In this document: positions 1 to 64,000 of the stretch, piece after piece
Numbering within the stretch: the stretch's first letter is position 1
Layout: each line of letters starts with the position of its first letter
NCBI GenBank assembly: GCA_038363925.1
Contig: JAQQWL010000005.1
Coordinates: 2,852,001-2,916,000 of the forward strand
Length of the DNA stretch: 64,000 nucleotides
DNA from: Apiospora phragmitis
Lineage: Eukaryota > Ascomycota > Sordariomycetes > Amphisphaeriales > Apiosporaceae
Reading direction: 5' to 3'
The notes under the pieces: model-generated
What the model was told of the DNA's origin: nothing
The model's input: the letters and a program-made list of their open reading frames with translations, nothing else
Database searches by the model: none
Translations under genes and position numbers: made by a program

Positions 1-412
1 TCACAATGGGCCTACGCATATCGTAGGTGCATTGTTGTCGTCACTGCGGCTGGTTCAACTATTCAGTCATGTCCACCGCAACTCCAACGCTCTATCATTA
101 CAAGCAGTCTAGAACGATATGCAATGTTGCTTTTAGGTTTCCACACGTATAATAACGAGTGGCCAAATGATGTCGTCGTCTCAAGAAGATTTGTATGGGT
201 GGTCTGCAGATTGGTGGATGGAGCATCCCAATCCCACCCTCACTAGAGAAAACCCGAACGCAGATTGCAGTCGGTAAGAACTAAATGAAGTGGGTTGGAC
301 GCTGTTGGGCGAGGGGTGGTTCGAGACCTTAGAGGATTACTCTACCCAACTCTCCTCTTTCTCTTTCTCCCCTGAAAGAGGAAAGAGGGTGAGCCGCCCA
401 GCCCTAAACAAA
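1..412. other. window edge, no gene recognised
   Basis: No coherent coding frame or RNA gene was recognised. The stretch lies just downstream of the minus-strand F-box-like remnant and probably holds its 3' flank. Confidence 0.4.
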
Positions 413-1441
413 TCATCCCAAGTCTGAGTCCGAGTCATCCAAATCTTGCAAAGGCATAGGAACGAGGTCGTGATTTTCCGGGTGCCTCAACATACACCCT
501 ATATCTCTCTCAGTTGATTCCAGAGGAGAGAGTGGACGAGGACCATGGGAATGCCACTGCAGAAAGTAGTCGACCGTCACCCCGAAGGCGACCAATGTGT
601 CCCTGATGCTGCTCTGCGCATCAAACAAGAAAAGGCTTTCGCCGGGAGTGGGCAAGGGAATGTAGCTGTACCTCTTCATCATGTCATCCACCTCGCAGCC
701 CACGTACCGGAGGCGGGGGAACTGACCAGAACGGTATGCAAACTCTCGTAGAGCGGTGCAGGCGCTGAGTATCCGTTGCAGTTCGCCCTCCTAAAGCCAG
801 CCGCTTGTAAGGTGAAGGCATCGTAGATGCGAAAGGGGAAGCCGCTGCTCTGGTTGCCCAAAGATCCTGTTGGAGATGCTAGAACCGTCAGCTTTCAACG
901 TTCGCAAGCCTCTGGAAAGTTATCAATGATTCTTGCGATCAATTTGACCAAGCTGCGTGGCTGCCTCACCCGCTTCCCATTGGGTCTATCCATACATCGA
1001 TGCTCGTAAGAGGCAACCTCTTGACCTGCTGGAGGAAAGAGGGTTCATATTCGACAAAGTCGACGACACATTCGCCGATGCTGTCTGTGGATGTAATATT
1101 TGCAGCCGTTCATGTAGAAGTGGTGCAAAACAGACTGCGCCGGTACTCGCAAGGCCTGGGAAACAAGACACAGGGACGATAGACTTCCCTTGTCTTTCTG
1201 GTATTGATCCACGGCTGCTTCGTGATTTTCACAGTGACACCTAAGTGAGATTACGAGCCTTGTTACCTAGGCGTATTGTGTTGTCGTCACTCCCGATTTC
1301 GCTAGAGATGTGATCAGAGTAGATGTCACGCAGCACTCCCGTAGTCGCCAGGTGGCAATACCCGCAGAATTGGCCAATAACGAGATACAAGAATTCGATG
1401 GGCAGCTGGTCGAGATAGATCCTCGCGCGGTTGTCGGCCAT
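413..1441 (-). pseudogene. F-box/leucine-rich-repeat-like protein remnant
   Basis: Read from 1441 downward, the first segment contains LPIEFLYLVIGQF, which resembles the start of a fungal F-box (substrate-adaptor type). The last 900 bases give LRR-like text such as LSHLRCLHL and ACTALREFAYRSG and end at a stop at 413. The parts do not form one frame. The first segment stops at 1241, a frame change is needed near 918, and an in-frame TAG lies at 791-793 between the LRR-like HLTSGWL and EGELQRIL. Introns may explain part of this. If intact the product would be an F-box/LRR-like protein of roughly 300 residues. The family call rests on short motifs only. The TAG could derive from CAG by a C-to-T change. 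Confidence 0.42.
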
Positions 1442-1828
1442 GGCTGTTGGTAGGGTGTTACTTATCCAGTCTGCGACGGTAATATAATGAAACGTTTGTA
1501 AGTGGGCAATGGTTAAAAGGAAAGGGGATCAAGTTCTCTTAATACTATATTCACTCGGGCCGTTTAAATTACATGGCGCATAGTCGTTACCATGTTATCA
1601 TTGAGTTGGGAAGGCAACGGTGGAGTGGCCCCCGTATTTCTCCTGGTCCGGAAGTGCGGAGCAATTAGGCACACCATATAACGGCCACAAGGAACATAGC
1701 GTCACAGTTACGCTTATGTTAGCGATGATATTTACAGTGTTGTCATTCCAAGATAATCCTATGTATTCTCTCTACTAGCACCCCATTAAGGTTCATCGAT
1801 CCTACATGGTCACCACATCTACTCTACT
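1442..1828. other. intergenic, nothing recognised
   Basis: AT-moderate spacer between the F-box-like remnant and the first paralogue of the CxH...CxxC family. No gene, repeat or RNA was seen. Confidence 0.4.
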
Positions 1829-2783
1829 CTACAAGGCCTTCCAAGTAGCCAGGTGGTCCATAAACGTTATATGAAGGTCATTGACATTCTCAAAAGACGT
1901 TTTCAACTCACCCGCCATCGTCATGACCACTTTGAGCTGATCCCGTGAGTGGACTGTAGAGTTGTCAGCAGCAAACTGGTAGAGACCGTATATCTCCAGT
2001 TTGAGCTTCTTTACAGCTTCCACCAGCTTGGAATGGTAGACGTAGATGCTATATTCGTGCGGCTGCCGCCTCATAGGCTGGAACACCCGGCCAAACTCCA
2101 TCAGGTCCATTTTGGTGGGTTTGAACATGGCGGCATACCGCATCGCCGCGTAGGCGATATCAGCAAGCAGACCGCCCAAATCCGCCGGCCATAGCCGCCT
2201 CTCGCTTCGCTATAGCGTCGATGATGCCAGGCCAATCGGCTGGGGTGCGATAGGCCTTGATGGACCCTCCCGCGCCTTCCGCAACGATGGGCGGGTTCAT
2301 GGCCCCGATGGCGCTCCGGAGCTTGTTTTGCTCCGTCTGGTTGGTGATGTACCGGGTCGCCACGCGCTGGGACCACTGGGCCAGCAGCGCGATCAGCTCG
2401 GGGTTGGGATCCGCGACTAGCCGGTTGGCTATGTGGTATAGCATCGCAAGGAGGGAGTGTGCGTGCTCTGTACCCAGGTGCGGGTAGCGCAGAACCTGCG
2501 CACGCATGTTGACCATGGTGGGTGAGGTGGTAAGCAGTCAGCAGTCGGCGCAGCACGTTTCGACTTGACGGCCCATATTGGGCCACTCGGGCACCAAGTG
2601 GTGCATGGCCAGCGTGTCGTAGAGCTGGCTAGTGTTGTCGCGTATGGCGGCACGATCGCCACAGATGTAGAGGAAGCCGGTGTTGAGTATGGTCTCTCTC
2701 GGGGGCCCTTCCCCAGTCGAAACCAAGGAGGCAGTGTCCGAGGACTGTTGCGAAGAGCCATGAGATGAGTGTTGGGAAGTCAT
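1829..2783 (-). pseudogene. CxH...CxxC family protein, copy 1 (broken)
   Basis: First of four paralogues in this window; function unknown. From the start at 2783 the protein has a Ser/Thr/Gln-rich lead, then TGFLYICGDRAA and, about 35 residues later, TCCADC, corresponding to the CxH and CxxC zinc-site-like pair of the intact copy at 19408. A TGA at 2538-2540 directly follows CADC. The same frame then continues for more than 120 residues, including HSLLAMLYHIANRL, aligning with SASLMFHDLWTAL of the intact copy. Near 2170-2180 the frame shifts by one base and the C-terminal helical part follows to 1829. Two lesions make a pseudogene the simplest reading. It is closest to copy 2 (4000-4988). No donor-like GT was found that would splice out the TGA. 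Confidence 0.72.
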
Positions 2784-3999
2784 TTTTGATTAGGCAGATG
2801 TTGGTTAATCGACTAAGATGTGATGTGCAGATAACAGCTGATGCTGATCTGTCGAATCCATGTTTATCTTCTGATGCTCGAAAGATCTAGGATTTATAGA
2901 TAGGCGAGAGAGGTAATACCGGGTCTGTTCTCGAACACCCTCACTTTTCCAGTTTGATAGTGCCTTAAATGCAATGTGTTAGACAATAAACAAAATTATT
3001 GTTCTAGAACAAGTTGCTATAACAGTAGACAAGGACTTTATTAGACGAACTCAAAAATATGATGAGACTGCTTCGCCGTCGCTTCGGACAGAAGACGTAG
3101 TCTACTGGCAAAGTACGCATTTCACAATTCAAAAGCATAGGCAATCAGAAGCATTTATTTAATGTGCTCGATACATATTACGAAAAAGTACATATCTCTC
3201 CGTGTTACTCCATATGCCACTGCTAAGAACTAAAGCCATCTCGTAGTCGAGAACAGCATATGACCATGCTGGGCCTCCCATAGGCGCATCGTTATCTCGG
3301 GCTTCTATACAGTACTTCTTGTCTGGGCTTCCCTCAATTCAGCTCAGACAACGGCATCTCGGGTCGTGTCCTCAAACGTCAGTCACGGCAGGAAGTGCAT
3401 GAAACTGTGGTATTTGAACCATGGAGTTGGCTGCGAATAGGGGACATGTCGCATCACAGACCACTCCTGGTGGCATGTATATAGATAGTATTAAGTAAGC
3501 AGAAAATGATAGAGCGCTATCTAAAATTAGAAAGGAAGGAACTTAAAAAAGGAGGACTCACCCACGTGGCTATAGATGAATAAAAGAGACTGTTATTAAG
3601 AATTGGACCTATACTAGTGTGCTCTGACCCCTGACCCTACTGCGACAGGAGACGAAAAGAGCTAAGGACCTGTGAAGGCATTTGCGGGGTCTGTATGAAG
3701 ACAGTGGACGTCTCCTTCCACCTGTTTTGTACGTTGCTTCTAATCATGCTGTTACTGGGTGATAGCTTTTTCTTTTGAAGTATGTTGTGTATTTCAACTC
3801 AGTAAGGCGTCAATGCCGTGGATGGACTATGTAGTAGGTAAACGGAATCAATTTGACTTGGCCACAACAGTCCTCCTTTGACCCACTTTGACTCTACGCT
3901 CTTTGCTAGTATGCACGTTGTAAAAACTCAAAAATGTAGAAGAAAGGTTCGCTTACATTTCAAGGGACATTAGCTGTTTCTATGTATACTACTACTACC
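2784..3999. other. intergenic with two short dispersed repeats
   Basis: No coding frame was recognised. The stretch contains a 44-bp segment (3494-3537) that recurs imperfectly just after the intact family copy at 20620-20663, and one arm (3614-3648) of a 35-bp inverted repeat whose partner is at 13136-13171. It separates the two broken minus-strand family copies. Confidence 0.5.
3614..3648 (+). repeat. left arm of a 35-bp dispersed inverted repeat
   Basis: The segment around the core GCTCTGACCCCTGACCC recurs in reverse orientation at 13136-13171 with about 90 percent identity over 35 bases, ending in TGCGACAG on both sides. Similarity stops abruptly beyond it. It may be the terminus of a mobile element or two solitary repeat ends. 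No target-site duplication was found. Confidence 0.6.
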
Positions 4000-4988
4000 T
4001 CATATCATACCTGGGTGAAACGCGTTCGGCATCTTGGTTTGATGGTCGCACCATGCCTCGTAGCGATTCAGCGTCACGCCACTCAGTCGTACCACTCTCT
4101 CAAATAAGGCGTTCATATAACGCACAGTCTCCACCACCGCCTTGAGCTCATTCCGCGTCTTGGCGAGAGGGTGGTGCGTAGCATCACGGAACAACGAGTA
4201 GCACTCCACCTTGAACTTACGGACCGCATCCGCCAGCTTCTCATGTTCAATATGGATTCTACTGTTCCGAGGAGGGAATAGTTTCGGGTCCTCGTTCCAT
4301 TGCGGGGACGTATCTTAGTATTGGCCTTGAATGTAGCCGCTACGAGGATTCCGCCATGGGCAATATCCGTGAGTAGTGGTCCAACGACGGCGGGCCACGG
4401 TTTCCAGACAGACCAGCGGATCCTGCGGGCGCGCTTGTCGAACCTCGCTACCGCACGTTGATACCTACACGCGCAGCTCTCGGGGTGGGTGAGTTCTAGA
4501 GGCATGTCGGAAGACGAGCGCCACACCTGGATCGAGCGCAATACGTCGCGGACCACCAGCCGACTCATCGTAGCGCCGATGGGACGGGACTTGATGGCGG
4601 AAAAGAAGGCGTCGAGGTGCTCCCTGGGGTACTCGTGCGCTATACGGGCTACCCAGTGGACCAGCAACGAAAGGTGCACGGTACGGGTTTCATCCGCCAT
4701 GATGCGGTCAGCGAGGTGGTAAAACATGGCGAGCAGGGAATGCGATTGCTCTTTCTTCAGTACTTCGCGAAGCACCTGTGGCCGCTTGACAAGCACCTAG
4801 CCGTCATCGCGTATCTTCTAGCACGGAGAACATATCGTGCCAAGAGGAATATCCATGTCTGGTGTTTCCGGCGCCAGGCCCCTGGCTCGCAGCTCAATCT
4901 GCAGCTTGGTGGGTACACCGCCAACTTCGGCGCGGTGGCCGCAGCAGTACAGGAAGCCAGTATTGTGAATGGTTTTGATTACCATCAT
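4000..4988 (-). pseudogene. CxH...CxxC family protein, copy 2 (broken)
   Basis: Second family member, same orientation as copy 1. From the start at 4988 it reads TGFLYCCGHRAEVGG, then GTICSPC, keeping the C-x-H and C-x2-C pairs. In-frame TAG codons follow immediately at 4818-4820 and seven codons later at 4797-4799. The frame then continues with HSLLAMFYHLADRIMADET and a long helical region. Near 4240-4280 it shifts, and the C-terminal ECYSLFRDATHHPLAKTRNELK part is in another frame down to the stop at 4000. The first stop sits at the same alignment position as the TGA of copy 1. Both TAGs would read Gln if they came from CAG. Pseudogene most likely; function unknown. Confidence 0.72.
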
Positions 4989-6015
4989 TACGGAGTAGCT
5001 AACTTTTCGGTAGACAAAGAATGCATGGGTATATCCTGTTTACTAATTACCAAGGGATTTATATCCTTTTATCTAGGATCATCCTAGAACGCCCACTTAG
5101 GGTGTTACGAGAAATTTGAAGAAGACTATGGGATTGTGTTTCGCTGCTATTCTTTTCCGGGCCATCTGCCTCTGCAACAGTGAGGCTAACATGAAAGGTA
5201 TTTTCTGGCTGATAAAAGAGACATAAGACAACAACCCCTTTGTTATAAAAAAAAAAAACTACCAGAGAAAAATGTCTCACAGCTGGTGTGAGTCATCTGT
5301 GGGGCTCTTTGTGTTTCTTCACTTTTATCAGAGGCTGTTGAAAGAGTTGGTTTATCGTTGCCGTTAAGCAACTGTGGAAGACGTATAGGCGGAAACTCAA
5401 GCTTGGCCATACGTTATAGGATTGAAATTTCGATGTTACTTGTCGGCAAGTCATCTTCTACTCTCCCATTCAAGGCAATGCTTACGGAATTTGGAAGAAA
5501 TGGCACTCGGTCCGGTCCTTGGAACTTCGATGACCCAAATTCCGGGTTGATAAGCGGAAGCTAACTTTCTATCCTTATCGAGGATGGAAATATTGTGTCC
5601 TCAGACAGACCTTCATGAAATTTACCGACTGCAGCATGGCTCCTCTCGGAGACCACGAAGACCATGTGAATCTATGCCGGAGAAGTGGACTTCGCCGGGA
5701 GGACTTCAGCTTCTATCTGGTCCCATACCAACCTCGGGCGTACCTGCGATCCGAGCAATATCAATTTGTCCCAGATTCTCTGACGGTAAAAACAATATGA
5801 AATTTATCTGCATCAACCGAAAGAGATGATTGAACATCGGATAAGGATTCCCCGAGCGTGATGTCTTTCCAGCCATTGAGGTGTACTTGATTTTGCCGTC
5901 ATCGGTGATCAAGGAGAATGCGGGGGTGGGGTTGTTGGAGACCAAATCGCTACATCCGACGGCACTGCTTACCACTTCCCTGCGACAAGTTGAGACACAA
6001 CTCATCATTTTCACA
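4989..6015. other. intergenic, no convincing gene
   Basis: Holds an A-run near 5249. A minus-strand open frame at 5706-6077 has no recognisable motif and no conserved-looking boundaries, so it is not called. The 3' end acts as upstream region of the aldolase-type gene. Confidence 0.4.
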
Positions 6016-7061
6016 ATGTCGCCATCCGCCGTAAATGAGATTGAGTCCAAGGAGAATGCATCGCCGGGGAAGGCCAAGGCCGGCAGTCCACCTCAAGTGC
6101 AATCCATGGGCAAGACCAAGGACGGACGCACCCTGAGGGTCCGGAAGTATCCCAGCTTCGACAAGCCGGAATCCGAGCGCACGTACCGGAAGCAGCATCT
6201 CGCGGCGGCCTTCCGGGTCTTCGCCGACCGCGGTTTCGACGAAGGCGTGGCCGGGCACATCTCGGTACGAGATCCCATCTTAACGGACCACTTCTGTAAG
6301 TTAAAAACGAACCATCCCTTGGTTGGACCTAGGAGCTGAACAAACAATTTTTCGTAATAGGGCTAAACCCCCTTTCTATGCATTTCTCCCTCATCAAGGT
6401 GTCGGATCTCATCTTGGTCGACGAAGATGGGTTGGTGGTCAGAAGGAGAGGAACCCATCAACACGGCAGCCTTCACCATCCACTCGGCAATCCATCGGGC
6501 CAGACCCGATGTCCATGCGGCGTGCCATGCACACAGCGTACACGGGAAAGCCTTCTCCGTCTTCGGCCGGGAACTTGAAATGATCACTCAAGGCAAGTAA
6601 ACCCAACAGTTGGCTTGGCAAATTGGTGCAGGGTCGATTTCCTTGTTGCTTACTGTGTCTGCGTGACTGTTCGTTCGTGTGCAGACTCCCTACGCTTCTA
6701 CAAAAGCCACGCCATCTACGACTCCTTCGGCGGTGTCGTCGTGGACCGCGCGGAGGGCGACCGCATCGCGCGGGCCCTGGGCCCGCACAACAAGGCCGTC
6801 ATCCTACAGAACCACGGAGTCCTGACCGTGGGCCAGACAGTCGACGAGGCGGCCTTTTGGTTTCTCAGTCTCGAGCGGACCTGCCAGGCCCAGCTGCTCG
6901 CCGACGCGGCGGCCGCGGCAGGGTACGCGAAGAAGTACATTGACGAGGAGGAGGCGCGCTACGCCGTGCAGGAGCTGGGCGGGCCCGAGAAGGGCTGGCT
7001 GGCGTTTCAGCCGTACTACGACGAGCAGGTCGCGAAGACAGGAGGGTCTTTCCTCAAATGA
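6016..7061 (+). pseudogene. class II aldolase/adducin-domain protein, one-base frameshift
   Basis: The family comprises metal-dependent aldolases/epimerases acting on small sugar phosphates or related substrates; the substrate here is unknown. Three exons are supported: 6016-6295, 6361-6592 and 6685-7061. Intron 1 is GTAAGT...TAG. Intron 2 starts with the non-canonical donor GCAAGT and ends GTGTGCAG. Family text is clear: [34 protein letters not shown], and the late DSFGGVVV, LQNHGVLTVGQTVDEA. In exon 2 the VSDLILVDEDGLVV part and the following part (His-rich, CHAHSVHGKAF) are in different frames. One extra base at or near 6441 explains this, and the three exons sum to 889 nt, one more than a multiple of three. 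Without that base it would be about 295 residues, the usual length. It may be a recent lesion or a sequencing error. Confidence 0.78.
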
Positions 7062-7528
7062 GCGGGGTTACGCAGTGGTAGACCAGTGCTGCCCATCTCA
7101 TTTCAGTTGGACAATAAGTACAAAGCGAGTATTGACTGCGGATTAGCTCCTTTTGCTGGCATGGTGCATGAGGAGAGGTTGAAATTAGCACCGACTTGGT
7201 TACAAAAGAGTCTAGACTCTCGCACATACCTCGGTTCGGCCGGTTGTTAGGACGAAGGCCAAAAAGTAAGATAATAACCATTCCTTATCCTTAGGTAATT
7301 TGAAGCATCACCAGAACTACAAATTCAACGTGTCACAGATGCATTCAAGATGAAAAGGTATGACCACCATAATAGTATTTACATTTCGTTGGTAAAGTTC
7401 AGAGAGAGTATATACAGATCAGCCACCATCAGTCATTGTCAACATCCATTAAGCATGCATGTGTTCAGCCACCATGAATCATAGTCCACATCCATCACAC
7501 CAATAACACGTTTTGTCGGTTGACCACC
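7062..7528. other. intergenic, convergent 3' region
   Basis: Spacer between the convergent aldolase-type gene and the cysteine-rich repeat gene. It contains a loosely repeated CAGCCACCAT...CATCCA unit near 7420-7500 but no gene. Confidence 0.4.
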
Positions 7529-8825
7529 TTAGTTGTAAGGGTTGGTGCCGAGGCACTGAGCGTACTCAGCCGAGCAGGTGCTCATGTTCGCGTTGGGGGG
7601 CAGCGCGGCAGGCGTCAGCCTCGCCGGAGCACATGTCCTTGCAAGAGGCCTTCTGGGCGCTGCAGAACGACATGTTGGCATCGGGGGCGGTGCGGCAGGC
7701 ATCATCGGCGGCCTCGCAGTTGCCCCGGTGGACGGCGGAGCCGGAGCTGGACTGGGGGGCGTCGCCACGCTTGGCGTAGGGGTTGGTGCCGAGGCACTGC
7801 GCGTACTCGGCGGAGCAGGTGCTCATGTTGGCGCCGGGCACGGCGCGGCAGGCGTCGGCCTCGCCAGAGCACATGTTCTTGCAGCTGGCCTTCTCGGCCG
7901 AGCACTGCGCCATGTTGGCACCGGGGGCGGTGCGGCAGGCGGTGTCGGCCTTCTCGCAGTCGCCCTGGTGGACGGCGCTGCCGGAGTAGCCCTGAGGGGT
8001 GCCGCGCTTCTTGGCGTAGGGGTTCTCGCCCAGGCAGCTGGCGTAGTCGGCCGAGCACTGCGCCTGGTTGGCGTCGGGCGCGGTGCGGCACTGGTTGGAG
8101 TCGGCCTTGCAGGTGGCCTTGCAGGCAGCCTTCTCAGCGGAGCACTGGGCCATGTTGGCGTCGGGGGCGGTGCGGCAGGCGTCGTCCTTCAGGACGCAGC
8201 CGGACGCGGCGGCCTTGCTCTTGGGGGCGGGGAAGTAGACGGCATCGCCAGTCTCGGAGTGAGGGGCGGGGAAGTAGACAGCGTCGCCAGTCTCAGAGTG
8301 AGGGGCCTCGTCGCGCTTAGCGTAGGGGTTGTAGCCCAAGCACTTGGCGTAGTCACCGGCGCACGCGGCCATGTTGGCATCAGGGCCGCCGCGGCAGGAG
8401 TCGGCGGCGGTGGAGCAGGTGTCCTTGCACTCGGCCTTCTGGGCGGAGCACTCGGCCATGTTGGCGCCGGGGGCGGTGCGGCAGGCGTCGTCCTTGAGGG
8501 CGCACGAGGCGTCGGCGACGGCGTCCTTCTTGGCAACGGCGGACTGGGGCTTCAGCGACTCGTCGAGGGACTTGCCGGTGCAGCCAACCAGGCTGGCGGC
8601 GCAGGTGGCGTGGTTGGCGTCAGGGGCGGTCGAGCAGCGGTCGAAGCTGACCTTGCAGGCGCCGATGCACTGGGCGACGGCGATGTTGCACTCGACGGAG
8701 GAGAGGCCGTTGTTGGCGGTGTACTTGCGGCAGACGTCCTCGCTGCTGGCGCAGGTAGGGCCGGCAGGGGCGGCGGCGGCGCAGTAGGCCAGGATGGCAA
8801 TAGCGATGGCGTTGTTGAAGTACAT
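7529..8825 (-). CDS. secreted protein of four Cys-rich modules with dibasic linkers
   Basis: No named family recognised. The N-terminus MYFNNAIAIAILAYCAAAAP is a signal peptide. A degenerate lead with Cys pairs (residues 25-82) is followed by four modules starting near residues 108, 210, 290 and 370. Each has eight cysteines spaced C-x6-C-x10-C-x6-C-x3-C-x6-C-x10-C-x6-C, i.e. two half-repeats built on CRTAPxANM..CSA..A.C. Modules end in NPYAKR, NPYAKKR or NPYAKR, which look like Kex2 processing sites, followed by short linkers (SGSAVHQGD, SGSAVHRGN). The first linker carries a perfect 13-residue tandem duplication (PHSETGDAVYFPA). The last module is broken by one extra base in a six-G run at 7595-7600: in the main frame the protein stops at 7566, while the shifted frame completes the module and ends at 7529 in NPYN. 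Strong codon bias supports a real, expressed gene. Role (adhesion, antimicrobial, effector) unknown. Confidence 0.8.
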
Positions 8826-11171
8826 TATGGCGGTAGATTAATGTGTGGTTTTGGGTGTTTTTAGAAGGAGTGTTGTAGTTGGAGAAGAACGAAAGTCGTT
8901 GGTATTATTAAGGTGGTTGTATTTGTATTAGTGAGTGGTGTAGGGGTGATGATGGTGGTAGTAGAATCTTTTTCCAACGAGCGATCACCGTCCGCTTTAT
9001 AGGATATGTCGCCGTTCTGAGGCGCCCCGTCGAAAACTCCATGAAATATTGTGGAGCTCTCGTTGTAGGCATGATCAGCATTCGCTGGTGGTTTTGGTGG
9101 GGTAGACCGGGCAGAGCTTTTTCTGGAATACGAGACTATTATTAGACCCTGTCCCAAGAATTTGTTTTGACCGCTCGTTAGCTCCTTCCATGTCGGTATA
9201 CCTAGATGCAGAGATACCGGGTTGACAGTAAAGACAATAGCACAGCACGCGCGCCTACCAGTCTGCTTGCGTTGCGCCTCCGACGAAAACACAGCTATTC
9301 ACAACGAAGCCGGCGTTTTGCCCCTACAACGTCCGGACACCCCGAGTCCGGGACAGCCGTGTGGTCTCTCGCGGATGGCAGTGTAGGGAGCGGCGCTAGA
9401 AAGCATTGAAACCTTCTAGGGCGCCGCACCAACTGTAGCTGCCGCGTGGCTGAGTCTAGAGGAACATGGAGAAGCAGCCTGGCAGCGGGACGGGCTGGCG
9501 GCAATGCCGGTAAGGGCTGACACCAGCTCTGCCAACTCAGTGGAAAATCGGCCACTATCCAGCGCCAAGACCTTCCCCTGACCCCGAATACCCGCGCAAA
9601 CTCAGTTACATCGTGCTGGCATCAGTCGTGCCTTACGGCTTTCCTCGATAGAATAGGGCAGGACAGCAAGGTGCAGTCGTTGATTGGTTGACAACTAACT
9701 AATAGATGGGCCTGGCAACCCCACGGCAGCTGGCAATCCCTGCAACCCGGTCGGTAATTCAGGGGCAGCCCAAATTGCAGCGGGTCCCTCGTAATGAGAA
9801 CTGACAGCAGGGCAGGTCCCACCCAACACGACTGCCATACGGAGTATTGGCTGTGGATAGCGGAAGTCTTATCCTCCCCCACAGTTCCTGTCACTAGTCA
9901 AATTCTTAGTCATTTTCTATCTCTTTGTACAAGGGCCTCTGTACGAAACACTGCACGAAAGCTCCAAGTCAATCTCAAACATAAAATAACCGCAGTACCA
10001 ACTAGGAATGATCAGCAAACACTCCCTGTGTAGCTCGCGATTCCCCCGATGTAGGACCTTCTGCCATCTCGGCCTTTGAGAGATTTTGTGCCTGTGGATA
10101 GAGAACAAACAGCACAGCGGAATTTGGGCTGGAACGCTAGGTACACCTCAGTCGCGGCCCAGTTGCTCTCCTCACACGAGACTATTGTGCAACTCACTGG
10201 GGCTTTGAAAGAATCTGTCAGAGATTTGCTCGGAGAGTTGGGCTGTGCCAACCAAGACCCCGACAGGGCTGGCGGGCTGAATGGGCGGACGTTGCTATCC
10301 ACATATATAACTGGGCTATCTTGGAGATCAATTCAATAATGAACGGGTTGTTTACCTTATACGAACGAAGCACGCGCCTCGCCACTATGAATAGACTCAC
10401 GACCAAAAAGACAAGAAACTTAAATCAGTAGAAACTATACCCAATAGTACGCTCTAACGTTTTTGTGAAATGGGCCGGACTCTGGCTCGTGGTACTTGGA
10501 CGATCTTATCATCTTCCACAGCCTAGTCCCTCATTGCCCTTTGACACGAGGCAATGAAGGGCACCTGGTGGTCATAACCCGATTGACAGCAGAGGGCGGT
10601 TGGGATGCAAAATCTAGGATTCGAAGCAACCTGCCTTGCCAGGAAGAGAAATATCGCTTGTAGGGCAGTGTTGAAAGTAGATATCAAATTCGACGTGTGG
10701 CTTAGCGTAGCACCTCCACAGTGGCGCCCTACCCCTGTACCCACTGCGATAACTACTTACATACCTGGTTCAACCACTAAGGTGAACAACTGAATTTCTA
10801 TATGTACACTCTGCGATCTTGAAGGGCCTTCCTGGTATTACTCAAAGATGTGCTATAGAAAATGTAGTTTGCCCGATTCTGGCTAATGTACCAAAAGTGG
10901 CGGGAACGGTCATGTAAATGGAAGGTTCTGGTCTGGCATTGTCGTGGTGTGTCATGCAGGACTATGGCAGAAGCCTTACTGTGGCCTAATACCGGCCGCG
11001 ACAAGCGGACGTCTCCTGCTTATCTAAGCTCTAGAATTGATTATGCATGCTTCCCCGCAAGATCCCCCCGGGTTCTCTTTGTGAACCTGTCGCGGCTACT
11101 CTCAACGCATCCCGTGATATGCACTATTGGATGAGGTTCCTTGAAATACCGCCTGATAATTCTCTCTCGCC
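8826..11171. other. long intergenic stretch, nothing recognised
   Basis: About 2.3 kb with stops in all frames and no recognisable domain. It contains the upstream regions of the divergent Cys-rich secreted gene (minus) and Ras-like gene (plus). No repeat ends or RNA genes were seen. Confidence 0.45.
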
Positions 11172-13128
11172 ATGGAAGGTCCAATGGACTGCTACAAGCT
11201 GGCCATACTTGGCGACAGCGGTGTTGGGAAAACCGCCCTGGCTGCAAGCGTCAGTACACTAATTATGTTATCTTCTGCGTCTACTTTATTAATGGTTGTA
11301 TAGTTTTATATTTCTATGTTTGTGGAAACGCATTATCACCCAATTGAAGACAACTATGGAAGAACCCACAGAAAGCAAATTATACTAGATGGAAGCGCCT
11401 TACTGGTCGAGACATTAGACACACGAGGTGGGGGTGAAGTATCGGAGAGAATGATAATGGACAAAGACGGGTTGACTCTCGTGTATAGTATCACGCCGCG
11501 GTCATCTTTTATACGGATAAAAGAGCTGTGCCATGGTATCAGCAAAGTCAGATCGTTGCGCACCGCCACCGGCGAGAGAGATCCAAGCGTGGTGGTTGTT
11601 GTTATCGTGGGGACCAAGTCCGACTTGATCACTGAAAGGGTGGTGTCGAAAGAGGAACGCATAGTTCTTGCCCGTTCACTCGGTGTCAAGTTCTCTGAAA
11701 TATCAGCCAAGACGGGCTTGGCCGTACGATACCCCTTCAACGAGTTACTTCGAGGCATCCGATATCAGAATAACCTGTCGCATCCACCGAGAACGAACAA
11801 GATACACAAAAGTGGTTGGAGCCGCATCACGCGTTTCTTTAACTCAAGAAACAATGCGTCGAACTTTGCAGCCACTGGGTCTGTAAACAAACGTCGAAAT
11901 GGTAACTCTCCTGGTCACTCGAACGATAACTGGGGGAGCATCGTTCCCTATCCGATGGATGAAGAGAGCGACAATCCCCTTGCGTTGGGTGAAATAAGAG
12001 AACCTACCATTCGCCCGTTTCCTAATCGCCCATGGGGAACACTGGATGGTTGGATGGTACGCGCAGCGAAAGCGAAAGCGGGTTGGGGAGAACCGCTGCT
12101 CCCGACAATGACTTGCTTCAAGAATGAACTGAAATATTGGAGGCGCATAAGTGGAAATCGCCAGCAATATATCGAGAAGTTCGAGCTGGAAGACCTTGTG
12201 GAGGAGCTACAGCATGTTGCACATGAGAACATATACGTACATGACGCCTCTACGCTGAGCAGCCTATCTATGGCGTGCCGTATTCAACACTGGATCGAGA
12301 CAAAGACAGGCGAGAGATGGGACTGGTACCCCTTCGATTCCCATCCTCGAAAGTTGAATTCCGAGAACGACGAGATCTTACTACAATGGACTTGCGTAAG
12401 TTGCCCATTACCCTTCAATCACCACTACCCCTGACTGATGAGGTACTTCGTAGGCCTGTGGCAACAACCGTTGGGCTATCATTCCTAAGATGTTCCTGGA
12501 GGAAAGTTTATCCGACTATTCGGGCAACGCCTATTCGGGCAACATCGCCAACCAGAGCACAAGAATGACTGCCTTGTCTTCAGATCAAGTATCAAGTCCT
12601 GAGCTCACATTATTGGCTTATTAGTGCGAGAAGTTTGAGGAACAGGAATTCGCCCCGTCGCAAAAAGACAGCTTCCCAGAAGACAGCGACTCTATCTATC
12701 AGTTCACGCCACGCCCCATGGATCTGGTGCCCCCCATCAGCAGGCACGAATTCTATCGAAGGTTCTATATCTGCTTCGAGCCCACGAAGCGGTACCACTT
12801 ACATCACACCTGCAAGGTCCTACGTGGCCACTCACACGACGTTCTCGACCGGCTCCCCAAGCGGACGCAGGAATTGGAGCTCGGCGGCGGCAAGCGGGAG
12901 CAATTCTGGGGCCTCTACGGGCAGGAGATCGTGAGTCTGCAGCGAGTGTTGGTCTATAACGCGGTCTGCCTGTTGCCGGTCCTGGCGTTCGTCTTCGCCT
13001 GGCTCTTCGGCCTCGGCTCGGCCACGGACCTGCAGAGCGCGGGCGTGCCGATAGGTATCATGACCGCTCTGCTGTCCCTGTTCTGGAGCCTATTTCTGGG
13101 CAGTCTGCAGTTCGGACGGTCCCACTAA
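11172..13128 (+). CDS. Ras-like GTPase domain fused to a membrane C-terminus
   Basis: Exons 11172-11249, 11304-12395 and 12454-13128, with phase-0 introns (GTCAGT...TAG, GTAAGT...TAG). The N-terminus carries a P-loop GDSGVGKTAL and a switch-I-like HYHPIEDNYGR as in Ras/Rap proteins. The switch II DTAGQ is replaced by DTRGGGE, so the catalytic Gln is missing. The base-recognition motif reads VGTKSDL instead of NKxD, and SAKTG is kept. The same frame continues without break into a 350-residue fungal-type extension, ending in PPISRHEFYRRFYICFEP, HDVLDRLPKR and two hydrophobic segments (VCLLPVLAFVFAWLFGLG, GIMTALLSLFWSLFLG). An in-frame TAG at 12622-12624 precedes CEKFEEQEF. No intron of normal size removes it; a 36-bp GT...AG candidate at 12589-12624 is too short. 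About 614 residues if read through. Probably a membrane-anchored nucleotide-binding protein with altered switching. Confidence 0.68.
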
Positions 13129-13135
13129 AGCGGGT

Positions 13136-13171
13136 CTGTCGCAATAGGGGTCAGGGGTCAGAGCACCCTAG
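13136..13171 (-). repeat. right arm of the 35-bp dispersed inverted repeat
   Basis: Reverse complement of the segment at 3614-3648, beginning seven bases after the stop of the Ras-like fusion gene. Together the arms bracket about 9.5 kb holding family copy 2, the aldolase-type gene, the Cys-rich gene and the Ras-like gene. Confidence 0.6.
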
Positions 13172-13616
13172 CAGGAGGTGCGCTGTTCTATATATAGCAC
13201 CGTGAGGGACTTTTCCTTTGTTAGGATTCTCTTCTTCTGAGATAGTGCCTTATTGCTTCCTACTTGCTCAATAGTATCTACATAAATGAGACCATCTCGG
13301 TCCGAGGAGGATGAGGTTTACAACACATCAAAAGTCTAGAACGCCAGACCAACAATCTCAATTCCCCACACTTCAATAATCTAGTGCATCCAGTTTATGC
13401 CCTCATCATACGTGACGGCTGCGCCGGCATTTCAGGCGTGTTGTGCTTCCCGACGTGCAGCTCTCGTCTTGGTTGTATGGCATCCAACTCGTACCCCGGA
13501 GTCCTCGTATACTGGTAGCCCGAGGCGGCTTCAGCTGGGAGACGATCTGACGCCGGGAAGTTATTTTGAGACTCGGGCTTGGGTAAATTGTGCAACGAGG
13601 CCGGCTCCGCGCTTTG
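13172..13616. other. intergenic between convergent genes, nothing recognised
   Basis: Short spacer between the Ras-like fusion gene (plus) and the surface-protein remnant (minus). No frame with recognisable content was seen. Confidence 0.4.
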
Positions 13617-14370
13617 CTAGTGATTTCGTCGGCTCCGCATGAACAGGAAGGCCGCAGCCGCCACTAAGGCGATGACAGCGACGGTGCAGCCGAGCCCGAT
13701 CCCGACCGCCGCGCCTGTGCTCAAGCCCGCCGAAGAAGATGTCGCGGGGCTTGTCGTCGGGCCCGAGGTCTAGATTTTGACGTGCTCACCAGTCAACTTG
13801 ACGATCCAGGTCAAGGTATCGGGAGGAGATTGCAACTTACCTCATCGGCTACTATGTATCGTAGCTGCACGCTATACGTATTGAATGCGCCCCCCGAATG
13901 TCCAGTCTGGATAGAAATTACAGACAGGGAACCTTGCTTTCCCTTGTCACCGCTGTTAATGTCCAAGACCCCCCAGGCAAGGTAGATTGACATCCCAAAG
14001 TGTATTGATGAGAAGTAAAAGGTGATACTATGCAAGTAAACTCCTTCTGGCTTCATCACGGGTTAGCATCCTTGATCAGTCTGGTAATACCATCTGGCGG
14101 TCCTCCTTACGTGGGACAGCATGTAAGCCAGGTCTGTGTCAAAGTCGATATCGATTGCACTGTTTGACACGCCGATGTGTACCCAGAGGGACATACCGAG
14201 TACGGAGAGTAGTAGTGGTCCCTCGAGGGAACGTACTTGTCGGGCATACACCGTTTATAGCCGAGTTCCGGGCCTTGGAGAAGATATCCCACATCGTACA
14301 AGTGAGTCATTTCCGTGTCACATTCCGGATTCGAGATGAAAGGAGTGGGTAAGGGCCCGTCGTTTGCCAT
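13617..14370 (-). pseudogene. single-pass cell-surface protein (YYSPxxCPSGYT family), frame broken
   Basis: From the start at 14370, exon 1 (14111-14370) encodes a Cys-containing ectodomain with YLLQGPELGYKRCMP, HYYSPYSVCPSGYTSACQ and QTWLTCCPT, ending at a GTAAGG donor. This text is common to a group of fungal proteins with one membrane span. A middle segment (about 13845-14060) gives YTLGCQSTLPGGSW in one frame but GAFNTYSVQLRYIVADE in another, so it contains a frameshift. After a GTAAGT...CTAG intron the last exon encodes a Ser/Thr linker and a transmembrane helix (GAAVGIGLGCTVAVIALVA), then a short RSRRNH tail ending at 13617. No classical signal peptide is visible. Likely a decayed copy of a surface sensor/receptor-like protein. 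Confidence 0.6.
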
Positions 14371-15404
14371 TTTATGGATTTTGCTTTCGTGATGGCCGTT
14401 ATACAGTTGAGGGATCTGACGAAGAAGTGAAAAGAGCAGGAGGAATGAGTCGACGGGATGGATGTGCGGCTGACCTAGTAATAACCGGAAACAATGTTTG
14501 CTTTTGTGTAAGCTGATATGCACTGCGGCTCAAGCTGACTCTATTCAGAAACAACATGCTGAGAAAGGGGGCGGGGCTTGGTGCAGCGCAGGTGTACTTC
14601 TCGGCAGTTCGGTTATTGTGGCCCCTGACATGCATAGCGCTGTCTAGGTGAGATATATGAGAGCCTACCATATGTTGTACAGATAGGAACAAGGCGATTG
14701 GGGCCAATTTGTCCAAGGAGTGCTGGGACAACTATTAACAATGTTACAACCTCAATCCTAAGCCAGGCAACTTCCCAATGTGTATAAAGGCTAGATCTGA
14801 TTGGTTGCAAGGCAGATAAACTCAGTATCAGGGTAGGCATCGAATGTGTTCGCGCACCACTAAAATATATAGATTTCACGAGGACACGAGACAACGAGCC
14901 TCGTCATGCTCTTACACGAGGTAATACTCACTCTCTACCAGCCCGAACTATTCATGGCCTAAGATCAAACCGATCACTGAACACCAAGAACAACGCTAAA
15001 ATCTGGATAATTCATACCAACAAGCAGGGCGGCGGATTAGCAGGCATGGAAAATGGAGATACGGGTTGCTATGGCTGGTTACGTGTTGGGCACTTGAAGG
15101 GCTCGTTTAATTCCGATCTTGTGAATATGCTGGGGGTGGTTCTAAAGCTTTGAAGGATGGTGTCTTATGTTGACGGCAACGGACAGGCTCAAAGTATGGT
15201 TGGCGTTAACACGTTCTGCGCATATTACCCATGGGGTTTTATGAACCTCTCCATTCAAAATCCACGCTGGAGTAAGAAGTCCTCGAACTGGAGTACCTCA
15301 AGAGTAAGGGGGAAGTTCCTCTCGTATCCTGGGTAGGTATAGCGCCCCATATACCTCTTATTAACATAATATTCTTGATGAAATCTGCGCCTTACTTGTA
15401 CCGG
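14371..15404. other. intergenic, nothing recognised
   Basis: Upstream region of the minus-strand surface-protein remnant and downstream flank of the 2EXR-like gene. No coding frame with family features. Confidence 0.4.
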
Positions 15405-16358
15405 TCATGACGATGAGCCTGATCTACATCCGTGTGCCCCCTCGTCTTCTAGCAATTGGCGCGACGGATCTTCTGACCACTCGAACAATTCGGGGAGGTC
15501 GAGGGAGAATTCCAGACGAGGGGTGTCGGCCAAGAGCTCGAAGTGACGGAGCAAAGCATGCTCGTTCACGCAACACCAGTAGGACGTCTCGAAATGGTCG
15601 AGCCAGATGCGAAGCCTTCAGAGACGGATCAGGTGCGCGCCTAGTTTCTGAGGTAATGCAAGCCAGATCTGAGCCTGTGCCTTCAAATCTGGTGGGACTT
15701 CCCGTACCCAGGATTGGGTCGATTGTCGACCAACTCGAAGAATGACCGGGGAAGATTCAAAGTGATATCTAGCTTAGTGATATGGGGTAACAACGAGCGA
15801 GTGAAGCCAACCGCCATGGAAGTGGGTGAGTTCGAAGAGCCTGGAGGAGGCTTGAAAAGTTCGTTGGTGGCGGCAAGGTCGGTTATATGGAAGCATACCT
15901 GCTCCCTCATCCAATCCTCAATCTCAAAATACCTAGGCGCGGGTTGTTAGAGAGAAATCGGCCGCAGTTAGTGGTATTAGTCGTTGAATGAATACTCACA
16001 GCCTCTTACAAATGGTCAAGAATGAATCCCGTGGTACCGCCTCACAGCCATTATCTCCCTCAAATCCCTTGGCAAGGGCGATTTCCTCGCACTCCACATG
16101 CGGACCCCAGCCAGAGGGTACCTGATGAGGATACCCTATTTTTCCACTCGGGTCGTCATCGTCGCTGGAACTCCGCCTTTTGTTCTCTATGTTCTCGGCG
16201 CCTAGGTCTGGGTCGAGACAACAGGAAAGCCGGACACGCCCTTCCGAGGAGACGGCGATGTGGACCCCGGTGATGTCAAACAGGTCCGTGTAGATGGCGC
16301 GGCGAATCTCAATTGGGACGCGGAAGAGGCTGCTGGTGGACTGGGGTTCATATGCCAT
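15405..16358 (-). CDS. 2EXR/DUF7730-like fungal protein
   Basis: Three exons join cleanly: 16358-16000, 15932-15708 and 15615-15405, totalling 795 nt (264 residues). Intron 1 has donor GTGAGT, a CTAAC branch site and CTAG. Intron 2 has donor GTACGG and acceptor CTGAAG and is the less certain one. Near the N-terminus SLFRVPIEIRRAIYTDLF matches the F-box-like LPxEIRxxIYxxL core of the 2EXR/DUF7730 group, which is abundant and rapidly duplicated in Pezizomycotina. A polar stretch RRSSSDDDDPSGK follows, then LVDNRPNPG joined to LRIWLDHFETSYWCC and ADTPRLEFSLDLPE, also typical of the C-terminal half of the group. No membrane or secretion signal. Biological role is unknown for this group. Confidence 0.72.
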
Positions 16359-17442
16359 TCTGATTGAGCTCAGGCAAACACAGATGGGAAAATGGGCGAA
16401 GTTGAATTCAATTGGAATTGAGTGAATGAATAACTGTCGGTTTTGTTTCGGTTGTGCCTGGTGCGGGGTTAAGGGGTGCGGCGTAAGTTGAACATGCCAC
16501 TGGGACAAAAGCCGACGGGAGGCTGCATATGCACAAAGCAAACACTCTCCGGGTTGATAACCAATTAAACATACCTCTGGGATAAAAGCCGACGCACCGA
16601 CTTAACCATAAGTGGTGTGTCGGTATATATTTCTACAGGGGCTGTTGGTCGGCTAGTGCACTCAATAGCCGGCTGGGCTGGGAAAAAGGGGCGGCAGAAC
16701 AGCCGAGAACTGAAACCCCGGCCGACGATCTCCCGTATATCACATAATACCCAGCTTTTGCACCCGAAGAAATTACCTTGGACTCTAATATCTGTTAACA
16801 TAAAGAAAGGCCTTCTTACTGATCGCTCTTTGTTTGTGTTTTTGACCGACGTCTCATTTCCCCTACGAGTCCATAGCATAACAACCCGTCAGGAAAAAGA
16901 CACAGAGTTCGAGCTCTAATATAATTAAAACATCATAATGCCGAGAGAACCATCACCGTGGCCACGTACGTAGTCCAACAATCCTATGCCAATGAGTGAT
17001 AATCCGCAATGCCTAGGATTCAGGGGCGTGCACCACCACCGTGAGCATGTAACATCGATGGGTAAAGGTGAACTAAGCTCAAGCAATTCTGGAAAGAGAT
17101 TGAAAACTGGCCCAGGTAAAGCAATGGCCTTGTTCTCGAATCAACTAGGTTGTGATGTGAATCGCCGACATGTTTTGAGGCAAGAGGGTTGGGTAGTATA
17201 AAACCATCACTCGAGCACAACATTTACCTGTTCAATTTCCTTGTGACAATAGAATATAAGGCTGATAATAACATGACGAGCGCTCCGAGGAACACCTCGG
17301 AAGTGTGAGGGTCCATCTCCAAGCATAAAATGGACTTGCTAGGCTATCTCAGTTCGGGACTTTTGGATAGTCCGCAAACCCTCGACACTGTCCACAACCA
17401 GCAATCAGAACATCAACAAACCATATCCACACAGAACGATTG
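16359..17442. other. intergenic, nothing recognised
   Basis: Divergent upstream region between the 2EXR-like gene (minus) and family copy 3 (plus). No gene or repeat was recognised. Confidence 0.4.
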
Positions 17443-18546
17443 ATGAACAACCAGTTTACAAGAATGGCTGGTGAAATTTCAACTTCCTCGACGGCACGAC
17501 TGGCCCCGGAGAAGATTGTTTGGGGCTGTACACATGTCAGTAATGTCTCCGACTTGAAACCACACCATAAAGAAATATTCAAGTGCTGTGTTCTGCGGGG
17601 GCTGAATGATCCTCCAGGTATGTATGCTTACCTTCAGAATCATTGCCACGTCTGTCTTGGGGCGCAGGCGCCGGTTACGCCCAACCATCTATGGGATCAG
17701 CTGGCCTGGCAACCGCTGAAGGCCCAGGATTCCGCGTGCAAAGACCGCGTCTCGATCATGATGTTTTTCCACCATATATGGAACGCCTTCTGCTCCACGA
17801 AATGTTTAGAGGAAAGACTCCGCAGCAATGACCCTATGCACCTCGAGGCCCTGTCCATCTTGCGCCTCTGGTGCAAGACGGTAACGCTGGGCTTGTGCAC
17901 GGGGGACGACCCGACCGCCCTGACTAGGCTTCTGATGGTCATCGAGGACCTGCACGGCCCCCTTGCGCGCCAAGAGATTGCGAACATCACGGAGCGCTAT
18001 CAGCGCCTGCTGAATCCCCGACTGACCATGGATCAAATTTGGCCCGCCGAAGAAGGGGAGCGGGGCAGGCTGTTCATGGCGCAGGCACAGGCGTTTCGCG
18101 ACCGTGTCCGGGGAGGCCGAACCTTCCCGGCGGACTTCACTCGCGAGTTCAACAACGTCTGCGCTTCGGCCAGCGCCTGGAGCGGTGAGCTCATAGGCCC
18201 TCCACAGGTACTCGACTTGAGACTAGACATCGTCCAGCCTGAAGTCCGGTTCCCAGGCGAGGTCGAGCGTTTGAAGGAGCTGATCGAGACTGTCAACGTA
18301 GAGGCAATGAGGTTCAAAATGCAGCTCTACGTGCTCTTCCGACGCTCGCGGGATTCCGAGGCACTCCAGGACGAGGAGCAAATGATGCACTTATTGGATC
18401 TAGTCGAGGCTCTAGAAAAGCGGGCCTCCTTGAGACTTCTTCCTCTTCAAGTCAGATTGCGCCAAGAATGGGACACATGGGTGGAATACGCTATGCCGAC
18501 CATAGAACACATTCGGGCCGAGGAGGCAGCGGAAGCAGTAGAGTAG
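17443..18546 (+). CDS. CxH...CxxC family protein, copy 3 (intact)
   Basis: Single-exon frame of 367 residues from ATG 17443 (a second in-frame ATG is at 17464). The N-terminal pair is WGCTHVS and HCHVCLG, equivalent to the C-x-H and C-x2-C of copy 4, suggesting a small zinc-binding head. The rest is predicted helical, with paralogue-matching blocks SIMMFFHHIWNAF, LRLWCKTVTLG, FNNVCASASAWSGELIGPP, VNVEAMRFKMQLYVLF and LEKRASLRLLPLQVRLRQEW. It is closer to copy 4 than to copies 1-2. No signal peptide or membrane span. Function unknown. The next gene on the same strand is the paralogue at 19408, a tandem pair. Confidence 0.8.
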   Translation: MNNQFTRMAGEISTSSTARLAPEKIVWGCTHVSNVSDLKPHHKEIFKCCVLRGLNDPPGMYAYLQNHCHVCLGAQAPVTPNHLWDQLAWQPLKAQDSACKDRVSIMMFFHHIWNAFCSTKCLEERLRSNDPMHLEALSILRLWCKTVTLGLCTGDDPTALTRLLMVIEDLHGPLARQEIANITERYQRLLNPRLTMDQIWPAEEGERGRLFMAQAQAFRDRVRGGRTFPADFTREFNNVCASASAWSGELIGPPQVLDLRLDIVQPEVRFPGEVERLKELIETVNVEAMRFKMQLYVLFRRSRDSEALQDEEQMMHLLDLVEALEKRASLRLLPLQVRLRQEWDTWVEYAMPTIEHIRAEEAAEAVE

Positions 18547-19407
18547 GAGTGCAACACCGTGTATATAAAGGATTAAGTCACACGTTAGCACTCCTTTACG
18601 GTGGTCAGTGCCCTTTAATGAACATTGTGGACAGGACCCCATGATAAGACGACAGAGCCCAACAAGGAGTCATAGATCTCAATCTTAATAAATACTGTAA
18701 TGAAGGCTAAAATTTGACATTCTCTTCTAAATAAGTATTGAATCATTGCGAGCTACCTAGCTTCAAGATCGTGACATGTTAACCATCAATCTTAAGTCAT
18801 AGTCCCTCTTCTAGGATACTCCGATTATATTCATCTCAACTGCGTAATTTATTTTCACTATGTAGTGGCCGCCACCTGTCCAAGTCTTCGTAGAATCGTC
18901 TCTGGCTGGTTTACTTCAGCTAAGGGACGACCAGTTCATATGTGCCTCCATTGCCTGAGAATCCCGAGAACAAAGATAGCACGGAATTATGAACAACGTC
19001 CAAGTTTTTCAGTCACCATTTGTGTATACATGCCATTGTAAGGTCCAGTACTTTATCCATGGCTGAACTGTAAGTAGCCTGGCTCTGAAACACCGCACAC
19101 GAGCACCTAAAGGCACAGAGACGAGTAGTTGAGCGGAATTGCAACACAGCGGCTTTGTCCCGGAGAACTACGGCTTTGTTTCAGAAAAAAATGCCTATGT
19201 TTTGGAACACTACTCACTTACAGTATTTTCAAGAAACAACTCCAAAGTGTAACGTGGAACCATGGGCTATAAATGCCTTCTCAACCGGGGTCCCTTGTTC
19301 GAATTTCTGGAAGGTCAAAGAATCGTTACATACGGAACTCATCCTAGCAAGGCATCTACGACTACTTCGGTTTAAATTCTCTCGAAGCCACAAACAGCTA
19401 TCAATCC
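18547..19407. other. spacer between tandem paralogues
   Basis: Contains the 3' flank of copy 3 and the promoter region of copy 4. No gene recognised. Confidence 0.4.
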
Positions 19408-20571
19408 ATGGCTTATCAACTGAAGCTCATGCGTGGCTGGTTCACCAGAAAGAAGGCTGACCAGAAGGTCGTCCGAGAGTCACCAGAGCCACAAGAGCAA
19501 CAACAACAACAACAGTTGTATCCAGACATGTTCATCTATGTCTGTGGCCACATCTTTGAGACCATCTACGACAACTGCTACCTACGGGACATGTATGAAA
19601 GCCTTGTAGTCCATGGCCTCGTCCCTCCCCCGGAGAAGCGAATCCGCCTGAACCACTACTGCCCGAACTGTCTGGGCAACGCCTACGACGAGGCCTGGAG
19701 CCCGCAAGGGTCGAAGGAGCTCAAGCAGAAATGGGGCCACATGATAACGCACGCGCTCAACAAGAAGAGCGACGACAAGAGCACCGACCGGATCTCGGCC
19801 TCGCTCATGTTCCACGATCTGTGGACCGCGCTCAACATCAAGGATATGCAGCCCTGCTACTTCAACACCAACGAGCGTGTGGCCTCGGACTTTTTCTTTG
19901 CGTTCCGCTACTGGTGCAAGAAGGTGGCGCACGACTGGCAGACCGACCACCCGGAGCGTAATGCGCGCACGCGGCTCTTGGCCGTCCTCCTGGAGCAGTT
20001 CGGCTGGCTTACCGCCGACGACGTGCGGGGCCTCATGTACCTCTACCTGCTGCAGCCGGAAGATATCGAGCACATTATGCCCGGGCTCGTGAGCGACAAA
20101 GATGGCGAGTATGCCACAAGCGTCCAGCGCTTCCGGGAGCGCACCCTAGCCCCGGACCTGGCCTACCCCCTGGACCTAGTTAGCGAGTATAACGACATAC
20201 TCCGCTCCGCCAGCACATGGAGCGCGGAGCTCCTGGGCCCCCCGCAGCGGTCCGACCTGCACGGGGACCTCCTCGCGGAGCTCATCGAGCAGGATGCCAA
20301 CTACGGCCCAGCTCAGCACGCCCGCCTCGAGCGGGTCATTGCGGACATCGACAACGAGGCCATGCGGTTCAAAATCAAGCTCTTTGAGCTATTCCAGTAC
20401 TCGGAGCTGGCGAAGCGGATTGAGAACGAGGCCCAGATCCACCTGCTGCGCCGGCTCGTGGACGAGCTGGAGGAGCGCGCCATGCTGTTGCGCCCGCTCG
20501 AGGCGAGGCTGCGGCAGCTCTGGCGTCTGTATGTGGCGTTTGCCAAGCCGCACAGCCATTTGTGGCAGTAG
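19408..20571 (+). CDS. CxH...CxxC family protein, copy 4 (intact, best preserved)
   Basis: Intron-less 387-residue protein. After a basic lead and a short Gln repeat (residues 31-36) comes FIYVCGHIFE, and about 37 residues later HYCPNCLGNAY: one C-x-H and one C-x2-C that could bind a single zinc ion. The remainder is rich in charged helices, with blocks SASLMFHDLWTAL, YWCKKVAHDW, YNDILRSASTWSAELLGPP, DIDNEAMRFKIKLFELF and LEERAMLLRPLEARLRQLW shared with copy 3. High third-position GC supports active coding. I recognise this only as a hypothetical-protein family of filamentous ascomycetes. Two intact and two broken copies within 19 kb indicate recent local duplication. Function not inferable from sequence. 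Confidence 0.85.
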   Translation: MAYQLKLMRGWFTRKKADQKVVRESPEPQEQQQQQQLYPDMFIYVCGHIFETIYDNCYLRDMYESLVVHGLVPPPEKRIRLNHYCPNCLGNAYDEAWSPQGSKELKQKWGHMITHALNKKSDDKSTDRISASLMFHDLWTALNIKDMQPCYFNTNERVASDFFFAFRYWCKKVAHDWQTDHPERNARTRLLAVLLEQFGWLTADDVRGLMYLYLLQPEDIEHIMPGLVSDKDGEYATSVQRFRERTLAPDLAYPLDLVSEYNDILRSASTWSAELLGPPQRSDLHGDLLAELIEQDANYGPAQHARLERVIADIDNEAMRFKIKLFELFQYSELAKRIENEAQIHLLRRLVDELEERAMLLRPLEARLRQLWRLYVAFAKPHSHLWQ

Positions 20572-20970
20572 GAGGGAGGGCCCAGAAAGCTGCACGTGGT
20601 AAATGTGTAGACAGTCTGGAGTAAGTAGAAACCAATAAAGCGCTATCTAAAAGATGAAAAGAATCCTAATAAAAGTGAAGTACTTTATGCGGCTCTATAC
20701 AAGGAAAAGATACTGCCACTAAGCGGCGTGACCCTGCTCTGCTAAGGGGCGTTAATCCCTAGTACATGCGATATTATACTAATTAAACTAAGCTGCCGAT
20801 ATTACAGCTACGTTTGCATCAAATTTAGAGATACGCAGTTTCTCACCCCCTGAGCAGATTGATTTAAATATAATTATTTGTTATCTAACACCGAGCAGAA
20901 TACGATTCCGCGTATCGGCCTGCGGAATAGGTTGTATGATTTTCTCTATATATGTATGTTTTGTCCCCTC
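20572..20970. other. 3' flank with shared 44-bp segment
   Basis: Positions 20620-20663 align at roughly 77 percent with 3494-3537, including an identical AGCGCTATCTAAAA. This is 50 bases after the copy 4 stop and so may be part of a 3' UTR shared by duplication. The rest is AT-rich spacer. Confidence 0.5.
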
Positions 20971-22263
20971 TTAAACTTCCTGCTCCGAAATCGGAGCCCC
21001 CTTCTTTCGGAAGAAGTCTACCAACGGCCGCGGCGAATCCTCCGTGTAGAACATCGCCAGCATATCCAGCCCCCGCTGCACAAGCCCCGCGCCGCGCGCA
21101 AACATCTCAACCTCGTACTCGCGGACCGCGCGGTCCCGTGCCTCGTCGCTGCTGTCGAAGCCGCCATGCTCGGCCATCTTCTCGGCCAGGTACAGCGAGT
21201 CCGTCATGGCGAAGTTGGCGCCCTCGCCGCTGGGTGGGCCCAGGTGTGCGGCGTCGCCGATGAGGGTGACACCCGGCACGGCGTCCCAAGCTATCGACGC
21301 GGGCGGGATGTGGTATAGGTGCCAGGGGCGGAAATCGGTCGAGTGTCGGATGTAGTCCCGAAGCTCCTCGGCCCAATCCCCGAAGAATCCACCGGGGGAG
21401 GACAGGCACATGACCCGCATGGCTTCGGTGTCGGAGAAGTCCACTTTGCCGTCCGTGGCGAAATCCACGGGGACCCGTACGCCCATGTACACGCGGTAGG
21501 AGCCGTCGCCTAGGTTTTGGAATGTGACCGTTTTGTTGGGGCCGCCGGCCATAAGCATACCCTTACGGACTCGGGCCTGGACCTTGTCGTAGACGGGGTT
21601 GTCGGGGGTGATCCGAGACTCGATTATGTGAATACCACAGTACTGTGGTGTAGCGGAGCTCAACTACGATCCATGTGAGCCATAGGAAGAAAGGGGGTTT
21701 GAGCACAGCAGTTCAAAAACGAAAAGGGGGGGGGGTTAGAATCTTCTTACCAGCGACCTCACTTTACTCCACGCACCATCCGCACCCACAATTAGCCGGA
21801 ACCCACTGGCTGTCGTCCCGTCCGCAAACTCGAGCACTGGGGCACCCTCGGCATCCTTTGTCACTCTTTTCAGCCCATGGCCCCAGCGAATCTTGTCCGC
21901 AGGGACGGCATCAAGATAGATCTTCCGGAGGTCTCCCCGGTCGATCTCGGGAAACTCGCTACCGCGCTCGAGGTCGATGTACTGGACGGCGCGCGGCCCC
22001 ACGCCGCTCCAGAGCTTGAACGTCGAGGCGTCGTAGCGGGCGTACTTTTCGAACTCCTGCGCGAGCCCGCCCTCGACGATGGCCCGCTGGCCCGTGCTGG
22101 CGTGAATGTCCAGCGTGCCGCCTGCGCGCTGCTGCTGCCCGGTCAGCGCGGCCGGGGAGGCGTCGCGCTCGTACACGACGTAGGAGATGCCCCGGCACTC
22201 CAGGAGGCGCGCGAGGGCGAGGCCGGCGGGGCCGGCGCCGATGATGGCGACGGTGGGAGTCAT
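20971..22263 (-). CDS. FAD-dependent aromatic monooxygenase (TetX/salicylate hydroxylase-like)
   Basis: Class A flavin monooxygenase, which uses NAD(P)H and O2 to hydroxylate aromatic substrates. Exons 22263-21751 and 21663-20971 (intron 87 bp, GTAAGA...GTAG) give 401 residues, normal length. Residues 5-14 VAIIGAGPAG are the Rossmann FAD-binding motif. GGTLDIHASTGQRA follows as in TetX-like enzymes, then IVGADGAWSKVR (DG motif), and near the C-terminus GDAAHLGPPSGEGANFAM (second FAD motif). No secretion or membrane signal, so probably cytosolic. It is transcribed in the same direction as the MFS transporter at 23232-25032, about 1 kb away. The pair suggests modification and export of a small aromatic compound, either detoxification or a small metabolite cluster. 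Substrate unknown. Confidence 0.9.
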
Positions 22264-23231
22264 GATGGTTCTCGGGCTAAAGATGATAAAAGGGGGGTTA
22301 TTCACGAATCGTAATGACGGAATGATGCAGACCACAGTCTCTGTTTGATGGATTGTTGAGAGAGAGATGCAGATAGTATCTTGTCTGAAAGGTGTATTAC
22401 ATGGAATAAGTCAATTGGATCTCTCATTCCAGTCTGGATAAAGCTTCAATGGGCTTGGCACCCCCTTTATATATGGAAGGATTCGTAGGTAAGTATACAG
22501 CCAGAGATAGGCCCACATCGCCGTTAGTGGCTTTCGGGCGCTGCTTCAGTCCGCCTTACAACTAGTGCCGTTCGGGCTTTCCCAAGCTCCGAGGAAAAGA
22601 AAGCAAACCCTTCGGGCACACCCTGATCAGATCATCGGCCAGCCAAGTTCGACATCTGGAAGTTCCTTGTGGAAATTTCCTTGTGCGAAATTCTCCCCCT
22701 GGCGTCTATTTTTCCAAGCCCATACACCCCGCCCCTTTACATCTGGTAGGGCTGCATACTTGTGTACATAGACTCTAGGGCTGAATCTTGGAAGGCGACA
22801 ACTCTGTCAGCCGCAGCATTTGCTAATCACCGAATGTCCGAAAGTGCGAGACGGCGCTAAGGTAAGTCATGTTCTATTCGTGTATCTACGTATACTTCTT
22901 TAGCTTATATACATCTAAAGGGGGGATCAGTCGTGGCTCTTATCTAACCAACCAACATGATCTCCCCAAGCAGTGTTATTAATTAGGAGCCCAGCCATTC
23001 TGCGCGTATTCTCGTCAGACGTAGACCACAATTGACCAGACTCTCGTTTAGGAAATATTTGGATGTTTCCTAAATCGACCTGACTCGGACAGATATGCTG
23101 TCAAGGGTGCATCCATGCTTCACACATCCTTTGGGACGGAATCTGCGTCGCAGCAGTACATGAAGCGCATCTGCAATAGTGACTCCGTCGCCACGGTATT
23201 ATGTAGACTTGCTAGCCTGATTGTCGTTTAC
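22264..23231. other. promoter region of the monooxygenase, no gene
   Basis: About 970 bp between two minus-strand genes. No coding frame recognised. It serves as upstream region of the monooxygenase and 3' flank of the transporter. Confidence 0.4.
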
Positions 23232-25032
23232 CTAGCTAGCGATGGCCATGACCGCCTCCGGGTGCCCCTCTGTCTCCGCCAGCCTCTGCGCAAACGAGGA
23301 GCGCTTCCGGAGCGCCGCGCCGTTCCAGTAGATGGCCCCGGCGGAGGCGCAGAGGACGCAGGCGATGCCCATGAGTGTCATGTTGGCGAGCTGGAGCCCG
23401 TGCTCCGGGTAAGCGGCCCGGAAGTGGTCGTAGAACGGCATGGCCGCCCAGGTCAGGATGCCGGCCAGGACGTCGCGGGCGAAACCGTTGCCGCCGGTGG
23501 CTGAGGCGGAGTAGGGGCCATATGCGGCGACCTAGGAAAAAAAGGTGTTAGCAAGTGCACTGGCTCGGAAATTGTGCGAATACTAGCAAAACTCACCATG
23601 TAGTCAATCGTGGCCTGGTAGATGGCGAAGTTGGCGATGCCGATGATGGCAGAGCCAACAATAGGTCCCATCCAGTGGGACTGGGGGACACCCGTCCAAG
23701 CGAAGATGGCCAATCCGATCGGCAGGCAAGGCGCGGTATACATGAGCCACCAGAGACGGGCCTCGTACTTGGCGTAGCCACTAGTAGGGTTTTGCAACTC
23801 CATGTTCCTCTGGCGTTTGATGGCAGGGAAGAAGCTCAAGTAGGCGATCAAGTACCCCAACCCAATGGCGACGAAAGTGAGGCCGATCTGCCACGGGTTG
23901 AAGCCCCAGACTTCGTAAACGAGACCAAACGACTGGAAGCCCATGAAGATCAGGGCGTCGCTGAAACCCGAGAGGAGCGAGAGGACGGCCACGATGGGTT
24001 CGGTAATGAACATCTTGAAAGGGCGCAGCCAGAGCGTCGTCATCTCGGCGGGGGCCAGGACCTCCTTCCACGTCTTCTGCTCGTTGGGCCCGTAGATGTG
24101 GGCGTGCTCCGGTCTACCCTGCGCCCGCAGCTTCTTGGCGAACGTGGCGAGGCGGCAGGTGACGCGCGTCTCCTCGACGAGGAAGAAGTGCAGCAGCTGC
24201 ACGACAGCGCCGGCGACGAGCTGGAACCAGACGGTCCAGCGCCAGTGCAGGTAGGACTCGACGAAGCCGCCGACGATGGGGCCGAAGATGGAGCCGCCCA
24301 CGGACGAGAGCACGGCGAACAACACGGCGTGCTGCTGGTCGTCGGCGCGGTACATGTCGGCCACGATGCCGAGCGTGACGCTGCCGCCGGCAGAGAAGAG
24401 GCCGCCGAGGCAGCGGAACGCCAGCACGGTCGCGAAGTTGGGCGCGAGGCCGACGGCGAGGCAGCAGAGGTTGACGAGGGCGAGGGAGATCTGGAGGACG
24501 GGCCAGCGGCCTAGCTCTTCGGACCAGGGGGCCCAGCTGCAACAACGGTCACACTCTTGTGTCAGTGGCAAGTGTTATATATCCCCTAGAAAGAACGAGA
24601 AAGTGCACGAATAGACAGAGAGACCACTTACAGTTCACACCCAAAGCCGTACAGGACCAAAAACGCACCCGCGCCCGCGCGAGCTGTCTGCTCGGTGATG
24701 CCGAACTCGGCCGCCATGCCCTTCTGCCCGTTGGCGTAGAGCGACGTATTGAAGTTCATGGAGCACTGGACCAAGACGACGACGATCAAGATCCGCCATT
24801 TCTTCCACGTCGTGAACGCGTACGCCGAGGCTTGGGGGTAGTCTGCCTCTTCGATGATGACGGGCTGTTGCGGCGGCGTCGATGACCCGGCGGAGGGCAC
24901 ACTCAGTTCCTTTTCTTCGACGGTGGCCTTGGCGTCGGATCCGCTGGCGACCTTCGTTGCGGCGAGCGCCGGGACGTCGTCCTCTCTGCTGTTCGCCATT
25001 TTGATTGTGTTATCTTGAGTTTCTTGCGCCAT
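23232..25032 (-). CDS. MFS multidrug-type transporter (DHA1-like)
   Basis: Exons 25032-24632, 24536-23597 and 23531-23232 total 1641 nt (546 residues). Splice sites are GTAAGT...TTGCAG and GTGAGT...CCTAG. A long cytosolic Ser/Pro-rich N-terminus is followed by WKKWRILIVVVLVQCSMNFN (first membrane helix), then GFGCELWAPWSEELGRWPV, the loop text typical of drug:H+ antiporters, FRCLGGLFSAGGSVTLGIVADM, and GPIVGGFVESYLHWRWTVWF (the GPxxGGF motif after helix 5). Several later hydrophobic segments lead to a basic C-terminal tail. About twelve helices are expected. Plasma-membrane export of small molecules is the likely role. Transcribed in the same direction as the monooxygenase. An alternative start exists at 24999 (MANSRED). 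Frame intact. Confidence 0.9.
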
Positions 25033-25541
25033 GGTTACAGCAGATTGCCCCGAAAACCCGAAAGATAGGCTGGATAGTGCGAGTCAGTTGCACTCGTAAG
25101 GAACGGGATGACAGATAAGAGAGAAAGGCTTACGGACGAATTCCTGGGGAAAGATCTCCAGTTTTGTAGGCCCTATCTGCAAGCCGTCAATATACGAGCG
25201 CAGGTCACGCAGACGATGCAATGCACTCGGGTACGTCAAAGTCATCAAGGTATGTGGCTGTGATGGGTCAGGTAGAACGCAGCTCGGAAGTTTAATCGAC
25301 GAGGGCATTTTCATCATGCATGGCTCATCGGGAACGCAGGATCCGGGAATGACAGGCAAGAGAGTATATGCAAAACAACTAGAAATATTTGTACTACTTG
25401 GCCGTTTTCCAAAGTGCCTTCATGCTGAATCCGGTAGCTTGACTGGACGGCGATTCAGGTTGGTCGATAAGATGCCATTCTAAGCATCGAGTTTCGAGAT
25501 GGAAAAGGCAATTCCCATGGGATGACATGAGCAAGTTTGAC
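25033..25541. other. transporter promoter region, no gene
   Basis: Upstream flank of the MFS transporter up to the MITE insertion. No coding content seen. Confidence 0.4.
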
Positions 25542-26170
25542 TTAGGCCATGTTTCCTCGCGTCAGCTAGCTGAAGCTTTTCGGGCTAGTTGCATAGAAGC
25601 CAAATCTCTCAGCGGCGCGTTTCCTCGGCATTGCCCGCTGATTTGAAATAAGATCGGCTGAATGTTCTCGATCAAACCTCGTTATTCTGACCAATTAGAT
25701 CACAAATCCTAGCTGAATCGTGTTGTGTTTTTAGAGACTGCTGACTCGGCTGATCGAGGGCCTTTAGGGGGCCTAAGGGGCCTTCCAGGGGACCTTCTAG
25801 GGGCCTCAGGGCTTTCAAGGGAAGGGGCTCGTGCGACGATATTTTGGTGAGTGTGGCATTGCTCGCGCTTGGCCTCGTCAGTCCCTCCGTTGGCGTACGT
25901 GAAAATACGTGAGTGTGGTATTGTTCGCGCTCGACCCCCGACGTTCCGGATGAACTCTATCTCTATTTCGACAGCAGCACGGAAGAGACCGTGGTGACGT
26001 CGGCGATATCACCGAAAGGGATTCAGCATCAGCTGTCATAAAACGCACAGCTGGATTCGGACAACTAGCGGGCTGATGGACGGAAAAAGCCAGCTTAGCT
26101 TATCGGCTGAGCCCGCCGGCTGTCGCCGCCAATAAGCTTCAGCCAGCTGACGCGAGGAAACGTAGCCTTA
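25542..26170. mobile_element. PIF/Harbinger-like MITE (623 bp) with TTA target duplication
   Basis: Near-perfect terminal inverted repeats of about 36 bp face each other at 25545-25580 and 26132-26167, sharing the core GTTTCCTCGCGTCAGCT followed by nGCTGAAGCTT. Both ends start GGC(C/T)A and are flanked by TTA (25542-25544 and 26168-26170), the three-base duplication typical of PIF/Harbinger elements. The inside has no coding frame. It carries an odd run of GGGGCCTT-type units (about 25757-25828) and two similar copies of a GTGAGTGTGG(C/T)ATTG segment near 25848 and 25909. The element is therefore non-autonomous and depends on a transposase elsewhere. It inserted between the MFS transporter promoter and the Dal5-like remnant. 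Confidence 0.75.
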
Positions 26171-27389
26171 GAGCCTCATCCCGTGGCTTGTTACTGGGAT
26201 CGCCATTTGAGCTGTTTCAAGCACTTAACCATGTCCGCACAGACTGGGTCTTGGATGAGAGCAGGGAGGGAATATTGCTCCGGTGATCATCATCGTAACT
26301 ACACCGTACTTAGTCACCACACGTCACGGAATCACATGCGCAAGGTTGGTCTGGTCCTCTGGCCTAGAGCTTTCCAACTCTTCCATTGATGTGTGGCATA
26401 CGATTGATCAGTGGCAGTCTCGAGATCATCCGAGGTGTAGTAGGGAACATTCACGATGAGCACTGCAGGCCGATCTCGAAGCCGAAGGAACCACGTTGCA
26501 CCACGTTGCAGCTGTCGCGCGCTCCAACCTCATCAGCTCTCATTCTATTCAGCGAATCCGATTGGCCGTGAAGGGTGGCCAAGAACGTGCGGCGGGCTGG
26601 AAAATAAGGTTCGCGCTATTTTTAGCTGGTCACAGGCTCAGGGGTTTATGCTCTGAACAAATGCTACGATAGGGTTGTATTGAGTTTCGTCCCGATTGCG
26701 CAGGTGCGTCGTTCCGTTCGACCGGAGATGGACATTGGACGATTTTTCACAATAGAAGATTGCGACGTGAAAAGAATATGGAATAGTCAATTGCACAGTT
26801 GGTGTCGGTTTTAGGGGCTTGGATTTGGGATGCCGGCCCGCTAAAGGCCTGCCTGTGCCGCCGCTGTCAAAACTACCGGACTCTTCCAGATCAAATGCCC
26901 AGAATACAACGCGACGATTGGCCCGTTCATATTCCTGCCTTAAAAGTAAAGGAAGTTTTGGAAATATTACTGTCAGCAAGGACATACTGCCGGGTGTGTT
27001 GCAGTTTTAGTCCACTCAAGTAGACATCATACACGGCAAAGTCCGCGGCACCGGTTATCTAACAGCAACCCTTGCATTGCGTGATTGCTGACCGCCATGG
27101 CGCGAGTAGCATCCTCAGCTTCACGTATCGCGTAGGACCGGGTTCGTATCATCTAGGAAGTCTTCACGCTGTCAGTAGCTCATGATGTGATTCTCGATGT
27201 TGCCTTCTATTTGGCAACGATGACGAGGTTTGCACAGGAGAAGATCCCTTATCTTGGCGACCATGTCCATAAACTCCATCCTTCGTATAATAATCACGCC
27301 TGGGCACACACTTTTGCTATATACCACGATAAAAGAAGCGTTTCGGTCACCAGTTGGGACTGTATCTTTCCTACCGCAACTGCGAAAGG
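26171..27389. other. intergenic, nothing recognised
   Basis: Spacer between the MITE and the Dal5-like pseudogene. A 9-bp direct repeat (CACGTTGCA) lies near 26492-26508. No gene recognised. Confidence 0.4.
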
Positions 27390-29077
27390 ATGGGATCCGA
27401 GAAAGAGCCTCGGGCTGAGAGCCTCGGGCTGCGAGCCCGGAAAAGGGGCGGACTGTCACTGAGAAGTATGCTGATGCCACTCTCCGCCTCTTGGAGGGCC
27501 ATGGCGACGATTTCGGACCCCTAACCCCAGAAGCGGAAAAGAAGTTACGAAGGAAGCTCTACCTTCGCCTCATGATCCTGTTGTCGGCAATCAATATTAT
27601 GCTCTTCGTACGATGACCTCTTTTACTAGTGCAAACCGACCGTCTCAACGCTGGGATATGCCGCCATTCTTGGGTTATTCAAGGAGACTGGGGTCACGCC
27701 TGCTCAGTATAACAACCTGAGCACCATGTTTTACGTCGGTACGCATGTCATGATAGATGGCCCCCTGGGGGTTGCTATGGGGTCTTATCCGCGAACAGCA
27801 ATGGATGCTAACGTAGCTGTATAGGCTATCTGACTTTCCAGTGGCCGGGTCACTATTTGATGCAGCGCCTCCCCTTCAGCAAATTCGTCGCCGCCATCAT
27901 CTCCTCCTGGGCCGTCGTTATCCTCCTGCACTGCGTCGCCGTGCGCTACGAGGGGCCTCATCGTGATGCGCCTGGCCCTAGGCGCCGCCGAGGCCGTCAT
28001 CGTGCCGGCCATGGAGATCACCATCGGCATGTTCTCCAACCGTCACGAGCAGTCCTTCCTGCAGCCCGTCCTGTGGACCACCTGCCAGGCCGCCCCCATC
28101 GTCACGGGCCTCGTCTCGTACGGCCTGCTGTGGTCGACGAGCACCGCCGTCCTGCCCTGGAAGCTGCTGCACGTCGTCACCGGCGGCGCCACGCTGCTGC
28201 TGGCCGGCTGGGTCTGGCGCGACTACCCGGCCAACCGGGCCGAGGCCCGCTGGCTCTCGCTCGAGGAGAAGGTCCAGGTAGTCCGGCGCATGCACGCCTC
28301 GATGCAGAGCTCCATCGAGCAGAAGCGGTTCAAGCGGGAGCAGTTCGTCGAGACCTTGAAGGACCCTGTGTCCTGGCTGTTCGCCCTGCAGTCCTTCACG
28401 CTTATGTACGCGAACAACCTCAACTACGGCCAGAAGAACCTCATCACCACCTCGATCGGCATCGACCCCCTCGGCTCCACTCTAGCCGCGGCAGCCGGGG
28501 GCGACCTCGGGGTCGCGTGCTGCGTCATCGCGACCTTGCTGCTGCGGCGGTTCCCCCGCAACCTTGCGCTGCACGGGACGGTGTGGTGCCTGCCCGCCGT
28601 CGCGGGCGGCATCGGCATGATGGCCATCGAGTGGGAGAATTGGCGTACCTCATCCTCGCGGCCAGCGTGTACGACATCACGTACATTATCGCCCTGGGCT
28701 GGACGACGTCGACGGCCGCGGGCTACACCAAGAAGCTGACGCGCAACGTCATGTTCATGGTGGGCTACAGCGTCGGCAACTTGGTGTCCCCACAGATCTG
28801 GGTCCCCTCGCAGGGCCCGCGGTTCTACGGTGCCTGGGCCTCCATGATCGTTGTCAGCTGGGTCGGGACCCCGGCTATCCTCTGGCTTATCCGGTTCATC
28901 CTGGAGAGGCAGAACAAGGAGAGGATGGAGTGGAACGCGACCCTGAGCGAGGACGAGAGGGATGGTGGGTTTGTCGAGCAGGTGGATGAGTCTGGTGCTC
29001 TGGTCAGGGTCAAGGTTGATATTGCGGTCTTGGACTTGACTGATTTGGAGAACAAGTTCTTCATCTACCCTCTCTAG
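27390..29077 (+). pseudogene. Dal5/allantoate-permease-type MFS transporter, multiply broken
   Basis: Fungal anion:cation symporter family for organic acids/amides. Starting at ATG 27390, a 14-bp imperfect tandem duplication (27407-27420 and 27421-27434) throws the N-terminus out of frame with VTEKYADATLRLLEGHG. After INIMLF a 22-bp GT...AG stretch (27608-27629) sits where KPTVSTLGYAAILGLF should follow. A normal 86-bp intron is at 27739-27824. One extra base in the G4C2 run near 27952-27957 shifts frame before MRLALGAAEAVIVPAME, and one missing base near 28639 shifts it back before LAYLILAASVYDITY. The C-terminus GRFYGAW-type motif (GPRFYGAWASMIVV) and acidic tail are intact to the TAG at 29077. 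Four disruptions argue for a pseudogene, although two are single-base and could be assembly errors. Roughly 500 residues if repaired. Confidence 0.8.
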
Positions 29078-30320
29078 CTGAATGATCAGGTTACAATATA
29101 GTTATCTCCATGTATCTGTCCGACTGTTTAGAGTGATGATGCGCTTTTGTCGGATGATAGGTAGTGCAATGGCAACCAAACAGTCAGGGACCCAAAGTAC
29201 GGGTATGTAAGACATTTCAGTCTGTACTGGACATCTCGAAGTAGGTGAGTTTACTCCCATGTCCCAAATCGTGCTCGGGACTCTTCCGTTCAACAAGATT
29301 ATCGCTCACGAAGGCTTTCTGCCCTCAGAATTCCAAAGCTTCTCGTACTTGCCCTTGCACGACATTGTCCCAAGACGGGCGCTCAGATACGGACTTACCA
29401 TGACCTGCCAAAGTTTTGGGAAGACTCATGGCGCCGAATGAGCAATATTGCAGAAAGTTTGCACTGGGACACTCTTTGACTATGGGCTTGATGATTGCTT
29501 GACTATGCAATATCGTTATACCAGAGTTTGAGTTGTCTTACCCACAGTTACATCGGCAACGGCCAGTCTCATGTACATATGGAGTTTGGGTTCCTGATGT
29601 CCAGGGGAATTACTTCTTTGGAATTATGCGTGTTTAGTGACGTGGTCAACAGCACAAATAGGGGGACGCAGCGCCTCCGAATCAGCGACTTCGGTTTCTT
29701 ACTTACCTCTCAAGCGAGTTTTGGCCAGCCCTATTGGATGCCAAATACAACTGTATTGTCATTGGAACTCATGGCGACCACTTACTCATTACCATGTGTT
29801 GATTTTTCTTCAGAATCATGCTGGGTGCTCTTATGCAAGAAGCTGCTAGTTGTGTATGTGAGCTGATTGCACTATGAGCGTACAGGTAATTCCTGTGTTA
29901 TGGGCAGTCCCGGAGGTTACGATGTAAATATTGCTGTGTTATACACCTGCTTTCCACACAGTGTAGTTGGATTAGCATAGGGCAAACGTGGTTAGGGAGT
30001 CAGAGGCATGTGAATTAATAAGGAAACGCTCTAGTGTTGTGTAGATTGCCTATCAATAGGAAGAACAAACACCTAAGAGTGAATGTTTCGTACCTAAAGC
30101 AAATATAGTGATCTATTTTATAAGCCTCGCTATAAGATGAAAAAAGTCTAACGCATCCTGAATAGGTGTCCCGATTAACGAAACGATCAACTTCACACGT
30201 GGAAATATATCTTCACCAATTCTCGTTCATGATTCTCAACAATATATAAATGCGCAATGAATTCTTCATATTTTCACACACTCTCATCTCTTTATCAAGA
30301 ACTGAATCTGGAGAGAGGCA
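29078..30320. other. intergenic, nothing recognised
   Basis: AT-rich spacer without supported coding frames. Confidence 0.4.
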
Positions 30321-30329
30321 TCCACCGTC

Positions 30330-33290
30330 GTCGCTTCCTCACCTCGTCCTAATGCCGACTTGGCATATGCCTCCGCTCCTGCCTACGGTCCTGCTTTCGA
30401 TCCTGCCTTCGATTCTGCCACTACCGCTGTCCCGGGCCACTTCAATAGTCTTCCCTCTACGCCCCCTACTGTTGTCGGTCCGAGCATGCCCACTTGAGGT
30501 TCCTCCGGTCTACCCAGCGCCATCGACACCTTGCCTCGGAGACCCATCGGCCCGCCTGCCGAGTCCACTGCTGAGATGTTCCTGGCTCCTTCTGACGACA
30601 GCGACGGTGAAGCCGGTCCCCAGTGGTATTATCCTAAGTGCCACCAGCCTGGCAGATAAACGTTCTGGTGTCAGCTCGGGCGTCCGGATAAGTCGCCCTG
30701 GAGATGAACCAGTCAGCTCCTCTCTCGACGGCTGAAGTCAGAGTCGATATTCTTGTCGTTGGAGAAGGCACACGAGCGAGCATTGTCGACCACCCATGGC
30801 TCGGGAAGCGCTACACAGAAGGCCAAGCTCACGATTGCCCTGGACATGATCATGAACCTCCAAGCCCCTTCATTAACTTAGAAGAAGCATTTCGAGTGGA
30901 TCTTTACGAATGGACCTCGAACGTTAGGCCATGTGGAGGGCAAAGCCGTTACGGTCGAACCGTTCTTGGCCCACAATGTTGAGGGCCAAAACGCCATTAT
31001 TCAGCAACTCCTTAACACTGGAACTGAAATGGAGAGTCGATGTCAACTCACTTGGGCAAATAGCTTAAGATTACAAACAACACAAGGACTCCTATGACGC
31101 GATTCTAGAGAATTTCGTACTCAATGGATCCAAAGCCCACAAACGAACATACCTACCATATGTTTGATGCCAAGGGTATTGAACCAAAGGGCTATAGCAC
31201 GCGGGCTCGAGCCAAACACATCTCATTAGGACTCGAACGGAACACATCCAATCGGAATCTAAGAGACGAGCTCGCCTGGAAAAGCTCGAGCGAAACGAAT
31301 ATATTCACGTTATTGCAAAGATCCTGTTTCAAGACAAAAAGCAGCCGGAAGGGTAGCACCGGTTCCTCAATACAAATGGGAAGTTGAGGGGGTGACAGCG
31401 AGACATATGGTCACTGCTAAAAGCAACAGTCCATGGACGACTGTTCCAGACGCGAAACGACCCAAAGAGAAGACATAACCTCTGAGGAGACATCGAAGGC
31501 AAGAATGCGGAGAATGACCCGATGCGGAAATCAAGCCTGGAAGACGACGAAAACAAGCACAACGACTACCTTCCTCGACATCGAGGCAGCTGAGCTGTGC
31601 GACTGGATAACTGGGAAGGACCTTGTGATTCTGCGGGACAAGAACCACGAATTGATCGCAGGTGTCATCATGAATGCGACCCAAAGGCTCCTCCCTTAGA
31701 ACCTTCCCTTCTTGATCGTATGGCGACCACGGCATGGAGACCGACAGCGATCACTGCGAGGTCATTTGCATGGCGATACCCTTATGTGAGCACCGACCCG
31801 ATCCGACATGGGACAACAATCGACCATCACCTTATATAAAATCACAGCAGAGATCCACGTTCTCCAAACTGCCCGGAACAAGAGCTTCACCGAGCAGTAT
31901 GTGGCGTGGAGCACTACGGGCTTCATACGGAGAAGATCGCTTCGGGCTTGGCCAATCTGAACTTTCAGAAGTTCTCGCAAGCTGCACACGGCCCCGGTAC
32001 CAACACGAATGCAGTACCGGGTAGCATCTCCGCATGGCAGGATGAGTTCCCCAAACTTCGAAGGTAATTGTTTCTCAACACCCAGAATTTTGGATATCGG
32101 TCTTCAACACGAATACAACATCCTCTGATCCATCCACTCTGCTGCTGTCCCTCGACGACCCACCCTTCACCATCTTCGCAGAACCTTGACTGACAGAAAA
32201 CATCAACGCTGCTATCGTCCCTCCATTTCCCTTCATGGCCGGCTTATACGGATTGGCCACAAAGCAATTGCGAAAATTCTGTCCCGGTGGGATCCAAGTC
32301 CACACGGAGAATGCGTTACCATGCAATAGCTTCCCTCCGGATCTCCAAATGTCCAGTGTAGAAGGTATTGCGCTCTCTTAAGACATCCTAATTCACCTGC
32401 ACACGACGCTTACGCATTCTTTTCTCACAGACGAACAAAACCCGCACTCCTTCCTCACGCAGTTGGTCGACCCCTTGACCGAGGAACACCGCGACGTCAC
32501 TGACCTAAAGCACGGTCTCGCTGGACTTGTCACGTTTGGAGACTTTGAACAAGGCGGAGACCTCGTTCTAAAAGAGCTCGGCGTTCGAATCCCGTTTCAA
32601 TTCGGGTCGCATTGTCACCTGCGAGGTCGTGAGCTGCACCACGCAATCATTGACTAATCCGGCGGCGATTCCGGGGGGGCTTCGGCACTCTCTTGTTATG
32701 ACGAATAAGGAAAGCGTCCGATAGTTTTATTATGGCAAACTGTCTCCAGGCGTCGAGATCATCCAAGCCGAGATCGAGGCCGCCATGAAGAACCATTTCG
32801 CACCCCTTCCGGACTCCACAGACAGCCGAATGATACAGCTCTTGGAAGGTGGCCAGAGGCAAGAGTTCAGGCAGCTGGCGTTGGAGGTGCAAATTATAAG
32901 CGCCATCGAGGAAGCCCAGAAAGGTGCGAGTGGAAAGGCGGAAGAAAATACATCTAAAGAAAATAAACCAGCAAAGAAATAGTCAAGAATCCCTTCGAAA
33001 AGCGGCCAGAAGAAAGAGCACAACGAACAAAAGCTAACACCGCCGGCGAAACTGGCTGCTATGAAAGCGGCAGAGTCAACAGCGGCAAACACAACAAACA
33101 AAACCTCGTCGACGACTGCGCGAGGAAGGAAACATGAAGGATATCATGAATCCGAAAAAGGGGTAGGGAAAAAGAAGAAGAGAGTAGGAGGAATCAACTC
33201 AAGCGCCTAGCATGGAGGACGGAAGAAGGCCCAGGAGTCCGGACGGCCCAAGGAGCCCGGTAAGGCAGAGGAGTCCGCTACGAGGAGTCC
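30330..33290 (+). pseudogene. degraded large protein with 2OG-oxygenase-like segment and basic tail
   Basis: Protein-like text persists over about 3 kb but jumps frame and meets many stops. It starts with a low-complexity Ala/Pro region (AYGPAFDPAFDSA near 30380-30450). LPRRPIGPPAESTAEMFLAP and HFEWIFTNGPRTLGHVEGKA follow. A central block near 31580-31690 reads AELCDWITGKDLVILRDKNH. The best conserved part (about 32080-32660) reads PFPFMAGLYGLATKQL, EQNPHSFLTQLVDPLTEEHR, GLVTFGDFEQGGDLVLKELG and CHLRGRELHHA, resembling the GDFxGGDLxLPEL...LRGRELxH fold found in a fungal family related to 2-oxoglutarate/Fe(II) oxygenases. A Lys-rich tail follows (to about 33290). No intact domain remains. Probably an old copy of a repeated accessory gene. 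The enzyme-family assignment is from motif memory only. Confidence 0.55.
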
Positions 33291-33900
33291 CCGATGACGA
33301 AGATATCTACAACTAGATCTATATAGCAAGTTCAAACTCGAGGCCAATCTACTGTTGAGATCGTGGAGAAACTATATCACTAAAATGAAATTGTGTGCCG
33401 CATTTATGCAGAACACCTTCCATTTCCAGGGTCCAGGCGTTATGGCTAATCTACGGTCGGGTTGTTATAATTACGGTCGATACGGTTGGTGTATTAGCCT
33501 TCCTTATTCCATATGTTTATAACATACCCCCCTATATGGTTTAACTCCGACCGGAAAAAGATTGGGTAAAGAACATAACACACTCGTTAATCTTTTCGAT
33601 TCTCTTCTTATCCCTGTCTCTTGTCGCGGTTCGATGCGTTGTAGATCTGCAGCGATGACGCGCCAAGAAGTAGACCCCTCCTACCCCTGCAATGCTGAGC
33701 GGCCTTGTTGTGTAAAGACTACCAGACAGCTCGACTGGCCGACTTCTCCTGGATTGTGAAAGCCGTGATCCCCAGATCCTGTAGACATGAGAACACCGTA
33801 CACGCTTAACATATGTTTCGCCGCCAGTCTTGCCGCATCTTCACTTCATCAGGAAAAGAATCATCCCTTGGCGCTTACCCTGTTTCTGTGTCCACGTTAG
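33291..33900. other. intergenic, nothing recognised
   Basis: AT-rich spacer before the NLR-like gene. The first exon of that gene may lie here (an acceptor-like CACTAG precedes 33937), but no start could be supported. Confidence 0.35.
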
Positions 33901-33929
33901 TTAAGGGTTACACCAAGGTGAGGGGGTAA

Positions 33930-36900
33930 GCACTAGTGTTGGGGGCCGTTATAGGTATCGTTATCTTCAGCCTGATATCTGCAACTGTCACCTTGACGGT
34001 ACGAACACACCAACGCGAACGCACCATGCCCACCGAAAGCCCCATTCCAGCCGTGGTGCAAGACACGGGATTCACAGTTCTTCATGAGCCTGCTGGCGTT
34101 GATCCTATTGTCGAGTAAGCTGTCAAACCAATGCTGACAATCTTTGGTCTTCCCACTGGCTAACTGCCGCCCAGCATCGTCCTTGTCCATGGCCTACAGG
34201 GCCATCCCGAAAAGACCTGGACCTCTCATACTGTCAACTCTGCATCAGCCAGCCGAGACATACGTCGCCAAATGCGGAGAGCCACAGAAGGAAACGGGAT
34301 CGATGGAGCCTGAAGGGAGCAATAGCTGACACGATCCGTGGCAAGAGGAGTGTATCATCGCCTGAAACGCTGACTGGTGTGCAGACCGGCAGCAAAGCTG
34401 TGTATTGGCCGCGTGACCTACTACCGGTCGACTGCCCCACAGCCCGGATCCAGGTCTGGGGCTATGACTCAGTAGTAACCAAAGGATACACAGCTGCCAA
34501 CAAGTCGAACCTGTTCAGCCACGCGAAGAGCTTGCTGTACGCCTTGGAACGACAAAGACGGGCTGGGAGACCCATTGTCTTCGTGGCCCATTCTCTCGGG
34601 GGTTTGCTTGTCAAGGAAGTCCTGCATAGGTCCCAATATTCTGAGGAGCGTGGACTGCGTGACATAGTTGAGTCGACCAAGGCTGTTGTGTTCATGGGGA
34701 CGCCACATCGCGGAAGCTCCGAGTTTGCTAAGATTGGGGAGTTGACGAGGAAAATCGCCGCAGGTCTGATGCGTGTCGACAGCAACTCTACCATCATCCG
34801 TGTCTTGGGAATTGATTCACCAGAGCTGGAGCTTTCCAGATGATCGTTTCTCCAGCAATGGAGGACGTATGGCTTCAAAGTAAAGACATTCCAAGAGAGC
34901 CAGCCAATGACTGGTCCAATGACTGGTGTGAATTTCGGAATACTGGACGAAAAGGTTCGTACCCCCTTACCTCGTTCTTGTCCAATCACAGACTCATGCC
35001 ATGTCCTAATCACAGGTTGTCCCCGATACATCTTCATCCTTGGACGATCCCCGGGAACGTGCAGAGACGATACAGGCCAATCATAGAGATATGGCTCGTT
35101 TCCGGGGTGCGGATGATCCGAACTACGTGAAGGTTGGTGGAGAATTGAAGACGATCGTGAAGTCATTGAGTTGTAATTTATCCATCTATCTACCTGATAA
35201 TGTTTCATTGTGCTGACTACCTATCTTTAGGTACTACTCCTAGCCTAACAGACCAGGAGAAATGTATGGAGTCAAATCGGGTAGAAGAATACCGCTAGTT
35301 ACTAACAGTTTTTCCAGATTCCCTGGCAACACTTTCGTTGCCTGCAATGATACAACGACAGCAGAACATTCATGATGCACTAGCCAATACCTGCGAATGG
35401 TGTCAAACATCGATCGAGTATCAGAATTGGTCTTCACGTCAGAACGTCAAGGCTGACCATGGACTTCTTTGGGTGAAAGGTGGGCATCCATCATACCATG
35501 CCGTTTTTACCTTTCCCATCCATGGCTTGCGAGTGACGCGTTCAACCCAAAGTTCTAACTAACATGATATCATAGGCATACCGGGCTCGGGAAAATCCAC
35601 TCGGAGACGGTCCAGTTCATCCGCGAGACGGGTCCGTGAGTTCTTTCGGGACGGACCCGGCCTTGGGCTTCTTGACTCAAGCTTAGCTGCTTCGCCCATC
35701 GGCCCCAGCTATATTGTCTTGCTCAAGGGCTGTATGGATCTTGTTGAGTATCATGACCAGTGGCCATGATCTCTACTGACTGAGGGACTACTGTCGTTTT
35801 GCTATCATCTTGTTCGCCAGAGAGGCGGTGAACAGAGGCACCAGCACAATCGAGCTTTATAACAGGATGCAGACAAGCGGGCTACTTGGGAAAATGGTCG
35901 AAGGTGATGCACAGAGTCAGCTGTATTTCCTTTGCAAGAATCACTTAACTTCGTGCGTCGAAGAATGCCTTGCCGAGGGTGCAGATCCGGATGATTCGGG
36001 AAGCACTCTGCACTCAGCACCTTTGATCGCTACAGTATCGCAGAGTGAAGAGGCCAGCACTCGCCTGGTCAAAGCTCTTCTCCATCACGGTGCCAACGTC
36101 AATGCTCAGGACCCTGATGGCAGAGCTGCGACTCTGATATGCTTCAGGAGGGGTTATTTCAAGCTGGCCCAGTTGCTAGTCGATTCTGGAGCCAATGTTG
36201 ACATTCCGGACAGTTCTGGGGTCACTCCGCTGCACATAGTAGCTAACATGAAACCGGAGGGTGGCTCGAAAGGCAAACCCGAGTGTTCTGCGACCCTACG
36301 GCAGTTGCTAGAGAAGAATCCCGGGCTTGACGCAAGAACACAATCTGGCTCCACGCCGCTTCACTTCGCAGCCGCGAGCGCGAACCATGTAGCAGCCTCG
36401 CTCCTTCTCGACCATGGTGCAAGCGTCGACCTTCACGATTTCGATGGGCCGCCGCTGCTGCACGCCGTGTGCAGTCCCCGAAACGAAGCAGCGGACCCCT
36501 GCAAGCTTCTGCTCTCGCGCGGGGCCGACGCTGCTTTTCGAGACAAAAAGAAGCGGACCTTTTTGCATCACGCGGCCTACTCGTCTCTTGTATCATCGGG
36601 CGCGGTCCTGCGCTGCCTGATCGAGGCGGGAGTCGAGGTGAATGCGGTTGACCACCTTGGACAGACGGCGCTTCACAGGGCAGCCGAACGTGTTGGCGAC
36701 ATCACGATGCTGTTGCGGGCGCTCGTCGATTCTGGCTGTGATGTGAGTCTACGAGACGCAATGAGGCAAACGGCTCTGGATGTCCGACGCAATTTCCACG
36801 GTACAATGAGTGATGAGGAGAAGCGTTTGCTTCAGGGATATTCATCTGATAACCTCTCACTGCCCATCCGGCCGGTACAAGCGCAGTTCAGCTGGGACGG

Positions 36901-36937
36901 ATACATGGATTCCATAACGAGGATATTCTCAGACTGA
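33930..36937 (+). pseudogene. NLR-like gene: alpha/beta hydrolase, partial NACHT, ankyrin repeats
   Basis: Fungal NOD-like receptors of this layout act in non-self recognition and programmed cell death. In order: a hydrophobic segment (GAVIGIVIFSLISATVTL); TGFTVLHEPAG; an intron (34115-34174); VDIVLVHGLQGHPEKTWT. After a frame break come IQVWGYDSV, the serine-hydrolase box FVAHSLGGLLVKEVL and AVVFMGTPHRGSSEFA. The linker includes a 12-bp tandem repeat (34906-34929, PMTGPMTG). Then HGLLWVKG and, across an intron (35480-35575), the P-loop GIPGSGKST. Right after it the NACHT core is missing: no Walker B, and frames break. A 35810-36937 frame follows with about seven ankyrin repeats (e.g. SGVTPLHIVANM, SGSTPLHFAAAS, LGQTALHRAAER). 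At least one frame break in the hydrolase part and the NACHT deletion make it a non-functional NLR, although the ankyrin part alone remains open. Confidence 0.75.
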
Positions 36938-37282
36938 TAATTCAGGTAAGTAGACATTGGGCATGAGAATACAGCATTGAGGCTTTTTATTATTTTCTTA
37001 TCTTTGTGAACAACACGATTTCCTTTTAAGTCTGTCTTCAGTTTGAGAATGTAGTAAATCGCCAAGTTTGGGTCCCCTTACAAAACTTTCCACACAGGCT
37101 GTGAACCGACGGGGCTCATGGATCACAATATTCGACCGTAGGCTTTCTTTCATTACCGGTCCCCATTGCTCTTTACTTTCGTATTCAGAAGTAGAGGACG
37201 GCAAGCAGTCTGTCAGGCTAAGGGGATGCATAACGGAAGCTCTTTCCTGCCTTTGGGCCACGTCGGTGAACTGCTGTTTTAG
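36938..37282. other. short spacer, nothing recognised
   Basis: Separates the NLR-like gene from the convergent RBR-type gene. No coding content seen. Confidence 0.4.
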
Positions 37283-37867
37283 CTACTCGCAAGTCCAGTG
37301 CGAGGAATCATTCCATGAGACATAGCACTTCCAGCAGAACTCGTATTGGCATGAGACACCTGCCGTTAGATCAACAAAATTAGCGGTGCTTCCAGTTGAT
37401 AAGGCTCGAGAATGATTGACTGCGTTGGACAACAACAACGTGGGCAATGAATGCCGCCCTTACTTACATTTCATCTGTGGACTGAGAAACGGTCAGTATT
37501 AAGTACAGCACTCACGAGATATGACTTGAAAAACATACCAGCCACCGTTCCTCTCTATCCTCACCTTGCACCGGGATCCCGGACACTCGCGAGTCGTCGC
37601 TCGGATAGTCTTGGCGCTATCTCGGTCTTGCTTCAGTCTGAGTACAAAACGATATGGTGGTAACATGGTGTGCCAGCGAGGTTTCCGGGGCTTCGTCATA
37701 GAGCTTTCGCTGTCGCCGCAGCTGTACTTTTCGCACAAGCTGCATTGAGACGAGGCGGCCTTCTCGACCTTCTCGCTGCAGCTTCCACGAGCTGTGACTC
37801 GTTGATCTGCGGTGCGGAACAGATCGCGGATACTGCGAATCCTCTCGGAAGAAAACATGACTCTCAT
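37283..37867 (-). CDS. RBR E3 ubiquitin-ligase-type protein (IBR-like/Rcat part), truncated
   Basis: Exons 37867-37539, 37481-37468 and 37359-37283 total 420 nt (139 residues). The end matches the Rcat (RING2) domain of RING-between-RING ligases: CPGSRCKVRIERNGG joined to CPQMKC and VSCQYEFCWKCYVSW. The Cys of NGGC, the catalytic thioester residue in the family, is split by the first intron (GTATGT...TTCTCAG). The middle exon is only 14 nt (coding the CPQMK stretch), followed by a GTAAGT...GGCAG intron. Upstream, SQCSLCEKYSC looks like half of an IBR. No RING1 was found above 37867, so this is either an N-terminally truncated remnant or a short RBR-like gene. The exact agreement of phases with the NGGCPxMKC consensus supports the splice model. 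Confidence 0.66.
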
Positions 37868-38763
37868 AGGCCTGTGTCTGGATTTGAATATGTCGATGAA
37901 GAAAGAGGAGAACCAGTACCAGGTTGTGGATCCTGTTTTTGTTGCTCAAGCAGTCTGTCTGTTTTACTCCCTAGTGGTATTGGCACATATACATAAATAA
38001 GTATGGATAGAATGAGCGCATTCTCCGCTACGGTAGAGGCTATCATCAAGCTTGTATCGGTCCATGGGAGTTACAAAAGGTAGTTGGCTTGGCTTTACAG
38101 ATAACCTAAAGCATCGGATACGATGGTCTATTTTTGAGTTCATGTAGTCCACGGACGGTATGAGTTAGTTTGTACCTTGTATATGCTCGGGGGTAGCCTG
38201 TTGGTTGTGGTTGTTCGATCTGGTGTGCTCTCTTGGCATTGGATTGAAGTTACAAGAAGAGCACGAATAGGGAACCAGAAGAGGCAAACTCTGAAACGGA
38301 TGCAATATCACGCGGCAATAAAATATTGCATATTACATGCTCGTTCGTATTGGAATTCGTTAATCGTTGCCGATGAAAGGACACTTATTGGCACCCACAG
38401 AGATGTGGCGAGAAGAGCAACATCAAGCGGCAGGATTAAGTCAATGGGTAACCGTAGCATCGAAGTAATTATTTCTGGATGGGATGCAGTCCAGATCGAC
38501 CAACCATGTATTCATACGTTCAACCGCAGGTACCATATGCTCGGGACCATGAGCCAAGGCCAACCCCTCCCTGATAGAAGGGCAGTCTCGCCGTATTGGA
38601 ATGTCCTCCAAAAAGATGACATGAACAACTATGAATGATGATACAGAACGGGACAACCTGCCAGTGTCCATGACGTCGTCGCAGACCGTGGGCAGAAAGG
38701 AATATGCCAAGCCATTTCAGTTCCAGGCCCACCGAGATGTCATCGCGTATCTATATGCGCGCA
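37868..38763. other. intergenic, nothing recognised
   Basis: No RING1-like CxxC cluster was recognised on the minus strand that would complete the RBR gene, and no other coding frame was supported. Confidence 0.4.
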
Positions 38764-39441
38764 ATGGATTGGCTGACATTGAAAGAGACCATGCAAGTCA
38801 TGGAGAAGCGATACAACTTCTTCGCGACGTACGACTGCCGGGCTTAGGCCTGCGCCCGGAGCGACCGGTACGAGGAGGGTTGGAGGCTGCTGGACGGCGT
38901 CGCGGAAGCCGACCTGGCCCGTTCCTACCCGGAGCACCCGGACGACGCCATTTCCTTCTACGACACGCGCGCGCTGCTGGCGCGCAGCGACGAGCGGCAG
39001 TCCCCGGCGCAGGTTGTGGAGGCGGCGACGGCGCTGATCGATCTGCTGAAGACGCGGTACGGCTTGGCCGATCACCGCACCATCGACGCCCAGGCTGACG
39101 CTGACCTCGAAGCTTGCCTGCGGAAAATGGGATGCGACGACCAGACCGAAGAGGTCAGGCAGGGCATCTACATAGCGCTGGACGCGGTCGGGGAGAAGTT
39201 GACAAGGGGAGCGTGGTGGACAAGCCTCGAAGTCCGCCCATTGGGAAACGTAGCTTCCATAGGCTCATCCTGTCGCACTGTGTATGATAGTGCTCCAATG
39301 CTTTATACTGGTCGTTGGAAGTATCGAGCGATGGGACAACCAACTGGCACCGATTCTTGTGCGATAGGGGGTGGCTGCCCTCCGCACTTTGGTGTAGAAA
39401 GGAGTCGCAAACGGGTTGATGGTACACTATGGGTATCGTGA
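38764..39441 (+). pseudogene. unrecognised protein with one in-frame TAG
   Basis: Not recognised. From ATG 38764 (MDWLTLKETMQVMEKRYNFF) the frame is coherent except for one TAG at 38845-38847, after ATYDCRA. It continues with ACARSDRYEEGWRLLDGVAE, HPDDAISFYDTRALLARSDE, AATALIDLLKTRYGL and WWTSLEVRPLGNV. The part after the TAG is GC-rich with coding-like third positions until about 39250; the last 60 codons look less coding-like, so the true end is uncertain. No signal peptide or membrane span. The stop would be CAG (Gln) before a C-to-T change, or Trp after A-to-I editing. Its 3' end converges with MZM1. Confidence 0.45.
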
Positions 39442-39509
39442 CATATATACAAGACATTTCTGCCATTTGTTTTACAGTTTTGTGAGTTCGTATTTCGCTT
39501 CGCTGCTGC

Positions 39510-39979
39510 TCAATTGCTACTGCAAGTCTTGCCGGGAGTGACCTTGACCGTCTTGCCTCCAGCCACCTTGACCGTGTCGTTGTCACCTCGCTCGACGTGC
39601 TCGTGTATCCGCAGCTCTGGAGTTTCGTGTGTTAGCATCTACCAGCCCATTCATGCTGGACAGTTCCGTGGCCGCAACATACTGTAAGTGTCGCCTTCTC
39701 TTTTCCCTGTACCACGTTTTGCTTCAGGATAGTTGCGACGTCTTCGGCGTGTCGGATCTCTTCGGCGAACTTGGGGTCTGATGGCTTCAGGTGGGCTTGG
39801 TTGCGGAAGCCCGTACGGATTTGATTTTGGGCGGCCTCCAAGATGGGTTGATCCCCTATGCGTATAAGGGTCAGACTTGGGTCGTGATTTGTGCATTAGG
39901 TCTATCAGGGAGCAAGCATACCTTGGAAGGCGATCCTCGCCGACCGCCAGAGGTTTCTGTATGCTGCGATTGCGGCCAT
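39510..39979 (-). CDS. MZM1: mitochondrial zinc maintenance protein 1 (LYRM7-type LYR protein)
   Basis: Mzm1 is a mitochondrial-matrix LYR-motif chaperone that stabilises the Rieske iron-sulfur protein for late complex III assembly and affects matrix zinc. Three exons (39979-39922, 39855-39683, 39614-39510) total 336 nt, 111 residues, the family's usual size. The LYR-type start [13 protein letters not shown] is followed by [32 protein letters not shown] and, after intron 2, [16 protein letters not shown]. Introns are 66 and 68 bp (GTATGC...ATAG, GTATGT...AGAG). All joins keep phase. It lies head to head with ZUO1 across 472 bp. The frame is intact, in contrast to the accessory genes around it. 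Confidence 0.88.
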
Positions 39980-40451
39980 TGTGAGTGAGGTAGGGCGTCG
40001 ATTGCTACACGTGTGGGAAGGCGAGTCTGTAACGTATATGTACACTCGGCAATGGGGATAATGAAGAGGTATTAGTTCACAGGTAATGGTTTATCACTCA
40101 CGATTCTACAACGACCATTCAATTCCACCATGCGATTCGATGCGACAGCTAACCTGCTGGAAAAAATGGGTGGCTTACGCTCCTGCTGCTGTGGCTAGTG
40201 AGGATCTCCACCCCAGAAACCTCTGGGCCATTCCTTGCAGGCCCCACCAGCCTGAGCAAAGAGAGTCTGGGAGAGGTGCGGTGCTGGGGCCGATTAAAAA
40301 AAAAATCCAGGCGAAGAAACGAAAAAAGTCAGGCAAGCCCCACGCCAATTGACTTAGGCCTAGTAGTATCTTTTCCACCTCAGCCCACTGTTGCACCTTT
40401 TTCGATCTGTCTGACAACAACAGCCAGCATCACCACAGGACAACATCAAAC
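39980..40451. promoter_or_regulatory. shared divergent promoter of MZM1 and ZUO1
   Basis: 472 bp between two head-to-head housekeeping-type starts. On the ZUO1 side there is an A-run (about 40294-40305), a CCAAT box (about 40345) and pyrimidine-rich stretches up to the ATG, as in constitutive fungal promoters. Bidirectional control is inferred from geometry only. Confidence 0.5.
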
Positions 40452-41851
40452 ATGGCGTCCACAACCAAGGTCGAGAGGCCTCTTCCCACTCTGCCTGAAG
40501 GCTGGTCGGCCGAGAAGGACTTCAAGCCCGTCGGCAAGACCACCGGCTCGACCCAGCGCACCATTGAGCCTGTTGGCCCTCACTTCCTGGCCCATGCCCG
40601 CCGTGCCCGCCACAAGCGCACCTTCTCCGAGGATGACCGCATCCAGGCACAGGAGAAGGCCAAGAACATCGAGCAGAACGACGACAGCGATGTCAGCGAG
40701 CCCGAGGATCCCATGATGCTCCAGCGGGAGGCCAAGGACTGGAAGGTACGCTTGATCTACTTGCACATTCTTCCCCCACAGACTCTGATGCTAATCCGCC
40801 ATGCCTACAGTCTCAAGATCACTACCAAGTGTTGGGTCTGTCCAAGTACCGATACAAGGCCACCGAGGACCAGGTCAAGCGTGCCCACCGCAAGAAGGTC
40901 CTCAAGCACCACCCCGATAAGAAGGCCGCCTCCGGTGCCACCGAGGACGACAACTTCTTCAAGTGCATCCAAAAGGCCACCGAGGTCCTGCTCGATCCCG
41001 TCAAGCGCCGCCAGTTCGACTCGGTCGACGAGAAGGCCGACGTCGAGCCCCCGACCAAGAAGGAGGCGCAGAAGAACTACCTCAAGGCCTGGGGCAAGGT
41101 CTTCAAGGCCGAGGCCCGCTTCAGCAAGAACCCCAACGTCCCCATGCTGGGCGGCGACGACGCCACCAAGCCCGAGGTCGACGAGTTCTACAACTTCTGG
41201 TACAACTTCGACAGCTGGCGGACCTTCGAGTACCTCGACGAGGACGTGCCCGACGACAACGAGAACCGCGACCAGAAGCGCCACATGGAGCGTAAGAACG
41301 CCAACGCCCGCAAAAAGAAGAAGGCCGACGACAACGCCCGCCTCCGCAAGCTGCTGGACGAGTGTGCCGCCGGCGACGACCGTATCAAGCGCTTCCGCAA
41401 GGAGGCCAACGCCGCCAAGAACAAGAAGAAGGCCGACAAGGAGGCCGCCGAGGCCAAAGCCAAGGAGGATGCCCGCCTGAAGAAGGAGGCCGAGGAGAAG
41501 GCGGCCAAGGAGGCTGAGGAGAAGGCCAAGACGGACCGCGAGGCCAACAAGAAGGCCAAGGAGGCCGCCAAGAACGCCGTCAAGAAGAACAAGCGTGTCA
41601 TTAAGGGCTCCGTCAAGGACGCCAACTACTTCGCCTCGGGTGGCGAGGCTAGCGCTGAGCAGGTCAACACCGTCCTCAACGATGTCGAGATTGTGCAGAG
41701 CAAGGTCGACCCCGAGGAGATCGCCGCGCTGGCTGGCAAGCTCAACGGTCTCAAGGTCGCTGACGAGATCAAGAACGTCTGGGCCGAGGAGGTCAAGCGC
41801 CTGGTTGGTGCCGGCAAGCTCAAGGACGGCGAGCTCAAGGCACTCGCATAG
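40452..41851 (+). CDS. ZUO1: Zuotin, J-protein of the ribosome-associated complex
   Basis: Zuo1 pairs with the Hsp70-like Ssz1 on the ribosome and stimulates the Hsp70 Ssb to fold nascent chains. Exons 40452-40745 and 40811-41851 (intron 65 bp, GTACGC...CTACAG) give 444 residues, close to the yeast protein. The J-domain starts at SQDHYQVLGLSKYRYKATED with the HPD tripeptide at residues 132-134 (LKHHPDKK). The Zuotin homology domain includes NVPMLGGDDA and VDEFYNFWYNFDSWRTFEYL. A long Lys/Ala/Glu charged rRNA-binding helix covers about residues 255-365, followed by a C-terminal bundle ending in LKALA. Frame intact with strong codon bias, a conserved core gene and a good synteny anchor. Confidence 0.95.
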
Positions 41852-42375
41852 TATATTGATTGATGACATGTAAAACGACGAATGTTTATGAAATCGAACG
41901 CTTTAGAGTAGCGTAGCTCAGGGCGCACGGCCGGGTAGACTTTGGTTTTGGCAACGTAGACACGATAGATCACGATTTATCCAAGCGATGTTGGGACGGC
42001 CTCAAACCTGACTGTGATCCTCTGGTGTGTTCATGGCATTCATTGGTGTAGTTTTTATACGTTAGGTACTAGATTTGGCGTGTACGCACTTCAAGACTAC
42101 ATATATATGGTTGCCATACGTATTAATGATAGCAATGCCGACAAGATCAACTGCCCGTGGCAAACACAAAATGGAAATGACACTATTGGTTGGCAGATAT
42201 TTCTTTCACAGCCAGGACAGCATCTGGGTGTCGTCGCAACCAGGTCGACTCGTAGAAACGACAGATTATTCTGCTACTTAGCCAAAGCACGATGTGCATT
42301 ATGCCCGGGGCCTCTTGAGCGCTAGTTAGGCGCATGTCGTGGCATCTAGAGATAGCGCAGCCTTAAGGCCAGTAT
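41852..42375. other. intergenic, nothing recognised
   Basis: 3' flank of ZUO1. No coding content supported. Confidence 0.4.
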
Positions 42376-42540
42376 ACCTTTAAGCTTAATAACGAATATA
42401 TGATATAAAAATATATGTAAACGTTAATAATTAATTTAATTAATTTAATACTATTATTTAATTTTCAATGCTTTTAAAAGGGGGTTAGCGAGAGGGGGTG
42501 CTATCTTACTCCCTCTTCTAAAATACTATTACTAACTAAC
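42376..42540. repeat. AT-rich scar bordering the truncated P450
   Basis: About 165 bp of TA-rich sequence (TTAATTTAATTAATTTAAT) with an abrupt change of composition from both neighbours. It resembles the RIP-like block at 45.3-47.0 kb and may be a transposon scar. It replaces the 5' two-thirds of the P450 gene. Confidence 0.45.
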
Positions 42541-42555
42541 GTGTGTTCTCTCAGT

Positions 42556-43136
42556 GCGAAACTCTCCGACTGTATTCGGGCGTAATATTGATCACCAAAG
42601 TCGCTGTGAAGGCACAGACAGTGACTCAGTCTAGCAAAGGGTCGAGCCACCGCCTGCCGCCCGGCACTAAAGTTTACCTGTCGGCGCCTGGCGTCCATTA
42701 CCACCCCAAGTACTGGCCAAACCCCGAGGCGTTCGGCCCCCATCGGTGGGTGGACCGGTCTTGGACATACAGCGATCACCACCGCGGGCCGCAACAACAA
42801 CAGCAGCCGCAGCCGCAGCAGAAACGCAAGTCCGTCGCGTCTGACGCCACACGCCACATGCGTGGGATGTACCTGACCTTCTCGGACGGCGCCCGCGCGT
42901 GCCTGGGCCGCAAGTTTGCGCAGGCTGAGTTCATGGCCTTCTTCGCTACCTTCCTACGTCAGTGCCGTGTCGAGCTGCGGCCCGGTACCGACGCGGGGGA
43001 AGCTGAAGCGAGACCTCGACGGCAAGGCATCTGGGAAGCTCACGCTTTCACCGCCCTACCCCTTACCCCTGATGGCAAAGCCCAGAGCCTAGGGCGGTCG
43101 TTGGTAGTTCCAGACCTGGTTAGACAGTGGCTGTGA
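42556..43136 (+). pseudogene. cytochrome P450, 5'-truncated (C-terminal exon only)
   Basis: The frame opens directly after an intact intron 3' end (branch ACTAAC and acceptor TTCTCTCAG at about 42532-42555), so it is a surviving last exon. It begins at the ExxR motif (CETLRLYS). PPGTKVYLSAPGVHYHPKYW, the PERF-like AFGPHRWV, a Gln-rich insert (QQQQQPQPQQK) and the haem-binding FSDGARACLGRKFA with its cysteine ligand follow. It ends at TGA 43136. The N-terminal membrane anchor, oxygen-binding I-helix and all earlier exons are missing; AT-rich sequence lies in their place. It cannot encode an active enzyme. The original subfamily cannot be told. Confidence 0.82.
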
Positions 43137-43844
43137 TAGCGGTAATTAGAGTGCAATGGACCAAAGGATTGACGTTGGGATAACACATGAAGCTGAATGG
43201 GCAGACTGGGTTTTGGTTTGGTTTCTTTTAATTGCAAAACTCGCTGATTTTCTCTAATATTACCACATGTAGCACAGGCGTCCTGCATGTCGAAGATTCT
43301 TGATTCCGTTTGTATATACAGAAAATAAGAAAGCTCGAGCGATGAAGCCCTTGTAGTATTCCAGAATCATGGCGGACCAGCATGGAATACATTGCGTATA
43401 GTTTTTCGAGGCCTGCATGCGCGATGAATCTTCCTGGGGATTGATCGTTAAGATATATCTCAGCCTATGCCCTCCTGTGACCCCCCTTTAACAGACTTCT
43501 ACTCCAATATAATACTCAAATGAAAGGCCGCCCAACAAGAGGTCAATGAAAAGATAAATGCCACACGAAGGGCTAGAATAAACGGTCGCGGATCCTGAGG
43601 CAACAGTTCAGTAGGCGTAAGGCCCCGCCTAAGGATGGCGCTGGCCTTGGTCAAGGGGAGATAGGCGACAGCCTATAGGTTTCCCACATAAAGCAGAGTG
43701 TTCAATGACCGAGAAATTCAGCAAGGGACCTCACAAGAGGGCAAGTAGCAATAGCGGGGGCGGGCGCGCGGGCGGGCACGGGAGGCGGGGAGACCATTAT
43801 CGCAACCTTTCCTAACACAGACAGAGAGCTTATGTCCAATAGAA
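43137..43844. other. intergenic, nothing recognised
   Basis: Spacer between convergent P450 remnant and ankyrin pseudogene. A GC-rich GGGCGGGCGC-type run lies near 43756-43785. Confidence 0.4.
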
Positions 43845-45169
43845 TCATACGACGTCCGGCCACAGACGCTTATACCACCAATGGGTCTCGTTATTCTCGC
43901 CAGCATGCTGATACACCTCATCGATGCCCACGCCCTCGCTTACTAGGAAGTCCACCATGGAGTCCAGCCCGTGCATCCGGGCGACGGCCATGGCCTATGC
44001 GCCCGCCCAGGGCGGATCCAGGCGGGCGCCGCGGTCGCGCAGCAGGTGGAACAGGTCCGACCGCTCCAGGTACACGGCGATCGCGAGGGGCGGCGGCCTG
44101 CCCGCGTCGGGGTCTGCGCCGTGGTCCAGCAGCAGCCGCGTCAGGGCCGCGCTGCCCTTCCATACGGCCAACGCCATGGGCGGCCAGGACCAGTAGCGGC
44201 AGCGCCACTCGGGCTAGTTGGGGTCGGCGCCCCCGTCGTCGAGCAGGATCCGCGCCGTCGCCTCATGGCCGTTCTCCAGTGCCTTCGTCAGCGGCGTCGT
44301 GCGTCGGTAGCCGCTGACCTTCTGCGCATCTAGCCGTACGCCCTGCTGAAGGTGATACCGCACCATCTCGGGGAGTTCCCGGCCGGCACTCGCCTCGAGC
44401 CATTCAACCGGATTTCTGCGGTTGGCCTGGGCCCCAGGAGCGGTTTGGTGCGCTGGAAGTGAACCGGCCACCGTATGGCTTTCGTTACGTCCCATAATAA
44501 TAAGACGTCCGCCGAGACTTGCGACTGATGATACTTGAAGGCCAGCTCAAACATCTCTTGGTGACCGTAATTGGCGGCGGTGATTATCACATTCAACCAT
44601 TCCCTCTCTCTGTGGGGTTTTTCCAAGACCGAAAGAAGCATTTCCCACATCTCGACGTTCCCTTGCATCGCGGCGGCCTGGAAGCTCTTACCAAATATCC
44701 AACTCTCTTTTTCTTCTAACTCTTCGTCGACGATAGGGAAGCCCTCCTTGATCCGTTGTCTGACGTAGTCTTTCTTGTCGAGCCATACAGCGGCCACAAA
44801 GAGGTCTATGCTCAGCTCCTGCTCCGAACATGTCCTCTTCGGCTGGTGATGTTGGTCCCCTGTCAGTGCTCCTGCGCATCTGGCCACGGCGAGGCGGACA
44901 AGGGTCTCGACTCGACTCGCGATTGCGTGCTTCCCTGCCTCACCATCAAGAGTGGCAAGACTTTCCGCTGCGCCGTAGATGCGACCGAGCAGTGATACAC
45001 GATACCGCTCTCTCATGACCTGGTATGTTAGATAGGAGTAGATGAAGCGCCAATGGTCTTGGTGCCTATATCCGTAATCGTAGGCACAAGGGCTCGGTAG
45101 ATAATCCCTGTCGTCTCCAGGACGCCAGTCGAACATCCGGAGACGAAAGATTGCATCGTCAACGTGCAT
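43845..45169 (-). pseudogene. ankyrin-repeat protein, broken
   Basis: From ATG 45169 a 279-residue frame (MHVDDAIFRLRMFDW...) contains ankyrin-like units such as SFQAAAMQGNVEMWEMLLSV and NVIITAANYGHQEMFELAF. It runs out of frame near 44400-44480. A second frame carries EMVRYHLQQGVRLDAQKV and TPLTKALENGHEATARILL. TAG codons at 44214-44216 and 43995-43997 interrupt it, yet the same frame goes on with SAALTRLLLDHGADPDAG, ERSDLFHLLRDRGARLDPP and MHGLDSMVDFLVSEGVGIDE to the stop at 43845. A protein of about 430 residues is implied. Both TAGs fit former CAG codons. The gene lies directly beside the RIP-like block, so leakage of RIP into it is plausible. Confidence 0.68.
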
Positions 45170-45249
45170 TTTGAATCGGCCTTATGGTCAGAGGTTAGCG
45201 GCTGGTTAAAAGTGCCTCAGCAGCCGTTCAGGAATCCCAAATCTTACGA

Positions 45250-46960
45250 CTAACCCGCCGAAGCCGCATGAAGCGGCGCTGATCGCGGAGTAAGACGGAA
45301 TAATCGATAATGAGCTAATTTATTACGTTTTATTAAAAACCTTATAGCATAAACGAAATAGCTAACTTATATAATACGAAATACCTATAAATTCTCGAAA
45401 GCTGTTAAATTTTAAAAAAGATACGATTATTCGATATATTATTAATTTAAATACGCGATCGTTTCTTCCCTAGCTAAGTGGTATAAAAGATATAACGAAT
45501 CGATTATTTAACTTACGCGACGCGGGACGCGTCGGCGTTAATTAGGCCTTTAACTTCGTACGATAATAACTAGACCTCCGGACGCGTTTTAACCGAAGAA
45601 TCGATTATTAAAAAGTTTTTTATAAAGATCTCGACGCGTATTACGCGTAGTTTATTTTTATACGAAATATAATTTATAAATACGAGATTTAAAAAGAGGA
45701 TATTTATAATTTTAACGAGACCGGCTTTTTTATAGGCTAAATTTCGTTCGAAATAATTATAACCACCTTTAATTAATACGGAAAGCCTAGGGTAATATAG
45801 TAAAAGAACTAGGAATAGGTTATAATTATCTAGGGCGTCGGATTATACGGTTACGTTATCTTTTTATATATTATCTTTATTAAGAAAACATACTTCTCTT
45901 TTTAATATAAAAACAGCTTATTACGAAAGGATTAAGTAATCGTAATTATTAAAAATAACTAAACCACGAATAAAAGAGGCGAGGACTAGATTCGATACTT
46001 TAATTAATATATTAAGTCTCGTACGAAAAGTCGTTATCGCCTCTTAGTCTTAAACGGCTACGAAAGCTATTACTCGATAACTTTTAAGCTCTACTATAAA
46101 AAGAACTCGATTATTATACTTTATATGCTTTCTTATTCGTTATATAAGCTCTAACCTCTTAATATCGGCTATTTTCGTACGTTAAAAAAGGCGTACGAAA
46201 AAGAAATTAAATGTTTTATACGGGCGCATATTACCTATATCTTAAAGGAGGACTTCCTACTAGCGTTTTTAAAAGCGTTCTAGGCGATTTTTACCGTTTC
46301 GAATATATAAGGAGGCTTTTAAAAGATAAGACTCGTTTCGTATAATTTAAAATATATTATTTTATAATTAAATATAAAGCTATATATTTTAATACCTTTA
46401 AGGACGTTTTTTAGCCTATTTATTCTTTAAGAATTAAAAACTTTAAATAACTCGATTAAGGCTTAATTTTAAACCGAATATATTCGAAACCGTATTATAC
46501 GGTATTAAAATAACTTTTTAACGTTTATTTTAATTAGTTTTAATTAAATCGTAAAGGCTATAACGTATATTATATACCGAGTTACTCTTTTAAAAAGTAA
46601 GAACGCGACATTTCGAAAAGTAAATAAAATATTTAACCGGCGCCGCCGTACGAAAAAGAAACGGTTATAAAATAAAAGATTACTTTATATATAAGTTAAA
46701 AAAGACTTATAGTTTTAAAAAAATATTAATAAATAATTATAAAACGAATCGCGTTGGGAGGAATAGTCGTACGAGAACGTTTAGGACACGCTTATAACGC
46801 TATAGAATCTACGGAGAGCCCGGGCATAATACGCGCACTTATTAAAATAATATAGAAATATTTAAAGATAAGGATTCCGATTAATTTTAATATATTAAAT
46901 ACGTTATAGTAAAATTAACTTATATTTTATTAAAAGGGGTGTAAAAGAATGAGATATTCG
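45250..46960. mobile_element. AT-rich RIP-like block (dead transposon)
   Basis: About 1.7 kb with abrupt drop in GC, dominated by TA-rich words (TTATAA, ATTAAT, AATATA) while CG-containing words such as TACGCG and TTCGTA persist. That is the product expected from CpA-to-TpA mutation of a duplicated sequence. No open frame survives and no clear terminal repeats were found. Borders are by composition only. It separates the ankyrin pseudogene from the secreted-protein island. Confidence 0.6.
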
Positions 46961-47106
46961 CTTGTATGAGACATTCGCTCATAGGATACGTTATATATAA
47001 AGGAAAACGAATTCCAAAAACCACTTATCACCGATAACGGCACTCCAATCAGCGCTCTAGCATAAACAAATCCCAAGCATCATCAAATTTCGAAGTTAGA
47101 AAGACC

Positions 47107-48165
47107 TCATGCGCAGAGCCGCGTTGAGAACTTGGTTGGCTTAGGCGGCGCCCGTCCTGATAGCTTAGGGCCAAAGGCGTGCCACAGCGCCGTCGGCTGC
47201 GCGGCAGTAAGCACGGCTCGCGCTGGGCTCGTGCCCGTGCCGGTGGGCAGATAGTAGTTCGCAGGTCCTTCCACGTAGTCTTTTTCTTCTCTGTCCGCGC
47301 TGCTCGTGTTACTAGCAGAGGCCGCACTGGACGTAGTAGAGGAGGAACCGGTAGTAATCTTCGTCGCCGAGCTCTTCGTGCCCGTGTCAGTGCCAGAGAG
47401 CAGCCTGTCGCCCTCATTTTCGTCCCCAATTGGGTCGACGCCGTCCGGAAGCGATGTTAGACGCGGGCTATAAGCGCTGGGGGCCGTTGAAGCGCTGGCA
47501 GTTGCAATCGTCATTGAGCCGGAAGCTGTCAAAGTGGCGGCGATTGTGCCCGATACTGAAACAGAGGCAGAAGCAGTATCCGTGCTCGAGGACTCCAATA
47601 TGCTCAGGAGCGCCGACATCCCCTGTCTGTTGAGGTCTTTCTTCTTCTCCTCCCGGAGAAGCGTCGCATTGGCGCCGCACGAGTAGGCCGCGTAGCCCAC
47701 ATATCCCGAGCCGGACCTCATGTACGTGTCGAGCCTGTCGATGCACTGGTAAGGGTTCTCGTTATCCTCCACGCCGCTCATGACCAGCCGGTTCTTCTCG
47801 AAGACCTGGTCCGGCGCCTTACCCTCCCCGTTCCACGGCATGCTGCCCCAGCACGGGGTCAAGCCCGTCTGGTCCGACCAGAGCGCGATGACGCAGTCGT
47901 CGCTCCAGCCCGTCACCTTCATGACCTGGATACCCGTGGGGGACTTCGGGTCGTGGGAGAGCATCATGCAGTTGTTGGATTGGAGGTCCCGGCCGCTGCG
48001 GGACGTGTCGGCCGCTACGTTTCCGCCCTTCTTGTTTTGCTGGGCCTTGCAAGATACCTGGCTCGACCAGAACTCCATCAGCCAGGCATCTGCAGTCGGG
48101 AGAACAGACAGTAACGACAATGCGGAAAGCAAAAGGGACTTGGTGGACCACGCTGGACCAGTCAT
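47107..48165 (-). CDS. secreted Cys-containing protein with Ser/Thr-rich C-terminus
   Basis: Single exon, 352 residues from ATG 48165. The upstream in-frame extension to 48291 lacks a signal peptide and is not favoured. MTGPAWSTKSLLLSALSLLS then VLPTADA is a signal peptide. The mature N-terminal half has about nine Cys (SSQVSC, QSNNCMML, WSDDCVIALW, TPCWGSMPW, YQCIDRL, YAAYSC), so it is probably disulfide-bonded. The C-terminal half is a Ser/Thr/Ala linker (e.g. TTGSSSTTSSAASASNTSS) expected to be O-glycosylated. No catalytic motif and no GPI signal at the end. The family was not recognised; it could be a wall-associated or effector-type protein. It resembles in layout the neighbour at 49199, with FWSSQVSC versus FWNSSDCS near the mature N-termini. 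Confidence 0.72.
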   Translation of the reverse strand: MTGPAWSTKSLLLSALSLLSVLPTADAWLMEFWSSQVSCKAQQNKKGGNVAADTSRSGRDLQSNNCMMLSHDPKSPTGIQVMKVTGWSDDCVIALWSDQTGLTPCWGSMPWNGEGKAPDQVFEKNRLVMSGVEDNENPYQCIDRLDTYMRSGSGYVGYAAYSCGANATLLREEKKKDLNRQGMSALLSILESSSTDTASASVSVSGTIAATLTASGSMTIATASASTAPSAYSPRLTSLPDGVDPIGDENEGDRLLSGTDTGTKSSATKITTGSSSTTSSAASASNTSSADREEKDYVEGPANYYLPTGTGTSPARAVLTAAQPTALWHAFGPKLSGRAPPKPTKFSTRLCA

Positions 48166-49198
48166 ATTGGATGAAATATTGTAACGACCGTTGAGTGGTT
48201 TCGAAGGGACTCTTGCAGAGGATATGAGAAGGTCTTGTGACGAATCAAAGAAGTCACAACGAGAGAGGCTGTATGTGTCAAGGTCTTGCAAGATAGAGTG
48301 AAGAGATACCCGTAGGGGTAGGTGTGTGCATTCACTGAACTCTGGCCCTCCAACTGTCTGGGAGGACCACTAGACTTATATACCTAGCGGCGACCTCGGC
48401 GCTCTGCAGCCGGGTATCAGACCCTTGTCAGGTGCAACCCTGACAGTATGATAGCTATGTACTGTTGTGTGAGCAGCAAGATGAAGAGTATGTATTTGTG
48501 TTGGAGTGGTAATGGTGATGGAGGGTTGCTTATGGACAATATTTTCTTTGCAGCAGGTGATTCCGCTCTCAGATATATATACCTATGTGGGTTTTGTATC
48601 TATATCTGTCTAATGGCGCATAGGATCAACTGAAATCCAACTCTGAGCCATACCTGATGTTCCGAACATCCCATTGCAGGATACCCTCTTATTTCGTGCT
48701 GGAAGGGCCATCATCCAACGGCGCCTTCATTCGAGTAAGTTGACTATGAATATAAATTCCTGGCAATTTGGGGGCTATCACAGCAAATCGAAAGACACCA
48801 GCTTGCAGGTAATCAATTACGGAGCATCTGTTTGCGGATGGTTTGTTGGTAATCGTCCTGTGCTACAGTCCCACTACCAATTTGCGCCATTGCACCAACA
48901 GCCGCCCGGAACGGATATGTTCCTCCGATGGCGGGTCGGAACTTCAGACCTGGGCCTGTCTTCGCTCCACCGTATTGTTCACAAGCATCATGTTCGAAGT
49001 CCTTTGGCACTATTATTAGCATCAGCATGTTCAATCGATCGAGGATGGCTTACTTTTGCCCCAGTGTCATAGAACGTCGCCTCACTTACTGAAGCTTGCA
49101 TAAAGCCTGCACTTGGCCTTCTTTTTCAACTGCTATCAACCCCTCAGGAGTACTGTCCCCTTTATGCCAAACCATATCTGTTGTTTTTCTTCATAATC
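48166..49198. other. divergent promoter region of two secreted-protein genes
   Basis: About 1 kb between the minus-strand and plus-strand secreted-protein genes. No gene recognised. Confidence 0.4.
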
Positions 49199-50610
49199 AT
49201 GGGTCTGAGCCAAAGCCAACACACAGGCTGGAGGGTGCTACTCGCCATCCTTCTAGCTGCCCAAGCCAGTGCCAAAGACGTTCAGATCAATTTCTGGAAC
49301 TCATCGGACTGTAGCATTCAAGATCCCATGACCGCCTCCAAGGTCATCTTCATGCCAAGGGACAACGACGATCCTACCCAGGGAGTCACCTGCCATGCAC
49401 CCATCGGAACCCAATTGTTCCAGGGTTGGCTCCGGGATGAGCATAGTGATTTCGTCGTTGCTCATGTCGACACACGCCGCTTTGACGACAACTGCCAACT
49501 CGTCTTCTACAACACCAAACCACCTTTGAGCCAGCCCCAGGAGGAGATCGATACAGGTCCATGTTGGCAGGCTTACCGCCGGATCACCAAAGACTCAGGC
49601 TGTCCCAGTGTTACGTTCCAACCAACACAACTGGCCATGTCGTAAGATAAACCCTCACTTCCACCCTTGAACGCAACGGCGGCTGACACGTTTTCCAGGT
49701 ATTGCTGCGGAAAGTACTGCGCCGTGCCGCGAGGCTTTATGGGCACAAAGGATCCTGTATGGCCTGCCGTCCCGACCCTGGACAAGAACATACCTGACCT
49801 CTTTGGCACCATCGACGGCCTTATTGACAAAGCCGGCAGCTGGTTCGGCCAACGCCGCTCCGTAGCGGTGGCGGCGACGGACGGATCCGAACTCGATGAC
49901 CTGCCAGCGGGAGGCGAGTTCGAGGTCGAGGTCGGGCCCGCTGGCGACGAGGACATGGCGTTGTCGCCACGAGCGCTCAAGTCGGCGCCCATCTACTGGC
50001 CGCGAGCCCCGCTCCAGCCAAGGCGGGCCAGCCCAATGCCATCAAGTGCAAGTTCCAGAGCACGACGCGGTCGCTCTACACGTACCTGCCGTCGGTGCAG
50101 ATCGCGAACTACCAGGTGTGCCTCTCGGGGACCGGGTTCTCGGGCACGGCCTGCCCGTGGACCCTCAGCTACTCGTCCGATGAGTCCCTCATGAACACGC
50201 AGTCGCTGTCGGCCTCGGTAGGCGCCTCGCAGCGCCCCGAGGCACTGATCGCGTACCTGACCGAGACGTTCGGCTGGGAGGGCTCCTCGCCCATCACAAA
50301 CGGACAGAGCGTCGGCTACTCGTAGGTCTTGGACCTGCCCCAGGGCAGGACTGGCTACCCCAGCTTCAAGTAGTTGATGATGTGTGAGTAATACACCCCT
50401 TTGTTGCCAAGTTCGTCCAATTAAAATGCTACGCTGACTAGTCGATATTCAAAAGGCGCCAATGGGACCTTCACCGATTGCGACATCACGGCGGTCTCCC
50501 TGCTGCCAAATCAAGAATACTGCCTCCCTGTCATCAACGCGACTATGGGCCAAGACAAAAACCAACAGAAGGTAGCCGTTGGTTCAATGACTGTTGTTGA
50601 CATCCCCTAA
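49199..50610 (+). pseudogene. secreted Cys-rich protein, frame broken
   Basis: From ATG 49199 a signal peptide (GWRVLLAILLAAQASA) leads into a Cys-containing domain: NFWNSSDCS, QGVTCHAPIG, FDDNCQLVFY, GPCWQAYRRI. A 57-bp intron (49642-49698, GTAAGA...CCAG) joins to YCCGKYCAVPRGF. Near the four-C run at 50007-50010 the frame shifts by one base. The new frame reads AIKCKFQSTTRSLYTYLPSV and NYQVCLSGTGFSGTACPW. Two in-frame TAGs follow (50323-50325 and 50371-50373) with coherent VLDLPQGRTGYPSF between them. After another intron a last exon gives NGTFTDCDITAVSLLPNQEY and ends at TAA 50610. Product about 440 residues if intact. Family not recognised. A transposon lies 40 bp downstream. Confidence 0.62.
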
Positions 50611-50650
50611 ATGTGGTCTCATAATATCTCAGTGTTTGGGATGGTATGAC

Positions 50651-52519
50651 TAACGTACGTCACCCCATAATTGACCCCCCCCCTGTAATTGACCCCCTAA
50701 TAAAATTAAAGGTATAAATTAACCACCAACTCCAAATAGTTACCATTCCTTCAATTTTGGACTATAATACAATCGCTTTTAACCGTAGATACAATAGATA
50801 TTTTAGAATCCGATTCCTTAATTTCAAGCTGGTCTGGCCCCTCCCTCGTACGTTGTATGCTCTTAATTGATATAAATTTCGAATTCGGGCTAATCTATAC
50901 CCTTCGCTTCTTTCGTAGCCTTGCGAGCTCTAACTTTTCTTTTAAGGACTATATTTATAATTCCGTATTAATTAATAAATAGTCCTTTTTTTAATATCTT
51001 TTTTAAATCTTTTTAAATAGCTAGTGTTATATAATAAGGTCGTTTCAACTTAATTAATAAAAGTGCCGAATTTAACGCTCTAAATTAATAGACCTTTTTA
51101 GTGTTAATTATAATATATTATTAGTTAAAGGAGTTTTTATAGGTGTAAAGGCCTTATCTTAACTAGCTAAGGCTTGTGTTGTCTCTTCCGGTCGCTTTCG
51201 GTTACTGTTTTCGAATAAAAGAGGGCTAGTGAGTAGCTTAGTAATATATACGGGCTAAAGACTATTACCACGTTAACTACCCTTAATATTTTAAGTTAAT
51301 AAAGCTTTTTTACGAGCTTTAATATAGTATATAAAGAAGTTTTATTTATTAATAAAGGCTAAATTTATTAATAAGGATAAGAAACCGATCTTTTTTTAAT
51401 AATAAGCCTTTATAGGGGTAAAGATTTTAATATCGAGGGGTTAAAGAATATATAATAAATAAAGGGGTAAAAATAATAAGTAAATATTATTTTAATAATA
51501 AAGGGATATAAAATCGTTAATTATATAATTATTATACCTATTTAGAATAAATAAACGGGCATTTTTTAAGTCGTTCGGGGCGGTTTCCGGTATAAAGATA
51601 TTTTCGAGCTATTTAACAGCGATTTCGTTATTCGTCCAGCCTTTATTGCTCGTATTAAACTTTTATCCTTAAAATTTATCGAGTTCTTAAGGGAATTATT
51701 ATTTTTAAACCGATTTGCTTTTATAAATTATTAAAGGAGGGATAGCCTTATTAAGTACCGATATATATTTTAATATAGTCGTCTAGTACTTTAAATTAAG
51801 CTGTTTTTATTAAATAGAATATAATTTCGAGCTATTTATTATAAAATTATTACCTCCTTAGCTTTTTAAGATACCGTGCTCGTTTATATTATACCTGTTT
51901 TTAAGTTTAATAGCTTAAATTTAAGGTATACGTAATTTAGTTAAAAACTAACACTTAATTACCTTAATTAATACCCTATTAATACGCTAGGAATCGATAT
52001 AACGTTACCTTTTTATCCGTAAGGCTAGGTTATATTAAAGGAATAACTCTATCTAGTTTTTACCTAATAGTATAGGGTTGTTATAAAGGGTTAAAACGCG
52101 CTAAGCTAATTCCTTAATTTACGTATATATTAGTGCGACGCTAAGGGCTTTTTAAGCTAAAATCTAATCTATTAGATGCTTCTCTTTAATTAAAGAGAGC
52201 TTTTAATAAGTAAATTTTAATTCTCGACGTGATTATCGGCCGTGAAGTTAATTAATAAAGGTAGACCGTAAAATACCTTAATAAAGGGCAGCCTTATAAA
52301 TAGATTTACCGCTTGTTATATCTTAGATGGCGGTAGAGATATCGTTTTCGGTATATGAACGTACTATTAATAAATTAGTATATATTTAAAAGAATGAAAT
52401 AATTCGGATCAGAATTCGTTAAGAAATCTCTTTTTGAATCGAAATGGCGGTGAATCGTGGTAGAGGTCGACAGGGGGGTCAATTACAGGGGGGGGTCAAT
52501 TATGGGGTGACGTACGTTA
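50651..52519. mobile_element. pogo/Fot1-like DNA transposon, RIP-degraded, TA-flanked
   Basis: The two ends are inverted copies: 50653 onward starts ACGTACGTCACCCCATAA and continues through a 9-C run, TGTAATTGACCCCC. The reverse complement of the end at 52517 is the same apart from one C in the run. The terminal repeat is about 45 bp. Both ends are flanked by TA (50651-50652 and 52518-52519), the Tc1/mariner/pogo target duplication. The 1865-bp size matches fungal Fot1/pogo elements, which carry one DDE transposase. Here the inside is TA-rich with no open frame, as expected after RIP. C-runs in the ends survive because RIP acts on CpA. Confidence 0.8.
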
Positions 52520-53719
52520 AGTGGTGGTTCGCTGAGTACTAAGACGCGATCCGTACCATTATCAGGCGTGGGAGTTACTATACATTCCTTTTACTATAAA
52601 GACATTTCTATAGCTTTATACATAAAGTCTGGTTACCTTAACGCCCCTTTACTCTTTACTCTTTACTCTTTACTCTTTACACTTACGTCCTACGGCGACC
52701 TGGTATAATAACACGTAGTTGTTACTGTTGAGCATTGATATAAACTCGATACTGGAGACTAACAGAAACTAGGGACGGCAGTATGAGTGACTACACCCTT
52801 GTGCTGTGATTCTGTCTGGTGGCTTGCCGGTGGCCCTCGGGCAGAAACGATGAGGACTAGGATATGGAAGTTCCTCCGTCTGTAATTATTGCTCAATTGC
52901 GCAACAAATACTTTCTCCAGAAATAACATCACATTTCCCCAAGAAGGAATAGTCGTGGAGGACTAGCAGAACAGGAATCCATGTTAGTATTATCCCAGCA
53001 AGTCATCACCGCATTGTGCACTGAAACAGATAATCTCTATCTCTGTACGTGATTTAGCATGCAAGCTTCGGTAAAACAGTGTCTTCGGAAATTGCTCTCT
53101 TTTGGTTGCATGGTCCGCATTGGTTGGTCCGAAGAGGCTGTGTAAGCGGCGTCTCTCTAGCTTGAATAATAATAGTATACTCGGCAAGATTAGGGCTGGT
53201 GTTATGCAAAGGGAGAACGGCTTGCATGCAGATCGATTGCATCCAACATTGGCATCGTGTGGGGTCTGAACAAGCTTTGACAAGGATGCCGGAATACCTT
53301 GCTGCGAGAAGGTGCACCCGATCATCCACAACCACCAACCCCTCACAAATATCATACGAGAATGAAAATTGAGGATGGTATCATCATTTAGTTGGGTTTA
53401 TTTCGTTTCTATCTTTAGCCATGGGGTCCGGAGGGATTGGGTGCCTGTCAGCGCTGGCCAATGAGATTATCGTCGGTAATTATAGTCGGTCCATGCCACG
53501 TGTTGGAGTTCAGGTCGCAGGCTGACCGGTCGACTAAGACGGTCGCCGAGCTGGCAACAAGTTCCCGGTTGACTGTATACACATGCGCTGATATAAGTAT
53601 CCCCCAATATCCCCCCTTAGACATGATCTAGTCCGTACCAACTCGCCTCCACCTCACCTCATCCCATAGTACATCTTTGAAGCCAAGTCCTTACCACAAC
53701 AACTCTCGCTATTGTCATT
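52520..53719. other. intergenic with TTTACTC microsatellite
   Basis: About five tandem TTTACTC units lie at 52648-52681. Otherwise no gene recognised. It includes the upstream region of the secreted gene at 53720. Confidence 0.5.
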
Positions 53720-54790
53720 ATGTGTGCCGCTGGCTCCTTCCTTGCCATTGGCATCACTTGCCTTGTCAATCTCAACATCACCAATGGCCTCGCCATCCAG
53801 CCTAGAGACGTCGGCTTTGCTTTGAGCAGTAGCCTATTGCAGCTGAAAGCACGTGCTCCGGCCCGACCAGGCAGTTCCGGTTCAGGCGGGAGCGGAGGCT
53901 CCGGCTCGCTGAGTGAAAGCTCTCGTGACAGCAACCCCGCCCGGAAGAAGCGGCCCTCTACGATGAGGACCGGCTCGTCCCGAACTGCGGCCGCGGAGGA
54001 GCTCCAGCTGAGACTTCCATTTGGAAGTCACGCCGAGGCATTCTGCCGTTAGCAAGGACCCCCGGAGCCGTTTGGGTACAAAAACGGGGCCAATGACGAT
54101 TACACTGCCGTCCGGGGCCAGGAGTGGTTCTATGGCCAGGTCGGGCACAGCAAGAAGTACGAGCCGGTGTATGGCAGCGACCCCGTCATGGAGTACGCAG
54201 TCAGCCCGGCCGTAGGTGGGATCCACATCAGAGGCATTTACACGGCCGAGGGCATCGACCACCAACCGAGACCCCAGCCGGTGGACGTGCAGAAGAGAGC
54301 CCTGATGATCAACCGGTACGTCGACGCCAGGGGGAAGCTCGAAAACCTGAAGTACCTATCCAACTGGAACATCGAGAACGTACCGGGCCGGAACGCGTTC
54401 ATGAACGCCTATAACACGGCCAGGAACCAGGAGATCCCTGAAGGCGGGTATCTGGAGATCAAGCCAGGACAAGCGGGTTGGGCTGAGTGGGCGAATGACA
54501 ACAACCCCTTCTTCAAGGGTTATCAATCGATGTTTCGGGAATACCCCATTAGGAAACGCATTGGTCGTGTCGTTCTGTTTTACAACGTTTTGGGGAATAC
54601 AACGCTCTTACCGTCTTGGAGTAGTAAGAACTCCAAATCGTGGCTACGGTGGAGGATATTGCACTTCCAGCGTTGCACATCTTTTACCGCACGATTGGCC
54701 AGGGACAGCAGAGCCTACTACCAGGCTGAGATAATTTTGGAGGATTGCTCCTGGATTATGAACGCACCTTTTGTAGTTGGCTCGGCTTGA
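53720..54790 (+). pseudogene. secreted protein with Gly/Ser linker, one in-frame TAG
   Basis: The N-terminus MCAAGSFLAIGITCLVNLNI is a plausible signal peptide, followed by LAIQPRD and a Gly/Ser/Pro linker (about residues 45-75). The frame meets TAG at 54050-54052, directly followed in the same frame by GPPEPFGYKNGANDDYTAV, GQEWFYGQVGHSKKYEP, YAVSPAVGGIHIRGIY and NAFMNAYNTARNQEIPEGGY. This is clearly protein-like and runs to 54790. The last 60 codons look less coding-like and may follow a further shift. Between 53940 and 54050 a second frame (PEEAALYDEDRLVPNC) also looks plausible, so compensating indels cannot be excluded. Family and function not recognised. It sits in the transposon-bounded secreted-protein island. 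Confidence 0.52.
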
Positions 54791-55126
54791 GGCCTTGCCA
54801 TGGAATAGGTGCTGGTTTCTTAGTATTATACTATTCGTTTTCGCAAATAGGGATGGGGGAGATGACTGGAAGCTGATCTGGTATTATATCTGGTGCGTGG
54901 TGGATAAGTTTAGATATTGAGCTTGGAAATTTGAAGATTGTTTGCAGGGTTGTCTACATGTTATTGTGGAAATCTGCGGCACCATCCGTCCGGACGATGC
55001 CACATGCCTTATCTATATCTATAAGAACGTAGCACTTTATATTCCTATCACTTCTCCGTGTCCTATCTCGCCCATGCATCTATTGTGCGAATGAACCTTG
55101 AAGTACCCAGCTTTTCTCAGATCAAC
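54791..55126. other. intergenic, nothing recognised
   Basis: Short spacer before the SDR stub. An in-frame upstream ATG for that stub lies at 55091. Confidence 0.4.
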
Positions 55127-55395
55127 ATGACCACTCTTCAGTTCAGCGAGCACCATTTTCCAAGGCTCGATGGGAAAGTTGCTATAATCATAGGCAAGTG
55201 CCCTCGGGAAGACTAGCCAGCTTCGTAATGCATCACGATGGCTGACTGAAATGGGACAGGGGGCTCTTTTCGAATAGACTGGCTTCCGCCAAGATTCTGG
55301 CCTCTCTCGGCGCCCGGGTTCATATCTTCGACCTCAACAGCCCCGTCGAAGAGACGGCCTTCCAACAGATCTTGGCTGATACAAAACCCGTGTGA
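55127..55395 (+). pseudogene. short-chain dehydrogenase N-terminal stub
   Basis: Two exons (55127-55193 and 55260-55395) encode the first part of an SDR Rossmann fold: FPRLDGKVAIIIGGGS, then GLASAKILASLGARVHIFDL. The intron begins with GCAAGT, a non-canonical GC donor, and ends GGGACAG. One base is missing near 55277, between SFRI and GLASAK, and a stop follows at 55393-55395 before the catalytic Ser and YxxxK region. No downstream SDR text was found. It is a decayed fragment, not an enzyme. Confidence 0.6.
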
Positions 55396-56629
55396 CCGCA
55401 CTAGGAATAGGTGTTTGTCGTCATGGCTACCAGTCCCAAAGACTCGTTACTTAAGGCGTCAGAGAGGACATCGTTATCAGTCCCTACACAAACCTTGTCG
55501 GGTTCACTTGTTCGGTTCCATGTGAAAGAACCAATTTTGATTAAGCTTTTTTTATCTTTGATATTAAGTTGATTGAGCCTACATAGCCATTTAACTCGTC
55601 CTGGGGGCAAAGCTAATCTCCTTCAATTGGGTATTAGCTACTGTAGCTTTTAAGCAAGAAACGGGAAATCGTGGTACTCCAAGTCACCCTCTGACACCGC
55701 TTCAGCGCGTTACATTCTGTAACATGACACACACGCACAGTTAGAGGTCAGCTATGATTCTTGGATTGTAAGATGGACAAAATCAAGGCCTAGCGTGGCC
55801 GATGTCGGATGTCTGTCAGTATCAGGATATATGCATGTATTCGAAGCAGTCACTGAAAAAGACGGATCGCAGCTGCCAGGATTAGCCAGTAACGGAAGTA
55901 AATATGTGTTTCGCCCCAAAATCCCCAATGCAAGTGCGACTCTATTTTGGGGGTCAGTTCAATCACAGACTCGATCAAATATGGGTTGTGGTACAGTATG
56001 CATTCATTGTGGAACTTGGGTTGTAAGCATCTGCGTTTATTGCGCGGTCATTGCTTCCGATATCATCACCCCTTTGACCTTGTGATGGCTGGTTGGCTGT
56101 CATCGTGCTCGACGGGGCTGCAGCACGTGCATAAGGAGAAGCAGTGCAATCACCGAGTCACGATTCTCCATGTGAGCAATGACTAGGAAGCCTTTCCAAA
56201 GAGACCGGCAGAGGTCCAACAAGAAAATTGAGCTGTTATCAAATCGGATGGGACCCCCCTTTAGCCGGCAGGGGAAATATAGGGCGCCCAATCATGATCT
56301 CCAGACCCATGTACACATATGCTGAACATAATTCGGCCCCCTGCATGGCGAATACGTATCTGTAGCGCATCGCATGCGAGAAAAGCAGTTTCAGCTGGTC
56401 TCCGTGGGGGCGAAACTGATCCGATTGTGGGCTGCCCCCCTCCCCCCCCCCCCTTTTTGCTGACAGCGCTTACGTGCGAAGCAACCCAGGCACCAACAGG
56501 CAGCCAGTCATCTACCTACTTAAAGGAGGTGGGGGGAAACAGTCAGCCGAGTTCATCCTGCCTGAAATTGTTTTCTTCACAATTAGCATTTTGAATACGA
56601 AGAAGAAAATTCACCCCCAGATTAACGAC
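55396..56629. other. intergenic, nothing recognised
   Basis: Spacer with a C-run near 56440-56455. It holds the promoter of the NTF2-like gene. No other gene supported. Confidence 0.4.
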
Positions 56630-57245
56630 ATGATGGCCGCAACTGCCGATCTGCCTAGCGACACGCCAGATTCGGCAAAGGAAGCTCTGGCTCTGTTGGA
56701 GTCCTTCTTCAAGGCATGGCGTGATTCGAACCCCGAGGGTATGGTCGACCGTATAGCTGACGGCAAGGTGGATTACATTGATTACTGTATGTTTTGGTTC
56801 GTTTTCGTTTTCCCTGCTTTTCCCGAGAATTCGGCAGAGAAAAGGGGAAAGAAGAAAAGAAAAAGCCTTTCCCTACTCCTTTTTAGGCTGCTTCCCGTTT
56901 TAGCGAAGAGGGAGACTATTACTACAGGAGATGTTGCCTGACGTGATCTTTGTTTCAGTGTCGAGCCCCAGCAAGTTGGAGGGCAAAGACTCCATTGGAC
57001 CCTTCCTGACGCAGTTCTTCCAAATGGCGTCGGACTTTACGTATACGACGGTCGCGGCTTACGGCGATCGGCGCCAGCTCACCCTTGAGGCCGTCATCAG
57101 CTTCAAGCTGCAAACCGAGCTGCCCGGCTTCCCGCTGAAGAAGGGGGACACGGCGACGCTGCCCGGAGTCTCCATCTTCAAGATGGACGAGGAGGGTCTG
57201 ATCGTCTTCAAGCACGACTACTTCCTTCTGTCGCATCATCAGTAG
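56630..57245 (+). CDS. NTF2-like/SnoaL-type small protein
   Basis: Exons 56630-56786 and 56959-57245 (intron 172 bp, GTATGT...TTTCAG) total 444 nt, 147 residues. The layout is an N-terminal helical pair (AKEALALLESFFKAWRDSN), IADGKVDYIDYLSSPSKLEG, a helix IGPFLTQFFQMASDFTY, and four strands ending in GVSIFKMDEEGLIVFKHDYF. This is the cone-shaped alpha+beta fold of NTF2-like proteins, which often act as small-molecule cyclases/isomerases or binding proteins. No signal peptide. Frame intact. The intron is longer than average for the window. Specific role cannot be stated. Confidence 0.78.
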
Positions 57246-58980
57246 ATAGGGGACACTGACGTGGAAGATGGTGACTATTTTACTTTCCCGACATTGCTGG
57301 CCATCGAAGGCTATGCATAGGGGCTCCTGCCTACACATCGCTGATGTTAAATGCATTGGAGAGTTATGAGTAACTAGGACGTCCCCTCACACACCGGAAC
57401 TGCAGTAGCGAGTAGTCACTCAAGTCTCATAACCCACTTACTTGGCTTCACCAACAGAATACATGACGTGTTACTTCCCGTGTCGAAAGAATAGATTGGG
57501 TAGATAACAAACGCTACCTGAATTGAGTCCATGATGTTCCTGGCACATCTCCCTGTACAGCATCGAGCGCCTGTTTCAGGAGACATAATACCTTCAAGCC
57601 ATACTTGGGGGGGGGAAGGTGGCTATTGGGGCAACCGAAACAACTGGAGCAATCGAAATGAAGACCGGGGTGGATCCAGTCGAGGACAATACGGTAATCG
57701 AGGCTACTCAAACCGTGGCTACAGTGTCAGAGGCAACGATCGACCATGGTACAACAACAGTTGCCTCTCGTGCTGATTAGTCTGTCGTCCGCTTGCCAAT
57801 TGTTCTGTACATCGTAACGATTGAATCTTGGCTGAGTAGCTCGCGGATGATGCGGAGCTTGCTTTGTGTTACTGACAAAGCTGAAGTGTTGGAGGTGATT
57901 GGGACAGCTTGCTGGATTTCAATGCCCAACGACTTTCGTCGGCGGCTTTGGGTTCTTGCGTGCTTGTCAAATGAAAGTAGAGGGGGGGGGGAGGTATGGA
58001 ATTGTATCCTGATTGGGTCCTTGGTGGTGAACCAGATATGCTACCAGTTGTCAGGCACCTTTAGGCGTAGAATGTGAAGTGATTCCGGGGGGGGAGACCA
58101 ACGCAACCATTGTAATTATGGTCTCTAGTTTCTAACTCCGCCGAAGGTCGATTCCGCTTATCTGAATGAGCTTTCTTCATGTCGCTGTCTAGTAAGCTCG
58201 ACAAGATAAGGTAGAGTTTCGGGTATAAGTGAGTTGTCCATGCATTTGTCTAGACTCAGTTCCATTACGAAGTGTTGGTGCTTTATGTATGTATGCCGTG
58301 GGAAAACCTTCTCGGGAACGGAACAAGTCAGCAAGCGGAAACATCTTTCTATTTTTGTCATCCCGTTATTCAGACCCGTGTATGGTCATATTTATCCACT
58401 GCATCGGGGGTCCACTACTCCGGTCCTCCTAAGCGAGATGCACCGTTCGTATTCGATAGTATAGGATATCCAATTTCCCCTATGTTGAAAGATGAAAGTA
58501 GAGGAGACAGCGCTTGATTGATTCCAGGCAACGAAAAAGCAAAATACTTTCATCAGATGGTAGTAATGCACACACCTGCAGCCAGTCATGTAGCCCGGAA
58601 CGTAAAACACAAGGTTGGTATGGGTATCGAGGCTGATCCCGTAATCATGTAATGTCGAAAGCGCAGCACCACGGGAAGGCTACACCTATACCAACGGTTC
58701 CGGTGAGGTAGTAGCACATATGCTTGGCGCACGACGATTTGTCCGTCACAAATCAGTCGTCCGGGCTTGGTCGGTCCAACGTCTTCCAGCCTGCATAATC
58801 ACTCGCCTGTATTTACTCAGCAGCAGCGGAGAATTGGGGACAGCCCGCTCGCTCATACTCACGTTGGTCAACCCTGCCCCGTCTGCGCGTAATATTGTAT
58901 CCACTTCTCTCGTGTGGTGGGGGGTGGTTTTGTCTGATGATGGAGTCCTACGCGGGTCCATATCTCTAACTGACGAGGGA
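57246..58980. other. gene-poor stretch with an RG/NRG-like open frame
   Basis: A frame at 57531-57776 contains YGNRGYSNRGYSVRGND-type repeats ending in a CLSC, which could be a degraded gag-like or RGG segment but has no supporting neighbour. Nothing else recognised. Confidence 0.3.
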
Positions 58981-58984
58981 GGCT

Positions 58985-58986
<2 letters not shown>

Positions 58987-59018
<32 letters not shown>
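58987..59018. repeat. (GT)16 microsatellite
   Basis: Uninterrupted GT dinucleotide run of about 16 units. Likely length-polymorphic. Confidence 0.85.
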
Positions 59019-59021
<3 letters not shown>

Positions 59022-62000
59022 GGATATTAGATTTCCCCTGAAGGGTGGCTTCGGTTATTATCTCCATACATCTAGAAGTGACTTATGGGCCGGTTTGCGG
59101 ATGTTCTAGTTTATGTCCATAAAAGGCATTTGGATGTTGTACGTTGAAGGTGTTCGCCGTCTTATTCGGCTCCATCCGATCCTGTCGAAACCGAGTTTGC
59201 GCCGTGAAGGATCTCCTCAACGTCACGCCGGAAGCTGTCCCGATGGGAGACGCAGATATTATTATTAGTCTGCGGACATACTCCGGCAACTGAAATTGGT
59301 GAAGCACTCATCTCTCTACCTCTGACATCCGCATAACCATTTATCTCTGTTACGTGAATCCGAACAGCTGTTTAGAACGGGGTACTACCGACAGTCTGGT
59401 AAGAGACACGCATCACATCGAAAATATGTTTCAAACCCGCACGCTTAGCGCGCATCGTGGCCACGGTCCGGCACCCTGCCCGGTTCATTCATAATCGATA
59501 CGCGAGCTGTAATTAGGAGGTAACTCTAGTGCTTACAAGATCGAGAGGTCCCTTTGCCAATAATGCATGTATCTGTACGGATGTGGACGATATCTTGCAG
59601 GGTACGTGGGGCCGTCTCACAGGGTAGGTAATAAGCAGGGTCCAGCCTCGGATCCGGATCCAGCTGACAGAATGAAAATGGGACGAGAAGAACAATTAGG
59701 TGAGTAATAAGTAGGGTAAGCAGTAAAATGCCAAGACAACAATGAATGATGAAGCAAGGGGTTGGTGAGCAGGCAGGTCTAGGTTTTATATTTGTTTTTC
59801 CAGTGACAAGCAACCCAGCAAGGACCGGGGACGTCGGGGTTCATCAGTCCTTCAGTAGTCGAGCTTCTCACAAATCGCTACCCCGTAAATATAAGTCGAG
59901 CCTTCTTTGGTATATTGAAACATGTGATTGACCGTTAATTCTATATATAGCGACACGGCATGATGCAGTGTCTTTTTCCTTGTCGGTAAGACGTTGTGGT
60001 CCAATTATTCCAGCAAGACGGGTTGTGTGACGAGGCGGTGTTAGTGATGGTGGTACAAAAAGTAAGGATGGTGATACAGGCAGAATACTCGCATTGAAAG
60101 TGCAGTCTAATTGGGTGTTGCGGCTAGGGAAGGGGAAGAACACGCTCGCGTGAGCTTATGATTTCTTCCCAGTAGGTTAGGACTTGGCGGCAGGTTCTAC
60201 ACAGCTGATAGTCAGCCAGTGGCGAATGCGAAACGATGTGTTTTCCCAAGGATTTCTGATCAGTTACAAGTGGTCATGTTGCTCCTTCATGGTCGGGAAC
60301 TTAGCAATACTTGGTATTGGCATACAGGTTCTGAACATCCAAGTCACGTTCTTTATTTGTTCTGCCAGTCTGAGGGAATCGATGTCGATTCTTCTAACGC
60401 GCGCGACAGCCCGCGGCCCAGCCCGCAACGATCGGCCGCCGTGCCGCCCACCATAACTCTTCGTTGGAGATGGGTAGGCACTGATTGGTTGCCACCTTCA
60501 TTCAGACCGTGAAGTACCTGTCCACTGCCTGGGGTGTATTGACCCGACGACGGAAGATGACATCAAAAATGGTTGAAGGACTCTTCGGCTGAATCCTACC
60601 AGCTCCTTTGCTGCATATCTCGTATGCACGTGTTTTTTGCATGTCGTTGAATAGAATTGGCGAGAATCAGCCCATTTGATTGCAAGATGGCCGTGGCAGG
60701 AGCAACAAGAGCAGAGGCCACGCGTAGTACTCAGTGCCCTTAGTACAGTAAGTGCAGGGGCAGGTGCTCCACCCCCACCATCCCCCCAACTGCTATTGAA
60801 CCATCTCTCCACAGCGGACCGAGACTTCCAGGTCTCTGGCCTTCTCAGGGCATCCAAATGCTCACCTCACCGAGGCTCGCTAGGTAACCTCTGGGCAGGT
60901 CTAGTCGGTCATGTCCCATTTATTGTCTGCTCCATTCAACACGTCATGTCTAGTTCTTCTTCATTGCCGTCATCAAACAAATGCGAAGATACAGGAAAGC
61001 TCCCGCCTAGTCGGAAGGAAGACAACACTGCCCGGCAACGCCGTCGCTTGATGATGACACAAGGCTACTTCCGTCCATGCCAATGATACTGTCTACATGC
61101 ACGTTGCGCTATAACGGTTAGGTATCACATCTTCCGTGCCACATAGCGATGATGAAATCTAATCTGGCGCCACTGGATATTAGAGATAGAGCACGTTGCA
61201 TTTGATGGCCAAGGAAGATAACGATGGGCTGCCTAAATAGGACCGACAATCACACCAGCGTCCGGGATCCCGATCCTTCAGGCGTCTGCAATGAACTGGT
61301 CAACTCTTCATCCTTCAGGAGCAACAAGCCTACCATTTTGGAGATCAAAATGGCCATGGCGGGAGATCTTGAACACACTCGACCCAAATCATTTGAGTCC
61401 CTAGTCACGACGCCCTGACCACGTTCTGTTGGAGCATTCTGTGTCGGTCGCAACTACGCGACAGGTACGTTTCCTAAGAAGAAAGCATATTCGCTTAAGG
61501 GCCATGGGCAACATTGCGCTAGCTCCTTGATGTAACTTGCCTGCAAACCCCCACCAGCCTACAGGATAGGACTTTGTAAGGCTGAATTCCCACGTGGGCA
61601 GGTACCACCAAGGCGACCAACATGTCCCCGGTGGACTGGACATGTTATACGTGCGTTTGTCACGGTTTACAAATGTTGGTTTCGCCTTGAGTGTTCCGAG
61701 AAAGCCGCCTGGGGGGCTTGGCCTGGAAGGGACGGGCTACGTAATCGAACGCGGAGTATACGGCTTTTGCAGGCGCGAGGTCAGAGTCGCCGCTGCCAAC
61801 AACCCTGCAATACGAGGATGTGCGGGGTGGGCGTTGGTGCGGGCATTGGAGTGAAGGGGGGCTTAACTCCTGTGCGACTGTGCCCAGCAGCCGCGTCGGC
61901 TCAGGCGACCAATGATCAAGGTGCATTGAGCCGGATGTGCCTTGGGACGAGCCCTACCAAGACTCAACGTCCAACATGGCAAGGAGTATGGCGCACCTAT

Positions 62001-62649
62001 TCCAGCGTTACACGCTCTGGCGTGCAGTAGGTGCAACGTTGAAACCGGAATTGAGCACTTCGCATTCGACCTGTCATCCCGTCATGGCATTAGCGCGCCG
62101 TAGGATCGCATAGTAGACGATGCTTCATCCTGACCAAAGCGATGGCCCGCGGGCAATCTTGTCCCCGTTCGTGCTATCATGGTACCCACCTGTATGCCGG
62201 CGACTCTGTTTGCTCCAGAGGTTTATACTCGCATCCGGGTGAAGGATGCCCCAGGTGGTGTGAGGGAGAAAACGGTACATATGTACCTACAGGAATGCTT
62301 ACAGGCGGATGCCTATGTGGGCGGTACGTACATATACACCATCTGGGCTGACCTGCATGCCAGGAAATGAGACACCCTTGCTGACTCGGGCCCATACCTC
62401 AGCACGTTGCTTAATGAAGAGCGAAGCCACTAGTGTTGGACGTCCGCGGGCAGCAGAAGTACCATGACAAAACTGAAGAGAGTCTTCCTCTTACACGTCC
62501 CCGTGTGGTCAGGTCCAATGATGACTTGCACGTAAGTCCGGCCCCCTGGCCGTTAAATAAGATGATGATTCCCCTTTTCCCACATGGCGGCGGGGATATC
62601 TTACTATCTAGACCCTGCACTTAAGTTAGCAACGACCATACAGACAGAC
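59019..62649. other. long gene-poor stretch, nothing recognised
   Basis: About 3.6 kb without a supportable coding frame, RNA gene or transposon end on either strand. It may be the regulatory region upstream of the Zn2Cys6 gene. Confidence 0.4.
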
Positions 62650-64000
62650 ATGCCCGGTGACAAGAAGCCCACGCCAGGCGTTTCCTCGCGACGTTCGGCC
62701 TGCGATCGCTGCCGTGGCCAGAAGCTCCGATGCTTACGCAAGGGAGGCGACCCCCCGGGCCGGTGCGATAGGTGCGCTAAAGCCGACACGTCCTGCACCA
62801 CGAGTCCCATCTACCGGATGCGCAACTACTCCGTTGAGGATGATGGTAGCTCTGTCTCACGGAAGAGGCGACGGACTGGAGATAGATCCTCAACTCACTC
62901 TTCCCAATCACCGCGGATAGCAAGTACCGCTACTACTGCCACCGCTGCTACCACGTTGGCGTCAGGTGGCCCGGCCGGCCCAACAATGCCGCCGCCAGAT
63001 TCCCTGCCCATGTCAGCAGCCGCACAGACTACTCCTACGACAGGGACTGCTCGATCGTTCGAGTGGCATTTCGAAGATGCGATGCAGAGATCTAGCAACG
63101 GCGGCACAATGATAGGCATCCACCATTTCGCGATGCCGCCGCCGCCGCCGGATTGGTGCGCCTTCTCGAATCCGGCCACGCCAGCTTTCTCCACGCCCGT
63201 CGTTACCTCCGCCGGCGTCTGGGACCATCACGATCTCACCATGACCCAGAACTATACTGCTGAAAATGCGGACAAGAGCACGACTACTTCCCTCAATAGC
63301 CCCGTCGGCGGATCTATGCCACAATATACCTTCTCGGCGACACAGGCGCAACAGACTCCGCAATTACAGCAAGCACATACGACGGAAGGCATGCATTGGC
63401 CACAACCACCGTCACAACAAGTCTCTATGTCGGACTACTTTACACAGGGTGGCTCCAATTCGCACTGCATGACGAGCTATCAAGTTAACGAACTGGAAAG
63501 CAGATCTCATAATCCCATGGAGATGTTGACCAGCATAAACTTAGAACTGGTCACTCTATTGAAACAAGTAACGCAACCACATACCCACCTCAATGCTCTC
63601 ACCAACCCAACTTCTGGGAATCCGGAGCCATCCAACACTAGTATTCTCGAGAAACTCCTGAGCTTGACGCAAGAATTCCTCAGCATCATGGACGTGATCG
63701 CCGGCGCGCCCCAGACACCCCATACGCCACATACGCCACATACGCCCCTATCATCATCCCATGCGAAGACACCCATGGTCTGGGCTGGAGGGGCCTACGG
63801 TGGCGGCTATGCCAGCGGGTCCGAGAGCGCTTCCATGTCGGCTTACGGCAGCGATATAAACTCACCGAGCGACAGCAGTGGCACCACCCAGTACTCCCCG
63901 CATCGGCTTCCATGTCGCCGCAGCTGTCGTCATCAACCACATACTTTGATAGCAATTTGTCAATGCCGACAACGGCGGCGACGATGACGGACTCTGCATC
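62650..64000 (+). CDS. Zn2Cys6 transcription factor, AflR-like, cut by window edge
   Basis: The start MPGDKKPTPGVSSRRSACD leads into a binuclear zinc cluster with cysteines at residues 18, 21, 28, 39, 42 and 49 (C-x2-C-x6-C-x10-C-x2-C-x6-C), followed by a basic segment RKRRRTGDRSS. The rest is Ser/Thr/Pro/Gln-rich, as in activation regions. A helical block, ELESRSHNPMEMLTSINLEL and later SILEKLLSLTQEFLSIMDVI, is like the C-terminal AflR-type region of secondary-metabolism regulators. Then comes a TPHTPHTPHTP repeat. Near the four-C run at 63896-63899 the frame seems to lose one base: the shifted frame reads SASMSPQLSSSTTYFDSNL with better composition. The gene runs past 64000, so any cluster it controls lies outside the window. 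Nuclear DNA-binding activator is the family role. Confidence 0.83.

What the first reader, a model, noticed from the sequence alone, without database searches (positions are those of the whole stretch)
791..54052. Ten in-frame TAG codons in otherwise coherent frames
TAG interrupts readable protein frames at 791-793, 4818-4820, 4797-4799, 12622-12624, 38845-38847, 44214-44216, 43995-43997, 50323-50325, 50371-50373 and 54050-54052. There is one TGA (2538-2540) and no TAA. In every case the same frame continues with family-like sequence. The TAG bias fits CAG-to-TAG transitions (RIP-type CpA change in GC-rich coding, where Gln is mostly CAG). It also fits the stop-loss A-to-I mRNA editing known from sexual stages of Fusarium and Neurospora, where UAG is the favoured site and becomes a Trp codon. 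The Ras fusion (12622), the gene at 38764 and the secreted gene at 53720 have TAG as their main or only lesion and are the best editing candidates.
Basis: partly seen in the sequence, partly recalled or inferred. Interest (0 to 1): 0.75.

Follow-up and report, generated by a model that had tools for sequence, protein, structure and literature searches.

The report
TAG stops in decayed fungal genes
The in-frame TAG stop codons are real, but most of them sit in recently broken fungal genes that also carry deletions, frame changes or an inserted repeat, so ordinary gene decay explains them better than RNA editing.

Summary
All ten TAG codons and the TGA stand at the stated coordinates. The genome is Apiospora phragmitis. 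Six of the eight loci involved show a second lesion that an A-to-G edit could not repair. The Clr5-domain gene (38845) lacks about 285-320 codons and changes frame. The ankyrin gene (44214, 43995) has a RIP-mutated repeat at its 5' end and a frame change. The LRR-like gene (791) survives in pieces in three frames. The 2538, 4818/4797 and 50323/50371 genes change frame. A CAG origin is not supported: the residue is Trp at 38845 (8 of 8) and 43995 (11 of 14), Glu at 791, Leu at 4818; at 44214 the nearest have Trp, Trp, Ser (Gln in 3 of 14, all distant). TAG is the expected commonest stop: 54% of one-step nonsense changes from local codons give TAG. Among listed HET-domain matches of this genome, single-stop cases are 9 TAG, 8 TGA, 8 TAA. 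Trp to TAG is also a CpA-type change. Editing itself is untested for lack of RNA.

The parts
494..1483 (-). LRR/F-box-like pseudogene in pieces (1483-1352, 1230-1105, 1082-972, 916-494) in three frames; TAG at 791-793
   Evidence: tblastn of the own-genome paralogue L060 (open for 581 aa); residue at the TAG is Glu in L060 and L061
1829..2684 (-). CxxC-motif gene with TGA at 2538-2540 and a frame change near 2160-2209
   Evidence: 36% identical to the 4818 gene over 160 aa; Leu at the stop column in the two open paralogues
4000..4964 (-). CxxC-motif gene with TAG at 4818-4820 and 4797-4799 and a frame change near 4300
   Evidence: the two copies differ as much before as after the stop
17371..18546 (+). 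open paralogue of the CxxC family, 391 aa
19348..20571 (+). open paralogue of the CxxC family, 407 aa
11304..13128 (+).
   Evidence: splice signals; paralogues L013-L015
38631..39204 (+). Clr5-domain pseudogene: 38631-38774 in one frame, about 38770-38829 and 38833-39204 in another, residues about 69-385 of P0117 missing; TAG at 38845-38847
   Evidence: relatives P0117-P0124, Trp at the TAG in 8 of 8; pieces mapped with 4 of the 8
43849..45314 (-). ankyrin-repeat pseudogene, TAG at 44214-44216 and 43995-43997, frame change near 44430, gap (likely intron) between 45240 and 45181
   Evidence: relatives P0002-P0015
45316..46993 (.). dispersed AT-rich repeat with RIP-type mutations, adjoining the first matched codon of the ankyrin gene
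   Evidence: 41 near-full-length places including this one, a lower bound; left edge at 45316 in 9 of 11 compared copies; 2130 transitions against 47 transversions
49196..50380 (+). secreted-type gene with an intron at 49642-49695 (by eye), a frame change near 49990, and TAG at 50323-50325 and 50371-50373
   Evidence: no other match in the own genome
53720..54790 (+). orphan secreted-type frame with TAG at 54050-54052
   Evidence: only this genome's own 200-aa model P0125 found

Best explanation
The TAG codons mark ordinary, recent decay of accessory genes on one stretch of an Apiospora phragmitis chromosome. Shown: six of the eight loci carry a second lesion (repeat at the 5' end, deletion of some 300 codons, frame changes, missing blocks), and relatives with open or full-length frames exist for five of them (Clr5, ankyrin, LRR-like and, distantly, the two CxxC genes). 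Shown: the relatives found have sense codons at the stops, and these differ from site to site. Inferred: TAG predominates because codons that end in G (GAG, AAG, CAG, TGG, TCG, TTG) can become TAG by one change at the first or second base, with a possible push from CpA-type mutation, which turns TGG into TAG rather than TGA. Inferred: the decay is recent, because the sequence after the stops still matches relatives about as well as the sequence before them.
For: Second lesions: Clr5 gene; ankyrin gene; LRR-like gene; both CxxC genes; 49196 gene, frame change without a splice donor there. Expected TAG share 0.54 from 4393 local codons, GC3 0.73. Listed HET-domain matches: single-stop cases 9 TAG, 8 TGA, 8 TAA; all stops 22 TAG, 14 TGA, 15 TAA, by my count of the printed rows, some of them in introns. 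Of 13 TAG codons in 11 fetched HET loci, 8 could be placed: Trp 2, Gln 2, Tyr 1, Glu 1, Phe 1, Ser 1 (two of them by eye). The ankyrin and Clr5 genes are five locus tags apart both in A. phragmitis (004894/004889) and in Apiospora sp. TS-2023a (015494/015499), where both have full-length models. Identity to relatives: Clr5 22 of 30 before and 86 of 129 after the TAG (P0117); ankyrin 128 of 243 and 34 of 69 before, 50 of 72 and 30 of 47 after (P0002).
Against: TAG is 10 of 11, more than 54% (P = 0.012, reader-chosen set). Trp is over-represented: counting 44214 as Trp, 3 of 5 against an expected 0.16-0.23 (P 0.03-0.08), which editing would predict too. One-base frame changes could be assembly errors; for the CxxC and 49196 genes they are the only second lesion. 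54050 has no second lesion that I could show, and 50323/50371 and 12622 have no informative relatives.
Confidence: 0.86

Rival explanations
1. The TAGs are premature stops that A-to-I mRNA editing (UAG to UGG, Trp) corrects during sexual development, as in Fusarium graminearum PUK1 and about 70 other genes.
For: Trp is the relatives' residue at 38845 (8 of 8) and 43995 (11 of 14), and at 44214 in 4 of 14 including the two nearest by score. The automatic models end at, put an intron around, or start after the stop (P0001, P0116, P0125), the three annotation faults described at the CHE1 editing site (PMC11169179, passages read).
Against: The two genes with Trp at the TAG also carry a large deletion or a repeat at the 5' end, and frame changes. 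791 stands for Glu and 4818 for Leu. The relatives found have sense codons at the sites, though a relative with TAG could be hidden by its gene model. Hairpin placement 4 of 10 against 31.7% background. No strong excess of TAG in HET genes.
Confidence: 0.05
2. RIP acted on these genes directly, turning CAG and TGG to TAG.
For: RIP-type mutation is strong in the repeat at 45316-46993, which adjoins the ankyrin gene; TGG to TAG is a CpA change. DNA-methylase-domain genes are present (5 matches at 4 places; not shown to be RID).
Against: RIP indices in the 1-kb windows of the genes are normal (44001-45000: 0.64 and 1.16; 38001-39000: 0.70 and 1.22). If the ancestors had Glu at 791 and Leu at 4818 as the paralogues do, transversions are needed, which RIP does not make. 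Gln only in 3 of 14 distant relatives at 44214.
Confidence: 0.1
3. TAG is read as an amino acid throughout (altered code or general readthrough).
For: Only that the same frames continue after TAG.
Against: The relatives' residues differ from site to site (Trp, Glu, Leu); most of the genes are broken otherwise; TAA and TGA interrupt HET matches about as often.
Confidence: 0.01

Closest known systems
Premature-stop-correcting A-to-I editing (PUK1, AMD1, CHE1 and about 70 genes of Fusarium graminearum; PUK1 orthologue of Neurospora)
   Same: In-frame UAG; Trp in relatives at two or three sites; confused automatic gene models
   Different: Most genes here carry further lesions; the relatives found lack the TAG; two sites are not Trp; no RNA evidence; no hairpin enrichment
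Repeat-induced point mutation (RIP) of filamentous ascomycetes
   Same: CpA depletion and transition bias in the dispersed repeat beside the ankyrin gene; TGG to TAG is of CpA type
   Different: The TAG-bearing genes have normal RIP indices, and two sites seem to need transversions
Pseudogenes of accessory gene families in fungal genomes
   Same: Frame changes, deletions, repeat insertion, stops; full-length relatives in sister species at matching gene spacing
   Different: TAG share somewhat above the codon-usage expectation

Membership tests
A-to-I premature-stop-correction gene | in-frame UAG with the frame continuing | tested here: met
   relatives on both sides of five TAG sites: 791, 4818, 38845, 43995, 44214; the other five TAGs rest on codon scores or on nothing firm
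A-to-I premature-stop-correction gene | relatives have Trp at the UAG | tested here: inconclusive
   Trp at 38845 (8 of 8) and 43995 (11 of 14); mixed at 44214 (4 of 14); Glu at 791, Leu at 4818; no data at 50323, 50371, 54050
A-to-I premature-stop-correction gene | gene otherwise intact | tested here: not met
   Clr5, ankyrin, LRR-like, both CxxC and the 49196 genes have further lesions; 54050 and 12622 undecided
A-to-I premature-stop-correction gene | edited A in a predicted hairpin loop (a preference, not a rule) | tested here: inconclusive
   4 of 10 against 31.7% of 1380 UAG triplets
A-to-I premature-stop-correction gene | UAG conserved in orthologues (reported for PUK1 and CHE1, not required) | tested here: not met
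   8 of 8 relatives at 38845 and 14 of 14 at 43995 and 44214 have a residue there; relatives whose models skip a TAG could be missed
A-to-I premature-stop-correction gene | A-to-G in perithecial RNA | not testable with these tools
   no RNA reads available
RIP-mutated sequence | raised TpA/ApT and lowered (CpA+TpG)/(ApC+GpT) | tested here: not met
   normal in the 1-kb windows of the genes; met by the repeat block
RIP-mutated sequence | repeated DNA that differs almost only by transitions | tested here: met
   for the repeat 45316-46993 only: 2130 transitions, 47 transversions in 17515 aligned columns against 11 copies; of 1279 with equal context CpT 870, CpA 249, CpC 87, CpG 73
Pseudogene | several disabling changes against full-length relatives | tested here: met
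   Clr5, ankyrin, LRR-like genes

The most novel reading that the evidence does not exclude
Apiospora, for which a full-text search together with RNA editing found no paper (for Xylariales listed one, not read), corrects a set of TAG stops to Trp by A-to-I editing. The dead genes of this window would be former members of that set, and living members would exist elsewhere, such as the HET gene of L019, where a single TAG stands at a conserved HET Trp with 194 open codons before it and at least 204 after.
Probability: 0.07. Interest if true: 0.6.

Novelty: new member of a known kind. Interest (0 to 1): 0.22.

Why it matters
It shows how an eye-catching run of TAG codons can arise from codon usage and gene decay, and that a check against orthologues must include the rest of the gene, not the stop alone. 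Trp at the stop is not enough to call editing, because TGG to TAG is also an easy decay step. If editing were found in this lineage after all, such genes would show how edited stops pass into true pseudogenes.

Tried and rejected
Intron acceptors as the source of the TAGs (fungal introns often end in TAG): scanned at all eleven sites with a fixed donor pattern, length limits and a branch pattern; no full set ended at any of them. For 12622 I first took the TAG for an acceptor because paralogues L014 and L015 show an intron there; the canonical intron 12396-12453 makes the in-frame reading possible, so it is left open.

Shared stop column of the 2538 (TGA) and 4818 (TAG) genes: TGG is the only sense codon one step from both, but the open paralogues, which are distant, have Leu there; the ancestral codon is not settled.

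Kinase-family control for a PUK1-like gene with TAG: I looked by eye at 8 fetched loci; no PUK1 orthologue was identified, and one TAG in L080 looked exonic. There is thus no positive control for editing in this genome.

DNA of orthologous Apiospora genes could not be fetched, so CpA-to-TpA counts against orthologues were not made. Family and structure scans of the secreted-type genes gave nothing useful. A promoter/terminator scan is of bacterial type and was ignored. Papers: an Apiospora arundinis genome paper (PMC10999098, passages only) held nothing on RIP. One search read the locus files wrongly and was redone; one search ran on the wrong loci and gave nothing.

Rows dropped: of the 115 hits, 15 were aligned; P0001 is this genome's own model and ends at the first stop, leaving 14. 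Of the 9 hits, P0116 is this genome's own model, leaving 8. Of the HET TAG codons, 5 of 13 could not be placed.
Full report
What was checked. The window is contig C5, positions 2852001-2916000, of a 52.67-Mb, 19-contig genome. C5 is 4166788 bases long, the length of the contig that carries PG994_004894 of Apiospora phragmitis, and that protein agrees letter for letter with long stretches of the window's ankyrin gene. The organism is therefore taken to be A. phragmitis, not Fusarium or Neurospora.

Is the TAG bias more than chance? From 4393 codons of 12 long open stretches of the window that I took as coding, third-position GC is 0.73, and 54% of all one-step nonsense changes yield TAG at the three transition weights tried (0.537-0.543). 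Ten of eleven gives P = 0.012, but the eleven were picked by eye. The score itself favours TAG, the one stop that fits frames rich in GC-ending codons. A wider count does not show a strong skew: among the listed HET-domain matches of this genome (150 of 205 candidates scored), single-stop cases are 9 TAG, 8 TGA and 8 TAA, and all stops are 22, 14 and 15, by my count of the printed rows; some of these stops lie in introns.

The Clr5-domain gene. 38845 lies in a gene with eight relatives (P0117-P0124), six of them named from Apiospora species. The window keeps the first 48 codons in one frame, about 19 codons in another, and then jumps from residue 68 to residue 386 of P0117; against the four relatives mapped, 285 to 320 codons are missing. 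The TAG stands where all eight relatives have Trp. The automatic model of this gene (P0116) puts an intron around the damage.

The ankyrin gene. It reads from 45314 down. The relatives' first dozen codons are not found; at 45316 begins a dispersed repeat of about 1.68 kb (left edge identical in 9 of 11 copies compared; 41 near-full-length places including this one, a lower bound). The repeat is RIP-mutated: the 1-kb windows there have GC 0.36 and 0.27 and composite indices 0.76 and 1.23, and 2130 transitions stand against 47 transversions in 17515 aligned columns. The gene also changes frame near 44430, where too few bases separate the matched residues for an intron. At 43995 relatives have Trp in 11 of 14. 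At 44214 they have Trp in 4 of 14, including the two nearest by score, Ser in the third, and Gln in 3 distant ones.

The LRR-like and CxxC genes. The 791 frame belongs to an LRR/F-box-like gene; the own-genome paralogue L060 (open for 581 aa) matches the window in separate pieces in three frames, with blocks missing, and has Glu at the TAG, as does L061. The 2538 and 4818 genes are relatives of each other (36% identity over 160 aa) and distant relatives of two open genes of the window, 17371 and 19348. Both change frame downstream, and both have their stop directly after a CxxC motif, at a column where the open paralogues have Leu. A search with the 2538 frame found no further copy in the genome. 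The sequence after the stop is as conserved between the two as the sequence before it (codon positions 58, 69, 47 of 120 against 19, 22, 14 of 40), so both stops look recent.

The 49196 gene (50323, 50371). It is secreted-type, has what reads by eye as a canonical intron at 49642-49695 that holds an in-frame TAA, and changes frame near 49990 without a donor site there. It has no other match in the genome, so the residue at its TAGs is unknown.

The Ras fusion. A canonical intron (12396-12453) carries the Ras frame into the frame that holds the TAG at 12622. Three own-genome paralogues of the following segment (L013-L015) exist. They have a longer stretch upstream that the window seems to lack: only 24 residues of it match, at E 0.24. 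By eye the TAG stands near His or Tyr of the paralogues, with low confidence. One paralogue, L013, itself has a TAG where L014 has Trp.

54050. The downstream 245 residues find only this genome's own 200-residue model, which starts after the TAG. No Pfam, NCBIfam or PDB relative supports a function.

RIP, editing or decay. In the genes RIP indices are normal, so RIP at repeat-like strength is excluded; a light CpA bias is not. Trp to TAG is CpA to TpA on the opposite strand, so it fits such a bias as well as it fits editing. Fungal A-to-I editing is known from Fusarium, Neurospora, Sordaria and Pyronema, favours U at -1 and hairpin loops, and corrects UAG to UGG in about 70 genes of F. graminearum (PMC11156358, parts 1 and 2 of 3 read; PMC4817773, passages; PMC11169179, passages). 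In the window 4 of 10 TAGs lie in predicted hairpin loops against 31.7% of 1380 UAG triplets. Editing cannot restore the Clr5 or ankyrin genes. In HET genes elsewhere, 8 of 13 TAGs in 11 fetched loci could be placed: Trp 2, Gln 2, and Tyr, Glu, Phe and Ser 1 each, a spread that fits decay; one TGA (L031) also stands at a Trp, by eye. The printed part was cut, so L024, L031 and L055 were placed by eye against the consensus.

Verdict. The most likely account is recent decay of accessory genes in A. phragmitis, at least two of which (Clr5 and ankyrin) have full-length counterparts at matching spacing in a sister species, next to a RIP-mutated insertion.

Noticed in passing
45316-46993: RIP-mutated dispersed repeat with at least 41 near-full-length places in the genome (this one included), adjoining the 5' end of the ankyrin gene; short inverted matches near one end suggest terminal repeats.
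   Followed up: partly
51001-53000: A second AT-rich block with RIP-like indices (GC 0.26 and 0.38).
   Followed up: no
L019: HET gene with a single TAG at a conserved HET Trp, open for 194 codons before and at least 204 after; the best single editing candidate met outside the window.
   Followed up: partly
2538-2540 and 4818-4820: Related neighbouring genes with different stops (TGA, TAG) at the same column directly after a CxxC motif.
   Followed up: partly
L013: Paralogue of the 12625 segment with a TAG where L014 has Trp.
   Followed up: partly
7566-8837: Secreted-type protein made of repeated Cys-rich units.
   Followed up: no
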